Part shown: piece by piece, positions 1-64,000 of the stretch | How positions within the stretch are numbered: the first letter of the stretch is position 1 | Layout of the letters: every line of letters begins with the position of its first letter | Source: Jeotgalibacillus aurantiacus | Lineage (GTDB): Bacteria > Bacillota > Bacilli > Bacillales > Jeotgalibacillaceae | Reading direction: 5' to 3' | DNA: 64,000 nt | NCBI RefSeq assembly: GCF_020595125.1 | Contig: NZ_JACNMS010000004.1 | Span: 62,001-126,000 of the forward strand | Made by a program: the position numbers and the translations under genes | The notes under the pieces: model-generated | What the model was told of the DNA's origin: nothing | The model's database searches: none | The model's input: only the letters and a program-made list of their open reading frames with translations

Positions 1-1044
1 CTTGGCCTTGATATTGAGGGTCAGCCGGTCGTAACGGATATCGGGAAAATGCCGCATGGTCTGATAGCCGGAGCTACCGGTTCAGGTAAAAGTGTATGTA
101 TTAATTCCATTCTGGTAAGTCTTCTGTATCATTCTTCACCAGATGATTTGAAAATGTTATTAATTGACCCTAAAATGGTAGAGTTGGCACCATATAATCA
201 TATTCCGCATCTGGTCAGCCCGGTTATTACAGATGTAAAAGCAGCAACGGCTGCACTAAAATGGGCTGTTGAAGAAATGGAAAGACGTTATCAGCTGTTT
301 GCCCATTCAGGTGTCCGTGATATTAAGCGATATAATCAAAAAGTCAAAGAAGCCGGACATTATTCGCAAAAGCTGCCTTATCTCGTCATCGTCATTGATG
401 AGCTGGCTGATTTGATGATGATGTCACCGGCAGACGTTGAAGAAGCCATTTGCCGAATTGCCCAAAAAGCGAGAGCGTGCGGTATTCATTTGCTGATCGC
501 AACGCAAAGACCTTCTGTGGATGTCATCACCGGACTGATCAAGGCAAACGTACCAACCCGGATTGCGTTTTCTGTGAGCTCTCAGGTTGATTCACGTACA
601 ATTATTGATTCATCCGGAGCGGAGCGTCTGCTCGGAAGGGGAGATATGCTGTTTCTTGAAAATGGTGCGTCAAAACCTGTCCGGCTTCAGGGCACCTTCG
701 TTTCAGACGATGAAATTGATCAGGTAGTGGCACACGTACGTAATGAGAGAAAGGTATCGTACTTATTTGAGCAGGAAGAGCTTCTGGCGAAAGTTGATAT
801 TCAGGACGAAGAAGATGAATTATTGCTTGAAGCCTGTGAATTTGTGATGAGTCATGGGGGAGCTTCCACATCGCTTTTACAGCGCCATTTTAGAATCGGC
901 TATAACCGTGCTGCCAGATTGATTGATCAGATGGAAAAGCACGGCTGGATCTCTGAAGCAAAAGGAAGCCGTCCACGTGATGTCATGATGACAGGTGAAG
1001 ATCTGGAGCAGCTTCAGGAAACGGGTACAGGAAAGCAGCTATAA
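1..1044 (+). CDS. sftA: FtsK/SpoIIIE-family DNA translocase SftA, C-terminal part (5' end outside window)
   Basis: The reading frame is open from base 1, so this is the C-terminal 347 residues of a longer protein. Fragment residues 24-31 are a Walker A loop (GATGSGKS). A Walker B-like VIVIDE lies near residue 130, and an IATQRPS segment typical of the FtsK motor follows. The last ~65 residues ([19 protein letters not shown]...) form the winged-helix gamma domain that reads chromosome polarity sequences. The family pumps DNA away from the closing division septum. Position directly upstream of murC matches B. subtilis ytpS/sftA rather than spoIIIE, which is why I prefer SftA. The N-terminal region that separates soluble SftA from membrane-anchored SpoIIIE is not visible. 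Confidence 0.9.
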
Positions 1045-1053
1045 ACGCTTTAT

Positions 1054-1081
1054 TTGTTGAAATGATGAAACATGCTATAAT
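1054..1081 (+). promoter_or_regulatory. Candidate SigA promoter for murC
   Basis: TTGTTG at 1054-1059 and TATAAT at 1076-1081 are 16 bp apart, and the -10 is preceded by TGC, giving an extended -10 (TGnTATAAT). It lies about 80 bp upstream of the murC start, just after the sftA stop codon. Confidence 0.5.
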
Positions 1082-1160
1082 AAGAAAATATGTGCGATTT
1101 TGAATGATAATTTAACACTGTCATCTGCGTATAAATCAGATGACTGCTGGAGGTTCAATA

Positions 1161-2468
1161 ATGACAAGTTTTCACTTTGTAGGAATCAAGGGTTCAGGTA
1201 TGAGTCCCCTTGCACAGATCCTTCACGATATGGGACACGATGTACAGGGCTCAGATATAGAGAAGCGTTTTTTCACTCAGGTTCCGCTTGAAGAGCGTGG
1301 CATTACAATCCTGCCTTTTGACCGAAATAATATTAAACCTGGAATGACAGTTATTGCTGGAAATGCATTCCCGGATGAACATGAGGAAATTGATGAAGCA
1401 CTGAAACAGGGCGTTGAAACAATCCGTTATCATAAGTTCCTTGGCGACTTTATGCATAACTATATCTCTGTTGGCGTTTCGGGTGCGCATGGTAAAACAT
1501 CTACAACCGGCCTTCTTGCTCATGTGATGCAGGGAGGGGCAGATACCTCTTACCTGATCGGTGATGGTACCGGTAAAGGATATGAAGACAGTAAATATTT
1601 TGTATTTGAAGCGTGTGAGTACAGAAGACATTTTCTGTCCTATTCACCTGATTATATGATCATGACTAACATTGATTTTGACCATCCGGATTATTTTGCT
1701 GATATTGACGATGTTTTCTCTGCTTTTCAGGATATGGCGAAGCAGGTTAACAAAGGCATTATCGCCTGTGGTGATGATGAGTATCTTCAGAAGATGGTTG
1801 CCAATGTGCCGGTTCTTTTCTACGGTTTTAATGAAGAGAACGATTTCCAGGCCCGAAATGTAACGACTTCAACAGAAGGAACGTCATTTGATGTGTTTGT
1901 CAGAAATGAATACTTTGCTTCATTCCAGATCCCGACATACGGTGATCATACGATCTTAAATGCACTTTCTGTCATTGCGCTGTGCCATTATGAAGGCATC
2001 CCGACAGAATCTGTGCAGGAGCAGCTCAAGACATTTAAGGGAGTAAAGCGCCGTTTTACTGAAAAGAAAATCGGTAGCAGAATCCTGATTGATGACTATG
2101 CGCATCACCCGACTGAAATCAAAGCGACACTTGATTCAGCTTCGAAAAAATACCCGGACCGTGAAGTGGTGGCGATTTTTCAGCCTCATACATTTACGCG
2201 GACACAGACGTTCCTTGAGGACTTTGCTTCATGTCTTAAAGGGGCAGATCATGTGTATTTATGTGAGATTTTCGGCTCAGCGCGTGAGAACCATGGGAAG
2301 CTGTCAATTAATGACCTGAAGGAAAGGGTTGACGGAGCTGAGATTCTGACAGCGGAGGACCCTTCTCCACTTGCCAAGCATGAAGATGCTGTACTGATCT
2401 TTATGGGAGCCGGGGACGTCCAGAAGTTCCAGGAATCATTTGAAGCCTACCTGAACGAAAATAACTGA
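1161..2468 (+). CDS. murC: UDP-N-acetylmuramate--L-alanine ligase MurC
   Basis: Adds L-alanine to UDP-MurNAc with ATP, the first amino-acid step of peptidoglycan precursor synthesis in the cytoplasm. The N-terminus [18 protein letters not shown] is the UDP-binding Rossmann loop. GAHGKTSTT around residue 107 is the Mur-ligase ATP loop, and DYAHHPTEI marks the central/C-terminal domain junction. The start at 1161 was chosen because GGAGG (1149-1153) precedes that ATG at proper spacing; an in-frame ATG at 1140 has no such site. This gives 435 aa, normal for the family. It sits between sftA and the ytxGHJ operon as in B. subtilis and ends at a strong terminator. Confidence 0.96.
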
Positions 2469-2474
2469 TTTATT

Positions 2475-2510
2475 TAAAAGACAGCTCTGCTTTTGAGAGC
2501 TGTCTTTTTT
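2475..2510 (+). terminator. Rho-independent terminator of murC
   Basis: AAAAGACAGCTCT and AGAGCTGTCTTTTTT form a 13-bp stem with a short TTTTG-containing loop and a T-run, immediately after the murC stop. Confidence 0.9.
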
Positions 2511-2977
2511 ATGAAGCTTGGTCTGTCTGGAAGCGAGCTTGAGAAATGATGATTTTTGAGTAGTCTTATCGTTGATGAGAAGGAATGACCGGCAACTGGA
2601 GACTTACGTTTTGAATCTGAAAGTAAAAATCTCCTTACAACAAAAATAGGGAGGTTATCAACAGAAAAAGGTCTGCTATAAACGTTTTGGAGCTACTTAG
2701 CCACAAAATTCATCTTTCTATCGACATTTTAAGAAAAGCTGATACGGCTTATAACATAAATATCCATACTATCGACAGAAAGTAGGCGGCTTACGACATG
2801 ACCAAATAACATGTACCATCTTGATAATACATCGATGTTCCATCACTGCTAATACGATGGAGTCTGAGAAATGCCAGTGGTGAGAATGACAGATCATCAT
2901 GCTTGATTAATTTTTCACAAATACGATAAGATGCTTGAAGGAATTTGTAGAGGCTTTAGAGAATAGAAAGAAAGAGC
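2511..2977. other. Gene-free stretch with decayed repeat-like sequence
   Basis: No credible gene here. Three similar segments begin TATCAACA (2656), TATCGACA (2719) and TATCGACA (2770). The last two are each followed by a GGCTTAT/CAACAT-type ending, suggesting a decayed tandem repeat. GGAATGACCGGCA at 2582-2594 resembles one arm of the palindromic repeat found elsewhere in the window (GGAATGACCCGGCAC). The region ends at the SigB-type promoter of ytxG. Confidence 0.4.
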
Positions 2978-3003
2978 GTTTACCAAATTCCCGGCAAGGG
3001 TAA
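2978..3003 (+). promoter_or_regulatory. SigB-type promoter of ytxGHJ
   Basis: GTTTAC (2978-2983), 14 bp, then GGGTAA (2998-3003) match the general-stress sigma-B consensus GTTTaa-N12-14-GGGtAt, 33 bp upstream of the ytxG start. In B. subtilis the ytxGHJ operon is a known SigB regulon member, which supports the assignment. Confidence 0.7.
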
Positions 3004-3036
3004 AACAATCATTATAAATAGAAGGGAGCTGAATTC

Positions 3037-3525
3037 ATGGAAATCTTACTTTATATTAGTGCGCTGCTTGCAGCAGGGGGATTTTTAATTTTGTGCATCA
3101 GTCTGGCGGTAACGCTGACTGCGGTCAAAAAAACGCTGAACAGTCTGGCAGATACCGTTGCAGCACTTCAGAAACAACTGGATGGTATTACCCGTGAAAC
3201 AACCGATTTATTACATAAGACGAACGGGCTTGCAGAAGATGTTCAAAATAAATCTGCCAAGCTGAACTCTGTTGTAGATGCAGTAAAAGGAATTGGAACG
3301 AATGTTCAACAGCTGAACAATTCAATCGGAAAGATTACAAGCACAATTTCACGCTCTGCGGAAAACAATGAAGAAAAAATTGCACAGGTCGTTCAGTGGA
3401 GCAATGTTGCTATGGAGCTTCGCAATAAGTGGAAAAAGGATCGCACTGCTGACGGATCACAAAAAGCAGAAAAGTATCCGGAACCACAACGTGCGCTTCC
3501 ACCTGTTGACCGGACTGAAAAATAA
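3037..3525 (+). CDS. ytxG: DUF948-family membrane-anchored protein YtxG
   Basis: A 162-aa protein with one N-terminal membrane segment (residues ~3-28, ILLYISALLAAGGFLILCI). It is followed by a long helical, coiled-coil-like part rich in L/V/T/N heptads (TAVKKTLNSLADTVAALQK) and a hydrophilic tail. This matches the DUF948 family, often annotated as general-stress protein; its molecular role is unknown. The start has AAGGGAG just upstream. It is the first gene of a three-gene set with ytxH and ytxJ downstream of a SigB-type promoter, so it is probably induced by general stress. Confidence 0.85.
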   Translation: MEILLYISALLAAGGFLILCISLAVTLTAVKKTLNSLADTVAALQKQLDGITRETTDLLHKTNGLAEDVQNKSAKLNSVVDAVKGIGTNVQQLNNSIGKITSTISRSAENNEEKIAQVVQWSNVAMELRNKWKKDRTADGSQKAEKYPEPQRALPPVDRTEK

Positions 3526-3545
3526 ACATTCCAGGAGGGACTATC

Positions 3546-3962
3546 ATGGGGAAACATGAATCTAATTCTAAGGACTTTATTATTGGCGCACTTATCGGAA
3601 GTATCGCAGGAGCGGTTACGGCATTATTCCTTGCACCAAAATCAGGCGGAGAATTCAGGCAGGATCTCAATTATCAGGCTGGAAAGATTAAAGAGCGTTC
3701 ATACGAGTTGAAGGACCAGGCAGTAGCTAAGAGTTCTGAGCTTGCAACAGCAGCGAAAGAAAAATCATCTGAGTTGTCTAAGACGGTTCAATCACGTTCA
3801 AATTCAGTGATTGAGAAAGTAAAGTCTTCCCGTTCGGGTGACAGCCAGGTTGAAGAAACTGCAGGACCAGCACTGGCCAAAGATCCTTCGCTGCCAACGG
3901 TTCATCCGGTGGATCCACTAACTCCTCCAACAGAGGAAGATACGCCTGACAGCAGAATATAA
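3546..3962 (+). CDS. ytxH: YtxH-domain general-stress protein
   Basis: A 138-aa protein carrying the YtxH signature near the N-terminus: a glycine/alanine-rich membrane-associated segment FIIGALIGSIAGAVTALFLA followed by PKSGGEFRQDL. The rest is a charged helical repeat-like region (KEKSSELSKTVQSRS) and a proline/aspartate-rich tail. It has an AGGAGGG ribosome site and starts 20 bp after ytxG. The function is not established; family members are SigB-controlled stress proteins. Expression with ytxG and ytxJ is inferred from spacing. Confidence 0.88.
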   Translation: MGKHESNSKDFIIGALIGSIAGAVTALFLAPKSGGEFRQDLNYQAGKIKERSYELKDQAVAKSSELATAAKEKSSELSKTVQSRSNSVIEKVKSSRSGDSQVEETAGPALAKDPSLPTVHPVDPLTPPTEEDTPDSRI

Positions 3963-3989
3963 TTTTTCAGTAAGACGGAGGAGTTTTGT

Positions 3990-4310
3990 ATGAAGAAAAT
4001 TGATACGGTCGACCAGTTTGAGCAGCTGCTGGAGTCCCGAGAAGATTTTTACTTTCTTAAGCACAGCTTAACGTGTCCGGTATCTGCTTCGGCTTTTAAT
4101 GCCTACCAGGTTTTTACGGAGAAACATAAGACAGATTCCTATTACCTTGCTGTACAGGAATCCCGTCCTCTTTCCAATCATATTGCAGAGGCATTCCATA
4201 CAAAACATGAATCTCCACAGGTATTTCATGTGAAAAATGGGCAACCGGTATGGAATACTTCTCATTTTAAAATTAATGAGAAAAGTCTTGAAGAAGAACA
4301 TAACAAATAA
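3990..4310 (+). CDS. ytxJ: Monothiol bacilliredoxin, YtxJ/BrxC family
   Basis: A 106-aa thioredoxin-fold protein. The active site is SLTCPVSASAF at residues ~27-37, with a single cysteine, as expected for the YtxJ (BrxC) family. Its members are implicated in removing bacillithiol from oxidised proteins. This function is family knowledge; the sequence shows only the fold-type motif and lone Cys. It is last in the ytxGHJ operon, with a GGAGGAG ribosome site and a terminator overlapping the stop region, which it shares with the convergent gene on the other strand. Confidence 0.88.
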   Translation: MKKIDTVDQFEQLLESREDFYFLKHSLTCPVSASAFNAYQVFTEKHKTDSYYLAVQESRPLSNHIAEAFHTKHESPQVFHVKNGQPVWNTSHFKINEKSLEEEHNK

Positions 4311-4346
4311 AAAAGTGGACTGCTCTAATGAGCGGTCCACTTTTTT
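4310..4346. terminator. Bidirectional terminator between ytxJ and the FtsA-like gene
   Basis: AAAAAAGTGGACTGCTC and GAGCGGTCCACTTTTTT form a long stem with A-run and T-run on both sides, so it can stop transcripts from either direction. It abuts the stop codons of both convergent genes. Confidence 0.9.
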
Positions 4347-6481
4347 CAGTCAAAGATGATCTCCAGTACATCTCCTGAAGATATTGGAGCAGTCAGCTCA
4401 CTTTTTTCTCCGTTACGCCGGATATCAATTTTCCCGGATTTAACCGGGGGCGTCCAATCTATATGAGAAAAAATATCCTGGAAAAATACGTGACCAGCTG
4501 TTCGTTTCATTTTAAGTTCATCACCGGTCTCGAGAGGTTCATCGGGTGAAAGCAAAAGGTCATTTCTATAAAATTCCGTACCGGATGACTGAAATTCAAC
4601 CTTTTCTCCATTAAACGTCACAAAGAAAGGAACGTCTACCACTTCCATTGCTTTTTTCAGCATTGAAACAGTTGGCTGAACAGGCTTTTTAAGATCAATC
4701 TGATCATGAGGATTGAGTTCTTTTAAGTAAGCGTTCCGGTTAACCTGCTGTTTGTTAACGAGAAGTTCACCGTCCCATTGCGGAAAATACATCGTTTTTG
4801 AATCAATGACCAGAGAGAATGGCGTTTTATTCTGTTGAAGAGAAAACCCGGCCTTTTGACAGGCATCAGCAATCGTCAGCTTCTTTTGAACCGTTATATC
4901 ATCCCTATCCATTAACACATAATCAGCGGATTCTTCCTTACCGTTCACGAACACTTTTCTTATAAAGTGCACCGTTTCACCATTTACATAAACATTAAAG
5001 GTCAATGATTCTTCAAGCATCGCTTTCAGGCTCACTTCAGATGCCTGACCATCCTTACCCTTTTGAATCGTCAAATCATCGCCTGCTTTGATAGCTGTAT
5101 CTAAATCAGCCATTGCTCCGTTAAGTATAATGGACGGGGCTTCACCGTGAGTGCCGGGAAGTGTGATAGTATGCCCGTTAAGTGTAATCATTTTCGCAAG
5201 ACCCGGTTTTCCGTAAAGTTTTGGAATACTGAGTCCCGCCGATAGAATCGCATCCCCAACGGTCAATTCTTTCACTTCGAACATACGGATTTCATGACCA
5301 TTGACCGTGACCGGAATATAATTAATCGGTGTCTGGTTGGCAGAGATGGCGATACCTGCCGGTGTAACAAGCTCAGGCCCTCTTTTAATGCTGTCGTGCA
5401 GCGTCAGGTTCTGTATCGCCTCAATGCCTCTTACTGCTACTCTGTTTTCCGGCAGATCCAGTTTTTCTGCCAGCAGCTGAGTAAGTCCTGGTGTCTGGCT
5501 GCCTCCGCCTACGAGCATGACAGCTTTTGGTGCCTGCTCATTATTTAATCTTCTTATTTCCCCGGAAATAGCATGTGCCAGTTTGTCTACAGCTGGTAAA
5601 AGGTCGGTAATGACGTCATGTTTTGAAAGTTCCTGAGAAAAACCGAGAATATCTGTGATTTCAATCGATTCCTGTTCATCTGATAAAGCGCGTTTCAAAC
5701 CTTCTGCATTTGGAAAATCCAGCAGATACGTATCACTTAATTTTTCGGTCATTTCATCTCCGGCAACCGGTACCATGCCGTAAGCCGTTACTGTTCCGTG
5801 ATTCGTAATGGCGATGTCCGATGTACCTGCTCCGATGTCTACAAGCGCAACATTGAGTCGTCTCATGGAAGGAGGAATCAGCACATTGATCGCTGCGATC
5901 GGTTCAAGCGTGAGTGCACTCATGATGAGACCGGCTCTTTTAAGTGAGGCAAGCAAGGATTCCACGACAACCCTTGGTAAAAAGGTGGCGATAATTTCAA
6001 CAGAAGCCTCGTCCCCCTGCTGATCCTCAAGGCTTCCAATTTCCTGCTGATCAAGAAAATAATGAAGCACTGAGTACCCGACACAGTGGTAATGATGGCT
6101 GTTCTCCTGACTTTCAGCGGCAGCTTCCTGGGCAGCTTGAACAGCACTCAATTCCATATGTAAAATGTCTTCTTTTGTTAATGCAGGCCTTCCCGAGAGA
6201 GGAACAGCATAGGTGGAGCGCTGGGTGTTCAGTGCACGGCCTGCTGCAGCAACTGACACATGGGTCAGCGCTCCGTGCCTTTTTTCTAATTCTGATTTAA
6301 TGTCCAGTATAAGAGCAGCAACGGCAGGCACATGGTGAATCTGCCCATCAAGCATGGCTCTTTCCTTATGTTCTTTTTGTACCATATCAGTGATGTAGTA
6401 TCCGGAATCAGTTTGTTCCATTATGAGTCCGACAATTGAGCGTGTACCAATATCTAGCGCAAAGTATTTCGACCTGGGCAA
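4346..6481 (-). CDS. FtsA/PilM-like actin-fold protein with long beta-rich C-terminal extension
   Basis: A 711-aa protein. The first ~390 residues are actin-like ATPase: phosphate-1 KYFALDIGTRSIVGLIM at the N-terminus, phosphate-2 VALVDIGAGTSDIAIT near residue 215, and adenosine motif VMLVGGGSQTPGLTQLLAE near residue 320. This is closest in style to FtsA/PilM. The remaining ~320 residues contain several NG-turn beta units (VTVNGHEIRMF, FNVYVNGETVHF, FFVTFNGEKVEF, IDIRRNGEKSEL), each followed by a GD.L.I-type strand. They look like repeated beta-grasp-like domains absent from classical FtsA. The start is TTG with AAAGGAGGAT upstream; no in-frame ATG is better placed. It stands alone, convergent with ytxJ and divergent from aroA. 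A cell-envelope or division scaffold role is inference only. Confidence 0.75.
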   Translation of the reverse strand: MPRSKYFALDIGTRSIVGLIMEQTDSGYYITDMVQKEHKERAMLDGQIHHVPAVAALILDIKSELEKRHGALTHVSVAAAGRALNTQRSTYAVPLSGRPALTKEDILHMELSAVQAAQEAAAESQENSHHYHCVGYSVLHYFLDQQEIGSLEDQQGDEASVEIIATFLPRVVVESLLASLKRAGLIMSALTLEPIAAINVLIPPSMRRLNVALVDIGAGTSDIAITNHGTVTAYGMVPVAGDEMTEKLSDTYLLDFPNAEGLKRALSDEQESIEITDILGFSQELSKHDVITDLLPAVDKLAHAISGEIRRLNNEQAPKAVMLVGGGSQTPGLTQLLAEKLDLPENRVAVRGIEAIQNLTLHDSIKRGPELVTPAGIAISANQTPINYIPVTVNGHEIRMFEVKELTVGDAILSAGLSIPKLYGKPGLAKMITLNGHTITLPGTHGEAPSIILNGAMADLDTAIKAGDDLTIQKGKDGQASEVSLKAMLEESLTFNVYVNGETVHFIRKVFVNGKEESADYVLMDRDDITVQKKLTIADACQKAGFSLQQNKTPFSLVIDSKTMYFPQWDGELLVNKQQVNRNAYLKELNPHDQIDLKKPVQPTVSMLKKAMEVVDVPFFVTFNGEKVEFQSSGTEFYRNDLLLSPDEPLETGDELKMKRTAGHVFFQDIFSHIDWTPPVKSGKIDIRRNGEKSELTAPISSGDVLEIIFD

Positions 6482-6500
6482 TGGTAAAATATCCTCCTTT

Positions 6501-6524
6501 AACGCTTTACCGCTTAAAAGCGTT
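6501..6524. promoter_or_regulatory. Inverted repeat upstream of the FtsA-like gene (possible operator)
   Basis: AACGCTTT (6501-6508) and AAAGCGTT (6517-6524) are exact inverted copies with an 8-bp spacer, located just upstream of the ribosome site of the minus-strand gene and in the divergent region with aroA. No regulator can be named. Confidence 0.35.
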
Positions 6525-6544
6525 TAATTAATAAAATATTTTTC

Positions 6545-6573
6545 GTGACATTTTAAAAATGTTGTTTTATAAT
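6545..6573 (+). promoter_or_regulatory. SigA promoter of aroA
   Basis: GTGACA (6545-6550), a 17-bp spacer and a perfect TATAAT (6568-6573), about 130 bp before the aroA start. Confidence 0.65.
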
Positions 6574-6702
6574 AGGGAACAATTGATAAGCCCCTATTGA
6601 GTACATCGGTTTACTGTTATACAAAATGTAGCACAATTAAACACGTTGGAAAAGATACGGGGAAGAGTATCAATGGTATTTTCTAAGGAAAGGGATGTTA
6701 TG

Positions 6703-7782
6703 ATGAGTAACGTAGAATTAGATCAGTTAAGACAGAAAGTAGACGAGATGAATCTGCAGCTGCTGGATATTATTAACCAGCGCGCGGAACTGGTCCAGGA
6801 AATTGGACGTGTAAAAGAAAAGCAGGGAGTAAATCGTTTTGAGCCTGTCCGTGAGAGAGCGATGCTCGATTTACTGACTGAAAATAATAAAGGCCCATTT
6901 CTTAATTCTACCATTGAGCATATTTTTAAAGAGATTTTTAAAGCGGGACTTGAGCTTCAAAAAGACGACCATCGCAAGGCATTGCTTGTTTCCCGTAAAA
7001 AGAAAGCAGAAGATACGATTGTTGAACTGAAGGGTGAAAAGATCGGTAATGGCAGCCCGCAATTTATCTTCGGTCCTTGTGCTGTTGAATCCTACGAGCA
7101 GGTGGAGGCAGTAGCAAAGGAAGTAAAAGCAAAAGGACTAAAACTGCTGCGTGGGGGAGCATATAAACCACGTACATCACCATATGATTTCCAGGGCCTT
7201 GGTCTTGAAGGGTTACAGATTCTGAAGCAGGTGGCAGATAAGCATGATCTTGCTGTTATCAGTGAAATTGTGAACCCGGCACATATTGAAGAGGCAGTTG
7301 ATTATATCGACGTTATTCAAATCGGTGCCCGCAACATGCAGAACTTTGAGCTGTTAAAGGCTGCCGGACAGGCGAAAAAGCCTGTTCTTCTGAAGCGCGG
7401 ACTTGCTGCGACGATTGATGAGTTCATCAATGCAGCGGAATATATTATGGCACAGGGGAATGATCAGATTATCCTTTGTGAGCGCGGAATCCGTACGTAC
7501 GAGAAAGCGACGAGAAACACACTCGATATTTCAGCTGTTCCGATTCTTAAGCAGGAAACTCACTTACCGGTATTCGTTGATGTTACGCATTCAACGGGCC
7601 GCCGTGATCTTCTTCTTCCGACGGCAAAAGCAGCACTTGCTATTGGCGCAGATGGAGTAATGGCTGAGGTCCATCCTGACCCTGCAGTTGCCCTTTCTGA
7701 TTCTGCCCAGCAGATGAACTTTGATCAGTTCAACGATTTCTGGGATGCTGTCCAGCAATACCTGGGCGTACATGCAAAATAA
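6703..7782 (+). CDS. aroA: Bifunctional chorismate mutase / 3-deoxy-7-phosphoheptulonate synthase
   Basis: Condenses phosphoenolpyruvate and erythrose-4-phosphate to DAHP, the first shikimate-pathway step. The N-terminal ~90 residues are an AroH/AroQ-type chorismate mutase helical domain ([19 protein letters not shown]), which gives feedback control by chorismate or prephenate. The catalytic barrel follows, with [29 protein letters not shown] and [12 protein letters not shown]. The start at 6703 (MSNVELD) is preferred over an upstream extension because AAGGAAAGGG lies 8 bp ahead and B. subtilis AroA begins in the same way. This gives 359 aa. It keeps the B. subtilis position just upstream of ccpA. 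The symbol follows Bacillus usage, not E. coli aroA. Confidence 0.95.
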
Positions 7783-7792
7783 CCGCTTAATT

Positions 7793-7837
7793 CTGAAGCT
7801 TTCCTGACAATTGTGCAGGAAAGCTTCAGTTTTTTTA
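7793..7837 (+). terminator. Terminator of aroA
   Basis: CTGAAGCTTTCCTG and CAGGAAAGCTTCAG form a perfect 14-bp stem with a 9-base loop and seven Ts. Confidence 0.95.
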
Positions 7838-7846
7838 TGATATTAA

Positions 7847-7861
7847 TTGAAAGCGCAACCG
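7847..7861 (+). promoter_or_regulatory. Candidate cre site upstream of ccpA
   Basis: TTGAAAGCGCAACCG matches the extended cre pattern WTGNAANCGNWNNCW at all but its last position. It lies 130 bp upstream of the ccpA start, which would fit autoregulation. It fits the older 14-base consensus less well. Confidence 0.4.
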
Positions 7862-7990
7862 TCCTCGTATATGATTATGTACATAATTGAGCAAACTTCA
7901 TTTAAAATGCATTAAATCCTTCGTAACACTGAGGTTTATCATGTAAAATGAAAATAAATGAAAATGAGAATAGACAAAGGAGAGCTGACG

Positions 7991-8989
7991 ATGAATATTA
8001 CGATTTATGATGTGGCGCGCGAAGCGAACGTATCCATGGCGACCGTGTCACGTGTCGTGAACGGAAATCCAAATGTAAAGCCTGCGACAAGGAAAAAAGT
8101 GCTGGAGGTCATTGACCGTCTCGGTTACCGCCCGAATGCGGTTGCAAGAGGACTTGCCAGCAAAAAAACGACAACGGTTGGCGTCATCATTCCTGATATT
8201 TCAAACATCTTTTTCGCTGAACTTGCCCGCGGAATTGAAGATATCGCAACGATGTATAAATACAACATTATTTTAAGTAACTCTGATCAGAATGAAGAAA
8301 AAGAGCTTCATCTGTTAAATACGATGCTTGGTAAGCAGGTAGATGGCATTGTCTTTATGGGAGGAAATATTACCGAGGAGCATGTATCCGAGTTCCAGCG
8401 CTCTCCTGTACCGATTGTAATAGCGGGTTCTGTGGAGTCAACCGAGCAGACACCATCTGTCAACATTGATTATTATCAGGCTTCGGTGGATGCTGTTACT
8501 TCACTGATCGAAAAAGGTCACAAAACAGTGGCATTTGTGAGTGGACCTTTTCATGACACGATCAATCGTGCCATGAAGCTTGAAGGCTACAAGGAAGCAC
8601 TGGAAAAAGCGGGACTCACTTATAATGAAGAGCTCGTATTTGAAGGGGATTACACGTATGACAGCGGACTTGAAGCATGGTCACGTCTACAGCAGCTTGA
8701 TGAAAAGCCGACTGCTATTTTTGTTGGAAATGATGAAATGGCGCTTGGAATCGTTCATGGTGCCCAGGATCAGGGAGCATCTATTCCAAATGATGTGGAA
8801 GTGATCAGCTTTGATAATACAAAGCTTGCACTGATGGTCCGTCCTCAGCTTACATCCGTAGTGCAGCCACTATATGACATTGGTGCCGTTGCGATGCGTC
8901 TGTTGACAAAACTGATGAATAAAGAAGTGATCGAGGATCAGACGGTTATTCTTCCTCACCGAATTGAAGAAAGACAATCTACTAAATAA
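7991..8989 (+). CDS. ccpA: Catabolite control protein A (LacI/GalR family)
   Basis: Master regulator of carbon catabolite control. With HPr-Ser46-P it binds cre sites to repress or activate carbon genes. An N-terminal LacI-type helix-turn-helix ([20 protein letters not shown]) is followed by hinge helix [14 protein letters not shown] and a periplasmic-binding-like effector domain ([43 protein letters not shown]). The protein is very close to B. subtilis CcpA along its whole length. The start at 7991 gives 332 aa and has AAAGGAGAG before it; the 11-codon upstream extension is not supported. Probable targets in this window are acuA/acsA, ackA and the methionine gamma-lyase gene, all with cre-like sites. 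Confidence 0.97.
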
Positions 8990-9026
8990 ATAAACAAGAG
9001 ATCACTTTATCCGATATAATATATAA

Positions 9027-9062
9027 GTAAAAGCTCATTTGTTTAATCAAATGAGCTTTTAC
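9027..9062 (+). terminator. Hairpin terminator after ccpA
   Basis: GTAAAAGCTCATTTG and CAAATGAGCTTTTAC are perfect inverted repeats with a TTTAAT loop. The T tract is short (TTTT then AC). Confidence 0.75.
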
Positions 9063-9104
9063 TATCTTAATACATAAATTACGAATGAACGGGGAGTATT
9101 AATA

Positions 9105-9908
9105 ATGAAAAGGTATGACTGGATTACACCAATTGGGGTGGTCGCCGGTGTTTTGCTCGTAGGTCTGGCGATTTTTTGGAATAGCGGTAGTGACGGGTTT
9201 GCTTCATTCTTTCATTTACCATCCCTATTAATTGTTCTTGGCGGTGTATTTGCTGCTTTGCTTGTCACATTTCCTGCTTCATCTCTGAAAAGGTTCGGAT
9301 CTGTGAGCCTGCAGTCGTTCAGGCGGTCACCTGATCAGATATATGAAATCGTATCCCTCTTTGTCAAACTGTCTGAAATTGCGAGAAGAGATGGTTTGCT
9401 TGCGCTTGAAAAGGAGATGGTGGGGATTAAGGATCCTTTTATTAAAAAGGGGATTTATCTTGCGATTGACGGTGTGGAAGGGGACACAATGGTCGATATT
9501 CTGCAGGCAGAGCTTCAGTCTCTTGAAGAGCGCCATAAAGTAAATCGCAGAATGCTTGAAAAAGCTGGTGATTATGCGCCTGCATGGGGAATGATCGGTA
9601 CATTAATCGGACTCGTTCTCATGCTTCAGGATTTAAATGATCCGGCCGCGATTGGACCTAATATGGCGATTGCCCTTTTAACAACCTTTTACGGCGTACT
9701 GCTGGCGAATCTTGTGTTTAATCCAATGGCAGGACGGCTTGCTCAAAAAACCGAAAAGGAAATTTTTCAAAAGCAGATGATTATAGATGGTGTCATTGGT
9801 GTACACCATGGACAGAACCCGAGAGTGCTTGAGGAACAGCTTTCTGTTTATTTATCTGAACAGGATCGTTTAAAAGGTGAGGTTAAGGTGGAGAAGGCAA
9901 ATGGCTAG
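9105..9908 (+). CDS. motP: Flagellar stator subunit MotP (MotA family)
   Basis: A 267-aa MotA/TolQ-family protein with membrane segments near residues 8-27, 34-55, 150-172 and 182-202. The conserved DYAPAWGMIGTLIGLVLML and PNMAIALLTTFYGVLLANL blocks match the third and fourth helices of MotA proteins. It forms the ion-conducting stator with MotS. The location directly after ccpA matches B. subtilis motPS (ytxDE), whose stators use sodium. Sodium coupling here is inferred from synteny, not read from residues. Its stop overlaps the motS start by 8 bases, indicating coupled translation. Confidence 0.9.
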   Translation: MKRYDWITPIGVVAGVLLVGLAIFWNSGSDGFASFFHLPSLLIVLGGVFAALLVTFPASSLKRFGSVSLQSFRRSPDQIYEIVSLFVKLSEIARRDGLLALEKEMVGIKDPFIKKGIYLAIDGVEGDTMVDILQAELQSLEERHKVNRRMLEKAGDYAPAWGMIGTLIGLVLMLQDLNDPAAIGPNMAIALLTTFYGVLLANLVFNPMAGRLAQKTEKEIFQKQMIIDGVIGVHHGQNPRVLEEQLSVYLSEQDRLKGEVKVEKANG

Positions 9909-10623
9909 AAGAGTCAGATTCAACAAAATGCCGGATACTGACAGTCAAGCGCCGAAGTGGATGGTGACTTTTGCTGATTTTACCCTTTTGATTCTCGTTT
10001 TCTTTATTCTTCTCTTTTCAATCTCGCAGGTAGATCAGCAAAAATTCGAGTCAATCTCGCAATCTTTCAGAAATAATGGTATTTTCGATCAATCTGACTC
10101 TGTTATCCCTTTTGATGAGGAGTGGCTTGAAGAGGAGATCAGAGAAGATCAGGAGCTTGAGAGTCTTTATGCTGAAATCAATTCATTTCTCGATTCGAAT
10201 GATTTGGGGGATATGGCAGAGGCATCCCAAACAGATCGCGGAGTGGTGATAGTTTTGCAGGAACAGGTTCTGTTTAATTCAGGTGAGGCGGATATCCTGC
10301 CGGAAGCGATTCCGCTGCTTGAAGGAATCGGGCCCCTTTTAGAAGGCATTCCAAACTTCGTAAGAATAGAAGGGCACACGGATAATCGCCCGATTCAAAC
10401 TGAAGTTTATCCATCTAACTGGGAGCTTTCAGGAGCGAGAGCAAGTAGCGTTGTCCGTTATTTTATCAATGAGCACAGCCTGTCGGCAGATCGTTTTTCA
10501 GCTGTTGGATATGGTGATACAAAGCCGGTGGCACCGAATGATGGTCCTGCAAACTGGGCACTGAACAGACGTGTGGAAATCGTGATTCTGAATCAGTATT
10601 TAAATGAGGGGGAAGGCTCCTGA
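9901..10623 (+). CDS. motS: Flagellar stator subunit MotS (MotB family, peptidoglycan-binding)
   Basis: A 240-aa MotB-type protein. PKWMVTFADFTLLILVFFIL contains the single N-terminal membrane helix with the ion-carrying aspartate (FADF). A linker and an OmpA-like peptidoglycan-binding domain follow (FVRIEGHTDNRPIQ, NWELSGARASSVVRYF, NRRVEIVIL). It anchors the MotP4MotS2-type stator to the wall. The ATG at 9901 has GGTGGAG upstream and overlaps motP. An upstream in-frame GTG at 9877 would lie inside the motP coding region without a better ribosome site. Pairing with motP supports MotS over MotB. Confidence 0.9.
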   Translation: MARRVRFNKMPDTDSQAPKWMVTFADFTLLILVFFILLFSISQVDQQKFESISQSFRNNGIFDQSDSVIPFDEEWLEEEIREDQELESLYAEINSFLDSNDLGDMAEASQTDRGVVIVLQEQVLFNSGEADILPEAIPLLEGIGPLLEGIPNFVRIEGHTDNRPIQTEVYPSNWELSGARASSVVRYFINEHSLSADRFSAVGYGDTKPVAPNDGPANWALNRRVEIVILNQYLNEGEGS

Positions 10624-10637
10624 TTTATATACAAACC

Positions 10638-10652
10638 GTGCCGGGTCATTCC
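10638..10652. repeat. Single-arm remnant of the dispersed palindromic repeat
   Basis: GTGCCGGGTCATTCC is identical to the left arm of the short copy at 28681 and very close to the arms at 19798 and 47022. The rest of the element is missing. It lies between the convergent motS and acuC genes. Confidence 0.6.
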
Positions 10653-10659
10653 AAATCAC

Positions 10660-10697
10660 TAAAAAACAAGAGCGCAGTTCAGCTCTTGTTTTTTATT
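10660..10697. terminator. Bidirectional terminator between motS and acuC
   Basis: AAAAAACAAGAGC and GCTCTTGTTTTTT form a 13-bp stem around an 8-base loop. The acuC stop codon lies inside it. Confidence 0.85.
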
Positions 10698-11872
10698 TTT
10701 AAGATAGGATAGAGTGCTTTTTCTACTGTTTGTCTGTTTTTCTCTGAAATTTCTCTTCTTCTCGGGATCTCCTGGCAGATTCCATCAGGATCACTCCACG
10801 TTTTCATCAGTGGAACCGGTGATTCGCCCTGCCATTTATCAAGCCAGGATTGTGGAATGTTGTCACTTTCCGGAACAGCTCCCGTCATTTCCATCCAGAT
10901 TCTTGACCATGCGCGAGGAACAACCCGCCAGATGTCATAACCGCCACCGCCAACGGCAATCCATCTTCCGTCGCAATATTCATGTGCCAGTTCATGGGCA
11001 ATTCTTGGAATTTCCTCATAGGTGCGGATGGTTGAGGACAGGTGAGTCAGTGGGTCCAGACAATGTGCATCTGCCCCGTTTTGAGTCAGGATGATGTCAG
11101 GTTTGAAAAATTCAATGACTTTCCTGAACGACTTTTCATAAGCCTCTATAAAAGAATCATCCTCCGTAAAAGCGTCCAGCGGGATATTAAAAGAATATCC
11201 ATAACCCTTCCCGTGACCTCTTTCATTTACAGCGCCGGTACCGGGAAATAAATATCTGCCGGTTTCGTGTATGGAAAGGGTGCAGGAGGATGGATCGTCA
11301 TAGAACGACCATTGAACCCCATCACCATGATGCGCATCTGTGTCAATATACAGCACACGGGCATTGTACTTCTGCTGCATGTAGCGGATGGCAACAGAGC
11401 TGTCGTTATATATACAAAATCCTGACGCTTTTCCTCTGAAACCATGATGCAGCCCGCCGCCAAGGCTCAATGCATGCTGATAACGGTTTTCCATCACTTC
11501 ATCAACAGCTGTCAGTGTGCCTCCAACCAGTCTTGCGCTGGCTTCGTGCATATTTTTAAATACAGGTGTATCTTCTGTTCCCAGCCCGAAATTTTCAGCT
11601 TTATCTTTTGAAAGTTCCCCACGTCCGGCAAGCTGCACAGCTTTTATATACGCCGGGTCATGCACAAGGGCCAGCTCTTCATCTGTTGCTGATCGTGGAG
11701 GGATGATGTCCTCATCATTGATAAAACCGGAATCCTTCAATAAATCCAATGTCAGCTGGAGTCTTTTCTGATTGAATGGATGATCTGCTGAAAATCGGTA
11801 GTTTAATAGGTCATCAGAATAGATGAAAACAGAATCTCTTTTTACAGTGGATTCGTTGGCAGATTTGGCCAT
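10679..11872 (-). CDS. acuC: Acetoin utilization protein AcuC (class I/II histone-deacetylase-like lysine deacetylase)
   Basis: A 397-aa zinc-dependent deacetylase of the arginase/HDAC fold. The catalytic and zinc-binding landmarks are SLGGGLHHGFRGKASGFCIYN split as GGGLHHGF and GFCIYND, the charge-relay DTDAHHGDGVQ, and IAVGGGGYD near the C-terminus. In B. subtilis AcuC removes the acetyl group that AcuA puts on AcsA, reactivating acetyl-CoA synthetase. It is the last gene of acuABC, overlapping acuB by 31 bases. The N-terminus is ~13 residues longer than B. subtilis AcuC, with no alternative start codon inside. It ends within a bidirectional terminator. Confidence 0.95.
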   Translation of the reverse strand: MAKSANESTVKRDSVFIYSDDLLNYRFSADHPFNQKRLQLTLDLLKDSGFINDEDIIPPRSATDEELALVHDPAYIKAVQLAGRGELSKDKAENFGLGTEDTPVFKNMHEASARLVGGTLTAVDEVMENRYQHALSLGGGLHHGFRGKASGFCIYNDSSVAIRYMQQKYNARVLYIDTDAHHGDGVQWSFYDDPSSCTLSIHETGRYLFPGTGAVNERGHGKGYGYSFNIPLDAFTEDDSFIEAYEKSFRKVIEFFKPDIILTQNGADAHCLDPLTHLSSTIRTYEEIPRIAHELAHEYCDGRWIAVGGGGYDIWRVVPRAWSRIWMEMTGAVPESDNIPQSWLDKWQGESPVPLMKTWSDPDGICQEIPRRREISEKNRQTVEKALYPILKIKNKS

Positions 11873-12489
11873 AATACTTCATGCCCTTCTTCTCGCAGAT
11901 CATCAATGACGGACATCGGATTCATTGTCTGAACGCGGAATACTAATATTTTATAAGATTCATCCTGTTTATACGGATAAACGAGGACACTGTGAATATT
12001 GGAATGATTTTTTCTGATAATCCCTGCAACCTCATAAAGCATGCCCTGTTTATTCGGAACCTTTACTTCAATCTGGGATCCTGGCTGGGTTGCACCGGTT
12101 AATTGAATCAGTGTATGTAAAATATCGGTTTCGGTGATCATGCCCACCAGCTGATCTTCACTGACGATCGGCAGGCACCCGATCTGCTCTTCCATAAAGA
12201 TGACTGCGACTTCTTCAACAAAATCAAGAGGGTGACCTGTAATGACAGGTGTTGTCATCATATCCAATACCTTTGTCTGAAAAAGCTTTTCACGATTTTC
12301 GGTTTGAAAAGGAGAAGGAGAGAATTCTTTAATATCCCGGTCTGTGACAATGCCCACGACCTTTCTGTTGACATCAATAACCGGAACGTGACGGATTTTT
12401 TCCTTCGCCATTAATTCGATTGCCTCTTCAAGTGTTGAGTCCGGAGCCAGCGTATGAACATCACGGACCATCATATCTTCTATAATCAT
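11842..12489 (-). CDS. acuB: AcuB, CBS-CBS-ACT regulatory protein
   Basis: A 215-aa protein with two CBS domains (MVRDVHTLAPDSTLEEAIELM from residue ~7, split MVRDVHTLAPD; and TPVITGHPLDFVEEVAVIFM from ~78) followed by an ACT domain (IEVKVPNKQGMLYEVAGIIR, residues ~140-210). CBS pairs usually bind adenine nucleotides and ACT domains bind amino acids. The exact role of AcuB is unknown, though it is encoded with the AcuA/AcuC acetylation switch. An AGGAGGG ribosome site precedes the ATG, which lies 15 bp downstream of the acuA stop. Confidence 0.93.
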   Translation of the reverse strand: MIIEDMMVRDVHTLAPDSTLEEAIELMAKEKIRHVPVIDVNRKVVGIVTDRDIKEFSPSPFQTENREKLFQTKVLDMMTTPVITGHPLDFVEEVAVIFMEEQIGCLPIVSEDQLVGMITETDILHTLIQLTGATQPGSQIEVKVPNKQGMLYEVAGIIRKNHSNIHSVLVYPYKQDESYKILVFRVQTMNPMSVIDDLREEGHEVLWPNLPTNPL

Positions 12490-12504
12490 GCAGATGCCCT
12501 CCTG

Positions 12505-13137
12505 TTAATACATAAATCGATTCATAAATCGAAGCTGATCAAATCTCTGAATGGAATCCGGATCGACTCTCTTTCCGATACGTGCCATCAGACAGTTGGC
12601 AGGGTGTGAGCTGATTTCAGGATCATCGGTGGCATAATACTCAAGCCCGCCGGCATTCATCATTTTTTCCATCACTTTCCGGTAATCCCAGACGTTTAAG
12701 CCTGTTCCTTTTAAATCCCAGTGCCAGTAATACTCGGTTGTAATGACAATATAATCTTCCATCGCATCATCCATCATTGAGACACGCAGCAGGTTCTTTC
12801 CAACGGATGCTCCGCGATATTTCGGAATGACTTCAATCGCACCAAGCTCAATCAGATTTTTCATATTTCCCTGCGACCATCGCTCAAGCGGGTCAGGATA
12901 GAGGTATGTGACATACCCAACGATCGTGTTATGTTCCCGAGCAATAATGATCCGTCCTTCAGGAAGGTCCGCGATCTCAATCAGTGCTTTATGCTGCTGG
13001 GCAGGAGGACGGAAAGCGACCAGGTCCTCGTGAAATTCCATTAGAGTCAGCTGATCTTTAGAAATCGGTCCTTCGATCACAATCGTTCCTTTAGCAGTTT
13101 TTAATTCCTTTGCGTTATACAGTTTTGGATGATCCAT
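12505..13137 (-). CDS. acuA: GNAT acetyltransferase AcuA
   Basis: A 210-aa GNAT-fold protein acetyltransferase that inactivates AcsA by acetylating its active-site lysine. IIAREHNTIVGYVTYLYP and LGAIEVIPKYRGASVGKNLL include the acetyl-CoA-binding R/Q-x-x-G-x-G/A-like loop (KYRGASVGKNL). It is divergent from acsA, its substrate gene, and leads the acuABC operon. The intergenic region holds a near-perfect cre site, so CcpA repression of both directions during growth on sugars is likely, as in B. subtilis. The ribosome site is AGGTGA. Confidence 0.95.
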   Translation of the reverse strand: MDHPKLYNAKELKTAKGTIVIEGPISKDQLTLMEFHEDLVAFRPPAQQHKALIEIADLPEGRIIIAREHNTIVGYVTYLYPDPLERWSQGNMKNLIELGAIEVIPKYRGASVGKNLLRVSMMDDAMEDYIVITTEYYWHWDLKGTGLNVWDYRKVMEKMMNAGGLEYYATDDPEISSHPANCLMARIGKRVDPDSIQRFDQLRFMNRFMY

Positions 13138-13189
13138 CTGCTGTCACCTACATTTCATAAGTATCCTACTATACAGCATACCCCAATCA

Positions 13190-13203
13190 TAAAAGCGCTT
13201 TCA
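13190..13203. promoter_or_regulatory. cre site between acuA and acsA
   Basis: TAAAAGCGCTTTCA matches the cre consensus TGWNANCGNTNWCA at every fixed position except the second base. It is centred in the divergent acuA-acsA region, about 60 bp upstream of the acsA -35 box. Confidence 0.7.
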
Positions 13204-13261
13204 ACTTAAAACTGAATTTCACTCCCTTTCGACAAATGACGTTCACGTAATATTAAAAAAA

Positions 13262-13290
13262 TTGAGAAAAATAGTGAATTGTACTATACT
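13262..13290 (+). promoter_or_regulatory. SigA promoter of acsA
   Basis: TTGAGA (13262-13267), a 17-bp spacer and TATACT (13285-13290), 33 bp upstream of the acsA ATG. Confidence 0.75.
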
Positions 13291-13322
13291 GGTAAAGAAC
13301 TTGCTTATAGGGGGACGACGAG

Positions 13323-15041
13323 ATGAAATTGGAAGCGTTACCATCGGTTAAAGGGAACTATAATTTGCAGGATTATGAAGCAGCAGCCCAGTCGTTTGAC
13401 TGGAAAGAAGCGGAGAAGCATTTTTCTTGGCATCAGTCAGGAAAAGTGAATATGGCCTATGAAGCCATTGACCGCCATGCTGAAGGGGAACGGAAAAACA
13501 AAGTTGCACTTTATTACCGAGATGCGAATCGTAATGAAAAATATACGTTCAGAGAAATGAAAGAGCTGACCAATAAGGCGGCTAACGTGCTGAAAAGTCA
13601 GGCTGATATTGAAAAAGGGGACCGAGTTTTTATTTTTATGCCGAGATCACCTGAGTTGTATTTTGCCCTGCTGGGGGCGTTAAAAATCGGAGCGATTGTC
13701 GGTCCGCTTTTTGAAGCATTTATGGAAGGTGCGGTAAGAGACCGTCTGGAAGACAGTGAGGCGAAAGCGATCATAACAACGCCTGAGCTGCTTGAGCGGA
13801 TACCGGTTGATGCATTGCCGCATCTGAAGCATGTACTGGTCGTCGGAGATGATGTAAAAGAAGAAGGTAAATACATAGACTTTAATAAACATTTCAATGC
13901 AGCTGACCGTCAATTCCAGATAGAGTGGCTTCAGCTGGATGACGGACTGATTTTACATTATACTTCCGGTTCAACAGGTAAACCAAAAGGGGTTCTGCAT
14001 GTTCAGCGTGCGATGCTGCAGCACTATCAGACAGCTAAATGGGTGCTGGACCTTCGTGAAGATGACATTTACTGGTGTACTGCAGACCCGGGCTGGGTGA
14101 CAGGAACATCCTATGGGATTTTCGGACCGTGGCTGACTGGAACCACTTCAGTTATCGTTGGTGGAAGGTTCAGTCCGGAAGCCTGGTATCAGACGCTTGA
14201 AGACTTTGAAGTTACAGTATGGTACAGTGCACCGACTGCTTTCCGTATGCTGATGGGAGCGGGAGATGAGCTTGTTAAAAAGTATAATCTGTCTGCACTC
14301 CGTCACGTCCTGAGCGTTGGAGAACCGCTGAACCCAGAGGTAATCCGTTGGGGAATGAAAGTGTTCCAGCACCGTATTCATGATACGTGGTGGATGACAG
14401 AGACAGGTGCACAAATGATCTGTAACTATCCCGCGATTGACATTCGCCCGGGTTCGATGGGTAAACCGATTCCAGGTGTAGAGGCTGCCATTGTCGACGA
14501 CCAGGGAAATGAACTGCCTCCAAACCGGATGGGGAACCTTGCTCTTAAAAAAGGCTGGCCGTCCATGATGCATACGATCTGGAATAACCAGGAGAAATAC
14601 GAATCTTATTTTATGCCGAGCGGATGGTATGTATCAGGAGACTCAGCCTATATGGATGAAGACGGCTACTTCTGGTTCCAGGGCCGAATTGATGATGTGA
14701 TCATGACATCAGGCGAGCGGGTAGGACCGTTCGAGGTGGAAAGTAAGCTGGTTGAGCATCCAGCTATCGCTGAAGCAGGGGTGATCGGAAAACCGGATCC
14801 TGTTCGCGGCGAAATCATTAAAGCGTTTATTGCTTTACGTGAAGGATATGAGGCAACAGATGAACTCAAAGAAGAGATCCGCCAGCACGTGAAAAAAGGA
14901 TTGTCTGCCCATGCAGCACCGAGAGAAATTGAATTTAAAGACAAGCTGCCTAAAACCCGGAGCGGTAAAATTATGCGACGCGTATTAAAAGCATGGGAGC
15001 TGGACCTTCCAACAGGAGATCTGTCCACAATGGAGGATTAA
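13323..15041 (+). CDS. acsA: Acetyl-coenzyme A synthetase AcsA
   Basis: A 572-aa AMP-forming ligase converting acetate, ATP and CoA to acetyl-CoA. The P-loop YTSGSTGKPKGV lies near residue 220. WWMTETGAQ near residue 362 is the A5 adenine motif. YVSGDSAYMDEDGYFWFQGR is the A7/A8 hinge. TRSGKIMRR near the C-terminus holds the catalytic lysine, which by counting falls at residue 549, the same number as the AcuA-acetylated lysine of B. subtilis AcsA. The ATG follows AGGGGGACG. With acuA, acuB and acuC it forms a divergent acetate-activation module under an apparent cre site. Confidence 0.97.
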   Translation: MKLEALPSVKGNYNLQDYEAAAQSFDWKEAEKHFSWHQSGKVNMAYEAIDRHAEGERKNKVALYYRDANRNEKYTFREMKELTNKAANVLKSQADIEKGDRVFIFMPRSPELYFALLGALKIGAIVGPLFEAFMEGAVRDRLEDSEAKAIITTPELLERIPVDALPHLKHVLVVGDDVKEEGKYIDFNKHFNAADRQFQIEWLQLDDGLILHYTSGSTGKPKGVLHVQRAMLQHYQTAKWVLDLREDDIYWCTADPGWVTGTSYGIFGPWLTGTTSVIVGGRFSPEAWYQTLEDFEVTVWYSAPTAFRMLMGAGDELVKKYNLSALRHVLSVGEPLNPEVIRWGMKVFQHRIHDTWWMTETGAQMICNYPAIDIRPGSMGKPIPGVEAAIVDDQGNELPPNRMGNLALKKGWPSMMHTIWNNQEKYESYFMPSGWYVSGDSAYMDEDGYFWFQGRIDDVIMTSGERVGPFEVESKLVEHPAIAEAGVIGKPDPVRGEIIKAFIALREGYEATDELKEEIRQHVKKGLSAHAAPREIEFKDKLPKTRSGKIMRRVLKAWELDLPTGDLSTMED

Positions 15042-15049
15042 TCGTAATT

Positions 15050-15079
15050 AAAAGAGCGCAGAAATGTGCTCTTTTTTTT
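15050..15079 (+). terminator. Terminator of acsA
   Basis: AAAAGAGCGCA, GAAA loop, TGTGCTCTTTT plus extra Ts, directly after the acsA stop. The stem has one G-T pair. Confidence 0.85.
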
Positions 15080-15106
15080 AGTCTCATAATCAAAGTCACT
15101 TCAACA

Positions 15107-15137
15107 TAAAAAGAGACCGCAATTTTGCGGTCTCTTT
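15107..15137 (-). terminator. Terminator of the class A PBP gene
   Basis: AAAGAGACCGC and GCGGTCTCTTT form an 11-bp stem. Read on the minus strand it is followed by TTTTTATG, right after the stop codon of the PBP gene. Confidence 0.85.
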
Positions 15138-15141
15138 CACA

Positions 15142-18099
15142 TTACGCTGCCGGATCTTCCTCAGGAGGTGGTTCTTCCTCAGGAGGCGGTTCCTCGGCTG
15201 GCGGTTCTTCCTCCGGTGGAGGTGTTTCTTCTGGAGGAGGTGTTTCTTCCGGAGGATCTGATTCGTCTGGTGGTGTTGAGCCACCGCCACCGTTTCCATT
15301 TCCACTTCCGCCAGAAGGAGGAGTAGCCGGCTGAGTAGGCTGAGAAGGCTGTTCTTCAGGCTCCGGCTCAGGTTCTGCTCCTACTCTTACCTCGTTTGAT
15401 CTTCCGGATTCTTTACCCGCTACATCAACGGCTACAATCTCGTAAGTTCCGTTAGGTAATGATGCTGCTCTGTCATCATCAAACTGTCTGACAGCTACAA
15501 CACTGGTTCCGGAATAAATACGGTATCCAACGACATCGCCGCTTCCGGATGGCGTCCAGCTTACCGTTGTACCATTCACGCTTGCTGTCACGCCGCCAGG
15601 GTTACTTCCATCGTCTTCAAGACGACTGTCTGCGACCAGCAGATTATCAAAGAAACTGTTGTCTTCAGGGAACAGCTTCGAGGCATCTCCACCGTAAGGG
15701 AACAGCATATCCTGAGCATAGTCCGGACTTAGTACGGCACCTGTTGATGCGAACTCATCAGGTGTGCTCTCCAACGCTACGAAGCGCTCACCATTTCGCA
15801 TTACGTATTTCGTTGTTTCAAGGCCTGCGTCTTCACCTGATGGCTGATAAGCTGTTGTGAAGAGATCTGATGTGACCAGACCTGCTGCCGAACATGCCTG
15901 ATCTGCAGGTAACCCTGTAAACGAACAGAATGAGCGGCTTACAACACCTTCAGGCTGCTGGAAATTACGGCCGGGGCTTGTCAATTCGCTTCTCACTTCA
16001 TTTACACGGTTCATCATCAGCGCCCATAAACGGATCGCTCTGACGGAACTTGCGTTTTGAAGTGTACGAGGCTGATCATAACCAAGCCATAAGCCGAAAG
16101 TGATTTCAGGGTTTGATGCGATGAACCAGTTATCGCGTGTATCCTGAGATGTTCCTGATTTTCCTGCCCAGTCTGCAGAAAAATTCAACACGCCAGGAGC
16201 AGATCGCCCTGACCCGATCCCGGTTAAGGTATCTCTCATCATATCAATCGTGACGTAAGAAGTGGCAGGTGTGAACATTTCTTTTGATTCAGGCGTATGT
16301 TCGAAAACAACATTTCCCTCTTTATCGAGGATTTTCTCGATCATATAGGGTTCATTATACTGCCCCATATTTGCAATGGCTGCATAAGCAGACACATTTT
16401 CCTCCACTGTAATACCCTTCGTCATACCTCCAAGTGAGAATGCAGGATAACCATATTCTTCATCCTGAATTCCTTTAGGATCAATAACTTCAAGGAACTC
16501 ACCCGGAGTGTATCCTCTTTGAAGCATTTTCCCGTATAGTCTTGCGGCTGAAAGGTTATGTGAAGCTGCAAGAGCGGTTCTTGCAGGGACAAGACCATAT
16601 TCTCTATTTGAAACATAGTTATAAGGTGTCCAGCCGTTATAGGTAAACCCAACATCCGCTAAAGGTGATCCAGCACCAATCAGACCATATTGAACAGCCG
16701 GTGCATACACAGCAAGCGGTTTAATGGTGGAACCACTTGAACGGAATGATTGTGTGGCATGGTTCATTGACTGAATCTCATGATCGCGTCCGCCTGTGAA
16801 GCTGATAATTTTACCCGTGGTGTTTTCCATCAGTACGGTTCCGACTTCTTCCGGCTCAAAAACTTCAACCTCTGCATCGAGTTCCGGATCGTAGACCATG
16901 CTTGAAAAAGTAGTGCCAAATCGGTCGTAATTATTTTTCACTTCCTCCATTGCATCGTAAATCTCTTTATCAATGGTGGAGTGGATCTGATACCCGCTTT
17001 GTCTCATATCACGGGCAGCAAGCTGTGCATACTCTTCAGAAAGGGTGTCGCTCGCGTCAACCTGATCTTTGGAGTATCCGTCTTTTTCAGCAAGCACATA
17101 CTTAAGGATATCCTGAGCACGACGCTCCAGTTCTTCCGTTACATAAGGATAACGTTCAAGAGCTCCTGATGATGGCGGAATAAAATCCTGTGTCAAATCG
17201 TATGCTACTGCTTCATCATGCTCCTGCTGGGTAATAAATCCTTCACGAAGCATTCTTGAAAGGACTTCATTTTTACGCTCAAACCCTGGTGCGAGAGCTT
17301 CCGGAGATTTTAATTCCCCTGCATTTGTAAAGGGTGTGTATCCAAATGGTGCCTGTGGAAGTCCGGCAATAAAGGCAGCCTGTGGAAGCGTAAGCTCTGC
17401 AGCCGTTGTACCGAAAATTCCGGCAGCAGCAGTCTGAACACCGGCGATATTCCTGCCGGATGAATTTCTTCCCATGTCAGCTACATTTAAGTAGGCTTCA
17501 AGAATTTCTTCTTTTTCAAAGAATCGCTCGACCCGAAGTGCGAGAAGAATCTCTTTGGCTTTCCGGTCGAAAGATACTTCGTTTGTTAACACCTGATTTT
17601 TAATCAGCTGCTGTGTAAGGGTACTGCCCCCGGTCTGGTTGGCAGCATTCGTTACTTCCTGATAAAGGGCACGCATGATCGCTTTTGGAACGACCCCGTC
17701 ATGTTCCATGAAGTACTCATCCTCTGTAGCAATAACAGCATTAATCAGCTTAGGGGATACTTCATCAAGTGTAACCTCATCCCGTTCAAGATCCGTCCGA
17801 ATCTTACCGAGATAAACATTGTTTGCAAAATATAAATCAGATGTTTCAGTGTAGTCATAAATATTCTGCTCCAGTGACTCATACGACAAAACCTTCTCAT
17901 CTTTTACGAGAGAGGCAAAATAACCTGCACCGACACCGCCGGCGAATGCAGCGCCAATTACGCCAAAGATAATCAGTAATAATAAAAGATTCCAGACAAC
18001 CTGGTATGACGTATGCAGTTTCCGTGGAACGCCCCATTTCACCGCAGTTGCAGTAAATGTTTTGAGCCTTTCCCGAAAGGTTTTATTTTGTTCTGCCAA
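15142..18099 (-). CDS. Class A penicillin-binding protein (PBP1A type) with FN3 domain and Pro/Glu tail
   Basis: A 985-aa bifunctional cell-wall synthase. One membrane helix lies near residues 34-58. The GT51 transglycosylase follows, with ATEDEYFMEHDG and GGSTLTQQLIKN (residues ~122-170). The transpeptidase has SSGSTIKP (nucleophile Ser), SHN and KSGTSQDTRDNW. After the enzyme domains come a fibronectin-III-like domain (TVSWTPSGSGDVVGYRIYSG) and a ~90-residue tail of Pro, Glu and Gly repeats (EEPPPEEEPPPEE). The tail may span or contact the wall. The start is TTG: AAGGAGGATG lies ~10 bp upstream, and an ATG within that site is out of frame. It is alone on its strand between acsA and tyrS. 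Which B. subtilis PBP is orthologous cannot be decided here. Confidence 0.92.
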   Translation of the reverse strand: MAEQNKTFRERLKTFTATAVKWGVPRKLHTSYQVVWNLLLLLIIFGVIGAAFAGGVGAGYFASLVKDEKVLSYESLEQNIYDYTETSDLYFANNVYLGKIRTDLERDEVTLDEVSPKLINAVIATEDEYFMEHDGVVPKAIMRALYQEVTNAANQTGGSTLTQQLIKNQVLTNEVSFDRKAKEILLALRVERFFEKEEILEAYLNVADMGRNSSGRNIAGVQTAAAGIFGTTAAELTLPQAAFIAGLPQAPFGYTPFTNAGELKSPEALAPGFERKNEVLSRMLREGFITQQEHDEAVAYDLTQDFIPPSSGALERYPYVTEELERRAQDILKYVLAEKDGYSKDQVDASDTLSEEYAQLAARDMRQSGYQIHSTIDKEIYDAMEEVKNNYDRFGTTFSSMVYDPELDAEVEVFEPEEVGTVLMENTTGKIISFTGGRDHEIQSMNHATQSFRSSGSTIKPLAVYAPAVQYGLIGAGSPLADVGFTYNGWTPYNYVSNREYGLVPARTALAASHNLSAARLYGKMLQRGYTPGEFLEVIDPKGIQDEEYGYPAFSLGGMTKGITVEENVSAYAAIANMGQYNEPYMIEKILDKEGNVVFEHTPESKEMFTPATSYVTIDMMRDTLTGIGSGRSAPGVLNFSADWAGKSGTSQDTRDNWFIASNPEITFGLWLGYDQPRTLQNASSVRAIRLWALMMNRVNEVRSELTSPGRNFQQPEGVVSRSFCSFTGLPADQACSAAGLVTSDLFTTAYQPSGEDAGLETTKYVMRNGERFVALESTPDEFASTGAVLSPDYAQDMLFPYGGDASKLFPEDNSFFDNLLVADSRLEDDGSNPGGVTASVNGTTVSWTPSGSGDVVGYRIYSGTSVVAVRQFDDDRAASLPNGTYEIVAVDVAGKESGRSNEVRVGAEPEPEPEEQPSQPTQPATPPSGGSGNGNGGGGSTPPDESDPPEETPPPEETPPPEEEPPAEEPPPEEEPPPEEDPAA

Positions 18100-18197
18100 T
18101 TACTATCATCCTCCTTGCAGCATCTTTACAATTATATCATATTTGTCTTTCGTGAAATGTAAATTTCAAATAGGTTACCAGATTTCTTGAACAAAGC

Positions 18198-18227
18198 TTG
18201 ACAATGATTAAAATGATGTGCTAAAAC
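18198..18227 (+). promoter_or_regulatory. Promoter of the tyrS T-box transcript
   Basis: TTGACA (18198-18203) is a perfect -35. TAAAAC at 18222-18227, preceded by TGC, is the best -10 at 18-bp spacing. The T-box leader begins just downstream. Confidence 0.6.
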
Positions 18228-18234
18228 TAACCAT

Positions 18235-18490
18235 ATCAATTTGATATTCGATCAGCGAAGAAGAGAACGCAGTAGGAAATCAATCGTGTAGCATTAGAGA
18301 AACGGTGGATGGTGCAAACCGTTACACATGATTTGTGAATTACACTCTCAGAGCTGCTTTCAGTTGTGAAAGCCGGCATTTTCTGCCGTTAAACCAATGA
18401 AGTGAAAGAGAGCAATCTCTTTAAGCCGGGTGGTACCACGCATAAAAGCGTCCCTGCATGATGAACATGCGAGGGATTTTTTTATGCGTT
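18235..18490 (+). promoter_or_regulatory. T-box riboswitch, tyrosine specific, upstream of tyrS
   Basis: The T-box core GGGTGGTACCACG lies at 18428-18440 and would pair with uncharged tRNA acceptor ends. Stem I features include AGGAAATCAATCG and GGTGGATGGTGCAAACC. A TAC (tyrosine) triplet at 18341-18343, followed by A in a GTGAAT-TAC-AC context, is the probable specifier. The terminator hairpin TCCCTGCATG/CATGCGAGGGA with a T-run ends near 18483. Low tyrosine charging would favour antitermination and tyrS expression. Confidence 0.93.
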
Positions 18491-18499
18491 TTTTTATAG

Positions 18500-19780
<1,281 letters not shown>

Positions 19781-19797
19781 GCTTTAATGATGAAGCC

Positions 19798-19912
19798 GTG
19801 CCGGGGCATTCCTCCGCTTTCCGCGGCCGCGCGGTGAGCCAGCTAATGCTCCGCATTACGCTGTCTCACCTGTCGCTTCTCTGCCGCAGGAGTCTCCGGA
19901 ATGCCCCGGCAC
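19798..19912 (+). repeat. Dispersed palindromic repeat, copy A (115 bp, full length)
   Basis: Outer arms GTGCCGGGGCATTCC and GGAATGCCCCGGCAC are perfect inverted copies. Between them lie CGCTTTCCGCGGCCGCGC, an inner hairpin opening with GGTGAGCC and closing with CTCACC around TAATGC-TCC-GCATTA, and TGCCGCAGGAGTCT. It lies between convergent tyrS and the DUF4317 gene. The interior is almost identical to copies at 40143 (opposite strand) and 47022. Confidence 0.9.
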
Positions 19913-20106
19913 TACTTATGACTTAAGTACTTGTGAAATTTTTAAAAAGTGCATTAAGCATAAAAATGTAAGTTTTGGTATTTAGGCGATTGTTTTTTGG
20001 TGGTAACGAACTCTGAAGGGAAGGAATCATGCAATGGAATGATTGAATCTACAGGGGGTTTTGAAGGAAAAAGGATCGCTAATTTGTGTTGTGAAGGAAT
20101 TCATTT

Positions 20107-20190
20107 TTGAAACGATCGAATTAAATTCCAGAAAGATGGAATAAAAAATTGAAACGATTGAATCATTTTCCATTGTGATGGAATCCCGCG
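20107..20190 (+). repeat. Two-unit 42-bp degenerate tandem repeat
   Basis: TTGAAACGATCGAAT... at 20107 and TTGAAACGATTGAAT... at 20149 share their first 15 bases apart from one, plus TTCCA and GATGGAAT at matching offsets. The region is non-coding, downstream of repeat copy A. Bases 19913-20106 show nothing else I can name. Confidence 0.5.
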
Positions 20191-20236
20191 GAGCGGTCCT
20201 GTTTGTTAACAGGCCAAATTCCGCGGGATCTTTTTT
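20182..20236. terminator. Long terminator hairpin before the DUF4317 gene end
   Basis: ATCCCGCGGA and TCCGCGGGAT enclose a second stem, CCTGTT/AACAGG, and TTTTTT follows on the plus strand. The T-run orientation suits plus-strand transcripts; on the minus strand only weak Ts follow. It is 400 bp past the tyrS stop. Confidence 0.75.
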
Positions 20237-20248
20237 ACATAAAAACGC

Positions 20249-21412
20249 TTATTCCCCAAACACCTCGGGAATCATCTTAAACCCTTCAATTTCTGCATCT
20301 TCTTCAAGCTCAATCATAATGCAGCGTTTTCCTTTATAATTTACCTGCTTAATATACTGTAAATCCTGTGGGCTGATAGCAATGTTGGCGATTTTTGTCT
20401 GGATTTTGATCGATTTGGACTTGAATTTCGGCACCACGCTGTTGGCTTTTAATTCATAGGCTTCATTATCTGTAATGCGGGCAAATGCTTCCTTTACTTT
20501 CTCTGTTTCCACTTTCTCTCCGCTGCTTGTCAAAATGCGTTCAACGTCCCTGTAGTCAAGCTTAGGTGCTTCATCAGCATCATGTTCTTCTATCGTCTGA
20601 TTAATTTCGCTGTAAACTGTAGCAAGAGTAGAAGGAGAGAGCTGATCTCCAACAACATCTTTGATCACCTCTTCAAACACTGCTTTATCTTCCTTAGCGG
20701 TCATAATTTCTTCACCGTTCAATACCTCCTCAATAAAGCGGTAATCCGGTTCATTGGCTTTAGAAGCCGCATAAAGGACATGGTTTACATCTGACGTATC
20801 ATTTGTGAAACAGGGAAACATAAAGCCTGTTAAAGGGTTTTTTAGATCGATAATCGGATCCACTTCAACTTTGTACTTAAATTCTTTTTCCACATAATCA
20901 AACTGAATCTCTTTTTTCGGCTCCTCGGTTTTATTAATGGTACATAAAATAAACGGATGGGAGTATACCGTATCTCTGCTGTTTTCCTCCGTTTCATCAT
21001 TACTGCGTCTGGTTGGTTTCATGTATTCAGCTTTAATAAAGGTAATCACGATATCCTTCTCGTAAGGATGATCCTGAATCATCTTTTCTGTCATTTGCAG
21101 CATATGGTCTTCGAAGTCCTCTGCGGAACCGAGCAGGCCTTTATGTAAAATCAGCTGACTCGAGTTCTCTGCATCACGCTGGAATTTTAATTCAAACAGT
21201 TTTTCGTTCAGCTGGCCAGTCAGAATTTTTTTGAAGTTATTCAAAAACAGCTCCTGCTGATCGCTATCAAGCATACCGAATGGCTGTCTTTGAGCGTGAT
21301 AAATGTCAGTGGAATCCTTCATGATATAAACGTTGAATATATTTGAGATGTTTAACAGGTCATTATCAGTTTTGAATTGTTTACGTATTCCTGCGATATC
21401 TTTTTTCTCCAT
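20249..21412 (-). CDS. DUF4317 family protein, function unknown
   Basis: A 387-aa soluble protein beginning MEKKDIAGIRKQFKTDND, the typical DUF4317 N-terminus. It has no signal peptide or membrane helix and no recognised catalytic motif. The sequence is acidic with many E/D residues, and a C-terminal ...LQYIKQVNYKGKRCIMIELE stretch is conserved in the family as I recall it. GAGGAGTGA precedes the ATG. It is a single-gene unit convergent with tyrS and divergent from the yoaS-like gene, and nothing around it suggests a pathway. The family assignment is from overall sequence character and is fairly secure; the function is unknown. Confidence 0.75.
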   Translation of the reverse strand: MEKKDIAGIRKQFKTDNDLLNISNIFNVYIMKDSTDIYHAQRQPFGMLDSDQQELFLNNFKKILTGQLNEKLFELKFQRDAENSSQLILHKGLLGSAEDFEDHMLQMTEKMIQDHPYEKDIVITFIKAEYMKPTRRSNDETEENSRDTVYSHPFILCTINKTEEPKKEIQFDYVEKEFKYKVEVDPIIDLKNPLTGFMFPCFTNDTSDVNHVLYAASKANEPDYRFIEEVLNGEEIMTAKEDKAVFEEVIKDVVGDQLSPSTLATVYSEINQTIEEHDADEAPKLDYRDVERILTSSGEKVETEKVKEAFARITDNEAYELKANSVVPKFKSKSIKIQTKIANIAISPQDLQYIKQVNYKGKRCIMIELEEDAEIEGFKMIPEVFGE

Positions 21413-21575
21413 GGCTCATTCACTCCTCAATTCAGAAAAACATTCTCTCATTTTAACATACCCTCATCCGTTCCTGTCTGAATTAAATAAATAACCTTAA
21501 ACAATAATTATTTATTGATAAACAATAAATTTTAGTTTATTCTAAAAGCACAACAAACAAAAAGAGGTGTTTCTG

Positions 21576-22055
21576 ATGAAAAAAGGTTCTACAATCTTTT
21601 TAAAATTGGTGCTTTTCGTGATGGCATTAGTAGTGGGTGTATTTTGTGCCTTTGCACTGGCTCCGTTTGCGTGGAATGTGGCGGATGACCCTGTTTTCGG
21701 CATTTGGCTGCTTCTGATTATTGGTGCGATGTATGTAACGGTTGTCCCGTTTTTCATTGCTTTGTTTCAGTCATTTAAGTTATTAGGATACATTGATCGA
21801 AATGAAGCTTTTTCAAGCCTTTCTGTAGCTGCTTTGAAAAAGATAAAGATTTGTGCGTTTGTTATCAGTCTGATTTATGTGATGACGATGCCATTTTTTT
21901 ATGCGGTGGCTGAACTGGATGATGCACCAGGCGTAATTCTGGTGGGAGCTGTTCTTGTTGGTGCATCATTTGTAGTGGGGGTATTTGCCTACCTGCTGCA
22001 AATGCTGTTAAACAATGCAATTGAAATCAAAACAGAAAACGATTTAACAGTGTGA
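21576..22055 (+). CDS. yoaS: DUF2975 membrane protein, YoaS-like
   Basis: A 159-aa protein with four predicted membrane segments (roughly residues 8-30, 47-70, 90-115 and 122-148), a DUF2975-type architecture. The next gene, 9 bp downstream, encodes a small XRE regulator, and a DUF817 protein follows. This three-gene order equals B. subtilis yoaS-yozG-yoaT. The ATG at 21576 has AAAGAGGTG upstream; the GTG at 21567 lies within that site and is unlikely. The function is unknown; DUF2975/XRE pairs are common and the pair may act as a membrane sensor and regulator, which is inference. Confidence 0.75.
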   Translation: MKKGSTIFLKLVLFVMALVVGVFCAFALAPFAWNVADDPVFGIWLLLIIGAMYVTVVPFFIALFQSFKLLGYIDRNEAFSSLSVAALKKIKICAFVISLIYVMTMPFFYAVAELDDAPGVILVGAVLVGASFVVGVFAYLLQMLLNNAIEIKTENDLTV

Positions 22056-22064
22056 GGTGAGAAT

Positions 22065-22277
22065 ATGGCGATCGTAATTAACATAGATGTGATGCTCGCA
22101 AAGAGGAAAATGAGTGTAACGGAATTAACTGAAAAAGTCGGTATTACCATGGCGAATTTATCCATTCTGAAAAACGGTAAAGCAAAGGCGATTCGATTTT
22201 CAACACTTGAAGCAATATGCAAAGCACTGGATTGTCAGCCGGGTGATATCTTGGAGTACAGGAGTGATGAGGAATAA
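22065..22277 (+). CDS. yozG: Small XRE-family helix-turn-helix regulator, YozG-like
   Basis: A 70-aa protein consisting almost entirely of one HTH domain: MSVTELTEKVGITMANLSIL as helices 2-3, then GKAKAIRFSTLEAICKALDC and the terminal QPGDILEY typical of the YozG/Cro-like subgroup. It starts 9 bp after the DUF2975 gene with a GTGAGG-type ribosome site and is followed by the DUF817 gene. It probably regulates its own operon; direct targets cannot be read from the sequence. Confidence 0.85.
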   Translation: MAIVINIDVMLAKRKMSVTELTEKVGITMANLSILKNGKAKAIRFSTLEAICKALDCQPGDILEYRSDEE

Positions 22278-22300
22278 AAGAACAGGGGAGGGAAAGGGAG

Positions 22301-23140
22301 ATGAATCGAACCAGAAATACTTCCACTATCTCAGATGATAAATTCACAAGGGTTCCTTTTTGGATTATGGCAGACAGATATGGTGGCTCAATGATGCAAC
22401 TGCTCCGGTTCGGATGGGAACAGTCCTTATCATGTGTATTTCCTGTCGTGATTTTCCTTTCTCTTGCTTTGACAAAGTACATCACACTTCCTTTTTTGCC
22501 ACGTTATGACTGGCTGCTGATTATCTGTGTCCTCATGCAGTGGTGGATGTTGAAGTCAGGATTGGAAACAAGGGATGAATTGAAGGTTATCACGTTATTT
22601 CATTTGATTGGCATTGCGCTTGAAGTGTTTAAAGTGAATATGGGGTCATGGTCTTATCCGGAGGAGGCAAATTCCATGGTTTTTGGTGTGCCGTTATACA
22701 GCGGATTCATGTATGCCAGCGTTGCAAGTTATCTCTGTCAGGCATGGCGGCGACTTGATGTTAGGCTTGTACATTGGCCGCCGTTTGTTTTTGTCGTTCC
22801 TCTTGCTGCTGCGATATACCTGAATTTCTTCATTCATCACTTCTGGATGGACGTCCGCTGGTGGCTTTCTGCTCTTGTTATCATTGTGTTTTGGCGGACA
22901 GCTGTTTTGTATAAGGTTGGAAGAAGGCAGTATCGCATGCATCTTGTGCTTTCATTTATCCTGATCGGTTTTTTTATCTGGGTTGCTGAAAATATTGCCA
23001 CCTTTTTTGGTGCTTGGACCTATCCTTATCAAACTGAAGCATGGAGTCTTGTTGACATTGGAAAAGCCAGCTCATGGCTGCTGCTCGTGATTGTCAGTTT
23101 TCTCATAGTTGCTCAATTGAAGCTTGTGAAAAAGAATTGA
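22301..23140 (+). CDS. yoaT: DUF817 integral membrane protein, YoaT-like
   Basis: A 279-aa, very hydrophobic, tryptophan-rich protein with about eight membrane segments. Conserved-looking motifs are EVFKVNMGSWSYPEE in the first half and ENIATFFGAWTYPYQ in the second. These similar halves are typical of DUF817 (YoaT). AGGGAAAGGGAG precedes the ATG. It is the third member of the DUF2975-XRE-DUF817 module. Family members have no established function; the paired acidic/aromatic motifs in membrane helices suggest binding or transport, which is inference. Confidence 0.78.
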   Translation: MNRTRNTSTISDDKFTRVPFWIMADRYGGSMMQLLRFGWEQSLSCVFPVVIFLSLALTKYITLPFLPRYDWLLIICVLMQWWMLKSGLETRDELKVITLFHLIGIALEVFKVNMGSWSYPEEANSMVFGVPLYSGFMYASVASYLCQAWRRLDVRLVHWPPFVFVVPLAAAIYLNFFIHHFWMDVRWWLSALVIIVFWRTAVLYKVGRRQYRMHLVLSFILIGFFIWVAENIATFFGAWTYPYQTEAWSLVDIGKASSWLLLVIVSFLIVAQLKLVKKN

Positions 23141-23190
23141 TTATCTGTTTGTGGTTATCTTATTTAAACTATTCAAGAAAAAATGGCTTG

Positions 23191-24126
23191 TTATTTAATG
23201 AAAATTCCTGCTGATACATTCTGTTCAATGTTTTTTCGATTGTTGTAAATCCATAGGAACATTTTTTTGTTTACTGAATACAGATTTTTATCATGTGAAA
23301 AATAAGCCATGAAGATGCTCTGTATACAAAGCATAATGTACCAAATAGACTGCTTTTCAACGTCTGAAAGTGGTTTGTGTTCACTGTAACTGTTTACGAG
23401 TTCCTGTACAAATGTGAACCAGTTTTTTCTCAGTTCGGGATTTATAAAAACTTCACTTAATATGCTGGTTGAACAATAGCAGAGATCGAAGGTGCTGACG
23501 TTTATTTCTGCGAGGTCAAAGTCAATGAAAGCTTTCAAGGATTCATCATTGACAATCATATTGTAGATGTGTGCATCGCGATGAATCAACTGCTTGGGTA
23601 TGGAACGGACAATATTATGTATTTCTTCGTCTAATTCTTTAAAAATTCTCATTAAAATATCAGATGAATCTGCTTTTACTATTTCATGAACAGCGAAAGA
23701 ATAAACCATTTGATAGAGATTTTTATTTGGAAAAAGTTCTGAAAAGCTTAGCTTTTTCATGGCATTGTTTAAATCTGCAATAGCCGACCCTACGACTTTT
23801 ACTTTATTTGGATAGTGAATCATTTCCAAAGCATTAAATGTAGAACCTTCAATATGATCGTATAATGAATAATATTTATTTCCGTAATGGGTGTAATATT
23901 CACCGTTATTGTTAATGATCATGGAATGCACGGGCAAGTGATTTGTCTGTAAGTGATGAAGTAGGTGCATTTCTCGATTAATCTGAACGGAATCATTCTT
24001 CTCTTTAAGAATAAACTTCTCATAGTGGTCAGAAACAATGAGAAAAACGCGCTCTGAAAGTTTTTCTGCACATTTGATCGTTAAATTATAGTGTGATGTG
24101 ATTGTTTGTATATTCTGAAGTTCCAT
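23191..24126 (-). CDS. APH/choline-kinase-like phosphotransferase
   Basis: A 311-aa protein kinase-like fold. The Brenner motif HRDAHIYNMI (residues ~180-190) and the metal-binding FIDFDLAEI (~198-206) are the catalytic signatures of the aminoglycoside phosphotransferase/choline kinase superfamily. An N-terminal KFILKEKNDSVQINREMHLL carries the ATP-binding lysine. The substrate cannot be told: CotS-like spore proteins, homoserine kinase-like enzymes and small-molecule kinases all share this pattern. It is a single gene on the minus strand, convergent with yoaT, without a clear terminator. It is more AT-rich than its neighbours, which may reflect transfer. Confidence 0.7.
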   Translation of the reverse strand: MELQNIQTITSHYNLTIKCAEKLSERVFLIVSDHYEKFILKEKNDSVQINREMHLLHHLQTNHLPVHSMIINNNGEYYTHYGNKYYSLYDHIEGSTFNALEMIHYPNKVKVVGSAIADLNNAMKKLSFSELFPNKNLYQMVYSFAVHEIVKADSSDILMRIFKELDEEIHNIVRSIPKQLIHRDAHIYNMIVNDESLKAFIDFDLAEINVSTFDLCYCSTSILSEVFINPELRKNWFTFVQELVNSYSEHKPLSDVEKQSIWYIMLCIQSIFMAYFSHDKNLYSVNKKMFLWIYNNRKNIEQNVSAGIFIK

Positions 24127-24216
24127 TGTGTTCTCCTATACATAATTAGTAATGGATACTTCGGTATAAGGTTGTGTTTTTCCTTTTGAATACCCTACAT
24201 TTCAGTTGGAATTCAT

Positions 24217-24264
24217 AAAAAAACCCCTGACCATGTTGTAAAAACAACGTGATCAGGGGTTTTG
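24217..24264 (-). terminator. Terminator of rpsD
   Basis: AAAACCCCTGACCATGTTGT, AAAA loop, ACAACGTGATCAGGGGTTTT form an 18-20 bp stem with two mismatches. Read on the minus strand it ends in TTTTTTT after the rpsD stop. Confidence 0.9.
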
Positions 24265-24288
24265 TCTCTGTTAAGCTGCAGAGGCAGA

Positions 24289-24891
24289 TTAACGAGAGTA
24301 GAATTCTACTATTAGCGCTTCGTTGATGTCAGCAGCTAGTTCGTTACGCTCTGGGAAGCGAGTGAATGTACCTTCAAGCTTGTCCGCATCGAACGTTACG
24401 TATTCAGGAGTGAAGCTGTTAAGCTCAATTGCTTCTTTCACAATGTTCAGCTTCTGTGATTTTTCACGAAGGCTGATTGTTTGTCCTGGCTTTACGCTGT
24501 AAGATGGGATGTCAACGCGTGAACCGTCAACCATTACGTGACCGTGGTTAACAAGCTGACGAGCCTGACGACGAGTGCGTGCAAGACCCATGCGGTATAC
24601 AAGGTTGTCAAGACGAGCTTCAAGAAGAATCATGAAGTTGTCACCGTGACGGCCTTGAAGTTTACCAGCTTTATCGAATAGGTTACGGAACTGACGCTCA
24701 GTTACTCCGTATGTGTGACGAAGCTTCTGCTTCTCCTGAAGCTGAAGACCATATTCAGATAGTTTTTTACGCTGAGTAGGACCGTGTGGACCTGGAGCGT
24801 AAGGACGCTTTTCTAATTCTTTTCCTGTGCCGCTTAGTGAAACACCAAGACGACGGGACAGTTTCCATGCTGGACCTGTATAACGAGCCAT
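24289..24891 (-). CDS. rpsD: 30S ribosomal protein S4
   Basis: A 200-aa primary 16S rRNA-binding ribosomal protein. [21 protein letters not shown] is the expected N-terminus ([16 protein letters not shown] shown first). [20 protein letters not shown] is the S4 RNA-binding domain. The isolated location away from the main ribosomal clusters, next to ytrP, matches B. subtilis, where rpsD is autoregulated by S4 binding its leader mRNA. It has an AAGGAGGAG ribosome site, a strong promoter 190 bp upstream and a structured leader. Confidence 0.98.
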
Positions 24892-25077
24892 AGTTTGACT
24901 CCTCCTTGTGTTTTTATTTTGTTGTAAAATAAAAACCAGTACTGTGATGAACCATCAATCATCATTTTGTCATCTTGCACCATCGCCCTGCAGCAGGGGT
25001 TACACGATGCACCTGTATTGAAGCAGGAACAAAATGAAAAATTCATGTACTCACAAAAGGCTGCATTATTTTACACA
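24892..25077 (-). promoter_or_regulatory. Structured 5' leader of rpsD (candidate S4 autoregulatory element)
   Basis: About 185 nt lie between the promoter and the start codon. On the minus strand, CATCG...CCCTGC/GCAGGG...CGATG forms a nested stem. A perfect 11-bp hairpin GTTTTTATTTT/AAAATAAAAAC (24910-24936) sits just before the ribosome site. Autoregulation by S4 is known in B. subtilis; equating this structure with it is inference. Confidence 0.5.
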
Positions 25078-25083
25078 AAGAAC

Positions 25084-25112
25084 ATCATACATCCCAGTAA
25101 GATTTATGTCAA
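25084..25112 (-). promoter_or_regulatory. SigA promoter of rpsD
   Basis: On the minus strand a perfect TTGACA (25112-25107), a 17-bp spacer and TATGAT (25089-25084). Confidence 0.85.
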
Positions 25113-25210
25113 GGGCGATTTCTAAATGTTTTCCATGAATCGATTTATTTAGTATCCCCTGAAAATACGATAAACGAAGTATTTTGTCTATAATTATATT
25201 ATTTTTTATG

Positions 25211-25238
25211 TAGAAATAGCTGGGAATTGTGCTATAAT
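25211..25238 (+). promoter_or_regulatory. Promoter of the ytrP-like gene
   Basis: TAGAAA (25211-25216), a 16-bp spacer and TATAAT (25233-25238) preceded by TGC (extended -10), about 95 bp before the start. The surrounding sequence is AT-rich and otherwise empty. Confidence 0.6.
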
Positions 25239-25334
25239 AAATATTTGTAAATATCTGAAAAATACATAAATAAAAAGTTATGTTAAAAACTTCGAGACAA
25301 AAGTTTGATATTAAAAAGGGATGAAGGTGGAATG

Positions 25335-27182
25335 ATGGAAACGCTGAAGCCGTTTATGGACCGATTTAAAGCGGGAATCTTTGAGATTCTGTCAAATTCA
25401 ATGGCCGGACAAACATCTATACGAAATTGGTACCGTCAGCTGACGGCTTTGCTGATCCAGGAATTCGACATAGAGAAAACCTTTTACTTATATAAAAATG
25501 ATCGTCAATTGTATGTTTTTAATGAATCAGAAAAAATCAGGTTGGCAGACAGTCTCGATATTTTGAATAATATACAAAATGAACCTTTTACGAAGGCAGG
25601 TCCCGGGCTTCATTATTTGGAAAAGGGGGATATTTTAATTCCCTGTTACGATGGGGACGTTTTAATGGGAATTGTCGGACTGAGACCTGTGACTGGTGCA
25701 AAGTGGGTGCAGGACGACAAACTGTTGACGATAATGGCGTGCGATATAACTGTGCTTTATCAGAACGTCAGAAAGATGATTGCCACTTCAACGGAAAGAA
25801 AAAGATATCATGAATTATTTAAAGTAACAGAAGCCTTTAACTCCATTATGGATGTAAACGAAATACTGGGTAAAATTATCAATTCATTAAAATCAACTTT
25901 TCCACAGCACTCTTTTACGCTCCTTCTATCTGATGAATATGATAAGCAGACGGATCTGCCAATTGAATACCTCGATTATCAGACAGAAAATCCTGCCATC
26001 ATGCATGCATTTGTATCCTCTGAATTGTCCTATGATGATCAGGGATCACCGGCAGCTTTGTATTCCCCTTTAAAGGGAAAACAGGGAGTGTACGGGCTGC
26101 TCAAAACGGTCAAGAAATCACAGGTGCCTTTTAAGGACCACGAGCAGGAATTTATAAAAGTGTTATCATCAACCGCGGGGAATGCACTTGAAAATGCCAA
26201 GCTTTATCAGCAATCGAGGAGGCTGATTGAAGATCTGAGCCTGATCAATGATCTGTCTCATCAGCTGAACTCAAATCTAAATATGACAGAAATGATGAAT
26301 TACCTTCATAAACAACTCAGAACGTGTTTAAAACCTTCCGAAATCGGCTTTGTTTTAACCGGTCAGGAAGAATTGAAGGTGCTGGATGGCAGCTGTGACT
26401 TCTTTTATGAACCGGAAAGCCATGAATATTTACTCAATCTGAAAAGTCAGTTTGAGGACGGTGCAGAAGCAGTCTATACGGCTGATTATCAGGGCTCTTT
26501 ATCAAAACATCCCATTTACCGTTCTGTCATGGCCGTCCCGATGGTTCATTTGAAAGAGTTAAAAGGGTTTTGTGTTGTTCTCCATCAACAGCCGTATTCT
26601 TTCTCTTTTGATATGTTTAAACTGTTTAAATCCATTATTCATCATTCCGCTCTGGCACTCATCAATTCAATGTTACGGGCTGAAATGCAGGAAATGATCA
26701 ACAGAGATCATCTGACAAAACTTTACTCCCGCCATTATCTGGATAAGTTTGTTGAACGTTCAATAGAAAAAGACGAGTGCGGGGTATTTGTTCTGATTGA
26801 TATTGATAACTTTAAAAAAGTAAACGATACACACGGACACCAGGTAGGAGATCAGGTCATCATTCAGCTTGCCAGACTGTTATCCAGTTTTGAAAGTGAT
26901 TCCTCTATTAGTGCCCGTTGGGGTGGGGAAGAGTTGGCCCTGTATTTCAGTAACCTTACACTGGAAGAGGGAATTGAACTGACAGACTCCATCCGAATGA
27001 GTGCGCCTCAGCATACCGATCCGGCAATCACCATTTCCTGCGGCGTTGCCGGTTGGAAAGCAGGTCAGGGATTCTCGATGATTAATCTGGTTAAAAGAGC
27101 AGATATTGCACTTTATGAATCAAAAAACACAGGTAAAAATAAAGTGTCATATGCCTCCGGGGATGCAGTGAGGATCTATTGA
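25335..27182 (+). CDS. ytrP: GAF-GGDEF protein, putative diguanylate cyclase (YtrP-like)
   Basis: A 615-aa protein with several GAF-like segments (roughly residues 30-155, 170-300 and 315-445) and a C-terminal GGDEF domain. DHLTKLYSRHYLDKF, VLIDIDNFKKVNDTHGHQVG and RWGGEELALYF are intact signature elements, with GGEEL as the active loop, so c-di-GMP synthesis is plausible. I see no RxxD inhibitory site at the usual place before GGEEL. The position beside rpsD equals B. subtilis ytrP. The start is uncertain between ATG 25332 and 25335, both just after AAGGTGG; a longer frame from 25305 lacks a ribosome site. No membrane helix is seen. Confidence 0.87.
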   Translation: METLKPFMDRFKAGIFEILSNSMAGQTSIRNWYRQLTALLIQEFDIEKTFYLYKNDRQLYVFNESEKIRLADSLDILNNIQNEPFTKAGPGLHYLEKGDILIPCYDGDVLMGIVGLRPVTGAKWVQDDKLLTIMACDITVLYQNVRKMIATSTERKRYHELFKVTEAFNSIMDVNEILGKIINSLKSTFPQHSFTLLLSDEYDKQTDLPIEYLDYQTENPAIMHAFVSSELSYDDQGSPAALYSPLKGKQGVYGLLKTVKKSQVPFKDHEQEFIKVLSSTAGNALENAKLYQQSRRLIEDLSLINDLSHQLNSNLNMTEMMNYLHKQLRTCLKPSEIGFVLTGQEELKVLDGSCDFFYEPESHEYLLNLKSQFEDGAEAVYTADYQGSLSKHPIYRSVMAVPMVHLKELKGFCVVLHQQPYSFSFDMFKLFKSIIHHSALALINSMLRAEMQEMINRDHLTKLYSRHYLDKFVERSIEKDECGVFVLIDIDNFKKVNDTHGHQVGDQVIIQLARLLSSFESDSSISARWGGEELALYFSNLTLEEGIELTDSIRMSAPQHTDPAITISCGVAGWKAGQGFSMINLVKRADIALYESKNTGKNKVSYASGDAVRIY

Positions 27183-27194
27183 ATAACGAAAACA

Positions 27195-27234
27195 GACCGG
27201 AACAGCACTCTTTTTGAGCCGTTCCGGTTTTTTT
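27195..27234 (+). terminator. Terminator of the ytrP-like gene
   Basis: GACCGGAACAGC and GCCGTTCCGGTT form a stem over an 11-base loop, ending in TTTTTTT. Confidence 0.88.
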
Positions 27235-27318
27235 ATGCCGAAGATAATTGTTTCTGCATAGGGAATCATACTTTTACACATATCAGCTGTATTGCAAATA
27301 TCTGCATTTTTCTGCTCT

Positions 27319-27346
27319 TTGAATATATTATAAAAAAAGGTAGAAT
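27319..27346 (+). promoter_or_regulatory. Promoter of the methionine gamma-lyase gene
   Basis: TTGAAT (27319-27324), a 16-bp spacer and TAGAAT (27341-27346). The transcription start would fall at or inside the cre site immediately downstream. Confidence 0.55.
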
Positions 27347-27351
27347 AAAAA

Positions 27352-27365
27352 TGAAAGCGATTACA
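27352..27365 (+). promoter_or_regulatory. Perfect cre site upstream of the methionine gamma-lyase gene
   Basis: TGAAAGCGATTACA fits the 14-base consensus TGWNANCGNTNWCA at every fixed position. It overlaps the predicted transcription start, a position that normally gives CcpA repression. Confidence 0.85.
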
Positions 27366-27382
27366 TTTTAGGGGGAGCTTTT

Positions 27383-28594
27383 ATGGAGAGGAACAAAAAG
27401 CGGTTTGAGACAGAGGTTGTTCATACAGGGTATGATTCATCCCATTACCAGGGATCACTTACACCTCCGCTTTTTCAAACATCTACATTTACATTTGAGA
27501 ACGCTGCGCAGGGAGAAAAGCGTTTTGCGGGTCAAGAAGAAGGATATATTTATTCCCGCCTTGGCAATCCGACTGTGAAGGTGCTCGAAGATAGAATCAT
27601 GACACTTGAGCACGGTGAAGGAGCGCTTGCGTTCGGGTCAGGAATGGCTGCTGTTTCAGCTGTGCTGTTCCACTTGCTGAAAAGCGGGGACCATGTAGTC
27701 TGTTCAAGAGGGGTATACGGCTGTACGTTTGGACTGCTGGAAATGATGGAGAAGAAATTTTCGATTACACATGAATATGCAGATATGTCATCTGAGGAAT
27801 TACTCCGACAGGCGATTACTGAGAATACAGCCTGCATTTATGTGGAAACGCCAATCAACCCGACGATGGAGTGTATCGATTTGAAAATGGTCTGTCAGGT
27901 GGCAATGGAGCTCGAGATCCCGGTGGTTGTCGATAATACGTTCAGTTCGCCTTATCTTCAGAATCCGATCAAACTTGGCGCGGATTTTGTCCTGCATAGC
28001 GCCACGAAATACATCTGCGGTCACGGCGATGTTGTTGGCGGTCTGCTCGTTGGTAAATCTGCTGAAGAGATGCAGGAGATCAGAATGACAACTCAGAAGG
28101 ATATCGGCGGCATTATGTCCCCGTTTGATGCCTGGCTGCTGATCAGAGGAATCAAAACGCTTGCTGTCAGAATGGATCGTCACTGTGATAATGCAGAAAA
28201 AATTGCTTCTTACCTGAAGGCTCACTCAATGGTGAAGGCAATCCATTATCCTGGTGACGCTGACCATCCATCATTCAGAATGGCAAAAGATCAAATGAAA
28301 CGTCCAGGCGGCATTTTGTCATTCGAAATCAATGGCACAAAAGAAATGGCTCAGGCTTTTATGGATGAACTAAACATGATCAAGATCGCAGTCAGTCTCG
28401 GGGATGCCGAAACACTGATTCAGCACCCATCTACCATGACTCACTCAGTTGTTCCGCCCGAAGTCAGGGCGAAAATGGGTATTACAGATTCTCTGCTCAG
28501 ACTCTCAGTCGGCCTGGAATCATGGGAAGATATATGCGAAGACTTAGAACAGGCCTTTAAGAAAGTAGAAAAGAGAGCTGTGCAGATGCAATAA
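27383..28594 (+). CDS. mgl: Methionine gamma-lyase-like PLP enzyme (Cys/Met metabolism family)
   Basis: A 403-aa fold-type I PLP enzyme. SATKYICGHGDVVGG holds the PLP lysine, YIYSRLGNPTVKVLE and LAFGSGMAAVSAV bind cofactor, and GVYGCTFGLLE carries the cysteine characteristic of methionine gamma-lyases (equivalent to Cys116 of Pseudomonas putida MGL). This favours MGL over cystathionine lyases, O-acetylhomoserine sulfhydrylase or cystathionine synthase. The product would be methanethiol, ammonia and 2-oxobutyrate. AGGGGGAG precedes the ATG. A perfect cre upstream suggests catabolite repression. It lies near ytsP, a methionine-sulfoxide reductase gene, so a local methionine theme is possible. 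Confidence 0.82.
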   Translation: MERNKKRFETEVVHTGYDSSHYQGSLTPPLFQTSTFTFENAAQGEKRFAGQEEGYIYSRLGNPTVKVLEDRIMTLEHGEGALAFGSGMAAVSAVLFHLLKSGDHVVCSRGVYGCTFGLLEMMEKKFSITHEYADMSSEELLRQAITENTACIYVETPINPTMECIDLKMVCQVAMELEIPVVVDNTFSSPYLQNPIKLGADFVLHSATKYICGHGDVVGGLLVGKSAEEMQEIRMTTQKDIGGIMSPFDAWLLIRGIKTLAVRMDRHCDNAEKIASYLKAHSMVKAIHYPGDADHPSFRMAKDQMKRPGGILSFEINGTKEMAQAFMDELNMIKIAVSLGDAETLIQHPSTMTHSVVPPEVRAKMGITDSLLRLSVGLESWEDICEDLEQAFKKVEKRAVQMQ

Positions 28595-28596
28595 AA

Positions 28597-28637
28597 TAAA
28601 AAAGGTGATCCATCAAGCGGGATCACCTTTTTTATTT
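28597..28637 (+). terminator. Terminator of the methionine gamma-lyase gene
   Basis: AAAAAAGGTGATCC and GGGATCACCTTTTTT enclose ATCAAGC; the stem is flanked by A- and T-rich tracts. Confidence 0.92.
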
Positions 28638-28680
28638 TATTGACTTTAAAGATAATGTTTAGAACGTGAATAGACAATAA

Positions 28681-28735
28681 GTGCCGGGTCATTCCGGAGA
28701 CTCCTATGGCGGAAAGCGAAGGAATGACCCGGCAC
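28681..28735 (-). repeat. Dispersed palindromic repeat, copy B (55 bp, inner hairpin deleted)
   Basis: Arms GTGCCGGGTCATTCC and GGAATGACCCGGCAC are perfectly complementary. Only GGAGACTCCTATGGCGGAAAGCGAA remains between them, in two parts GGAGACTCCTATGG and CGGAAAGCGAA, so the GGTGA...TCACC hairpin is missing. It lies between the convergent mgl and ytsP genes. Confidence 0.88.
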
Positions 28736-28761
28736 GGTTTATCTAGTCAGCATTTCAGAAA

Positions 28762-29241
28762 TTAGATAAACTCCTGCAAAATCTCTACAAACTTCTCAAG
28801 CTCCTGCTGGTCCGTTTCATCAAAGCGTTTTTTGATCGGGCTGTCGATATCGAGTACCCCTACAACTTCCCCATCTTTAACAATCGGCACAACAATTTCA
28901 GATTGTGAGGCAGCATCGCATGCGATATGTCCGGGGAATGCATGAACATCCTCGACACGGAGCGTGCGGTTTTCAGCTGCTGCGGTCCCGCAAACCCCTT
29001 TACCGAATGGGATTCTTACGCAGGCTGGAAGTCCCTGAAATGGTCCGAGAACGAGCCCGTCGTTTTCACGCAGATAAAATCCGACCCAGTTTGTCTGATC
29101 AAGAAACTGATTGAGAAGGGCGGAAGCATTGCTTAAATTAGCAATGGCATTATCTTCTCCTTCAAGCAGTGCTTTCAATTGTTTATGAAGCAGTCCGTAC
29201 TGCTCCTCTTTTGTTCCTTTATACATTTCGACAGTAAACAT
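28762..29241 (-). CDS. ytsP: Free methionine-(R)-sulfoxide reductase, GAF domain (YtsP)
   Basis: A 159-aa single GAF-domain enzyme that reduces free methionine-R-sulfoxide using thioredoxin-type electrons. Conserved cysteines appear in LPACVRIPFGKGVCGTAAAE and in HIACDAASQSEIVVPI, the expected three-Cys pattern of fRMsr. WVGFYLRENDGLVLGPFQG is the family hallmark. It has an AAGGTGA ribosome site. The order ytrP-ytsP-refZ-hisJ-ezrA is that of B. subtilis, except that the mgl gene is inserted between ytrP and ytsP. Confidence 0.93.
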   Translation of the reverse strand: MFTVEMYKGTKEEQYGLLHKQLKALLEGEDNAIANLSNASALLNQFLDQTNWVGFYLRENDGLVLGPFQGLPACVRIPFGKGVCGTAAAENRTLRVEDVHAFPGHIACDAASQSEIVVPIVKDGEVVGVLDIDSPIKKRFDETDQQELEKFVEILQEFI

Positions 29242-29417
29242 GTAAGCTCACCTTCATTTCGATAAAAGTTTTATTCTTCTGAAAATCCTCCCGCTATTTG
29301 ATGAAAGGTTTATGAAGGATCAATCACCTAAATGGAGAATGGTAGAAGATAGATAATATTATATTTGTATCACAGACGAAGACCGGAATCAATTCATTTG
29401 AAGGGCAGGTTATATAA

Positions 29418-30041
29418 ATGGCAGTGCTTCAACGGGAAACTAAGTCAGAGGTCATGACCGCAGCAGTAGACTTGTTTTATACGAAAGGTTTTCATGCCAC
29501 CAGTGTCAGGGAAATTTCAGCCGCCGCAGGAGTCAATGTTGCTACCGTCTCTTACTATTTTTCAGGAAAAAAAGGTCTCCTGGAAGAATGCCTGATTGCC
29601 TTTTTTGAACCTTATTTGGCTGTTCTCGAGGGGTCATTGGAGTTGAGGGGAGAGAAGTCATTTGTCATGGCAGCTGCGAGGAGAGCCGTTTTGTTTCAGC
29701 AGCAGCATCACCGTTTTGCCAGGTTTGCCTGGAGAGAGATCACGATGGATAATCAGCTGATCCGGGAGATGACCGCAAGTTATTTAAGGAAAGAACAGTA
29801 CTTATGGAAGATGATGATGGCTGAGGATATTGAAAGGGGGATCAGCTTTAAACTTCCCCCTTCCTTTTTTCTGATTCAGCTGTCCTCAATGATTACCGCC
29901 CCCTTTTTACAGGGACAGTCTGTGCGTGAGCTTTGGAATGTCCATACCTCAGAGACATACTTTTCTGAAAGATATATGGACGCAATGGATAAATGGTTTA
30001 TGAGTGTGACATCCTGTTACGGTTTAAGCGCAATCAGCTGA
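29418..30041 (+). CDS. refZ: TetR-family regulator RefZ (FtsZ regulator)
   Basis: A 207-aa TetR-type protein. The N-terminal HTH is LFYTKGFHATSVREISAAAG followed by VNVATVSYYFSGKKGLLEE. In B. subtilis RefZ (YttP) is a SpoIIE-era DNA-binding protein that helps position the polar septum and trap the correct chromosome part. Assignment rests on position between ytsP and hisJ and on the distinctive NVNVA-like recognition helix. Its 3' end overlaps that of convergent hisJ by 25 bp. The ribosome site is weak. Confidence 0.82.
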   Translation: MAVLQRETKSEVMTAAVDLFYTKGFHATSVREISAAAGVNVATVSYYFSGKKGLLEECLIAFFEPYLAVLEGSLELRGEKSFVMAAARRAVLFQQQHHRFARFAWREITMDNQLIREMTASYLRKEQYLWKMMMAEDIERGISFKLPPSFFLIQLSSMITAPFLQGQSVRELWNVHTSETYFSERYMDAMDKWFMSVTSCYGLSAIS

Positions 30042-30820
30042 TCTGCACCCTGATGCAGGCCGGATGCTGTGTGGGCATCAGATCCGTAGATTAATGGGAT
30101 GCCAAGTTCTTTGGCTTTCAACGCAACAGGTGCCGGCGGGTATACTTCCAGGCAATAAGGTTTAACGGTACCGGCCCCGTTATAGTCCAGCTCAAGATTG
30201 TTCTTTTTTATCGCCTGCAGGATCAGGTTGATTTCGTGCTCATGACTTGATTCAGGGGGATAAAGTTTCCGGAATTTATTGGCCAGCGTGATATGCCCGA
30301 TTCTTTGAGGCTTATACTGCCCCAAATTTGCCTCGATAGAAGATAATACTGTTTTATAATAGAGTGAATGAACGTGATCGATCGTCCCATGCGTGTCGAT
30401 TAATGTTTTAAATGCATCTGGATCAAAATCCATACACACGTAGCCGTCTTCATTTTTTAAAAAATGAACAGAAAGAATGGAATCGTCCAGCTCATGACCA
30501 TAACGGTTTAAAAAGTCCGTTGTTTGTGCTTCGAATCCTTCAATAAAATCCACTTCGAGACCTGTATGAATGATCAGGTCTCTTTTATATTGTTTTTTTA
30601 GATCCGACAGTTCACTTAAATATTTTTCCAGATCATCCGGATTCATCCCGCTGTCCTGATCCGGAACGGGATCTGTAAATCCTTTCGGCAGCGGAGCATG
30701 TTCCATAAATGAGATCTCCTTATATCCAAGTGTAATCGCACGCTCAATATATTGGTAAAACGAATCCCGTGATCCGTGAGGACAGTACGGGGAATGAATG
30801 TGGCCATCTCTAAAAGGCAT
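30017..30820 (-). CDS. hisJ: Histidinol-phosphatase HisJ (PHP family)
   Basis: A 267-aa PHP-superfamily phosphatase converting histidinol phosphate to histidinol. The metal-binding motifs are DGHIHSPYCPHG at the N-terminus, EHAPLP near residue 41, HTGLEVDFIEGFE near 85, SVHFL near 120 and YGSDAHTASG near the C-terminus. As in B. subtilis it lies beside ezrA and refZ, far from other his genes. The ATG is preceded by AAAGGGAG. Its end overlaps the end of refZ, so the two mRNAs are partly antisense. Confidence 0.94.
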   Translation of the reverse strand: MPFRDGHIHSPYCPHGSRDSFYQYIERAITLGYKEISFMEHAPLPKGFTDPVPDQDSGMNPDDLEKYLSELSDLKKQYKRDLIIHTGLEVDFIEGFEAQTTDFLNRYGHELDDSILSVHFLKNEDGYVCMDFDPDAFKTLIDTHGTIDHVHSLYYKTVLSSIEANLGQYKPQRIGHITLANKFRKLYPPESSHEHEINLILQAIKKNNLELDYNGAGTVKPYCLEVYPPAPVALKAKELGIPLIYGSDAHTASGLHQGADQLIALKP

Positions 30821-30984
30821 GATGAATTACTCCCTTTCATAAAAAATGATATGAAAAAAGTCATGTCAAAAATATAAGAAAAAACAAGAAATATCACTAA
30901 TAACATGGTATCATAAAGTCACTATACTTTTTGAAACAGAGACTTTTACATAAATCGTCAGCAGGATTGAACAGGAGGCAAGAG

Positions 30985-32676
30985 ATGGAGTACATAATTG
31001 GATCCGTCCTATTAGCGGTAATTTTAATCGGTACAGCCTTTTTTTGGCGCAAAAAGCAATATAAAGAGGTCGATGTTCTTGAAGAACAGAAGCTTGATAT
31101 TCAGCATCGTCCCGTACTTGAGGAAATGACCAAAGTCAAACAGTTGAATATGAACGGACAGACAGAAGAACTGTTTGAAAAATGGAGAGATTCCTGGACG
31201 TATATCGTGGATGAAAAGCTTACCGAGGTTGATTCCCTGCTGTTTGATGCGGAGGAACATATTGATAAATTCCGTTTTAATAAATCAAAAAAAGTTCGTG
31301 AAGCGATTGAAGAAGAGCTGAAAACGGCAGAGGAACAGATGAATGTGATTCTTCAGGAGCTTGAGGATTTAATGGGCAGTGATGAGAAGAACCGAGAGGA
31401 AATGGAATACATTCAGCAGGTGTTCAGGGAATCGCGTTCCACACTGATGGCAGAGCGCCACTCATTCGGTAAATCTGCTGAAGCACTGGAACGGAAAATC
31501 TACGCAGTGGAACCGAAGCTTGACGAGTATCAGTCTCTCACGGGAGAAGGGAACTATCTTCAGGCAAGAGAGCTTGTATTGGCGCTGGTACAGGAAATCA
31601 ATGATATTCAGTCTATTATTGAACGTTTGCCATCTTTGAATGATGAAGTGCAGTATTCGCTTCCTTCCCAGCGTTCAGAGCTGAAGGATGGCTTTAACGA
31701 AATGTCGGATAAGGGATTTCCTTTGTCCCATCTCGGGTTTGAAAAGGCCGATCCGGAGCTGGAATCACAAATTGGACTGGCTCAAAAACATCTGCTTCGT
31801 CTTGAACTGGATGAGGCTGATGACATTCGTCAGTCCGTTCAGGACGCTTTAGATCAATTTTATGATCAGCTTGAGGACGAAGTGGAAGCGAGATCAAAGC
31901 TGAATGATAAGTTAGCGCCATTGTCTGAAAAGCTGACAGAGACTGTCAAACGCAATGAAGAATTGACGAGGGAAGTCGACTATGTCCGTCAGGGATATCA
32001 ACTGGATCAGACGAATCTTGATCTCCCGAAGGACCATGAAAAACAGCTTGAGCGAATAACAAAAGAGTTTCATTTAATGTCAGATCGCCGTAAAGAGGGG
32101 GAAACCGCTTTTACGATTCTGGCCGTTGAGGCTGAAAGGCTTGAAACAGAACTTGCTGAAATTGAAGAGCAGCAAAAGAATTCATCAAGCCAGCTTCAAA
32201 AGCTGAGAAGTGATGAAATTACGGTTCGTGAGCTTCAGGACAACTGCTTTAAAAAGCTGAAAGAACTTGTTAAGCTGGTATCTCAAAAAAACCTTCCGAA
32301 AATACCGGATTACTGGCATATGGAGCTGAAGGAAGTGAATGATCAGCTTGAACAGATTGACCGTCTGCTGGCTGAACGTCCGATGAATATGAAGCTGATC
32401 AGTCAGCATTCTTCCTCAGCAGAGCGTATGACAGAAGCGTTTGAAGAAAGTACGTTTGATATGATGAATGCCGCAGAATCTGCTGAACGGGTTATCCAGT
32501 ACGGAAACCGTTACAGAAGTAAAAATGAAGTTGTTTTTATCGGATTAAATGAGGCGGAGATGTTGTTCAGAAGAGGTCAGTATCAGGATGCGCTGGAGCA
32601 GGCTGCAGAAACGATTGAAAAAGTGGAGCCGGGCGCATTAAAGAAAATTGATGATTTAAAAGAACAGCACGTTTAA
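30985..32676 (+). CDS. ezrA: Septation ring formation regulator EzrA
   Basis: A 563-aa division protein with one N-terminal membrane helix (residues ~2-22, MEYIIGSVLLAVILIGTAFF) and a cytoplasmic part of long coiled-coil spectrin-like repeats. Conserved RPVLEEMTKVKQLNMNGQTE follows the membrane helix, and YGNRYRSKNE lies near the C-terminus, where B. subtilis EzrA has the QNR patch (FGNRFRSQN). EzrA limits FtsZ ring assembly and links it to wall synthesis. The start at 30985 has CAGGAGG upstream and aligns with the B. subtilis protein; an 18-codon upstream extension lacks support. Confidence 0.95.
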   Translation: MEYIIGSVLLAVILIGTAFFWRKKQYKEVDVLEEQKLDIQHRPVLEEMTKVKQLNMNGQTEELFEKWRDSWTYIVDEKLTEVDSLLFDAEEHIDKFRFNKSKKVREAIEEELKTAEEQMNVILQELEDLMGSDEKNREEMEYIQQVFRESRSTLMAERHSFGKSAEALERKIYAVEPKLDEYQSLTGEGNYLQARELVLALVQEINDIQSIIERLPSLNDEVQYSLPSQRSELKDGFNEMSDKGFPLSHLGFEKADPELESQIGLAQKHLLRLELDEADDIRQSVQDALDQFYDQLEDEVEARSKLNDKLAPLSEKLTETVKRNEELTREVDYVRQGYQLDQTNLDLPKDHEKQLERITKEFHLMSDRRKEGETAFTILAVEAERLETELAEIEEQQKNSSSQLQKLRSDEITVRELQDNCFKKLKELVKLVSQKNLPKIPDYWHMELKEVNDQLEQIDRLLAERPMNMKLISQHSSSAERMTEAFEESTFDMMNAAESAERVIQYGNRYRSKNEVVFIGLNEAEMLFRRGQYQDALEQAAETIEKVEPGALKKIDDLKEQHV

Positions 32677-32707
32677 AAAAGAGGTGTCCGCGGACACCTC
32701 TTTTTTA
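32675..32707 (+). terminator. Terminator of ezrA
   Basis: AAAAAAGAGGTGTCCGC is followed at once by its exact inverted partner GCGGACACCTCTTTTTT, a perfect palindrome with T-run at the stop codon. Confidence 0.95.
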
Positions 32708-32726
32708 TATTGATAAATGTTTAAAT

Positions 32727-32800
32727 CGTGCGAGGTCATTTCATCTCTTTATGTGGCCGTGCGGTGTGGCGGACTAATGATCCGCAGCTGTGTCAGGAAT
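32727..32800 (+). repeat. Decayed copy J of the dispersed palindromic repeat
   Basis: CGTGCGAGGTCATTTC, GTGGCCGTGCGGTG and GACTAATGATCCGCAGCTG line up with the left arm, CGGCCGCGCGGTG and GCTAATGCTCCGCATTACGCTG of copy E, with scattered substitutions. The right arm is lost except perhaps GGAAT. It runs into the stop codon of brnQ. Confidence 0.55.
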
Positions 32801-34142
32801 TCTTCAAGCTTGCCGCTGTTCTTTTTGTGTGACTGAATGAAACAGCGATCAAGTATCCGATGATTCCTCCGGTTACTGCTGGAATCATCCAGCCGACTGT
32901 CTGCTCCATCAATGGAAGGAATGACAGCATCGAGCTGAGTGGATTCCCTGCAAATCCTGCAGCAGCAAGGCCATCAGCGATTCCAATTATTCCGGTTGGA
33001 ATGATTGCACCAACGTATACTGCGCGATAACCGTTAATGATGTTATGAAGAAACGCCAGCACCATTAACACAATGGCAACCGGATAAATCATCACGAGTA
33101 CCGGTACCGATACAGCAATCAGTTGTGTTAAGCCGATGTTTGCGACAATCATACTGAATCCTGAAAAAATAAAGACGAAGCCTTTATAAGGAATGTTCGG
33201 TACAATTTTTGAGAAATAAGTTGATACCGATGCAACGAGTCCAATGGATGTTGTCAAACAGGCTGCGGTAATCGCCAGACCTAAAATAACGGCGCCGCTT
33301 GATCCGTATAAATAGGCAGCAGAAGCTGAAAGAATCGCCCCTCCGTTCTCCTGAGTACCTATTGCATCGATGCTTGTAGCCCCGAGGTGACTAAGTGCAA
33401 TATAAACCAATGCAAGTCCTGTTGCAGCGATGACACCTGCAAGAATGGTCACTCTGACTACAAGGCGCTGATCCGTAATTCCCCGGTCTTTGACTGCTGA
33501 AATGACCACCAGTGCAAAAACAAGTGCCGCGATGGCGTCCAGCGTCAGATAGCCTTCGAGAAACCCTGCGAAAAATGGTGAGGATTCGTAAGCGGCAACT
33601 GCTTCTCCGCCCTCACCCATTGGCGTGAAAAATGCGCCGGCTACTAACACTGTTAAAATCACAACGAGTGCGGGTGTTAAGTATTTGCCGATCCGATCAA
33701 CAAGTTTTGTTGGATTTAATGCCAGATAAGCTGTGATGGCGAAGAACACAAAAGAAGACAGCATTAATGTCCAGCCGCCACCCATTGATTCAGGTAAAAA
33801 TGGCAAAATTCCGATTTCATAAGAGACAGTTGCGGTTCGTGGTATCCCAAAAAAAGGACCGATTGCTAAATACAATGTGATTGTAAAGATTATTCCGAAA
33901 ATTGGGTGTACACGACTTGCCAGAATCTGAGGACTGCCTCCGGATTTTGCAATCGCGATGACACCAAGTAACGGAAGACCCACACCGGTAATTAAGAAGC
34001 CGGCAATGGCAACCCAGCTTTGGTCACCAGCCTGCTGACCGAGCAGGGGTGGAAAAATCATGTTGCCTGCGCCAAGGAAAAGTGCAAACAGCATCAGTCC
34101 AATTGTGAGAACGCTACCAAAAGTTATTTTGCTACCAGTCAT
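32793..34142 (-). CDS. brnQ: Branched-chain amino acid carrier BrnQ (LIVCS family)
   Basis: A 449-aa protein with about 12 membrane helices. GLMLFALFLGAGNMIFPPLLG near the N-terminus (FALFLGAGNMIFPP) is the family signature, and TVSYEIGILPFLP follows. It imports leucine, isoleucine and valine with sodium or protons. The start at 34142 has GGAGGGAACT before it and places the signature helix at the expected distance; the 40-residue extension to 34262 lacks a ribosome site. The last codons lie inside a decayed repeat copy. It is divergent from the nifZ-thiI pair. Confidence 0.93.
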   Translation of the reverse strand: MTGSKITFGSVLTIGLMLFALFLGAGNMIFPPLLGQQAGDQSWVAIAGFLITGVGLPLLGVIAIAKSGGSPQILASRVHPIFGIIFTITLYLAIGPFFGIPRTATVSYEIGILPFLPESMGGGWTLMLSSFVFFAITAYLALNPTKLVDRIGKYLTPALVVILTVLVAGAFFTPMGEGGEAVAAYESSPFFAGFLEGYLTLDAIAALVFALVVISAVKDRGITDQRLVVRVTILAGVIAATGLALVYIALSHLGATSIDAIGTQENGGAILSASAAYLYGSSGAVILGLAITAACLTTSIGLVASVSTYFSKIVPNIPYKGFVFIFSGFSMIVANIGLTQLIAVSVPVLVMIYPVAIVLMVLAFLHNIINGYRAVYVGAIIPTGIIGIADGLAAAGFAGNPLSSMLSFLPLMEQTVGWMIPAVTGGIIGYLIAVSFSHTKRTAASLKNS

Positions 34143-34348
34143 AGTTCCCTCCATATATGCACTAACTTTTTTCACCGAAACATCATAACATAGAAAAATC
34201 GAAATTTGTCGAAAATAACAAAAGTCTAAATAAGGGGAAAATTCAATATATTGAAGGCGCATTCAAACAGGAGATTTCATCACACATCATTCATTTAGTA
34301 TGATAGGATTAATAAGGTTTGCGTACACCATACGAAAGAGTGAGACAA

Positions 34349-35497
34349 ATGCTTTATCTTGATAATAGTGCAACAACGAAACCGGATCCGGCTGTGCTGG
34401 AATCTTATATAAAAGTAACCGAACAATATTATGGGAATCCTTCTTCTCTTCATGGTATGGGAGAAACAGCTGCTCAGCTGGTTGAAATGGCGAGAAAATC
34501 TGCTGCTTTGTATTTAAACGGAAGTGGAAAAGTCATTTTCACTTCAGGTGGGACGGAAAGCAATAACCTGGCGATAAAGGGTTTTGCCCAGTCTTTACGT
34601 TCGCGTGGAAATCATCTCATTACAACGAATATTGAGCACCCATCTGTCCTCGAAGTGTTTCGTCATTTAGAAAAGGAAGGTTTCGCCGTGACGTATTTGC
34701 CGGTTGATGAGAGAGGCGTTATTTCGATTGATCAGTTAAGGTCTGCGCTGAAAAAAGAAACCATTCTTGTCTCAATCATGCATGTGAATAACGAAATTGG
34801 TTCTGTTCAGCCGATTGAAGAAGCGGGTAGAGTGATTAAAAACCATTCCAGAGCAATGTTTCACGTAGATGCCGTCCAGTCATTCGGAAAGCTTCCGATA
34901 GATCCTGACAAAGCAGGCATCGATGCATTATCACTGTCAGCTCACAAATTCCATGGACTTAAAGGGACAGGCCTGCTTTATCTGAACACTGATCAGCAAG
35001 TAGTGTCGCAAATGCTTGGAGGAAGTCAGGAGTTTGGCTTGAGAAGCGGAACAGTTCATACAGCTGGTGCCGTCGCGTTGGCTAAAGCGATGAGACTGGC
35101 CTCTGAACAATTAGAGGAGCATCGGAAACATCTAATAGAAGGAAGAGACTTATTAAGGAATTTTTTTGAAACGCGTGAGGAAGCGGAGGTCGTTTCGGCC
35201 AATGACCAGGCACCGCATATTCTCGCTGTTTCAGTGCCGCTTTTAAAAGGCGAGGTTGTTGTTCATGCTCTTGAGAAAATGGGTGTTTATTTATCAACAT
35301 CAAGTGCGTGCTCATCGAGGATAACGAAAAAGAGCCACGTTTTAAAAGCGCTCGGATTGAGCGATGACGTGATTAAAGGTGCTTTCCGCATTAGTCTCTC
35401 ACCCGATGTATCCCTTAATGATCTTGAAGAGTTTAAAAAGATATGGGAAGAAGTCATTCCTCCCTTATTAGAAGGAGTGAAAAGAAATGAACGCTGA
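34349..35497 (+). CDS. nifZ: Cysteine desulfurase NifZ (partner of ThiI)
   Basis: A 382-aa fold-type I PLP enzyme removing sulfur from cysteine. MLYLDNSATTKP is the expected start, SAHKFHGLKGTG holds the PLP lysine, and STSSACSSRI has the persulfide cysteine. Overlap by 11 bases with thiI, and the same pairing in B. subtilis (nifZ-thiI), indicate a dedicated sulfur donor for 4-thiouridine in tRNA. The ATG at 34349 is chosen by similarity; its ribosome site (AAAGAGTGAG) is weak, and a TTG at 34319 would add ten residues. Confidence 0.92.
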   Translation: MLYLDNSATTKPDPAVLESYIKVTEQYYGNPSSLHGMGETAAQLVEMARKSAALYLNGSGKVIFTSGGTESNNLAIKGFAQSLRSRGNHLITTNIEHPSVLEVFRHLEKEGFAVTYLPVDERGVISIDQLRSALKKETILVSIMHVNNEIGSVQPIEEAGRVIKNHSRAMFHVDAVQSFGKLPIDPDKAGIDALSLSAHKFHGLKGTGLLYLNTDQQVVSQMLGGSQEFGLRSGTVHTAGAVALAKAMRLASEQLEEHRKHLIEGRDLLRNFFETREEAEVVSANDQAPHILAVSVPLLKGEVVVHALEKMGVYLSTSSACSSRITKKSHVLKALGLSDDVIKGAFRISLSPDVSLNDLEEFKKIWEEVIPPLLEGVKRNER

Positions 35498-36698
35498 ACG
35501 AATTCTGATCCGGTACGGTGAGATTTCGACTAAAGGAAAAAACCGTAACCGTTTTATCTCACAGCTGGAGAATAATATAAAAAATACATTGTCAGATTTA
35601 AAACCGGTCCGCTTTGATTCAGGCAGGGACCGCATGCATATTGAGCTTGCTGATGCATCAGAAACGGAAGTGGTGATCTCAAGATTGAAGCCCGTTTTCG
35701 GTATTCAATCATTCAGTCCTGTGGTTAAGGCATCAAAAGACCTCGATGACGTAAAGCAAAAAGCAGTTGATCTTGTGAAAGCAGTAAGAGGTAAAGGCGA
35801 TCTTTTCAAAGTGAAAGCGAGAAGAGCTGATAAAAAATATCCACTCGATACAAATGAACTGAATCTTGAAATCGGATCTCACGTTTTAAGAAATGTGGAC
35901 GGGTTAACAGTTGAAATGAAAAAACCTGATATTGAGCTGGTTGTTGAGGTAAGGGAGGAAGCGGTTTACCTGTCTGCTGAAACCATTCAGGGTGCCGGTG
36001 GAATGCCGATCGGCACAGGGAATAAGGCCAGCCTGATGCTGTCTGGCGGACTCGACAGCCCGGTTGCAGGTTACCAGATGATGAAACGCGGTGTGGAAAT
36101 TGAAGCGATTCATTTTTTCAGCCCCCCATTTACAAGCGAAAAAGCGAAGGAAAAAGTGAAAGAGCTGACCGCAATCTTATCAGGATTTTCAGGCTCAATT
36201 AAATTGCATATTGTGCCGTTTACGAAAATTCAGCAGACCATCCATCAGCAGGTTCCGGAAAACTATACGATGACCTCTACGCGAAGAATGATGCTTCGCA
36301 TTGCAGATGAGATCCGTAAGAAAACTGGCTCGCGTGCCATCATTACCGGGGAAAGTCTCGGCCAGGTGGCCAGCCAGACGTTAGAAAGTATGGAAGCGAT
36401 CAATGCGGTCAGCAGCACGCCGATCCTCCGTCCGTTAATTGCAGCTGATAAAACGGAGATCATCGACATTGCCAAAGAGATTGGCACATACGAAACGTCG
36501 ATTCTGCCTTATGAAGACTGCTGTACGATCTTTACACCTGCTGCACCGAAAACAAAACCGAAGCTTGAAAAAGTTGAGTTTTATGAAAGCTTTGTTGATT
36601 TTGATGCTTTAATTCAAGAGGCCGTTGAGCAGACTGAGTCAGTGAAATTGACGGTCGGTTACCGTGCACAGGAACAAAAGTTTGAGGAGCTTTTTTAA
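35487..36698 (+). CDS. thiI: tRNA 4-thiouridine synthetase ThiI
   Basis: A 403-aa enzyme activating U8 of tRNA and also feeding thiamine-thiazole sulfur in some bacteria. It has an N-terminal ferredoxin-like region (ILIRYGEISTKGKNRNRF), a THUMP domain (~60-165) and a PP-loop pyrophosphatase domain with MLSGGLDSPVAGY near residue 188. ITGESLGQVASQT and YEDCCTIFTPAAPKTKP are further conserved blocks. It lacks the C-terminal rhodanese domain of the longer E. coli protein, as in other Bacillus, so sulfur must come from NifZ. GAAGGAG precedes the ATG. Confidence 0.96.
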   Translation: MNAERILIRYGEISTKGKNRNRFISQLENNIKNTLSDLKPVRFDSGRDRMHIELADASETEVVISRLKPVFGIQSFSPVVKASKDLDDVKQKAVDLVKAVRGKGDLFKVKARRADKKYPLDTNELNLEIGSHVLRNVDGLTVEMKKPDIELVVEVREEAVYLSAETIQGAGGMPIGTGNKASLMLSGGLDSPVAGYQMMKRGVEIEAIHFFSPPFTSEKAKEKVKELTAILSGFSGSIKLHIVPFTKIQQTIHQQVPENYTMTSTRRMMLRIADEIRKKTGSRAIITGESLGQVASQTLESMEAINAVSSTPILRPLIAADKTEIIDIAKEIGTYETSILPYEDCCTIFTPAAPKTKPKLEKVEFYESFVDFDALIQEAVEQTESVKLTVGYRAQEQKFEELF

Positions 36699-36727
36699 AC
36701 ACTTCTGTTATTAGTATCATTTACCAG

Positions 36728-36756
36728 TGATAAGCCGTGTGTTTTTGCACATTCTA
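36728..36756 (+). promoter_or_regulatory. Possible SigG promoter of the SASP gene
   Basis: CATTCTA (36750-36756) fits the forespore SigG -10 pattern CATnnTA. TGATAA (36728-36733), 16 bp upstream, is a poor -35. Sequence and gene identity agree, but the -35 is weak. Confidence 0.4.
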
Positions 36757-36779
36757 TAGTCACAGAGGAGGTGAGACAC

Positions 36780-36980
36780 ATGGCAAACAGAAGCTCAAAC
36801 CAACTTCTTGTTCCAGGTGTAGAACAAGCATTGGATCAAATGAAATACGAAATCGCTACTGAGTTTGGCGTTCAGCTTGGAGCTGATTCAACAGCTCGCG
36901 CTAACGGTTCAGTAGGAGGAGAAATCACAAAGCGTCTTGTTCAGATGGCTGAACAACAGCTTAACGGTTACTCTAAATAA
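36780..36980 (+). CDS. sspA: Alpha/beta-type small acid-soluble spore protein
   Basis: A 66-aa SASP that coats spore DNA and protects it from UV and heat. [18 protein letters not shown] holds the germination-protease cleavage region (around TEFGV), and [19 protein letters not shown] is the second DNA-binding helix. GAGGAGGTGAG is a strong ribosome site for the ATG at 36780. Location after thiI matches B. subtilis sspA. Presence of this gene shows the organism forms endospores. Confidence 0.96.
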
Positions 36981-36990
36981 TGTATAAAAG

Positions 36991-37037
36991 GAGTGTAGAG
37001 TCGGGGGCAGACCCCCAACTCTACACTCTTTTCTTTT
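36991..37037 (+). terminator. Terminator of the SASP gene
   Basis: AGTGTAGAGTCGGGGG and CCCCCAACTCTACACT enclose CAGA, an almost perfect 16-bp GC-rich stem, followed by CTTTTCTTTTT. Confidence 0.92.
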
Positions 37038-37091
37038 TGTCGTGTCTTTTGTAAACTGTTTCTAGAGTCGAAAAATCTGGAGGAATGACGA

Positions 37092-38687
37092 ATGAAGCAG
37101 TTGTGGAAAAATGGCACGATTTATACGATGCAGCGTGAAGGGGAAACGGTTGAGGCGATTTTGACGAATAACGGTAAAATTGCTGCACTTGGCACGGAAG
37201 AAGAGCTGTTAAAGCTGGCAAATGGTGAAGTTGACCGCGTTCAGGATCTGAATGGAGCCGTATTGTTCCCGGGATTTGTTGACAGTCATTTACATATTGT
37301 GGGTGTGGGTGAAACCCTGCTCCGACTTGATTTATCCTCGATGAAGTCCAAACAGGAAGTATTGGAGGCTGTAAAGGAAAAGGCACAGGCGCTTCCTGCA
37401 GGTGAGTGGATTCAGGGAGACGGCTGGAATGAGAACCAGTGGAATGAAGCACAGGTGTTAACTGCACAGGAGCTTGATGAGGCAGCCCCTGACCACCCTG
37501 TGTTATTAAAACGAATTTGCCGGCATGCGGTTGTCGCTAATTCCATGGCACTTGAACTGGCGAAAATCACAGCTGATACACCTGATCCGGAAGGTGGCGT
37601 GATTGATCGTGATGCAAAAGGCGACCTGACCGGTCAATTAAAGGACCAGGCACAGGATCTGATGATTCCGGCACTGCCACCCATTAAGGATGAATATATT
37701 CAAAAAGCGTTGAAAACCGCCCTTGAGCACGCCTGGTCGCTTGGATTGACAGGTGGCCATACGGAAGATCTCAGTTATTATGGTGATTTTACAAGAACGT
37801 ACCGTGCGTTTCAGAAGATCATTGAAGAGGATGGACGTCCGTTCCGTGCCCACCTTCTCGTTCATCATCAGGTGATTGAAGACTGGCACAGACAGGGACA
37901 TTCCTTCCGATCCGGTTCGAGATATGTGGAATTCGGTGCGATGAAAATCTTTGCTGATGGCGCGTTAGGCGGGCGGACTGCGCTGCTTAAAAACGGTTAT
38001 GCAGATATGCCGGGTGAAAAAGGGGTTGCCATTCACAGTCCGGAAAAGCTGAAACAGCTCGTTTATAAAGCGCGTCAGTATGACATGCCGGTAGCGGTTC
38101 ACGTCATTGGTGATCAGGCGTTTGAATATATGCTCGATGCCATTGAGGAATATCCGTCAAACGGAGAGCGGGACAGGCTGATTCATGCACAGATTTTAGA
38201 TGAAGAGCTTATCAAACGTGCGGAAAAACTGCCAATCGTGCTTGACATCCAGCCGAGGTTTGTACCGTCAGACTTCCCGTGGGTCATTGACCGCATTGGT
38301 GAAGAAAACATGACGTGGAATTATGCCTGGAAAACACTTCTCGACCGCGGGATTGCGCTGGCAGCAGGATCGGATGCGCCGATTGAGCCGCTGGATCCGC
38401 TGCTTGGCATTCATGCAGCTGTTACAAGAACAAAACCGGGTGACCCGGAACGGACCGTTTATAAGGAGCATGAATGTCTGTCTGTATACGAAGCCATTTC
38501 TCTGTTTACAAAAGGCAGTGCATACGTGTGTCATCATGAAAACGATCGCGGGGTGTTGAAAGAAGGTTTTGCCGCTGACTTTACCGCGTTGGAGCAGGAT
38601 CCATTTCAAGTGCATCCAGATGAGCTCTTGACCATGAAGGTGGAAAAGACGGTTGTAGACGGTAAGACTGTGTTCTCACGTGCGTGA
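37092..38687 (+). CDS. ytcJ: Metal-dependent amidohydrolase, YtcJ-like (Amidohydro_3)
   Basis: A 531-aa TIM-barrel hydrolase. VLFPGFVDSHLHIVGVG near residue 60 carries the HxH metal ligands. KIFADGALGGRTALL and AVHVIGDQAFE follow, and GSDAPIEPLDPLLGIHAAVTR has the final metal aspartate. This is the YtcJ/Amidohydro_3 pattern; the substrate is unknown (N-substituted formamide deformylase is one relative). The ribosome site GGAGG lies 8 bp before the ATG. It stands between the SASP gene and rarD and appears to be transcribed alone. Confidence 0.85.
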   Translation: MKQLWKNGTIYTMQREGETVEAILTNNGKIAALGTEEELLKLANGEVDRVQDLNGAVLFPGFVDSHLHIVGVGETLLRLDLSSMKSKQEVLEAVKEKAQALPAGEWIQGDGWNENQWNEAQVLTAQELDEAAPDHPVLLKRICRHAVVANSMALELAKITADTPDPEGGVIDRDAKGDLTGQLKDQAQDLMIPALPPIKDEYIQKALKTALEHAWSLGLTGGHTEDLSYYGDFTRTYRAFQKIIEEDGRPFRAHLLVHHQVIEDWHRQGHSFRSGSRYVEFGAMKIFADGALGGRTALLKNGYADMPGEKGVAIHSPEKLKQLVYKARQYDMPVAVHVIGDQAFEYMLDAIEEYPSNGERDRLIHAQILDEELIKRAEKLPIVLDIQPRFVPSDFPWVIDRIGEENMTWNYAWKTLLDRGIALAAGSDAPIEPLDPLLGIHAAVTRTKPGDPERTVYKEHECLSVYEAISLFTKGSAYVCHHENDRGVLKEGFAADFTALEQDPFQVHPDELLTMKVEKTVVDGKTVFSRA

Positions 38688-38769
38688 GCCAGATTCATTG
38701 CTGCAAACATGTCAGAAGGCGTATAATTAGTCCCGTTATGTTAGAAAGTCGAATGATTGGAGAAACAAT

Positions 38770-39687
38770 ATGGGAACTGAAGAACGTAAAGGAATTATTT
38801 ATACGGCTTTTGCCTATACATTATGGGGATTATTGCCGATTTATTGGAAGCTGGTGGAGCATGTACCGGCTGATGAAATACTCGCCAACCGGATTTTCTG
38901 GTCATTCTGGTTCATGCTCATTCTACTGGTGGCAACAAGACAGTTCAAAGCTTTCAGAAGTGAGACCTTCTCACTTCTGAAACGGAAAAAGAGATTTGCA
39001 GCGCTGGTGACTGCATCTGTCCTGATCAGTATCAACTGGTTTGTTTATATTTGGGCAGTTAATTCCGGTCAGATGGTTGAAGCCAGTCTTGGTTATTACA
39101 TTAACCCACTGGTGTCTGTTTTGCTCGGAGTGCTCGTGTTGAAGGAATTAATGAGCAGGGCGCAGGTTCTTTCATTTGTACTGGCTTTGATCGGGGTACT
39201 GATTTTAACCATCTCCTACGGCCAATTTCCATGGATCGCATTCATCCTCGCCTTTTCATTTGGTCTGTATGGTCTGGTGAAAAAAATGCTGAAGGTGAAC
39301 GCAGCGATTGGATTAACACTTGAAACGCTGACAATTATGCCAATTGCTCTTTTATATCTTGGTTATCTCGGCACAGCAGGGGATCTTGCGCTGTTCAATG
39401 TATCTTTCGGGACTGATTTTCTTCTTGTTGCAGCAGGTGCTGCCACAGCGATCCCGCTACTTCTCTTTGCAAACGGGGCACAGCGGATTCCGTTATTTAT
39501 GGTCGGATTTTTGCAGTACATCGCGCCGACCATTACGTTAATACTCGGTGTATTTTTTTACGGAGAACCTTTTAATGCCGTTGACTTGATTTCCTTTATC
39601 TTTATCTGGATGGGGCTTGCTGTCTTTACGATTTCGAGAACGAAGTGGGCGATGCAGGTGCCGGTGAGGAGAAAAAAAGCAGTGTGA
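38770..39687 (+). CDS. rarD: EamA/RarD-family transporter
   Basis: A 305-aa protein with about ten membrane helices. It has two EamA-type repeats, and the first helix motif AYTLWGLLPIYWKLVEHVPA is diagnostic of the RarD subfamily. SINWFVYIWAVNSGQMVEASL and LGYYINPLVSVLLG are further conserved blocks. The substrate is unknown (chloramphenicol sensitivity is the historic phenotype). TTGGAGAAAC is the ribosome site. Downstream lies a long non-coding tract of repeat elements. Confidence 0.88.
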   Translation: MGTEERKGIIYTAFAYTLWGLLPIYWKLVEHVPADEILANRIFWSFWFMLILLVATRQFKAFRSETFSLLKRKKRFAALVTASVLISINWFVYIWAVNSGQMVEASLGYYINPLVSVLLGVLVLKELMSRAQVLSFVLALIGVLILTISYGQFPWIAFILAFSFGLYGLVKKMLKVNAAIGLTLETLTIMPIALLYLGYLGTAGDLALFNVSFGTDFLLVAAGAATAIPLLLFANGAQRIPLFMVGFLQYIAPTITLILGVFFYGEPFNAVDLISFIFIWMGLAVFTISRTKWAMQVPVRRKKAV

Positions 39688-39696
39688 CTGAAAATC

Positions 39697-39933
39697 GGGC
39701 CAGGGACATCCTCCGCTTTCCATTGTCTAGCTGCGGCGACTAGCCCCTCGAGGTCATAAGTCAAAGATGAAAGAGGGCAAAGATCAGCCCTCTTTTCATC
39801 TTCGCCTTATGCTTGTCGGGGCTGGACGAGTCGCCTTCGCTTTTCTAAGGCCGCGCGGTGAACCCGTTGTGCTTCGCACACCGGTTTCACCTGTCGCTTC
39901 ACTGCCGCAGGAGTCTGCGGATGTCCCTGGCCC
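39697..39933 (+). repeat. Dispersed palindromic repeat, copy C (interrupted by a nested element)
   Basis: Arms GGGCCAGGGACATCC (39697) and GGATGTCCCTGGCCC (39919) are perfectly complementary, and the inner hairpin is GGTGAACCCGTTGTGC/GCACACCGGTTTCACC. About 129 bp of foreign sequence separate CTCCGCTTTCC from GGCCGCGCGG, which are adjacent in intact copies. It lies just after rarD, and the right arm ends in CTTTTT, so it could also work as terminator. Confidence 0.88.
39722..39850 (+). repeat. Second palindromic element nested in copy C
   Basis: The inserted segment is itself a nested palindrome: GGCGACT/AGTCGCC outside, then AGCCCC/GGGGCT, CATAAG/CTTATG, and AAGATGAAAGAGGGC/GCCCTCTTTTCATCTT at the centre. 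The flanks CCGCTTTCC and TTCGCTTTTC look like a diverged duplication. No reading frame is apparent. Confidence 0.75.
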
Positions 39934-40142
39934 TTTTTATGTGGCTCAAGACTTTAATGTTTTTGAGAAGAAAGAAAACCTGACCATTCTTGTGCAGTTC
40001 TCAGACTAAATGGATTTTGAAAGTATAGAATGATGGACATGAAATGAGAAACAAAGGAGTTCTTTTGGATAATTTTCTATCGATGAAAACTCTCTTGCTA
40101 TGCACAATTTCATAAATGATATCATTCAATAAGCACACAAAA

Positions 40143-40257
40143 GTGCCGGATTATTCCGTAGACTCCTGCGGCATAGAAGCGACAGGTGAGACAGCGTAAT
40201 GCGGAGCATTAGCTGGCTCACCGCGCGGCCGCGGAAAGCGAAGGAATAATCCGGCAC
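40143..40257 (-). repeat. Dispersed palindromic repeat, copy D (115 bp, full length)
   Basis: Arms GTGCCGGATTATTCC and GGAATAATCCGGCAC are perfectly complementary. The interior is nearly identical to copy A but inverted. A GGTTTTT tract follows the right arm. It lies in the same convergent gap as copy C, before nadK2; the bases between them (39934-40142) show no feature. Confidence 0.9.
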
Positions 40258-40279
40258 GGTTTTTCAATAGAGGCTTTAA

Positions 40280-41080
40280 TTATAAAAACGTCCGCTTTAC
40301 TTTTTCCCAGAAGGAATTGTCTTTCAGCTTGACCGTTTTAACAATGTTCTCACTCAGCGCAAGATCAACGTGCTGGACGTGGCTGATGCCGAGTGCTTCG
40401 TTATCGAGCCCCATCACCGGATAGTCATTGCCATCCTGTGTCACACTAAGGCGAAGCTTACGGTGTCCGCTTAAGATAAAGGAAGACCCGAGTGTACGGA
40501 AACGGTTATTGTTCACCGATGCAAGCTCGCTTACCTGCATACACGGAAGCATTGGATCCACAACTGCGCCACCGACTGATTTGTTATAGGCAGAGCTTCC
40601 GGTCGGAGTGGAAATAATCATGCCATCACCACGGAATGTTTCGAAATGCAGGTCATCAATGTGGACATCCATGACGAATGTTTTAATAATGCCAGAGCGG
40701 ATGCTGAACTCATTCAGGCAAAGGAATTTCGTTTCATCGTCAACTGTGACTTCAATGGTTGGGTACTTACGAACCTCAATTTGTTCCTTGGTCATCGCTT
40801 CGATCATGGATGAAACGTCATCAATATGGAAATCACAATAAAGGCTCTTTTTCCCTGATGTCGATACGCCGGCGTACAGGCAGTCCTGTCTAAATCCGGT
40901 TTTTCTCACGGCCTGCAGGAAGGCACCGTCACTTCCGACACTGACAATAATATTTGCTATTTTATAATCAGCCACAACAGAAAATCCGTAGCGCTCAGCC
41001 AGTTCTTCAAGCATGGACACCTGTTCTTTTGTTTTGTCATCTTTACGGGCATAAAAATACATATTACGTCGTTGTTCCAT
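40280..41080 (-). CDS. nadK2: NAD kinase 2 (YtdI/PpnK family)
   Basis: A 266-aa NAD kinase making NADP+. NEFSIRSGIIKTFVMDV, GDGMIISTPTGSSAYNKSVGG and LDNEALG are intact family motifs, and the C-terminus LKDNSFWEKVKRTFL equals that of the Bacillus second NAD kinase. The usual GGDGT near residue 53 is GSDGA (IIVSVGSDGAFLQAV), a substitution of two motif residues. Related second kinases also vary here, so activity is probably kept. The start at 41080 has GGAGGGATC upstream; a 7-residue longer frame is not supported. It is divergent from sppA. Confidence 0.92.
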   Translation of the reverse strand: MEQRRNMYFYARKDDKTKEQVSMLEELAERYGFSVVADYKIANIIVSVGSDGAFLQAVRKTGFRQDCLYAGVSTSGKKSLYCDFHIDDVSSMIEAMTKEQIEVRKYPTIEVTVDDETKFLCLNEFSIRSGIIKTFVMDVHIDDLHFETFRGDGMIISTPTGSSAYNKSVGGAVVDPMLPCMQVSELASVNNNRFRTLGSSFILSGHRKLRLSVTQDGNDYPVMGLDNEALGISHVQHVDLALSENIVKTVKLKDNSFWEKVKRTFL

Positions 41081-41223
41081 CAAAGATCCCTCCGGTTTCA
41101 ATTGAATGCGTCGATATGTAGTGCTGTACCATATTCATGTACATACAAAAAGTGTATCATGAAATGAAACATATCCAAAACTGGAACGTAAGGATATTTG
41201 AGAGATTAAAGGAGGCTATAAGA

Positions 41224-42225
41224 ATGTCAGCAAAAAGATGGATCGCATTGGGTATTGCCGTTGTGCTGTTTGTTGTATCAGCGGGAATTAATTTTGCCTC
41301 AGTTGCCCTGACAACTGATTTTGAAGAAATGTTCTCAACTGCAGCTTCTCTTGACGGACTACCTGAGGAAGTCATTGAAGACGGCAGCTTTTCAGACCGA
41401 ATTGCGGTGCTTGAGTTGAATGGAACGATTCAGGATACAGGCGATACAGGAAGTTTTCTCGGTCCTGTCGGGTATAATCATACCCATTTTATGAATCAGC
41501 TTAATCAGGTAAAAGAGGATGCATCGATAAAAGGAATTGTACTTAGCGTGAATACGCCTGGTGGCGGTGTTGTAGAAAGTGCAGAGATTCATGACAAGCT
41601 TGTGGAAATTATCGAGGAAACAGATAAAACCGTCTATGTTTCGATGGGGGCTCAGGCTACATCAGGCGGTTACTACGTTTCAGCACCTGCAGATAAGATT
41701 TTCGCCAGCAGAGAAACGATGACGGGATCATTAGGTGTTATTCTTCAAAGCATTAACTTCAGTGGACTGGCAGATGAGCTTGGTGTGGAATTTGTCAGCG
41801 TGACATCCGGTGAATTTAAAGATATGTTAAACCCGGCTGAGGAAGTAAGAGAAGAGGATCTGGCCATTGTACAAAGCATGCTTGAAGATTCTTATCAGGG
41901 ATTTGTCGATGTGATTGCCAACGGACGTGATCTCCCGGAAGAACGGGTAAGAGAGATTGCGGACGGCCGTATTTATAACGGTATTCAGGCACTTGAACTC
42001 GACCTGATCGATGAATTTGGTTACGAGGAAGACGTAATCGCAGCATTAAAAGAGGACCTGGAGATTGGAAATGCTCAGGTCATCCGTTACGGTATGCCGA
42101 ACGATTTCGCCTCTCTGTTTAATTATCAGGCATCCAGATTATTTGGCAGTCCGGAAACACAGATATTGTCTGAAATCATGAATAACACCGGCGGACCGCG
42201 TCCGATGTACTTATATTCCAACTAA
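41224..42225 (+). CDS. sppA: Signal peptide peptidase SppA
   Basis: A 333-aa membrane-anchored S49 serine protease that cleaves leftover signal peptides. An N-terminal membrane helix (residues ~4-27) precedes IAVLELNGTIQDTG. The nucleophile serine is in GAQATSGGYYVSAPADKIFA, and the lysine of the Ser-Lys dyad is probably in TSGEFKDMLNP. The ATG at 41224 has AAAGGAGG upstream; the 29-residue extension to 41137 is unsupported. It is followed 14 bp later by yteJ, the same pair as in B. subtilis. Confidence 0.94.
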   Translation: MSAKRWIALGIAVVLFVVSAGINFASVALTTDFEEMFSTAASLDGLPEEVIEDGSFSDRIAVLELNGTIQDTGDTGSFLGPVGYNHTHFMNQLNQVKEDASIKGIVLSVNTPGGGVVESAEIHDKLVEIIEETDKTVYVSMGAQATSGGYYVSAPADKIFASRETMTGSLGVILQSINFSGLADELGVEFVSVTSGEFKDMLNPAEEVREEDLAIVQSMLEDSYQGFVDVIANGRDLPEERVREIADGRIYNGIQALELDLIDEFGYEEDVIAALKEDLEIGNAQVIRYGMPNDFASLFNYQASRLFGSPETQILSEIMNNTGGPRPMYLYSN

Positions 42226-42239
42226 AAGGAGGAACATTC

Positions 42240-42779
42240 ATGGACCATCATGAACACGAAGCACTTCAGTCCGAAGCTGTTCCTTCTACGGTGACATATG
42301 AGCCGCATTACGGAGGCTTCTGGATCAGGGTTTGTGCTTACTTATTTGACTTACTGGTCATTGCAGCGTTAAATGGGCTGCTCATTGAGCCTGCTTTCCG
42401 GCTTGCAGGTATTGAGCTGACAGGTGGTATGTTCAGCCCGATCAATATTGCGACGGGCATTGTCTTTTTTGCTTACTTCGTACTGATGACCAAAATACTC
42501 GGTCAGACACTCGGAAAAATGATTTTTGGACTGAGAGTTGTTGCACTGCCATCAGAAAAATTAAGCTGGGTGACAGTGCTTTTCAGAGAGCTGATTGGAC
42601 GCTACCTTCACATCGCAATTACCTTTTTCAGTCTGCCGGTCTTCCTGTTTTTATATGGTGTGGTAGCTTTTACACCGAAAAAACAGGGCATTCACGACCT
42701 CCTTGCTGAAACAACCGTCATTCACGAACGGACAGTCATAGCAGGTAAGCCTGAAAAAGCAACTTACCTACAATCATAA
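42240..42779 (+). CDS. yteJ: RDD-family membrane protein YteJ
   Basis: A 179-aa RDD-domain protein. GGFWIRVCAYLFDLLVIAAL starts the domain (the R..D pattern at RVCAYLFD) and TLGKMIFGLRVV is its second conserved block. Three membrane helices lie near residues 29-50, 65-88 and 120-145. It is encoded with sppA; in B. subtilis the two genes together contribute to lantibiotic resistance. AAAGGAGGAAC precedes the ATG. Confidence 0.9.
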   Translation: MDHHEHEALQSEAVPSTVTYEPHYGGFWIRVCAYLFDLLVIAALNGLLIEPAFRLAGIELTGGMFSPINIATGIVFFAYFVLMTKILGQTLGKMIFGLRVVALPSEKLSWVTVLFRELIGRYLHIAITFFSLPVFLFLYGVVAFTPKKQGIHDLLAETTVIHERTVIAGKPEKATYLQS

Positions 42780-42826
42780 AAAAGAGTGGTGAGAAGTCCT
42801 GATGGACGCCTCACCACTCTTTTTTT
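42779..42826 (+). terminator. Terminator of sppA-yteJ
   Basis: AAAGAGTGGTGAG and CTCACCACTCTTTTTTT pair perfectly over a 16-base loop. Confidence 0.9.
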
Positions 42827-42889
42827 GTAAGTGGGTAAAGTTGAAATAATTATTGGTGCTCCGGGGATAATAAGGAAGAGGTGGCGCTA

Positions 42890-43504
42890 ATGAACTGGCT
42901 ATTCCTGTTGCTAATACCGCTTATCATTCTGTTTATTAAAATTAAATTGTCAATAGACATTCAGTCAGGCCGTGACAGGATTTTCTGTGTGCTGAAACTG
43001 TATGCCGCAGGAATTAGGATAAAAAAATGGATCATCCCTTTTAAATACGGACAAAAGCTGTCTGTAAAAATGAAAGTGAACGGTGAGAAAAAAAGAATGA
43101 CTGTCCATGATTTCAAACTCCTTGTGCATCAATACAAGCAGCTGAAGGCAGAGACAACAGGTTTAAGAACATGGGGAAGACAGACGCTCCGTAAGATTTC
43201 AATTGAAAAGTATGACCTGAGAGTGAAGGCAGGAACAGGTTCAGCTGACACAACGGCATTGGTAATCGGGATGATGTATCCTGTACTTGCTTTTCTTCAA
43301 ACGGGGATGAGTTTGTGGGTGCCGTTCAGATGCAAGCCGGATGTGAACGTGTATCCGTCATTTAACGAACCGTCATTCAGTGTGGGATTTTCATGTATAG
43401 GATCGATCAAAGCCGGACAGCTTATAAAAGCAGGCCTGTTATTTCTATTAAGAAATAAGGCCATAGACAGGAAAGCGGGTGAAAAAAATGGAACATCCAA
43501 TTGA
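42890..43504 (+). CDS. ytfI: DUF2953 protein YtfI
   Basis: A 204-aa protein with one N-terminal membrane helix (residues ~2-20, WLFLLLIPLIILFIKI). A basic, beta-rich region contains KLYAAGIRIKKWIIPFK and the conserved SFNEPSFSVGFSCIGSIKAG near the end. This is DUF2953 (YtfI), always next to ytfJ in sporeformers; its function is unknown. The ATG at 42890 has GGAAGAGGTGG 7 bp upstream. It overlaps ytfJ by 17 bases, so co-expression and a sporulation role are likely. Confidence 0.85.
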   Translation: MNWLFLLLIPLIILFIKIKLSIDIQSGRDRIFCVLKLYAAGIRIKKWIIPFKYGQKLSVKMKVNGEKKRMTVHDFKLLVHQYKQLKAETTGLRTWGRQTLRKISIEKYDLRVKAGTGSADTTALVIGMMYPVLAFLQTGMSLWVPFRCKPDVNVYPSFNEPSFSVGFSCIGSIKAGQLIKAGLLFLLRNKAIDRKAGEKNGTSN

Positions 43505-43880
43505 AGGCGTTATGTCATCAGCAATGGAGCAGCTGAAAGAGATGGTTGATGTCAACACCATTATCGGTGATCCGGTCGAAACAGGTGATGGCCGGACCAT
43601 TATGACGGTTTCGCGTGTGCGTTTTGGTTATGCCGCAGGTGGCAGTGAGTTTCAGTCGGCTTTTGAGGAAACGGTGGAAGGACACCCTTTCGGCGGTGGA
43701 AGCGGCGGTGGCGTGTCAATTACGCCTGTTGCCTTTCTGATCGTTGGAAAAGAAGGCGTATCCATGCATCACATGAATGAGGGAACACACCTTCTTGAAA
43801 AGCTTATGGATATGGCTCCTGAAACGATTGGCCGTATTCAGGAAATGTTCAGAAAACAACAGTCCGAAGAAACGCATTAG
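43488..43880 (+). CDS. ytfJ: GerW-family sporulation protein YtfJ
   Basis: A 130-aa protein of the YtfJ/GerW family. EHPIEGVMSSAMEQLKEMVD, IIGDPVETGDGRTIMTVSRV and the glycine-rich FGGGSGGGVSITPVAFLIV are the conserved blocks. In Streptomyces GerW affects spore germination, and in Bacillus ytfJ is expressed in the forespore. Start choice is uncertain: ATG 43488 is used here, while GTG 43479 with CAGGAAAG upstream would add three residues. It overlaps the end of ytfI. Confidence 0.9.
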   Translation: MEHPIEGVMSSAMEQLKEMVDVNTIIGDPVETGDGRTIMTVSRVRFGYAAGGSEFQSAFEETVEGHPFGGGSGGGVSITPVAFLIVGKEGVSMHHMNEGTHLLEKLMDMAPETIGRIQEMFRKQQSEETH

Positions 43881-43910
43881 TTGAATAACATGCCCTCCTT
43901 TCAGTATGAT
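43881..43910 (+). promoter_or_regulatory. Promoter of tpx
   Basis: TTGAAT (43881-43886), an 18-bp spacer and TATGAT (43905-43910), directly after the ytfJ stop and 35 bp before the tpx start. Confidence 0.6.
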
Positions 43911-43944
43911 GAGAAAGAATACATATTGAAGGAGGATTTTTTTT

Positions 43945-44445
43945 ATGGCTTCTGTAACATTCAAAAACAACCCTGTTACGTTACTTGGAAATGAAGTGAA
44001 GGTTGGGGATCAGGCACCTGAATTTGAAGTGCTGGCGAATGATTTGTCCCCATTCCAACTGAAAGATTCTGCTGAAAAAATCAAATTAATCAGCGTCGTC
44101 CCTTCTATTGATACGGGTGTGTGCGATGCACAGACAAGACGTTTCAATGAGGAAGCGGGAGAGCTTGAAAACGTTGAGGTGCTGACAATCTCAGCCGACC
44201 TGCCATTTGCACAGAAACGCTGGTGCGGGGCAAACGGACTTGAAAATGTGATCACATTATCCGATCATAGAGAGCTGTCTTTCGGTAAAGCGTACGGCGT
44301 TGCCATTGAAGAGCTTCGTCTTCTGGCGCGCGCTGTCTTTGTGATTGACACAAACGACAAAGTTGTTCATGCTGAATACGTTTCTGAAGCAACGAACCAC
44401 CCGGATTATGAAGCTGCCATTGCAGCAGCAAAATCAGCAAACTGA
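43945..44445 (+). CDS. tpx: Thiol peroxidase Tpx
   Basis: A 166-aa atypical 2-Cys peroxiredoxin reducing peroxides through thioredoxin. [20 protein letters not shown] has the peroxidatic cysteine near residue 60, and [15 protein letters not shown] has the resolving cysteine near 94. GAAGGAGGATTT precedes the ATG. The family identity is certain. The order ytfI-ytfJ-tpx-ytxK-ackA is that of B. subtilis. Confidence 0.97.
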
Positions 44446-44458
44446 TCTTTCATCATTG

Positions 44459-44495
44459 AAAGCCGGCTCCCTGTCAGAAAGGGAACCGGCTTTTT
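44459..44495 (+). terminator. Terminator of tpx
   Basis: AAAGCCGGCTCCC and GGGAACCGGCTTTTT form a 13-bp stem with one C-A mismatch and a 9-base loop. Confidence 0.88.
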
Positions 44496-44563
44496 ACTTT
44501 CCTTTTCATAACGGACACGTTACAATGAAACATTGATTAAAACCGATTAGGGGCGTGAACGGA

Positions 44564-45547
44564 ATGAGTGTTTCACCAGTCGAAAAAATCTTTACCTTTC
44601 TGAACGAAACGGCATCTGTGATTCAGGATGCCCGGGGTGTAACTTACCTTGAAGCACTTGCAGAAACAGGAGAAAGCTGGTTTTTAAATGAAGCTTCGGA
44701 TTCCCTGGAGCCACTTGTGCAAAAAAGATTGGATAAGCAATATCATGAACATCCATTAGAGAATTTTAAGCGTGACGATCTCCGTAAAGGATTTCAGCTC
44801 GCTGTATTAAAAGGAATGAAAGAACATATTCAGCCAAATCACCAGATGACACCGGATTCTATTGCCATGGTCATTGGTTATCTTCTTGATAAATTCACCG
44901 GCAATCAAAAGCAGATGACAATCCTTGATCCGGCACTCGGAACCGGTAACCTTGTCTTATCTATTATGAATCAGCTGGATGGAAAAGTGGCTGAATCACA
45001 CGGTGTTGAAATTGATGAAGTGCTGATCCGCCTTGCCTATGCAGGAGCGAATCTGACACAGCAGCCACTGCATTTATATACGCAGGATTCCCTGGAGCCG
45101 CTTTTTATTGATCCTGCAGATGCAGTTGTCAGTGACCTGCCAGTCGGCTACTATCCGAACGACTTAAGAGCGGCTGACTATGAACTTCAGGCAGCTGAAG
45201 GACATTCCTACGCTCACCACTTATTTATTGAGCAGAGCATTCAGCACGTGAAAGCCGGTGGCTATTTGTTTTTCCTTGTGCCTAACGGCATTTTTGAATC
45301 ACCGTTGTCTTCCCAGCTGCATGACTATTTAAAGAAAGTCGTTCATATTCAGGGCCTGATTAAACTTCCATCCTCACTCTTTAAAAATGAGCAATCTGCT
45401 AAAAGCATTCTCATTCTCCAAAAGCAGGGAGAAGAAATCAAACCGCCGAAACAGGTACTGCTTGCTGAAATGCCTAAGTTGAGTAATGGTGTTGCTGTTC
45501 AGAATATGATGGGCAAAATCCAGCAGTGGATGATTGAAAACAAGTAA
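44564..45547 (+). CDS. ytxK: Class I SAM-dependent DNA-methylase-like protein YtxK
   Basis: A 327-aa protein resembling type I/II N6-adenine methylases. SAM-binding motif I is ILDPALGTGNLVLS near residue 130, and motif IV is VVSDLPVGYYPNDL. Here DLPVGYY replaces the canonical NPPY/F of active adenine methyltransferases, a change usual in YtxK, so the real substrate is unknown. There is no restriction partner. The ATG at 44564 is chosen because the GTG at 44555 would lie within the AGGGGCG ribosome site. Confidence 0.88.
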   Translation: MSVSPVEKIFTFLNETASVIQDARGVTYLEALAETGESWFLNEASDSLEPLVQKRLDKQYHEHPLENFKRDDLRKGFQLAVLKGMKEHIQPNHQMTPDSIAMVIGYLLDKFTGNQKQMTILDPALGTGNLVLSIMNQLDGKVAESHGVEIDEVLIRLAYAGANLTQQPLHLYTQDSLEPLFIDPADAVVSDLPVGYYPNDLRAADYELQAAEGHSYAHHLFIEQSIQHVKAGGYLFFLVPNGIFESPLSSQLHDYLKKVVHIQGLIKLPSSLFKNEQSAKSILILQKQGEEIKPPKQVLLAEMPKLSNGVAVQNMMGKIQQWMIENK

Positions 45548-45564
45548 TGACTGGACTTTTATGA

Positions 45565-45601
45565 GGTGCTGATCTTCTTATACTATGAAAAGATCAGCAC
45601 T
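45565..45601 (+). terminator. Hairpin after ytxK, weak terminator
   Basis: GGTGCTGATCTT and AAGATCAGCACT pair over a 13-base loop. No T-run follows (TGTTAAATG), so termination is uncertain. Confidence 0.45.
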
Positions 45602-45632
45602 GTTAAATGTTCTGAAAATAAACACTTTAGCG

Positions 45633-45646
45633 TGTAAACGTTGCCA
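45633..45646 (+). promoter_or_regulatory. cre site upstream of ackA
   Basis: TGTAAACGTTGCCA fits TGWNANCGNTNWCA at all fixed positions but one. It lies 127 bp upstream of the ackA start, ahead of any likely promoter, the position from which CcpA activates ackA in B. subtilis. Confidence 0.65.
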
Positions 45647-45773
45647 TCATAAGCTTTTCCTTGAAGCCTTAGTCATTCAATGATTAAATGAACGTGGATA
45701 AACAATAAAAAAGCAGGGTAATCATGTAATAATGCTTTTAATTTTATAGATTGTTAAAGGAGCGAATTCATTT

Positions 45774-46958
45774 ATGACTAAAGTCATTGCCATTAATGCA
45801 GGCAGTTCATCGCTAAAGTTTCAGCTGTTTGAAATGCCGGAAGAGACTGTCATTACAAAAGGCCTTATTGAACGGATCGGCCTGAACGATAGTGTGTTCA
45901 CCATTTCAGTAAACGGTGAAAAACAAAAGGAAGTCACTGATATTCCAGATCATGAAGTCGCAGTAAAATTGCTTTTGGACAAGCTGACATCAGCAGGAAT
46001 CATCAAATCACTTGATGAAATTGATGGAATCGGACACCGCGTTGTACACGGTGGAGAAGTATTTAACGATTCTGTTGTCATCACAGAAGAAACAATCGAG
46101 AAGTTTGAAGAGCTGTCAGAGCTTGCTCCACTTCATAACCCTGCAAACATCACTGGTATTAAAGCTTTCCGCAATGTACTTCCTGAAGTGCCTGCAGTGG
46201 CTGTATTTGATACAGCATTCCATCAGACAATGCCTGAAAGCTCATTCTTATACAGTCTTCCATATGACTATTATAAAGATTTTGGAATCCGTAAATACGG
46301 TTTCCACGGAACATCCCATAAATATGTATCTCAGCGTGCGTCAGAAATGCTCGGCCGCCCGCTTGAGCAGCTTCGTCTGATTTCCTGCCACCTCGGAAAT
46401 GGTGCAAGTATCGCAGCGATTGAAGGAGGTCGCTCGATTGATACGTCCATGGGCTTCACACCACTTGCAGGTGTGACAATGGGAACACGAAGCGGTAACA
46501 TTGACCCTGCGCTGATTCCATTCATCATGGAGAAAACGAACCAGACGGCTGAAGGTGTGCTTGACGTTCTGAATAAACGTTCAGGAATGCTTGGTGTATC
46601 CGGATTCTCAAGTGACCTTCGCGACATCGAGCTTCAGTCAGCTGAAGGGAACGAACGTGCAAGACTGGCACTTGATGTTTTCTCAAATCGAATCCACAAA
46701 TACATCGGTTCTTACGCTGCCCGTATGAATGGAGTAGATGCGATCATTTTCACAGCCGGAATCGGTGAAAACAGTGACGTGATCCGTGCAGAAGTATTAA
46801 AAGGTCTTGAATTTATGGGGATTTACTGGGATCCTGCACTTAACAAAACACGTGGAGAGGAAGCATTTATCAACTATCCTCATTCACCTGTTAAAGTCAT
46901 GGTCATCCCGACAAATGAAGAGGTTATGATTGCACGTGACGTGACACGTTTGACGTAA
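45774..46958 (+). CDS. ackA: Acetate kinase AckA
   Basis: A 394-aa ASKHA-fold kinase making ATP and acetate from acetyl phosphate, the overflow branch of sugar metabolism. [16 protein letters not shown] is the N-terminal signature, [12 protein letters not shown] the second, and [15 protein letters not shown] lies in the adenosine region. AAAGGAGCG precedes the ATG. A cre-like site upstream suggests CcpA activation, opposite to acsA, which would be repressed: acetate is made in sugar excess and re-used later. Confidence 0.98.
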
Positions 46959-46966
46959 CACGACAA

Positions 46967-46999
46967 AGCCCTTTTGTCTTTATTTGAGACAAAAGGGCT
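46967..46999 (+). terminator. First ackA terminator copy
   Basis: AGCCCTTTTGTCT and AGACAAAAGGGCT form a perfect 13-bp stem, but only CAGG follows, so the T-run is missing. A near-identical hairpin lies at 47248. Confidence 0.7.
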
Positions 47000-47021
47000 C
47001 AGGTTGTCGAAATTCTAAATC

Positions 47022-47136
47022 GTGCCAGGTCATTCCTTCGCTTTTCGCGGCCGCGCGGTGAGCCAGCTAATGCTCCGCATTACGCTGTCTCACCTGTCGC
47101 TCCTCTGCCGCAGAAGTCTACGGAATGACATGGCAC
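47022..47136 (+). repeat. Dispersed palindromic repeat, copy E (115 bp)
   Basis: Arms GTGCCAGGTCATTCC and GGAATGACATGGCAC pair with one mismatch, and the interior is nearly identical to copy A in the same orientation. TTTTT follows the right arm. The copy lies between two near-identical terminator hairpins (46967 and 47248). Confidence 0.9.
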
Positions 47137-47247
47137 TTTTTGTGTGGAAACCCTCCACATCAACAGCCCTTTAATTATCACTTTTAAGAGTGATCTTAAT
47201 TTATTGTCACGAAAATTGAAGTTTGTCTTTAAAAATTCAACACTCTA

Positions 47248-47284
47248 AGCCCTTTTGTTTTTATTTGAGACAAAAGGGCTTTTT
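47248..47284 (+). terminator. Second ackA-type terminator copy
   Basis: AGCCCTTTTGTTT and AGACAAAAGGGCT with TTTTT repeat the hairpin at 46967 with one base changed, 281 bp downstream. This copy keeps the T-run. Bases 47137-47247 hold no other feature I can name. Confidence 0.85.
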
Positions 47285-47330
47285 CTCGTTTTTAATAGTA
47301 TAATAAAGGAAAACGTCAGGTGGGGATAAC

Positions 47331-48167
47331 ATGTCGTGGACGGATAGAGAGAAAGATGTATACGAAGAAATACTGTCATGGAGAGAAGGGCTGACACCTA
47401 TTCATGGAAATGACCTTTCATATATTTTTGCCAAATGGCTTGAGCGGTCATTCTCCGCTTTACCCGAGGAATTAAAAAAAGAGCTTTTTTCAAAAATAGA
47501 CACCTCTCTGTTTCATATGCACAGTACGCTTCAGGGGTTTCAGCTGACGCAGGATGAACGGGAGAGAATGATGAAAACCGCCAGAGCCTTCGATGATACG
47601 ATTCAACAGCTGGAGGATTTTCAACAGCTCTCAATCGACCAGTTAAATTACCTGTCACTGCAGCAAACCGGAAAACACCGACTCTACTCCTTCGTACAGG
47701 GGGGCATAGCCGGTACAGGAGGCACAGTCGCATTCCTGACTGACCTGATCGCCATGCTGCTCCTTAATATCCGAGCGATCCAGATGATTGCCACATCATA
47801 CGGCAGGGATATACATACCCCATACGAAATGACCCTTGCGCTAAAAGTTTTTCATGCTGCCACCCTCCCTAAACGCTTTCAGAGAAAAGCCTGGGACGAC
47901 CTCATCCAGACAGCCGACTCAAAAAAAATGGACTACTTCTTTACAGAAAATGACGAACTCATCAACGAAAAGTGGCTCGAAGGCCCGGGCCTCCAACTCA
48001 TCAAAACATTCGCCATACGTTCTTTTCAAGACAAAAAAATCTCCAACATCCCAGTCATCTCAGTCTCAATCGGAGCCGTATCAAACTACCAGCTCACAAG
48101 AAAAATCACCGAATTCGCCGAACACTTCTATCAATACCGTTTCTTAATGGATAAGAAAGATGACTGA
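47331..48167 (+). CDS. EcsC-family protein
   Basis: A 278-aa protein of the EcsC family. It has charged helices at the N-terminus and a central glycine-rich hydrophobic segment (SFVQGGIAGTGGTVAFLTDL, IAMLLLNIRAIQMIA, residues ~122-160). A C-terminal region has PVISVSIGAVSNYQLT. EcsC is encoded with the EcsAB exporter in B. subtilis, but no transporter is near here; its biochemical role is unknown. GGTGGGG is the ribosome site, and a TATAAT at 47299 may be its -10. From about 47,740 codons switch to strongly C-ended usage, unlike the first half. Confidence 0.82.
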   Translation: MSWTDREKDVYEEILSWREGLTPIHGNDLSYIFAKWLERSFSALPEELKKELFSKIDTSLFHMHSTLQGFQLTQDERERMMKTARAFDDTIQQLEDFQQLSIDQLNYLSLQQTGKHRLYSFVQGGIAGTGGTVAFLTDLIAMLLLNIRAIQMIATSYGRDIHTPYEMTLALKVFHAATLPKRFQRKAWDDLIQTADSKKMDYFFTENDELINEKWLEGPGLQLIKTFAIRSFQDKKISNIPVISVSIGAVSNYQLTRKITEFAEHFYQYRFLMDKKDD

Positions 48168-48187
48168 TTTCATAAATCAAAAAGTAG

Positions 48188-48222
48188 AGGAACAGATGTA
48201 TACATGCATTTGTTTCTTTTTT
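48188..48222 (+). terminator. Probable terminator of the EcsC-family gene
   Basis: GGAACAGATG and CATTTGTTTC pair with two G-T wobbles over TATACATG, followed by TTTTTT. Confidence 0.6.
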
Positions 48223-48249
48223 GTTTATAAAATCATTAAACATCTCCCA

Positions 48250-48310
48250 AGGACCGTCCTCCCCCGGAGACTTCTGTGGCGGAAAGGGACAGGTGAAACC
48301 GATGTGCATT
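48250..48310 (-). repeat. Dispersed palindromic repeat, truncated copy F
   Basis: GGACCGTCCTCCCCC, GGAGACTTCTGTGGCGG and AAAGGGACAGGTGAAACC match one arm and interior of copy I (56950). The sequence stops after GATGTGCATT, so the other half is lost. It lies 72 bp before full copy G in the same orientation. Confidence 0.75.
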
Positions 48311-48381
48311 TCTAGACACGAATGAAAGTTATAATTAATATTTTGAAGCTAATTTAAGACTATAACTAAATTTCTCACAGA

Positions 48382-48493
48382 GGCCATGCCTCCCCCGGAG
48401 ACTCCTGCGGCAGAGAAGCGACAGGTGAGACAGATGTGCGTAGCACAGCTGGCTCACCGCGCGGCCGCGGAAAGCGCAGGGGGAGGCATGGCC
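48382..48493 (-). repeat. Dispersed palindromic repeat, copy G (112 bp)
   Basis: Arms GGCCATGCCTCCCCC and GGGGGAGGCATGGCC are perfect inverted copies, quite unlike the arms of the other copies. The interior CCGCGCGGCCGCGGAAAGCG and the hairpin GGTGAGACAGATGTGC/GCACAGCTGGCTCACC are conserved. Confidence 0.9.
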
Positions 48494-48550
48494 GGCTCTT
48501 TGTAACCATAATGAATATTATTTTCAGAAAAATTAAACTTCTATCTTTTT

Positions 48551-48568
48551 CGTGAATAACTATTGCAT
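48551..48568 (+). promoter_or_regulatory. Candidate ArgR/AhrC box overlapping the argG -35
   Basis: CGTGAATAACTATTGCAT resembles the arginine-repressor box (TGAATWWWWATTCA) with one extra base, and overlaps the argG -35. A second box-like AGAATAAATATACA lies at 48607-48620, downstream of the predicted transcription start. Confidence 0.5.
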
Positions 48569-48591
48569 CTTCATAAAAACGCTGATATGAT
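48563..48591 (+). promoter_or_regulatory. Promoter of argGH
   Basis: TTGCAT (48563-48568), a 17-bp spacer and TATGAT (48586-48591), 65 bp before the argG start. Confidence 0.75.
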
Positions 48592-48656
48592 ACATTCATC
48601 ATAAAGAGAATAAATATACATTATTATTAATAAAAATACGAAAGAGGATGATATAC

Positions 48657-49871
48657 ATGGCGAACAAAAAAGTAGTTCTTGCATACTCAGGCGGTCTCGA
48701 CACATCAGTAGCAATACAGTGGTTAAAGGATCAGGGCTACGACGTCGTCGCGTGCTGCCTTGACGTTGGAGAAGGAAAAGACCTTGACTTCGTAAAAGAA
48801 AAAGCAATAACAGTAGGAGCAGTTGACAGCTATGTCATTGATGCAAAAGATGAATTTGCACAGGACTTCGCATTGATTGCCCTTCAGGCACACACGATGT
48901 ACGAAGGAAAATATCCACTCGTTTCAGCACTATCAAGACCGCTGATTGCGAAAAAGCTTGTTGAAGTAGCTGAAAAAACAGGTGCATCAGCCGTAGCGCA
49001 CGGATGTACTGGAAAAGGAAACGACCAGGTTCGTTTTGAAGTGGCCATTAACGGCTTGAATCCTGAATTAGAAGTGTTGGCACCTGTACGTGAGTGGGGC
49101 TGGTCAAGAGAAGAAGAAATTGATTATGCGAAAAAGCACAACATTCCGATTCCGATCAACTTAGACAGCCCGTATTCCATTGACCAGAACCTTTGGGGAA
49201 GAAGTAACGAGTGCGGCATTTTAGAAGATCCTTGGGCAGCTCCTCCTGAAGGTGCCTACGATTTAACCGCATCACTTGAAACAACACCAAACTCACCGGA
49301 AACAATCGAAATCACATTTGAAAATGGGGTGCCGGTTGCGCTGAACGGACAGGGAATGGCACTGGCTGATATGATTTTGAAGCTCAATGAGGTGGCTGGT
49401 AAGCATGGTGTCGGAAGAATTGACCATGTGGAAAACAGACTTGTCGGTATTAAATCAAGAGAAGTGTATGAGTGCCCTGGTGCCATCACGCTGATGAAGG
49501 CGCATAAAGAGCTTGAAGACCTGACACTTGTAAAAGAGATGGCGCATTTCAAGCCGGTGATTGAGAAAAAGCTGACTGAAATTATTTATGAGGGACTTTG
49601 GTTCTCGCCATTAACAGACGCACTGAAAGCATTCCTCCAGGAAACCCAGCAGTACGTAAACGGTGTTGTCAGAGTAAAACTGTTTAAAGGGCATGCCATT
49701 GTCGAAGGAAGAACGTCACCGAATTCTCTATATAACGAGAAGCTTGCGACTTACACATCTGATGATGAATTCGATCACTCAGCTGCTGTTGGATTCATTA
49801 AGCTGTGGGGACTTCCAACAAAGGTTCACTCGATGGTTCAAAAAGAAAGCAAAAGCGTGAAGAGCTTATGA
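48657..49871 (+). CDS. argG: Argininosuccinate synthase ArgG
   Basis: A 404-aa enzyme joining citrulline and aspartate with [22 protein letters not shown] is the N-type ATP pyrophosphatase loop. [14 protein letters not shown] and [16 protein letters not shown] are substrate-binding blocks. AAAGAGG lies 9 bp before the ATG at 48657; three upstream in-frame residues are not used. It overlaps argH by 4 bases (ATGA), so argG-argH form an operon, probably repressed by ArgR/AhrC through box-like sequences in the promoter. Confidence 0.97.
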
Positions 49872-51244
49872 GTAAATTATGGGGAGGACGCTTTTCCCAA
49901 TCCCCTGAAGAATGGGTAGACGAATTTAACGCTTCCATTGATTTTGATCAGCAGCTTGTCATGGAGGATTTGGAAGGTTCAGTTGCCCACGTTACGATGC
50001 TTGGGGAGTGCGGAATTTTAACAAAAAAAGAAACAGATGAAATTATACATGGACTGTCTGTACTGAAGGAGAAGGCTGCTGATGGAAAGCTGCCTTTCTC
50101 GGTCCAAAACGAAGACATTCATTTAAACCTTGAACACTTTCTGATTCAGGAAATCGGACAGGTTGGTGGGAAACTGCATACAGGGCGTAGCCGGAATGAC
50201 CAGGTTGCCACTGATATGCACCTGTATCTGAAGCGCCGTGTCCTTGAGATTCAGGAGCTGATCCGATCCGTTCAGTCAGCGATTTTAAAACAGGCTGGTG
50301 AACATGTAGAAACAATTGCACCGGGATATACGCATTTGCAGCGGGCTCAGCCGGTGTCATTCGCCCATCACCTGATGGCTTATTTCTGGATGTTGGAGCG
50401 GGATTATGGACGCTTTGAAGATTCCATGAAGCGGATCGATGTATCACCTCTTGGCGCCGGTGCACTTGCGGGGACAACGTTTCCGATCAACCGTCAGCGT
50501 TCAGCAGAACTGCTTGGCTTTTCTTCGATCTATGAAAACAGCATGGATGCCGTTAGTGACCGCGATTTTATTATCGAATTTTTAGCTAATGCCTCCATGA
50601 CGATTATGCACTTATCCCGTTTTGCCGAAGAAATGATCATCTGGTCGAGTCAGGAATTTCAGTTTATCGAGATGGCAGATGCTTTTTCTACCGGAAGCAG
50701 TATTATGCCTCAAAAGAAAAACCCTGATATGGCAGAGCTTGTGCGTGGAAAGACTGGAAGAGTGTTCGGCAACCTGTTCTCACTTCTGACGGTTCTAAAA
50801 GGTCTTCCGCTGGCCTATAACAAAGATATGCAGGAAGACAAGGAGGGCATGTTTGATACGGTTCATACACTGATGGGATCGTTAAAAATATTTGCCGGAA
50901 TGATTGATACGATGAAAGTGAAAACGGAAAGACTGAGCCAGGCCGTTAATGAGGACTTCTCAAACGCCACAGAACTCGCTGATTACCTTGCGGCGAAGGG
51001 TCTTCCTTTCCGTGAAGCACATGAAGTCGTCGGCAAACTCGTGCTGACTTGTATTCAGCAGAATATTTATTTGAAGGACCTTTCATTGAAAGACATGCAG
51101 GAGGCTTCTTCACTCATTGATGAGGAGGTATTTACCGTACTGGAACCTTCTGAAGCAGTGAAGAGAAGAGAGTCAGAGGGTGGCACAGGCTTCAGCCAGG
51201 TGCGAAACCAGATTGAAAAAGCAAAAACCATACTGGAAGCATAA
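49868..51244 (+). CDS. argH: Argininosuccinate lyase ArgH
   Basis: A 458-aa fumarase/aspartase-superfamily enzyme splitting argininosuccinate into arginine and fumarate. [20 protein letters not shown] is the usual start. [13 protein letters not shown] and [16 protein letters not shown] are active-site regions, and [16 protein letters not shown] is the superfamily signature. The start codon overlaps the argG stop (ATGA) without a strong ribosome site, suggesting translational coupling. Confidence 0.97.
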
Positions 51245-51248
51245 AAAT

Positions 51249-51276
51249 GGGACAGGCATCGTGCCTGTCCCTCTGT
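51249..51276. terminator. Hairpin between argH and the UspA gene
   Basis: GGGACAGGC and GCCTGTCCC form a GC-rich stem with ATCGT loop. T-richness after it is weak (CTCTGTTATTT). It lies at the convergent ends of argH and uspA. Confidence 0.6.
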
Positions 51277-51279
51277 TAT

Positions 51280-51762
51280 TTATATGTTGTATTCTTCGGT
51301 GTGTTCTTCTTTTTCAGGAGGTTCGTCCGTCCGGACAACCAGCACATCACATTTTGCTGCTCTCACAATGTGTTCAGAAATACTTCCGATCAGGAATCTT
51401 TCCATTGCGTTTAATCCTGTAGCGCCGCAAATGATCAGATCAGCTTCGACTTTCTGGGCGAACTCTTTTGGCACAAGCACTTTCGGAGATCCGTACTCTA
51501 CAAAAATATTAACCTTTGTAACACCTTTGTTCAGCGCTTCTTTCTTGTAATCTTCGAGCATTTCTTCTGCGAAAGATTCTGCGCGCTTTGCCACACTTCT
51601 GTCGTATGCTTCCACAACGGCAAAAGAACGTGTGTCAATGACGTGAAGCAAATTCAGTGTTGCATTGTTACGTTTGGCAATCCCGATTGATTTTTTAAAC
51701 GCCCACTCGGCTTCCTTGGAGCCATCAACTGCAACGAGAATGTGATCATAGCTTAATGTCAT
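51280..51762 (-). CDS. Universal stress protein, UspA family
   Basis: A 160-aa Usp-fold protein. DHILVAVDGSKEAEWAFKKS starts the domain, and GATGLNAMERFLIGSISEHI matches the ATP-binding G-2x-G-9x-G-S/T pattern of the ATP-binding subgroup. CDVLVVR is the closing strand. The last ~15 residues (DEPPEKEEHTEEYNI) are an acidic tail. It probably works in stress or stationary phase; the partner is unknown. GGAGGCGAT precedes the ATG. It is a single gene convergent with argH. Confidence 0.9.
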   Translation of the reverse strand: MTLSYDHILVAVDGSKEAEWAFKKSIGIAKRNNATLNLLHVIDTRSFAVVEAYDRSVAKRAESFAEEMLEDYKKEALNKGVTKVNIFVEYGSPKVLVPKEFAQKVEADLIICGATGLNAMERFLIGSISEHIVRAAKCDVLVVRTDEPPEKEEHTEEYNI

Positions 51763-51848
51763 TGTTATCGCCTCCTTAGTTATATATTACCCCGGAGAGC
51801 GACAAAATTCCTGCTTATTTTTTTGAAATTACAGACATTTTGTGACTT

Positions 51849-53159
51849 TTATTTTCCTGCTGATTTTAGACATGCATATAAAAGAGAAGCAGTGAGAAAT
51901 ACAGTAAAGCCTGGTGATGCCTGATCAGGAAGAATCAGATAAAGCGGGATACAGGATATGACGGTTAATACAGCGGCCGTATTTTTCAGCGATTTTCCTG
52001 TTATGAGTTTCAGCAGATCCTCTTCCTGAATCGCCAGCCTCTTGAAAAACAAATAGTCTGTAATAATAATAGCGGATAACGGGACAATGGCTGCACCTAA
52101 AAGAGAGATATAAAATTCCGCCTGTTCCACGATCACCGGGAACAGACTCAAACCTGTCGCAGCAAAACCGAATAAAATGGCACTGTTAACCCGTCCAAGT
52201 CTCGGGAAAGCATTCAGCAGGCTATAACCTCCTGTGTATGCATTGCTGAGATTGATGGATATCATAGAGATTACCGCACCTGCTGCAATCAGCAAAATCA
52301 GTGGAGAAGAGCTGGTCAGCTCGCTTGCAGTGACAAACGGATTCACGGAACCGAGTGATGCAGCATAAAACGTGCCGATAAATGATACAGCTGTAAAGCC
52401 GATTGCATTTCCGATAAAGACACCTGTAAATCCTTCAGATGGACTTTTTGCGTAACGGGTCATATCTGATGATGCACTTACACCGGACACATACTGTACA
52501 AAAGCAAGACCGGCAAAAAATAAAAACATGCCAAATGAAAATTCACCGTTGGTTACAGCAACAAAGTCATCAGACATGATATGACGGATGATTAAATAAA
52601 TCATCAATCCCTGGCTTAGAAAAAGGACTGGAATAAACCATTTAATTGTTTTCTTTACTGCATCAAAACCGATCAATGCCAGCACGGTCATAATGATGGC
52701 GAAAAATGAGGTCAGCACCAGTAAAGAGACGCTGATGCTGAAATACTCTTTCAAAATAAACTGGATCACAATAGAGCCGCCGATCGTCTGAACGCTGAAC
52801 CAGTACAGCGAAGTAATGGAGCGCACAGGAGAAGCGAAATATCTGGACAGCCTCGTGCCAATCATCGTACGTATCACGTATTGAGCTGGAAGTCCGTGGC
52901 GTGCACCTGGTAACGAGAGCAGTGAAACGAGTAAAAAGGCAAGTAGTGCGCCCGTCAGTGTGGATGCCATAGCCCATCCTGCTGACAGTCCCCCCGTTAA
53001 TACGGCCAGAGCAGGTACGAGAACATTCCCTGTATTTACTGAAAAAGCAATTTGAATGAAAGCATAATCATACCAGCGGGTCTGTTTCTGGGATGCAGGA
53101 ACTTCATCGAGTCCAATTTTTTCAATCTGTATTTTTCTAACGTCATTTGTTTTCTGCAT
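51849..53159 (-). CDS. NCS1-family purine/cytosine permease-like transporter
   Basis: A 436-aa protein with about 12 membrane helices. NTGNVLVPALAVLTGGLSAG and ARHGLPAQYVIRTMIG are characteristic of cytosine/purine/allantoin permeases (NCS1). ISINLSNAYTGGYSLLNAFP holds the second conserved region. The substrate (cytosine, purines, allantoin or hydroxymethylpyrimidine) cannot be decided. The start at 53159 is chosen since GGAG lies 7 bp before that ATG; the TTG at 53171 falls inside this site. It is divergent from ald. Confidence 0.82.
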   Translation of the reverse strand: MQKTNDVRKIQIEKIGLDEVPASQKQTRWYDYAFIQIAFSVNTGNVLVPALAVLTGGLSAGWAMASTLTGALLAFLLVSLLSLPGARHGLPAQYVIRTMIGTRLSRYFASPVRSITSLYWFSVQTIGGSIVIQFILKEYFSISVSLLVLTSFFAIIMTVLALIGFDAVKKTIKWFIPVLFLSQGLMIYLIIRHIMSDDFVAVTNGEFSFGMFLFFAGLAFVQYVSGVSASSDMTRYAKSPSEGFTGVFIGNAIGFTAVSFIGTFYAASLGSVNPFVTASELTSSSPLILLIAAGAVISMISINLSNAYTGGYSLLNAFPRLGRVNSAILFGFAATGLSLFPVIVEQAEFYISLLGAAIVPLSAIIITDYLFFKRLAIQEEDLLKLITGKSLKNTAAVLTVISCIPLYLILPDQASPGFTVFLTASLLYACLKSAGK

Positions 53160-53282
53160 AGAAGGCTCCAACCTATTTCATTAGTGTGTCTAAACATTAG
53201 TTAGTTTAACACAGGTAAGGAAGTGCGGAAATGGTTTAAAAATGTGTGAATAATCCGTTAATTCAGAAGCGTGAAATAAGTA

Positions 53283-53311
53283 ACGACAAGGGTTAGGGGA
53301 TTTGTTAAAAT
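53283..53311 (+). promoter_or_regulatory. Candidate promoter of ald
   Basis: ACGACA (53283-53288), a 17-bp spacer and TAAAAT (53306-53311) preceded by TGT, an extended -10. Confidence 0.5.
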
Positions 53312-53327
53312 GGAACTGGATATTTAC

Positions 53328-53350
53328 AGCCTGATCCTTTCAGGCTTTTT
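53328..53350 (+). promoter_or_regulatory. Terminator-like hairpin in the ald leader
   Basis: AGCCTGA and TCAGGCT pair over TCCTT and are followed by TTTT. It lies between the ald promoter and its ribosome site, with no plus-strand gene ahead, so it may be an attenuator. The stem is short (7 bp). Confidence 0.45.
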
Positions 53351-53387
53351 GCACAATTAAATAAAGAGAAATGAAGGAGGAACAATC

Positions 53388-54506
53388 ATGCGTATTGGTA
53401 TTCCAATGGAAATTAAAAACAACGAAAACCGGGTTGCCATCACTCCATCCGGTGTCTACAATTTTGTCAATCAGGGTCATGAAGTACTGATTGAGGATGG
53501 TGCTGGCCTTGGATCAGGCTTCACGAATGAAGACTATGTGGCAGCAGGTGCTTCAATTGCTTCAACGGCATCTGAGGCATGGGCATGCGACATGGTGATG
53601 AAAGTAAAAGAGCCGATTGCAAGTGAATACGGGTATTTCCGTGAAGGCTTAGTTTTATTTACATATTTACATCTGGCTCCAGAACCTGAACTGACAAAAG
53701 CATTAATTGACAATAAAGTTGTGGCAATTGCGTATGAAACGGTTCAGCTTCCTAACGGTTCTCTGCCGTTGTTAACACCTATGAGTGAGGTTGCCGGAAG
53801 AATGGCGACTCAAATCGGTGCTCAATTCCTTGAAAAAATTCATGGTGGAATGGGAATTCTTCTTGCGGGCGTTCCAGGCGTTGCACGCGGGAAAGTTACC
53901 GTTATCGGCGGAGGCGTTGCCGGCACAAACGCAGCTAAAATGGCAGTTGGTCTCGGCGCGGATGTAACCATTCTTGACCTCAATCCTGAAAGACTGCGTC
54001 AGCTCGATGATATGTTCGGAAACGATGTGACAACACTTATGTCAAATCCGTTGAACATTGCTGAAAGTGTCGCACAAGCAGATCTTGTGGTCGGAGCTGT
54101 ATTAATTCCGGGTGCTAAAGCACCTAAATTAGTAACAGAAGACATGATTAAAGCGATGAAGCCTGGTGCGGTTGTCGTAGATATTGCGATTGACCAGGGC
54201 GGAATTTTTGAAACGACGGATAAAATCACAACACATGATAATCCGACTTACACGAAGCATGACGTTGTGCACTATGCAGTAGCGAACATGCCTGGAGCGG
54301 TTCCACGTACATCAACGATCGCACTGACAAACGTGACAGTGCCGTTTGGTATCCAGATTGCGAATAAAGGCTATAAGCAGGCGTGTCTTGATAATGAAGC
54401 ATTGATGATGGGGATTAACTGCCTTGATGGTTTTGTTACGTATAATGCTGTTGCGGAAGCGCACGGCCTTGAGTATGCGAATGTTCGTGATTTGCTGACT
54501 CCTTGA
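53388..54506 (+). CDS. ald: Alanine dehydrogenase Ald
   Basis: A 372-aa NAD-dependent enzyme interconverting L-alanine and pyruvate plus ammonia, needed for alanine use and for sporulation in Bacillus. [20 protein letters not shown] is the start signature. VMKVKEP holds the pyruvate-binding lysine, and TYLHLAP the catalytic histidine. [20 protein letters not shown] is the NAD Rossmann loop. GAAGGAGGAAC precedes the ATG. It is a single gene with a possible leader attenuator. Confidence 0.97.
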
Positions 54507-54514
54507 TTTTTCAG

Positions 54515-54550
54515 ACCGGGATCTGCGCTTTGGCGTGGGTGCCGGTTTTT
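54515..54550 (+). terminator. Weak terminator of ald
   Basis: ACCGG and CCGGT close a loop containing GCGC/GCGT, and TTTTT follows. The stem is interrupted. Confidence 0.5.
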
Positions 54551-54561
54551 TATTTTAAGCC

Positions 54562-54673
54562 GGGCCGAACTCATCCTCCGCTTTCCGCGGCCGGGCGGTG
54601 AACCCCTTGTGCTTCGCACAATGGTTTCACCTTTCCCTTTCCGCCATAGGAGTCTGCGGATGCGCCCCTGCCC
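54562..54673 (+). repeat. Dispersed palindromic repeat, copy H (degenerate arms)
   Basis: The interior CGCTTTCCGCGGCC and hairpin GGTGAACCCCTTGTGC/GCACAATGGTTTCACC are conserved and match copy I. The arms GGGCCGAACTCATCC and GGATGCGCCCCTGCCC pair poorly. It lies between the convergent ald and peptidase genes. Confidence 0.85.
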
Positions 54674-54722
54674 TAATACGGTTATATGATATCTTTAACA
54701 CCTTCATTCCTTCGTCCGCATC

Positions 54723-54848
54723 GGTTCGTAAGATTTTGTGGAAGGTTCGCAAAATAAGTGGTCTGTTTCGCAAAATAAACGGTGAGGTTCATGGGATTTT
54801 GCCTTTGTTTCACAGGATTTTGCTAGACTTTCGCAGAGTTGTGTCATT
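54723..54848 (+). repeat. Six-unit 21-bp tandem repeat
   Basis: Six exact-period units begin at 54723, 54744, 54765, 54786, 54807 and 54828, each of the form (G/C)(G/T)TTC(G/A)(C/T)..(G/A)AT... Units 2 and 3 share TTCGCAAAATAA, and units 4 and 5 share GGATTTTGC. In one frame they read as heptads such as VRKISGL, FRKINGE, FHRILLD, but no ribosome site makes that a convincing gene. Confidence 0.75.
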
Positions 54849-54898
54849 TTACCTAGGAAGGTGAATGTCACTTAACTTTTATCTCGATTTCTATAAAG

Positions 54899-54935
54899 AA
54901 AACAGGCTGCCTTCGCGATGAAGACAGCCTGTTTT
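54899..54935 (-). terminator. Terminator of the M24 peptidase gene
   Basis: AAAACAGGCTG and CAGCCTGTTTT pair, with CCTTC/GAAGA extending the stem around CGCGAT. It ends two bases before the peptidase stop codon. Confidence 0.85.
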
Positions 54936-54937
54936 GT

Positions 54938-56011
54938 TTAGTAGACCTGTAAAGTTTTTGGGAACTTGGTCAGTGTTTCGTATCCGTCTTTTGTTACGAG
55001 AACATCATCTTCAATCCGGACGCCTGCTACACCGGGAACATAGATGCCCGGCTCGATCGTGAAAGTCATGCCTTCTTCAAGCACCAGATCGTTTTCAGAT
55101 GTGATGGATGGATATTCATGCACGTTTAAACCAATGCCGTGTCCGAGGCGGTGCGGGAAATAATCTCCGTAGCCTGCCTCTTCAATTACTTTACGTGCTG
55201 CAAGATCAAGCTCTTTTACCGGTACGCCGGGCTTGACCATCTCAAGCGCCGTCATTTCGGCTTTCAGTACAGTATCGTAAATTTCTTTTTGTTTATCACC
55301 GATCTCACCGAACGCAACGGTTCTGGTGATATCTGAGCAGTAGCCCTTATAAACGACTCCAAGATCAAAAAGAACGAGATCACCCTGCTGGATTTTCGTC
55401 AGTCCAGGTGTTCCGTGTGGGGATGAAGCATTTGCCCCCGTTAATACCATCGTTGAAAAGGACATTTCTGTAATGCCTTTTTTCTTCAGCTCAAATTCAA
55501 TGGTCGCGAGAATTTCGAGCTCTGTTTTTCCTTCAGCCAATTCACGACAAGCCGTTTCAATGGCGAAGTCAGCCAGTTTTGCGGCTTCTTTTAAATGATT
55601 GACTTCTTGCTCTGATTTGATCACCCGCATAGCGTTCAATAAGCTGGATGCATCGAGAATCTCGCAGTTACCAAAAACAGTCCGGATCGCCTCAAGTCTT
55701 TCAACAGTCAGGTGATTTTTTTCAATGGCGATACTTTCAGGTGCACCTGTTTTTTCATACAGCATGATCAGAGGATTTTCCGTATCACTGTAACCGATTA
55801 TCTGACCTTCCCACCCGGCTTTGCGTGCATCTTCTGTCTCCATGCCCGGGCATACCAAAACCGGTTCACTGGAAGCCGGTACATAGAAAGCCAGCCACCT
55901 TTCGTGTGGATCGCTTCTAAACCCTGTCGTATAGGTGACATTTTCAGTGGACGTTAAAAAAGCGGCCCCGATTTTATGTTCTTTTAAATAATCCTGGATT
56001 TTTTTATACAA
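54938..56011 (-). CDS. M24-family Xaa-Pro peptidase (PepQ-like)
   Basis: A 357-aa pita-bread-fold aminopeptidase. The N-terminal creatinase-like domain (1-125) includes NVTYTTGFRSDPHERWLAFY. The catalytic domain has all five metal ligands: DLGVVYKGYCSDITRT (two Asp), GHGIGLNVHE (His), TIEPGIYVPG (Glu) and RIEDDVLV (Glu). It probably cleaves Xaa-Pro peptides for peptide use. The start appears to be TTG at 56011, with AGAAAGGAACG upstream; no ATG is suitably placed. It is divergent from ytkL. Confidence 0.92.
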   Translation of the reverse strand: MYKKIQDYLKEHKIGAAFLTSTENVTYTTGFRSDPHERWLAFYVPASSEPVLVCPGMETEDARKAGWEGQIIGYSDTENPLIMLYEKTGAPESIAIEKNHLTVERLEAIRTVFGNCEILDASSLLNAMRVIKSEQEVNHLKEAAKLADFAIETACRELAEGKTELEILATIEFELKKKGITEMSFSTMVLTGANASSPHGTPGLTKIQQGDLVLFDLGVVYKGYCSDITRTVAFGEIGDKQKEIYDTVLKAEMTALEMVKPGVPVKELDLAARKVIEEAGYGDYFPHRLGHGIGLNVHEYPSITSENDLVLEEGMTFTIEPGIYVPGVAGVRIEDDVLVTKDGYETLTKFPKTLQVY

Positions 56012-56150
56012 AGCTGCACGTTCCTTTCTGTTTATCTATTAAACAAATTAGCACGATTCCAAAAAGAAGTAAACGCATTCAGACGTTTCTCTGAAAACAG
56101 AATAGGGTATTATTTAGAGGTGTAAAATACTTATCCGGGAGGAATCAGAC

Positions 56151-56831
56151 GTGCACATATCCTATCATGGACATTCAGTTGTAAAGATCGAAACGAACGG
56201 AAAAAAGATTTTAATTGATCCATTTATCAGTGGGAATGAGCTCACGGATCTCACAGCATCAGATGAAACGCCGGACTTCATCATCCTGACACACGGACAT
56301 AACGACCACGTCGGGGATACAGTTGAAATCGCAAAAAGAAACGATGCCCTTGTAATCGCACCGTTTGAACTGGCAAACTATATGGAATCACAAGGTGTTA
56401 AAGCGCACCCGATGCATATTGGCGGTGCTTATGGATTCGACTTTGGAAAGGTTAAGTTTACGCAGGCCTTCCATGGATCATCCTTTACAGAAGAAAACGG
56501 TAACGTCGTCTACACCGGTATGCCCGCAGGCGTCCTCGTGATGGCGGAAGGAAAAACCGTTTATCATGCAGGAGACACCGCTTTATTCAGTGACATGAAA
56601 CTGATCGGTGACCGTCATCCGATTGACCTGGCATTCCTGCCGATTGGCGATAACTTCACCATGGGGCCAGAAGATGCAGCCTACGCAGCCGAACTGCTCC
56701 AGGCCAAAACAGTCGTCCCGATCCACTTCAACACATTCCCGCCAATCAAGCAGGACCCGGACAAATTCGCCGCATCCCTCAAAGAAGGACAAGGCAAAGT
56801 CATGCACGCAGGAGACTCAATCGAACTATAA
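56151..56831 (+). CDS. ytkL: Metallo-beta-lactamase-fold hydrolase YtkL (UPF0173)
   Basis: A 226-aa metal-dependent hydrolase. [13 protein letters not shown] is the HxHxDH zinc site near residue 50, and [10 protein letters not shown] and [14 protein letters not shown] are the later ligand regions. This is UPF0173 (YtkL); its substrate is unknown. The start is GTG with GGGAGGAATC ahead. The last ~65 codons are strongly C-ended (AAC, ATC, TTC, GCC), unlike the first part of the gene. Confidence 0.92.
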
Positions 56832-56845
56832 AATTCATAACCGCA

Positions 56846-56874
56846 AGACCTCCATTCACTGGGGGTCTTTTTTT
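56846..56874 (+). terminator. Terminator of ytkL
   Basis: AGACCTCC and GGGGGTCT pair (one G-T) over ATTCACT, followed by seven Ts. Confidence 0.85.
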
Positions 56875-56949
56875 AAGGGGATTATGGGACCTGACCGGTT
56901 TTCTAATTACAAATTTTCGAAATATTATCTTTTTGTTTTATGATAAATA

Positions 56950-57060
56950 GGGCCTGGGACATCCGGAGACTCCTGTGGCGGAAAGGGACAGGTGAAACCA
57001 TTGTGCGAAGCACAAGGGGTTCACCGCCCGGCCACGGAAAGCGCAGGATGTCCCAGGCCC
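56950..57060 (-). repeat. Dispersed palindromic repeat, copy I (111 bp)
   Basis: Arms GGGCCTGGGACATCC and GGATGTCCCAGGCCC are perfectly complementary. The inner hairpin GGTGAAACCATTGTGC/GCACAAGGGGTTCACC and CGGCCACGGAAAGCG are conserved. It lies between the codirectional ytkL and ytoI, just upstream of the ytoI promoter. Confidence 0.9.
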
Positions 57061-57077
57061 GATTTCTAACATTCACA

Positions 57078-57107
57078 TTGAACCTTCTTCCGTTAAACGG
57101 TTATAAT
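57078..57107 (+). promoter_or_regulatory. Promoter of ytoI
   Basis: TTGAAC (57078-57083), an 18-bp spacer and TATAAT (57102-57107), 45 bp before the GTG start. Confidence 0.65.
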
Positions 57108-57151
57108 AAAAAGACGAACAAATGACCGTATGGAAAGAGAGGACGAAGCCC

Positions 57152-58462
57152 GTGGCAACTAAACATGAACAAATCCTGCTTCATATTCATTCGCTTCCTG
57201 TTGGGAACAAAATATCCGTCAGACAGATTGCGAAAGATATGACCGTCAGCGAGGGTACAGCATACCGGGCCATCAAAGAGGCTGAAAACAAAGGGCTCGT
57301 CAGTACGATTGAGCGAGTCGGGACAATCCGGATTGAAAAAAAAGAACGTGAAAATATTGAACGCCTTACTTATGCCGAAGTCGTGAATATTGTAGATGGG
57401 CATGTGGTAGGGGGAAGAACCGGACTACATAAAACATTAAATAAATTCGTAATCGGCGCCATGAAGCTTGAAGCGATGATGCGCTATACGGAAGCCGGGA
57501 ACCTGCTGATTGTCGGAAACCGAACGAAGGCGCATGAATATGCCCTGAATGCAGGTGCGGCGGTCCTCATCACCGGGGGATTTGATGCGGAAGAATCCAT
57601 TAAAAAGCTTGCAGATGAGCTTGAGCTTCCGGTTATTTCAACGAGCTATGATACGTTTACCGTTGCGGCCATGATCAACCGTGCGATCTATGATCAGCTG
57701 ATAAAAAAGGAAATTGTCCTTGTCGGCGACATTTTGATTCCTGTAGAAAAATCCTATTACCTGACATCCAAGTCAACGGTGAAGCAATGGGGAGAGCTTA
57801 ACGGCGAAACAAAACACAGCCGGTTTCCAGTCGTTGATCCGAATACGATGAAAGTACTTGGCATGGTGACATCAAAAGATATTTTAGGACGTAAAAAGGA
57901 TGAACCGATTGACAAAGTGATGACCCGTCATCCATTGACTGTCAGTATGAAGACGAGTGTTGCTTCAGCTGCTCATGTGATGATCTGGGAAGGAATTGAA
58001 CTGCTGCCGGTTGTTAATGAGACCAATCAGCTTCAGGGTGTGATCAGCAGGCAGGATGTACTGAAGGCGATGCAGATGATTCAGCGGCAGCCTCAAATTG
58101 GTGAAACGATCGATGATTTGATTTTAAAAGAAGTGAAGATTGAAAAGAATGAACAAAAGAGACAAACCTTCCAGGTCACGCCTCAGATGACGAATCATTT
58201 AGGCGCCATTTCATATGGTGTATTTACGACACTTGTAACAGAAGCGGCTAACCAGCTATTAAAAGAGTATAAGCGCAGTGATCTTGTTGTTGAAAACATG
58301 ACAATTTACTTTATTAAGCCGGTACAGATGGAGAGCATGATTGAAATTGTACCAAGACTGCTCGATGTTGGGCGCAAATTCGGGAAGGTGGACGTGGAGG
58401 TTTTCAGTGAAGGAAACCTTGTAGGAAAAGCCATGATGATGTGTCAGCTTCTTGAAAAGTAA
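57152..58462 (+). CDS. ytoI: YtoI: HTH-DRTGG-CBS-hotdog regulatory protein
   Basis: A 436-aa multidomain protein. It has an N-terminal winged helix (ISVRQIAKDMTVSEGTAYRA, ~20-60), a DRTGG domain (~75-185; VVGGRTGLHKTLNKFVIG), two CBS domains (~195-315; GMVTSKDILG, GVISRQDVLKAM) and a C-terminal hotdog thioesterase-like domain (~330-436). It looks like a nucleotide-sensing regulator; neither ligand nor target is known. The GTG at 57152 is preferred: AGAGAGGA is upstream and the B. subtilis protein begins MATKHEQIL likewise. An ATG at 57122 would add ten residues. Confidence 0.92.
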   Translation: MATKHEQILLHIHSLPVGNKISVRQIAKDMTVSEGTAYRAIKEAENKGLVSTIERVGTIRIEKKERENIERLTYAEVVNIVDGHVVGGRTGLHKTLNKFVIGAMKLEAMMRYTEAGNLLIVGNRTKAHEYALNAGAAVLITGGFDAEESIKKLADELELPVISTSYDTFTVAAMINRAIYDQLIKKEIVLVGDILIPVEKSYYLTSKSTVKQWGELNGETKHSRFPVVDPNTMKVLGMVTSKDILGRKKDEPIDKVMTRHPLTVSMKTSVASAAHVMIWEGIELLPVVNETNQLQGVISRQDVLKAMQMIQRQPQIGETIDDLILKEVKIEKNEQKRQTFQVTPQMTNHLGAISYGVFTTLVTEAANQLLKEYKRSDLVVENMTIYFIKPVQMESMIEIVPRLLDVGRKFGKVDVEVFSEGNLVGKAMMMCQLLEK

Positions 58463-58492
58463 AAAACCGGCGTTCAGCCGGTTTTACTTTTT
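58459..58492. terminator. Bidirectional terminator between ytoI and ytpI
   Basis: AAAGTAAAAAACCGGC, GTTCA loop, GCCGGTTTTACTTTTT form a long stem with A and T tracts at both sides. It overlaps the stop region of both convergent genes. Confidence 0.88.
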
Positions 58493-58816
58493 CTCAAACT
58501 CAGCCCAGTCTTTTTCCTCCTGGGCTAAAAGAGGCGTATAATGTTTATAGGCTTTAAATCGTGCTACGGCACTCGTAAATCCGATAATCATAAATAACAG
58601 TGCAATAATGTAAGTAAAGATCAGATCAGAAGCCAGTTCGAAATTAAAAAGAAACAATGTATTTAATCCGACTAATCCCATTCCAACCCCTAGAGCCATA
58701 CCAGCTCTGCTTTTATGCCACATTTTTTCAACGGGGCGAGGGGTGCGGATCTGTTTGGTTTTAAAATAAAGATAGGCAACAGCTGACATAATAATCAGGA
58801 AAACAAAAATAGGCAT
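58484..58816 (-). CDS. ytpI: YtpI family membrane protein
   Basis: A 110-aa protein with three membrane helices (residues ~2-18, 40-60 and 66-87). KSRAGMALGVGMGLVGLNTL lies in the middle and RFKAYKHYTPLLAQEEKDW at the C-terminus, the conserved ends of the YtpI family. The function is unknown. The position between ytoI and nrnA is as in B. subtilis. GGAGGAATTTG precedes the ATG. Confidence 0.87.
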   Translation of the reverse strand: MPIFVFLIIMSAVAYLYFKTKQIRTPRPVEKMWHKSRAGMALGVGMGLVGLNTLFLFNFELASDLIFTYIIALLFMIIGFTSAVARFKAYKHYTPLLAQEEKDWAEFEKK

Positions 58817-58900
58817 TCAAATTCCTCCATCAATAAACTACTTTTTATTGTAGCGGGAGTGAACAATAAATTCCACTGTTGGATGTAAAGGAGCATATCA

Positions 58901-59833
58901 ATGAAACAGGATATTATTCATTTGATTAAAGAATATGAAACGATTATTTTACACCGTCACGTCCGTCCGGACCCTGATGCATACGGGTCACAGGCGGGTC
59001 TTGCAGCCATGATCCGTACGACTTTCCCGGAAAAAAACGTTTATCTTGCAGGACAGCCTGAACCGACGCTTCAGTTTCTGGCAGAGCTTGATGATATTCA
59101 GGATGAAACGTTTGAAGGGGCGCTTATCATCGTCTGTGACACGGCGAATACAGAACGAATTGATGACCAGCGTTATCTGAAAGGCGCAAAAGTAATTAAA
59201 ATTGATCACCATCCGAATGAGGATCCATACGGCGACCTGCTGTGGGTTGATACGTCGGCGAGCTCGGCCAGTGAAATGATATACGAATTGTACTTATCAG
59301 CTGATGGTGAACTGAAAATGAGTGATGAAGCTGCCCGTCTGATTTATGGGGGAATTGTAGGGGATACCGGCCGTTTTCTTTTCCCGAGTGCGACTCAGAA
59401 AACATTTGATTATGCAGGAGAGTTAATTAAATACAATTTTGACCGGACAGCTCTTTACAATGCTCTTTACGAAATGGACGCGCACGTTCTAAAGCTTCAG
59501 GGTTATGTGCTGCAAAACTTTGAGATGTCACCGGATGGCGCTGCCTATTTAAAGTTAACAAAAGAAAAGCTGTCGGAATTCGGTGCGCTGCCTTCTGAAG
59601 CATCCTTACTTGTCAGTACGTTAGGCAGTGTTAAAGGGATTAAAGCTTGGGTGTTTTTCATCGAGGAAGAAAAAGAGATTCGCGTTCGCCTGCGTTCGAA
59701 AGAGCCAATCGTTAACGAGCTGGCAAAGGAATATAACGGCGGTGGACATCCGCTTGCAGCAGGTGCATCCATTACGGACTGGTCAGATGCTGATGTGATT
59801 ATTGAGAAACTGGAATCACTTTGCCGCAACTAA
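58901..59833 (+). CDS. nrnA: NrnA: bifunctional oligoribonuclease / pAp phosphatase
   Basis: A 310-aa DHH/DHHA1 phosphoesterase degrading 2-5-nt RNA pieces and dephosphorylating 3'-phosphoadenosine 5'-phosphate. LHRHVRPDPDAYGSQAG is motif I, VCDTAN motif II, KIDHHPNEDPYGD the DHH motif III, and YNGGGHPLAAGAS the DHHA1 GGGHxxAAG signature. AAAGGAGCAT precedes the ATG. It ends 16 bases before dnaE, so the two are probably cotranscribed. Confidence 0.95.
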   Translation: MKQDIIHLIKEYETIILHRHVRPDPDAYGSQAGLAAMIRTTFPEKNVYLAGQPEPTLQFLAELDDIQDETFEGALIIVCDTANTERIDDQRYLKGAKVIKIDHHPNEDPYGDLLWVDTSASSASEMIYELYLSADGELKMSDEAARLIYGGIVGDTGRFLFPSATQKTFDYAGELIKYNFDRTALYNALYEMDAHVLKLQGYVLQNFEMSPDGAAYLKLTKEKLSEFGALPSEASLLVSTLGSVKGIKAWVFFIEEEKEIRVRLRSKEPIVNELAKEYNGGGHPLAAGASITDWSDADVIIEKLESLCRN

Positions 59834-59849
59834 AAAGAGGTGAGGAACG

Positions 59850-62800
59850 TTGTCGTTTATTCATTTACAAGTATTAAGCTCATATAGTCTTCTCAGCAGC
59901 ACAATCAGGATTCCAGATCTGATTGAACGGGTGAAGGAACAAAAAATGTCCTCAGTCGCACTGACGGATCATAATGCAATGTATGGCATGGTTCCCTTTT
60001 ATAAAGCTTGTAAAGCAGAAGGGATTAAACCGATTGCAGGATTGACAGCAGATATCCACACAGAGGATGATCAAACATTCCCTCTTGTGTTACTTGCTGA
60101 AAATCAGCAGGGTTTTCGGAATTTGATCAAAATCTCAAGTGCCATTCAGACTGCATCTGAAAAGGGACTTCCGATAAAATGGCTCAAATCCTACCACCGG
60201 GGGCTGATCGCATTAACACCGGGGGAACAAGGGGAAATTGAACATGATCTTGAAGCTGGCGATCTGGAACGGGCAATGGAAAAAGCTGCTTTGTACAAGG
60301 AGATATTTGGTGCAGATAACTTTTTCCTCAGTCTCCAGGCCCAGTCTTCAGCTGAAACGAAAATGAAAATGGCGGAAATTGCTGAAAAGGCCGGGGTCTC
60401 ATTAGCCGCAGCAGCAGAAGCTCGCTGTCTGTCAGGTCAAGAGAACACGTCATTAGAAGCACTGTTTGCACTGCGGGACGGTTTGCTGCTGGATGACGTT
60501 TCAATCCGTTCAGATTTTACATTACGTTCAGCAGATCAGGCAGTCAGAGAACTAGGGGACTATCCTGAAGCGCTCGAGCAGACGCTCAAAATAGCAGAAA
60601 GATGTCACTTTGAAATTGATTTGGAAGGTTCACACTTACCTGTTTATCCATTGCCTGATGATGTGCCATCTGGAGAAGTACTGTCTCATTTATGTAAAAC
60701 CGGCCTCGAAAAAAGAGTGCCCGGTTTTTCTGATATTTACCTGAAAAGACTGGAATATGAACTTCAAACGATTGAACGGATGGGGTTTAATGATTACTTT
60801 CTGATCGTCTGGGACTTTATGAAGTTTGCAAGGGAAAATGATATTTTAACAGGTCCCGGGCGGGGGTCTGCTGCAGGTTCACTTGTTGCATACACCCTTT
60901 ACATTACTCATGTTGATCCGATCGAACACGGTTTATTATTTGAGAGATTTTTAAATCCTGAACGGGTGACGCTGCCGGATATTGATATCGATTTTCCGGA
61001 CCATCGACGGGATGAGGTGATTCTGTACACCGCAGAGAAATACGGAATTAAACACGTTGCGCAGATTGTCACGTTTGGAACGCTGTCAGCAAAGGCAGCA
61101 GCCCGGGATACAGCAAGGGTGTTCGGGATGTCAACGGGGGAGATGGAGGTTATATCCAGGTCAATCCCATCAAGACTTGGTATCAGGCTAGAACAGGCAT
61201 TTGCTGAATCGGAGCAGCTTCAGAGATTCGTAAATCAGTCTGAACGGTACCGGAAGTGGTTTGAAACCGCCAAAAACCTCGAAGGGCTTCCGCGCCATAC
61301 GTCTACGCACGCTGCCGGGGTCATCATCAGCGGTTTGCCACTTGCTGACATCGTACCGCTCCAAAAGGGAACGGATTATGCCCACCTGACACAATGGCCA
61401 ATGGGGGTATTAGAGGAAATCGGTTTGCTGAAAATGGACTTTCTTGGACTTAGAAACCTGACCATTCTTGAACGTGTCATTCAGTCTGTTAAAAAGTCAA
61501 AGCCTGGTTTCGCACTTGATCGTATTCCGTTTGATGATCAAAAAACCTTTGAACTGCTTGGAAAAGGCTGGGCAAGCGGCGTCTTTCAATTTGAAACAGA
61601 GGCGATGCAGAAGGTACTGACAGCACTAAAGCCAACAGAATTCGAAGATCTTGTGGCAGTTAATGCACTGAATCGTCCAGGGCCAATGGAGTTTATTCCT
61701 CAATATATCCGGAGGAAGTACAGGCAGGAAAAGACGGTCTACCTGCACGAGGATTTGATCCCGATTTTAAAACCTACGTTTGGCATTATCGTTTATCAGG
61801 AACAGATCATGCGGATTGCAGCTGTTTTTGCAGGATTCTCTCTTGGTCAGGCAGATATGCTCAGAAGGGCCGTCAGCAAAAAGAAAAAAGAAGATCTTGA
61901 CCGTGAACGAAGCCGTTTTGTTAATGGGGCTGTGAAAAAAGGTTATACAGCTGAAGTGGCTCATGAGCTGTATGATCTGATTGTCCGGTTCGCTGATTAC
62001 GGATTTAACCGGAGTCATGCAGTGGCATACAGTATTATCGCTTATCATCTTGCTTACCTGAAAGCCAATTATCCTGCTGAATTTATGGCAGCCCTGATGA
62101 CATCCTCGACAGGTAACGAGGATAAACTTGCTGTCTATATCCGTGAGTCCAGACGTCTGTCCATATCGATTCAGCAGCCTTCTGTCAACCAGAGCATGAG
62201 GTATTTTAAGTGTACCGGTAACAGTATTTTATTCAGCCTGACGGCGATTAAAGGAATCAGTTCCGCGGCCGCCGCTGAAATCATTGAAACTCGGAGGGAA
62301 AAACCGTTTATTGATCTCTTCGATTTTTGTGCAAGAATGCCGGCTAAATGGATCAACAGAAAATTTCTGGAGTCGCTTGTGCTGTCAGGTGCATTTGATG
62401 AATTTAAAAAGGATCGATCCGTCTTACTTGCTACCATTGATGTAGCGGTTGAGCACTCCTCGCTGATCCGGTCTGACGGAGACAGCCTGTTTGAGGATCT
62501 GGATATCCGGCCGAAGCATATCCAGGCGTCTCCCATGCCTGCTATCGAAAAGCTCGCATTTGAAAAAGAAGTACTCGGTATTTATTTATCAGCGCATCCT
62601 CTTTCAGCGTATAAGGATGACTTGAAGAAAATAAATGCAACAGCCATTTCTGAATTGAAAGCCGGACAAAAGATGGTAACGGTCGGTGTCCTTGTGTCGT
62701 CTGTCAGAGTCATCCGTACAAAAAAGGGTGAAAATATGTGCTTTGCTTCGCTCGGAGATGAGACAGGAGAAATTGATTCAGTTGCGTTTCCAGAAACGTT

Positions 62801-63161
62801 CAGAAAACATTCAGCAGTTTTGCAAAAAGGTCAGCTCCTCGTAGTGAAAGGAAAGGTCGAAGATCGCGATGGCAAACCGCAGCTGATTTTACAGCAGGCA
62901 CTTCCTGCCGATCAGTTTAAGGAGATCGCAGAGCAGAAGACCGTTTTTCTGCGAATTCCTGCCGGTGCTGACCGTGAGCAGATCAAGCTTGAAATTCTTG
63001 CACTCAGCAGAAGATATAAAGGAAATCAGAAAGCTGTCATATTTGAAGAAGAAACAGGGGAAAAAACAATTCTTCATGGCAAAAATGGAATAAGCGCGGA
63101 CGAAGAAAGTATAGCTGAGTTTAAAAAGTTACTCGGCAGCCGCCATGTTGTCATTCAATGA
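59850..63161 (+). CDS. dnaE: DNA polymerase III alpha subunit DnaE
   Basis: A 1103-aa C-family polymerase, in Firmicutes the enzyme extending primers on the lagging strand before PolC. It has a PHP domain (1-~220), a polymerase palm with TGPGRGSAAGSLVAY and the catalytic LPDIDIDFPDHRRDEV, fingers with SKKKKEDLDRERSRF and GFNRSHAVAYSIIAY, an HhH region, and a C-terminal OB fold (MVTVGVLVSSVRVIRTKKGE). The N-terminus is MSFIHLQVLSSYSLL; related proteins have HLQVHS, so one PHP metal-site histidine is replaced by leucine. The start is TTG with AAAGAGGTGAGG upstream. Confidence 0.96.
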   Translation: MSFIHLQVLSSYSLLSSTIRIPDLIERVKEQKMSSVALTDHNAMYGMVPFYKACKAEGIKPIAGLTADIHTEDDQTFPLVLLAENQQGFRNLIKISSAIQTASEKGLPIKWLKSYHRGLIALTPGEQGEIEHDLEAGDLERAMEKAALYKEIFGADNFFLSLQAQSSAETKMKMAEIAEKAGVSLAAAAEARCLSGQENTSLEALFALRDGLLLDDVSIRSDFTLRSADQAVRELGDYPEALEQTLKIAERCHFEIDLEGSHLPVYPLPDDVPSGEVLSHLCKTGLEKRVPGFSDIYLKRLEYELQTIERMGFNDYFLIVWDFMKFARENDILTGPGRGSAAGSLVAYTLYITHVDPIEHGLLFERFLNPERVTLPDIDIDFPDHRRDEVILYTAEKYGIKHVAQIVTFGTLSAKAAARDTARVFGMSTGEMEVISRSIPSRLGIRLEQAFAESEQLQRFVNQSERYRKWFETAKNLEGLPRHTSTHAAGVIISGLPLADIVPLQKGTDYAHLTQWPMGVLEEIGLLKMDFLGLRNLTILERVIQSVKKSKPGFALDRIPFDDQKTFELLGKGWASGVFQFETEAMQKVLTALKPTEFEDLVAVNALNRPGPMEFIPQYIRRKYRQEKTVYLHEDLIPILKPTFGIIVYQEQIMRIAAVFAGFSLGQADMLRRAVSKKKKEDLDRERSRFVNGAVKKGYTAEVAHELYDLIVRFADYGFNRSHAVAYSIIAYHLAYLKANYPAEFMAALMTSSTGNEDKLAVYIRESRRLSISIQQPSVNQSMRYFKCTGNSILFSLTAIKGISSAAAAEIIETRREKPFIDLFDFCARMPAKWINRKFLESLVLSGAFDEFKKDRSVLLATIDVAVEHSSLIRSDGDSLFEDLDIRPKHIQASPMPAIEKLAFEKEVLGIYLSAHPLSAYKDDLKKINATAISELKAGQKMVTVGVLVSSVRVIRTKKGENMCFASLGDETGEIDSVAFPETFRKHSAVLQKGQLLVVKGKVEDRDGKPQLILQQALPADQFKEIAEQKTVFLRIPAGADREQIKLEILALSRRYKGNQKAVIFEEETGEKTILHGKNGISADEESIAEFKKLLGSRHVVIQ

Positions 63162-63240
63162 ATTGCATTACGTTCTCTATATTTGATATAGTTAGATAGA
63201 GTTTTATGTGGTCTGACCAATTGTAAAATACAGGGCAGAT

Positions 63241-63258
63241 AAACGATTAATCGTTTTT
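63241..63258 (+). terminator. Small hairpin after dnaE, possible terminator
   Basis: AAACGAT-TA-ATCGTTT is a perfect short palindrome followed by TT. It is weak, 80 bp after the dnaE stop. Confidence 0.35.
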
Positions 63259-63361
63259 ATCATCATTATTATTCTTTGTTAAAGCCATTGCTGCTGGTCT
63301 CTATATGATCTACATTCAGCACAATTCCATTTAGCACAGCAAAATTTAGGAGTGAAAACCG

Positions 63362-64000
63362 TTGTCTTTAAGAGATGAAGCACTGCATATGCACAGAATT
63401 AACCAGGGAAAACTGGAATCAAAATCTAAAGTACTCGTACGGAATGCCGAAGAATTAAGTCTGGCTTATTCACCGGGGGTAGCAGAGCCCTGCAAAGAAA
63501 TTTATGACAAGCCTGAAACAGTTTACGATTATACGATGAAGGGCAATATGGTAGCCGTTGTTTCTGATGGTACAGCTGTGCTTGGCCTTGGAAACATTGG
63601 CCCTGAAGCTTCTCTTCCTGTAATGGAGGGGAAAGCGGTTTTATTTAAAAGTTTTGCAGGTGTTGATGCATTTCCAATCTGCCTGAATACGACAGAGATT
63701 GATAAAATCGTTGAAACGGTCAAATTGATGGAGCCTACGTTCGGGGGAGTAAACCTGGAGGATATTGCAGCACCACGCTGCTTTGAAATCGAGGAGCGCC
63801 TGAAAAAAGAAACGAATATCCCGATTTTTCATGATGATCAGCACGGAACAGCGATTGTGACTGTTGCCGGTCTTGTCAATGCACTGAAAATTACAGGAAG
63901 AGATTTTTCTTCGATCAAGGTCGTAATGAACGGAGCAGGTGCAGCGGGTATTGCCATTATTAAACTTTTATACAGTTACGGTGTTCGAGATATTATCATG
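63362..64000 (+). CDS. ytsJ: NAD(P)-dependent malic enzyme, N-terminal part (runs off window end)
   Basis: The frame is open from a TTG at 63362 to the window end (213 codons). It starts MSLRDEALHMHRINQGKLES, nearly the B. subtilis YtsJ start. YSPGVAEPCKEIY, GNMVAVVSDGTAVLGLGNIG, MEGKAVLFKSFAGVDAFP and FHDDQHGTAIV are the malate, metal and catalytic lysine regions. VVMNGAGAAGIAIIKLL begins the NAD(P) Rossmann fold. It decarboxylates malate to pyruvate; the B. subtilis enzyme is the NADP-preferring main malic enzyme. AGGAGTG precedes the TTG. The C-terminal half lies outside the window. Confidence 0.95.
   Translation, partial: MSLRDEALHMHRINQGKLESKSKVLVRNAEELSLAYSPGVAEPCKEIYDKPETVYDYTMKGNMVAVVSDGTAVLGLGNIGPEASLPVMEGKAVLFKSFAGVDAFPICLNTTEIDKIVETVKLMEPTFGGVNLEDIAAPRCFEIEERLKKETNIPIFHDDQHGTAIVTVAGLVNALKITGRDFSSIKVVMNGAGAAGIAIIKLLYSYGVRDIIM

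Follow-up and report, generated by a model that had tools for sequence, protein, structure and literature searches.

A palindromic repeat of about 120 nucleotides, present in at least 150 copies at gene ends in a Jeotgalibacillus genome

How has one palindromic sequence come to lie at the ends of so many genes in a Jeotgalibacillus genome, and what could have moved it there? The question arises from the window (the whole 64-kb stretch of DNA analysed here), in which an earlier note, made from the letters alone, had picked out a dispersed family of intergenic palindromes. The repeat is a palindrome of about 120 nt, found at gene ends in at least 150 copies in this genome. It was followed with a covariance model, R1, built from 30 copies; the gene calls, the terminator finder and the T-tract measure were simple purpose-made scripts.

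Copies in the window and beyond

In the window, model R1 finds eight distinct places, all but one longer than 110 nt, with E values between 3e-31 and 2e-9. Six of them belong to the 30 sequences of the model, so these matches are expected by construction; independent support comes from the genome-wide count and from the two window copies outside the model. Full copies lie at 19797..19913 (plus strand, tyrS/DUF4317 gap), 40142..40258 (minus strand, rarD/nadK2 gap), 47021..47137 (plus), 48381..48494 (minus, between the EcsC-family and argininosuccinate synthase genes) and 56949..57061 (minus). A recombinant copy occupies 54561..54674 (plus), and a short copy whose centre is missing lies at 28680..28736 (minus). 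The eighth is a composite copy at 39696..39934 (plus), which shares the rarD/nadK2 gap with the full copy there; it consists of arms and core with a second repeat, X, nested after CGCTTTCC, and its model match is the 3' part, 39818-39934. The nested repeat, X1 (39723..39842, plus), has a terminator-like hairpin of its own at about 39773. The composite is not a one-off, since X, which the earlier note had not recognised as a family, is itself dispersed over many places, and stretches like it recur in the genome at 86-94% identity.

The earlier list of copies thus stands for these eight places; its three other members are not listed by R1 at E<=1. They are a truncated copy at 48250..48307 (minus; 93% identity over 44 nt to 56963-57006), a decayed one at 32723..32770 (plus; ezrA/branched-chain transporter gap; 69% over 48 nt to the copy at 19793), and a solo left arm, CGTGCCGGGTCATTCC, at 10637..10652 (plus) in a MotB-like/AcuC-like convergent gap, whose 16 nt are a common arm sequence.

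The genome-wide search with R1 returned at least 150 matches, all with E<4e-6. Together with the eight window places, these matches bear out the observation of a repeat family that is dispersed, intergenic, palindromic and present in both orientations. The window had also been called unusually dense. It holds 8 model matches in 64 kb, where about 5.3 would be expected from the 95 copies found in the 1.15 Mb of this genome that was examined closely; the high density is a property of the whole genome, not of the window. Among 101 genomes of the order, this one counted, 65 have matches to the covariance model, which shows the family to be widespread in Bacillaceae and relatives. A blastn search of plasmids and phages with one copy as query gave no match at the settings used.

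Arms, core and fold

A GC-rich outer stem of 15 bp, variable in sequence, closes a conserved core, and the whole forms a branched hairpin. The element is preceded by A-rich DNA and often followed by T-rich DNA. The outer arms differ among copies yet pair inside each copy, a feature that the first reading of the window had not seen. In 65 simple copies the two arms of a copy match at a mean of 14.37 of 15 positions; when arms of different copies are compared, the mean is 8.84 (9.88 in the best of 2000 re-pairings). These copies have 52 distinct left arms, and in 48 of the copies the arms pair perfectly. Arm types recur (GTGCCAGGTCATTCC, for example, in 6 of 65 copies) and have inner and outer halves in common, and a general origin by insertion into the loop of existing terminators, whose stems would have become the arms, is therefore rejected. 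Mosaic arms were looked for with a four-gamete test, which gave one quadruple in this genome (G000) and none in G004, a close relative. An AT-rich right tail was also tried as part of the repeated unit and rejected: the best 90 of 393 flank matches (G000 sample) include only one right-flank pair unrelated to repeat X. Judged by flanking sequence, donor-carried tails are not supported as a general feature.

Such a fold could belong to a conserved functional RNA, either a small RNA or an mRNA 3' element, with its structure under selection at the RNA level. The predicted fold is indeed stable, and changes on both sides of a pair occur at 18 of its 44 pairs. However, the arm mismatches have no G-U skew (11 G-U and 10 A-C of 41 in G000; 4 and 3 of 15 in G004), and copies stand in both orientations to genes; we regard this explanation as most improbable. 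A G-U skew would also be obscured if both strands were transcribed.

Placement relative to genes and terminators

The copies are intergenic, enriched in convergent gaps and depleted from divergent ones: of 92 placed copies, 34 lie in convergent, 54 in tandem and 4 in divergent gaps, where gap length predicts 17.2, 57.4 and 17.4, respectively. The earlier description, always 3' of genes and never between divergent genes, holds within the window; in the wider sample the 4 divergent copies reduce it to a strong bias. To the extent that Pfam resolves them, the flanking genes, including those of six convergent gaps, are as first named. In tandem gaps the stop of the upstream gene lies on the element's left in only 21 of 54 cases.

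Placement is asymmetric with respect to terminators, which had escaped the first reading. Within 40 nt, an intrinsic terminator points at the left end of 22 of 65 copies in G000 and at the right end of 1 (binomial p 6e-6), or 20 against 1 when two hairpins of repeat X are set aside; within 130 nt the counts are 27 and 8. These counts establish an asymmetry of placement, for which targeting would be the mechanism. In G004, 18 of 41 copies have a left terminator, 17 of these within 30 nt, and 3 a right one. Of the comparable sites, 56 of 75 are common to the two genomes. Forty copies from the more distant genomes G007, G009, G081, G095 and G051 give 10 left and 1 right within 130 nt; five of these detections come from G095, where the left hairpin is itself common to 7 of 8 copies and so does not represent independent host terminators. 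Without G095 a weak 5 to 1 is left, with none on either side in G081 (10 copies) and G051 (2 copies). A diverged element in G006 adjoins a terminator in the opposite orientation.

The same placement could arise with no targeting at all, if insertion were random, selection purged copies from genes and promoters, and the asymmetry were a by-product. Selection against promoter damage would deplete divergent gaps as observed, and only about one copy in three has a left terminator detected within 40 nt. Such selection has no evident reason, however, to prefer one orientation by 22 to 1, and the preference is repeated in G004, though in a genome sharing most of its comparable sites; we consider this account unlikely.

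Many copies themselves end like terminators. With a T-tract taken as 4 T in 6, 27 of 65 simple copies have one on the core strand, against 9.7% in the control; with 4 T in 8, 44 of 65 have one on the opposite strand, against 24%. At least one strand has a T-tract in 52 copies, and both have one in 19, so that 52 of 65 show the features of a terminator-like element, a GC-rich stem and then a T-tract.

Orthologous gaps in relatives

Comparison with relatives dates events in two gaps. After ackA, a terminator hairpin (46966..46999, plus) is followed by an inserted unit of 247 bp (47000..47246, plus), and then by a second hairpin (47247..47280, plus), 97% identical to the first, and a T-tract; the unit thus sits between two copies of a terminator, a 34-bp duplication. 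It comprises a 21-nt leader, CAGGTTGTCGAAATTCTAAAT, the palindrome 47021-47137 and a 109-nt AT-rich tail. The insertion is absent from G004, G007, G008, G009 and G011, and a second copy of the unit lies elsewhere in the genome (G000:C2:685333-685578, 97% over 246 bp). Between rarD and nadK2, five further genomes of the genus have little more than an intrinsic terminator in a short gap; G004 has an element, and here elements stand in the terminator's place.

The insertion after ackA is the only clean one with a duplication that was resolved. Exact direct repeats of at least 12 nt within 260 nt surround 4 of 30 copies, and in three of these the repeat is just a 12-mer. Presence and absence at orthologous places were compared with the one close relative, with most sites shared, as counted above; other differences in presence include neighbouring sequence, and two genomes cannot polarise them.

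At shared places the copies themselves often differ. In G004 the tyrS/DUF4317 place has only a left arm and a remnant of the composite form, the place of 28680-28736 has a long composite with nearly identical arms, and that of 56949-57061 has a copy in which both arms are different. Two copies, at 54561 and at C7:100019, each combine a native arm with a foreign one; in the former the left arm matches G004 and the core and right arm are foreign, and its arms therefore pair poorly. Among 17 orthologous pairs that keep their arms, 4 two-sided arm changes stand against 3 one-sided ones. In 8 of the 10 pairs with differing arms one flank is below 80% identity, and these pairs may therefore represent separate insertions at one place.

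Search for a mover

No transposase is encoded inside the copies examined, which fits the earlier suggestion that they are moved in trans or are structural elements. The usual explanation for small palindromic repeats is either a RAYT or a set of constant terminal repeats, and this family fits neither. REP and REPIN sequences are palindromes of 20-40 nt, or pairs of them, with GTAG at one end and a Y1 transposase gene flanked by the repeat. The element could be such a family, moved now or formerly by a RAYT (Y1 tyrosine transposase): it is palindromic, extragenic and present in more than 100 copies, the genome has two Y1 (PF01797) genes, and the raw counts, 57 of 84 Y1-positive against 8 of 17 Y1-negative genomes with the element, go in the expected direction. 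Yet no copy lies in the 3.3 kb around either Y1 gene, one of which is bounded by a different, unrelated inverted repeat. The position resembling GTAG is variable (GTCTACGG, GTCTCCGG, GTCTGCGG, GTCTTCGG), with no constant tag. Because, in addition, eight element-bearing genomes have no PF01797 match, including G007 (2 contigs) and G017 (1 contig), a RAYT is rejected as obligate mover, and the REP/RAYT system raised in the earlier note did not hold up. Like REP/REPIN sequences the element is an extragenic palindrome in high copy, and unlike them (PMC3733652), its unit of about 117 nt is some three times the length of a REP, its arms vary and it has no tie to Y1. A survey of REPs also reports that tyrosine transposase genes and repeats do not obviously correlate (PMC3733652), so that absence of a Y1 gene is weak evidence; a role for a RAYT, present or past, is quite unlikely all the same.

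The true mobile unit might instead be a MITE derived from a DDE transposon, represented by the subset of copies in which the leader CAGGTTGTCGAAWTTCTAAAT is roughly matched at the far end, with the palindrome as cargo. The 247-bp unit is present twice, its two ends match by eye at 14 of 19 positions, the leader is common to 5 of the first 30 copies, and, next to one and the same terminator, the unit has opposite orientations in the genomes G000 and G004. The MITEs RUP, ERIC and Correia/NEMIS are likewise nonautonomous, structured and 100-200 bp long, and have constant terminal repeats (PMC2229807); our element differs in its variable arms, and its sole resolved duplication is a 34-bp terminator. 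No constant terminal inverted repeats bound the element, given its 52 left arms and a leader confined to a small subset. At <=3 mismatches the leader occurs at only 7 places in the genome (2 for a reversed control), and most copies lack it. Five of the places are known copies, a sixth (L249) has another copy close by, and the seventh (L247) contains a short, diverged one; the ORFs of L247 are by eye not transposase-like, and an autonomous parent with this leader was rejected. We consider a MITE origin very doubtful.

Group IIC introns insert beside intrinsic terminators in one orientation. The element shares this placement; unlike these introns, it has no recognised intron structure, and G004, a genome rich in it, gave no RVT_1 match. 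Since G005, G017 and G024 also contain the element and match neither PF01797 nor RVT_1, an RVT_1 enzyme (group II intron) is rejected as obligate mover.

Proposed mode of spread

The explanation that we favour, with moderate confidence, is a nonautonomous, terminator-like palindromic repeat that targets terminators and is moved in trans. The unit would enter on the immediate downstream side of a host intrinsic terminator and in a single orientation. With their GC-rich stem and T-tract, most copies would be predicted to act as terminator-like hairpins, be it on one strand or on both, and a copy could therefore be tolerated and replace the terminator it displaced. Copies would exchange or replace each other by recombination, as the foreign arms suggest, and templated correction within the palindrome would account in part for the matching of the arms. 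Whatever moves the element would act in trans, and neither a Y1 transposase nor a reverse transcriptase of the RVT_1 family would be obligatory. Several of the results above weigh against this reading: the small share of copies with a detected left terminator, the 21 of 54 tandem gaps with the upstream stop on the left, the oppositely oriented element in G006, the single resolved insertion with a duplication, the outcome of the four-gamete test, and the low identity of one flank in 8 of the 10 pairs with differing arms, which lowers our confidence slightly.

A bolder version, which we offer tentatively, is of a class of mobile palindromes homing on termination sites, entering in one orientation at the hairpin and T-tract or just ahead of the RNA polymerase stop. 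They would duplicate or displace the host terminator and serve as terminators themselves, so that the genome's own terminators would be replaced over time; neither Y1 nor RVT_1 would be obligatory, and arms would be corrected within the palindrome. What gives weight to the matter is the orientation rule together with the dated case of elements occupying the place of an ordinary terminator in relatives. If this is true, mobile DNA has a niche at terminator sites and rewires 3' ends throughout a large group of bacteria. Arm changes on both sides, as seen between close species, would be a natural record of how palindromes stay perfect.

Relation to named families

Rfam gave no match over the window copies at the gathering threshold, nor, at E<=0.1, over those in six loci, and no description of the family was found in the open-licence papers searched. 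The element resembles bcr1 of the Bacillus cereus group, a structured intergenic repeat of the 150-bp class dispersed in a Bacillus. The title of its description (Okstad et al. 2004) confines that repeat to the B. cereus group, and the comparison made here goes by this title. Bhal-1 of Bacillus halodurans, 74 nt long with 36 copies (PMC2267715), is likewise a stem-loop family in a Bacillaceae genome; compared by that description, Bhal-1 might belong to the family reported here.

Copy number and taxonomic spread

The earlier note described a dense family of intergenic palindromic repeats lying 3' of genes; repeat and model searches bear out the copies it listed, and its names for the flanking genes agree with Pfam, as far as Pfam can tell. 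A covariance model of the element, built on 30 copies, gives at least 150 matches in the 3.51-Mb genome of J. aurantiacus (G000, where the window is C4:62001-126000), the weakest among the matches listed having an E value of 3.9e-6. In a 1.15-Mb sample of this genome (C4, C7 and C2:1-160000 and 200001-740000), the model finds 95 distinct copies, counted after dropping second-strand duplicates and one match of E 0.014; the close relative G004 holds 84 in 1.18 Mb. Under the tighter filtering applied to large sets, 65 of 101 genomes (G000 itself and 100 relatives) show a match at E<=0.001.

The exact core pattern is found in at least 81 stretches of the genome collection, from Jeotgalibacillus, Rossellomorea, Ureibacillus, Sporosarcina, Fictibacillus, Salinibacillus, Metabacillus, Peribacillus, Cytobacillus and other genera. 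Of these stretches, 36 come from outside Jeotgalibacillus and yield 38 matches to the model. Among the 29 matches inspected, most retain the core and have different arms, many lie within an additional outer stem (GTTGATT...AATCAAC type), and some are truncated copies. In G081 (loci L272-L281), the core lies within a longer repeated unit, most copies having the outer ends GGGACAAAAGTGTTTT...AACACTTTAGTTATGTCCCAG. The core is presumably common in Bacillaceae sequences, and we know of no name for it. No Rfam family matches the copies examined, and the literature searched for the element yielded general surveys of stem-loop families only. One such survey lists Bhal-1, a 74-nt family of B. halodurans (PMC2267715) that could be related to the element.

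Structure of the element

The core folds as a branched hairpin closed by an outer stem of 15 bp, with A-rich DNA 5' of the stem and, often, T-rich DNA 3' of it. In 65 simple copies from G000, 105-122 nt long and scoring at least 90, the two arms of one copy match at a mean of 14.37 of 15 positions, perfectly in 48 copies, as against 8.84 positions between different copies; the left arms comprise 52 distinct sequences. The arm mismatches, 41 in all, include 11 G-T and 10 A-C and show no preference for the pair that RNA alone tolerates.

Many copies carry a second dispersed repeat, X, placed after CGCTTTCC, and the copy at 39697 thus belongs to a class of composites about 250 bp long. Within the G000 sample, the left end of X1 was matched 27 times; an element copy lies no more than 260 bp away in 22 of these cases, which means that X occurs alone too. 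At several orthologous places (C4 90680, 235047 and 259006), the interior is simple in one species and composite in the other, while the arms are the same or nearly so. The nested slot takes at least two different inserts, X1 and X2, with common end sequences (window 39723-39842; neighbourhoods of G004 c29 201640 and 481530).

Position relative to genes and terminators

When a simple, ORF-based set of 1150 genes was used, 92 of the 95 copies could be placed: 34 in convergent, 54 in tandem and 4 in divergent gaps, against gap-length expectations of 17.2, 57.4 and 17.4 (simulated P 1e-5 and 6e-5). Two of the remaining three overlap called ORFs; the third, close to one end of the sequence sampled, is unplaced. 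In tandem gaps, 34 of 54 copies are closer to the upstream stop than to the downstream start (p 0.08).

The element also has a direction. Relative to the core strand, genes lie at a median of 76 nt on the left versus 192 nt on the right, the left being nearer in 49 cases and the right in 17 (n=66). A scan for terminators (a hairpin and T-tract pointing towards the element) beside 65 G000 copies found 27 on the left versus 8 on the right within 130 nt, and 22 versus 1 within 40 nt. These 22 left hairpins are mutually different in sequence; two are repeat X by their letters, so that 20 versus 1 remain, the 20 lying 14-35 nt from the element. Left genes whose 3' end faces the element mostly have their stop 36-67 nt from it. 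Beside 41 G004 copies the count is 18 left versus 3 right, a result not independent of the first because most sites are common to both genomes. More distant genomes show a left bias in the same direction, which is weak. In G095 (L282-L289), a shared hairpin, CCCGAACGAA...TTCGTTCGGGTT, stands ahead of the palindrome in 7 of 8 copies, as though a terminator had been incorporated into the unit. A purine riboswitch match in G007 (L034 1373-1474) ends some 26 nt ahead of an element copy. In the window, tyrS has a T-box leader upstream (18249-18458, Rfam RF00230).

Candidate movers

Two families, PF01797 (Y1 transposase) and RVT_1 (reverse transcriptase), were compared with the presence of the element. 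G000 has two Y1 genes, and no element copies were found at their loci. One of the two (L032) is bounded by inverted repeats, GGGGACGGAGC...GTTCCTTTTT (1011-1087 and 1893-1945), of a family other than the element. PF01797 is matched in 84 of the 101 genomes, 57 of which have the element; so do 8 of the 17 genomes without a match (G001, G005, G007, G017, G024, G092, G094 and G095), which rules out the Y1 transposase as obligate mover. RVT_1, matched in 53 of 101 genomes, is ruled out in the same role by G004, which bears the element and has no RVT_1 match. A mover of either family may since have been lost.

Comparison between related genomes

G000:C4 and G004 share 22 blocks of more than 800 bp, about 218 kb in sum, at 86-96% identity. 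Syntenic places in G004 were available for 75 G000 copies; a matching copy stands at 56 of these places and is lacking at 19, and the reverse comparison (n=68) gives 52 and 16. Remnants are present at some of the unmatched places.

Arms were compared in 27 orthologous pairs, both copies scoring 85 or more. They are kept in 17 pairs, at 98% identity versus 91% in the flanks, with four two-sided changes and three one-sided. In the other 10 they differ: in 7 both arms are different yet still paired, and in 3, two of them composites, one side differs. Since one flank falls below 80% identity in 8 of these 10, a different copy may have arrived at the same place. Window copy 54561 shares its left arm with G004 while its core and right arm are foreign, as expected of recombination between copies. 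The interior is in opposite orientation in 2 of the 27 pairs.

Two changes in the window can be dated. At 46966-47280, a 34-bp terminator hairpin is present twice, on either side of a 247-bp unit holding an element copy. In G004 the hairpin is single and the unit missing; four other Jeotgalibacillus genomes (G007, G008, G009 and G011) have a terminator without the element there, and the element found in G006 is different and diverged. Judged from these relatives, the unit would most simply have been inserted in the lineage of G000. The second is the rarD/nadK2 gap, which in G006-G009 and G011 is short, contains an intrinsic terminator and gives no match to the model. In the window it measures 592 nt and holds two elements, and the relatives' hairpin is absent; the only terminator-like hairpins that the terminator finder reports there lie within repeat X or at the X/core junction. 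The hairpin could possibly have been lost for another reason; we read the locus as one where elements replaced the terminator. The same gap in G004 holds an element and a left-arm remnant.
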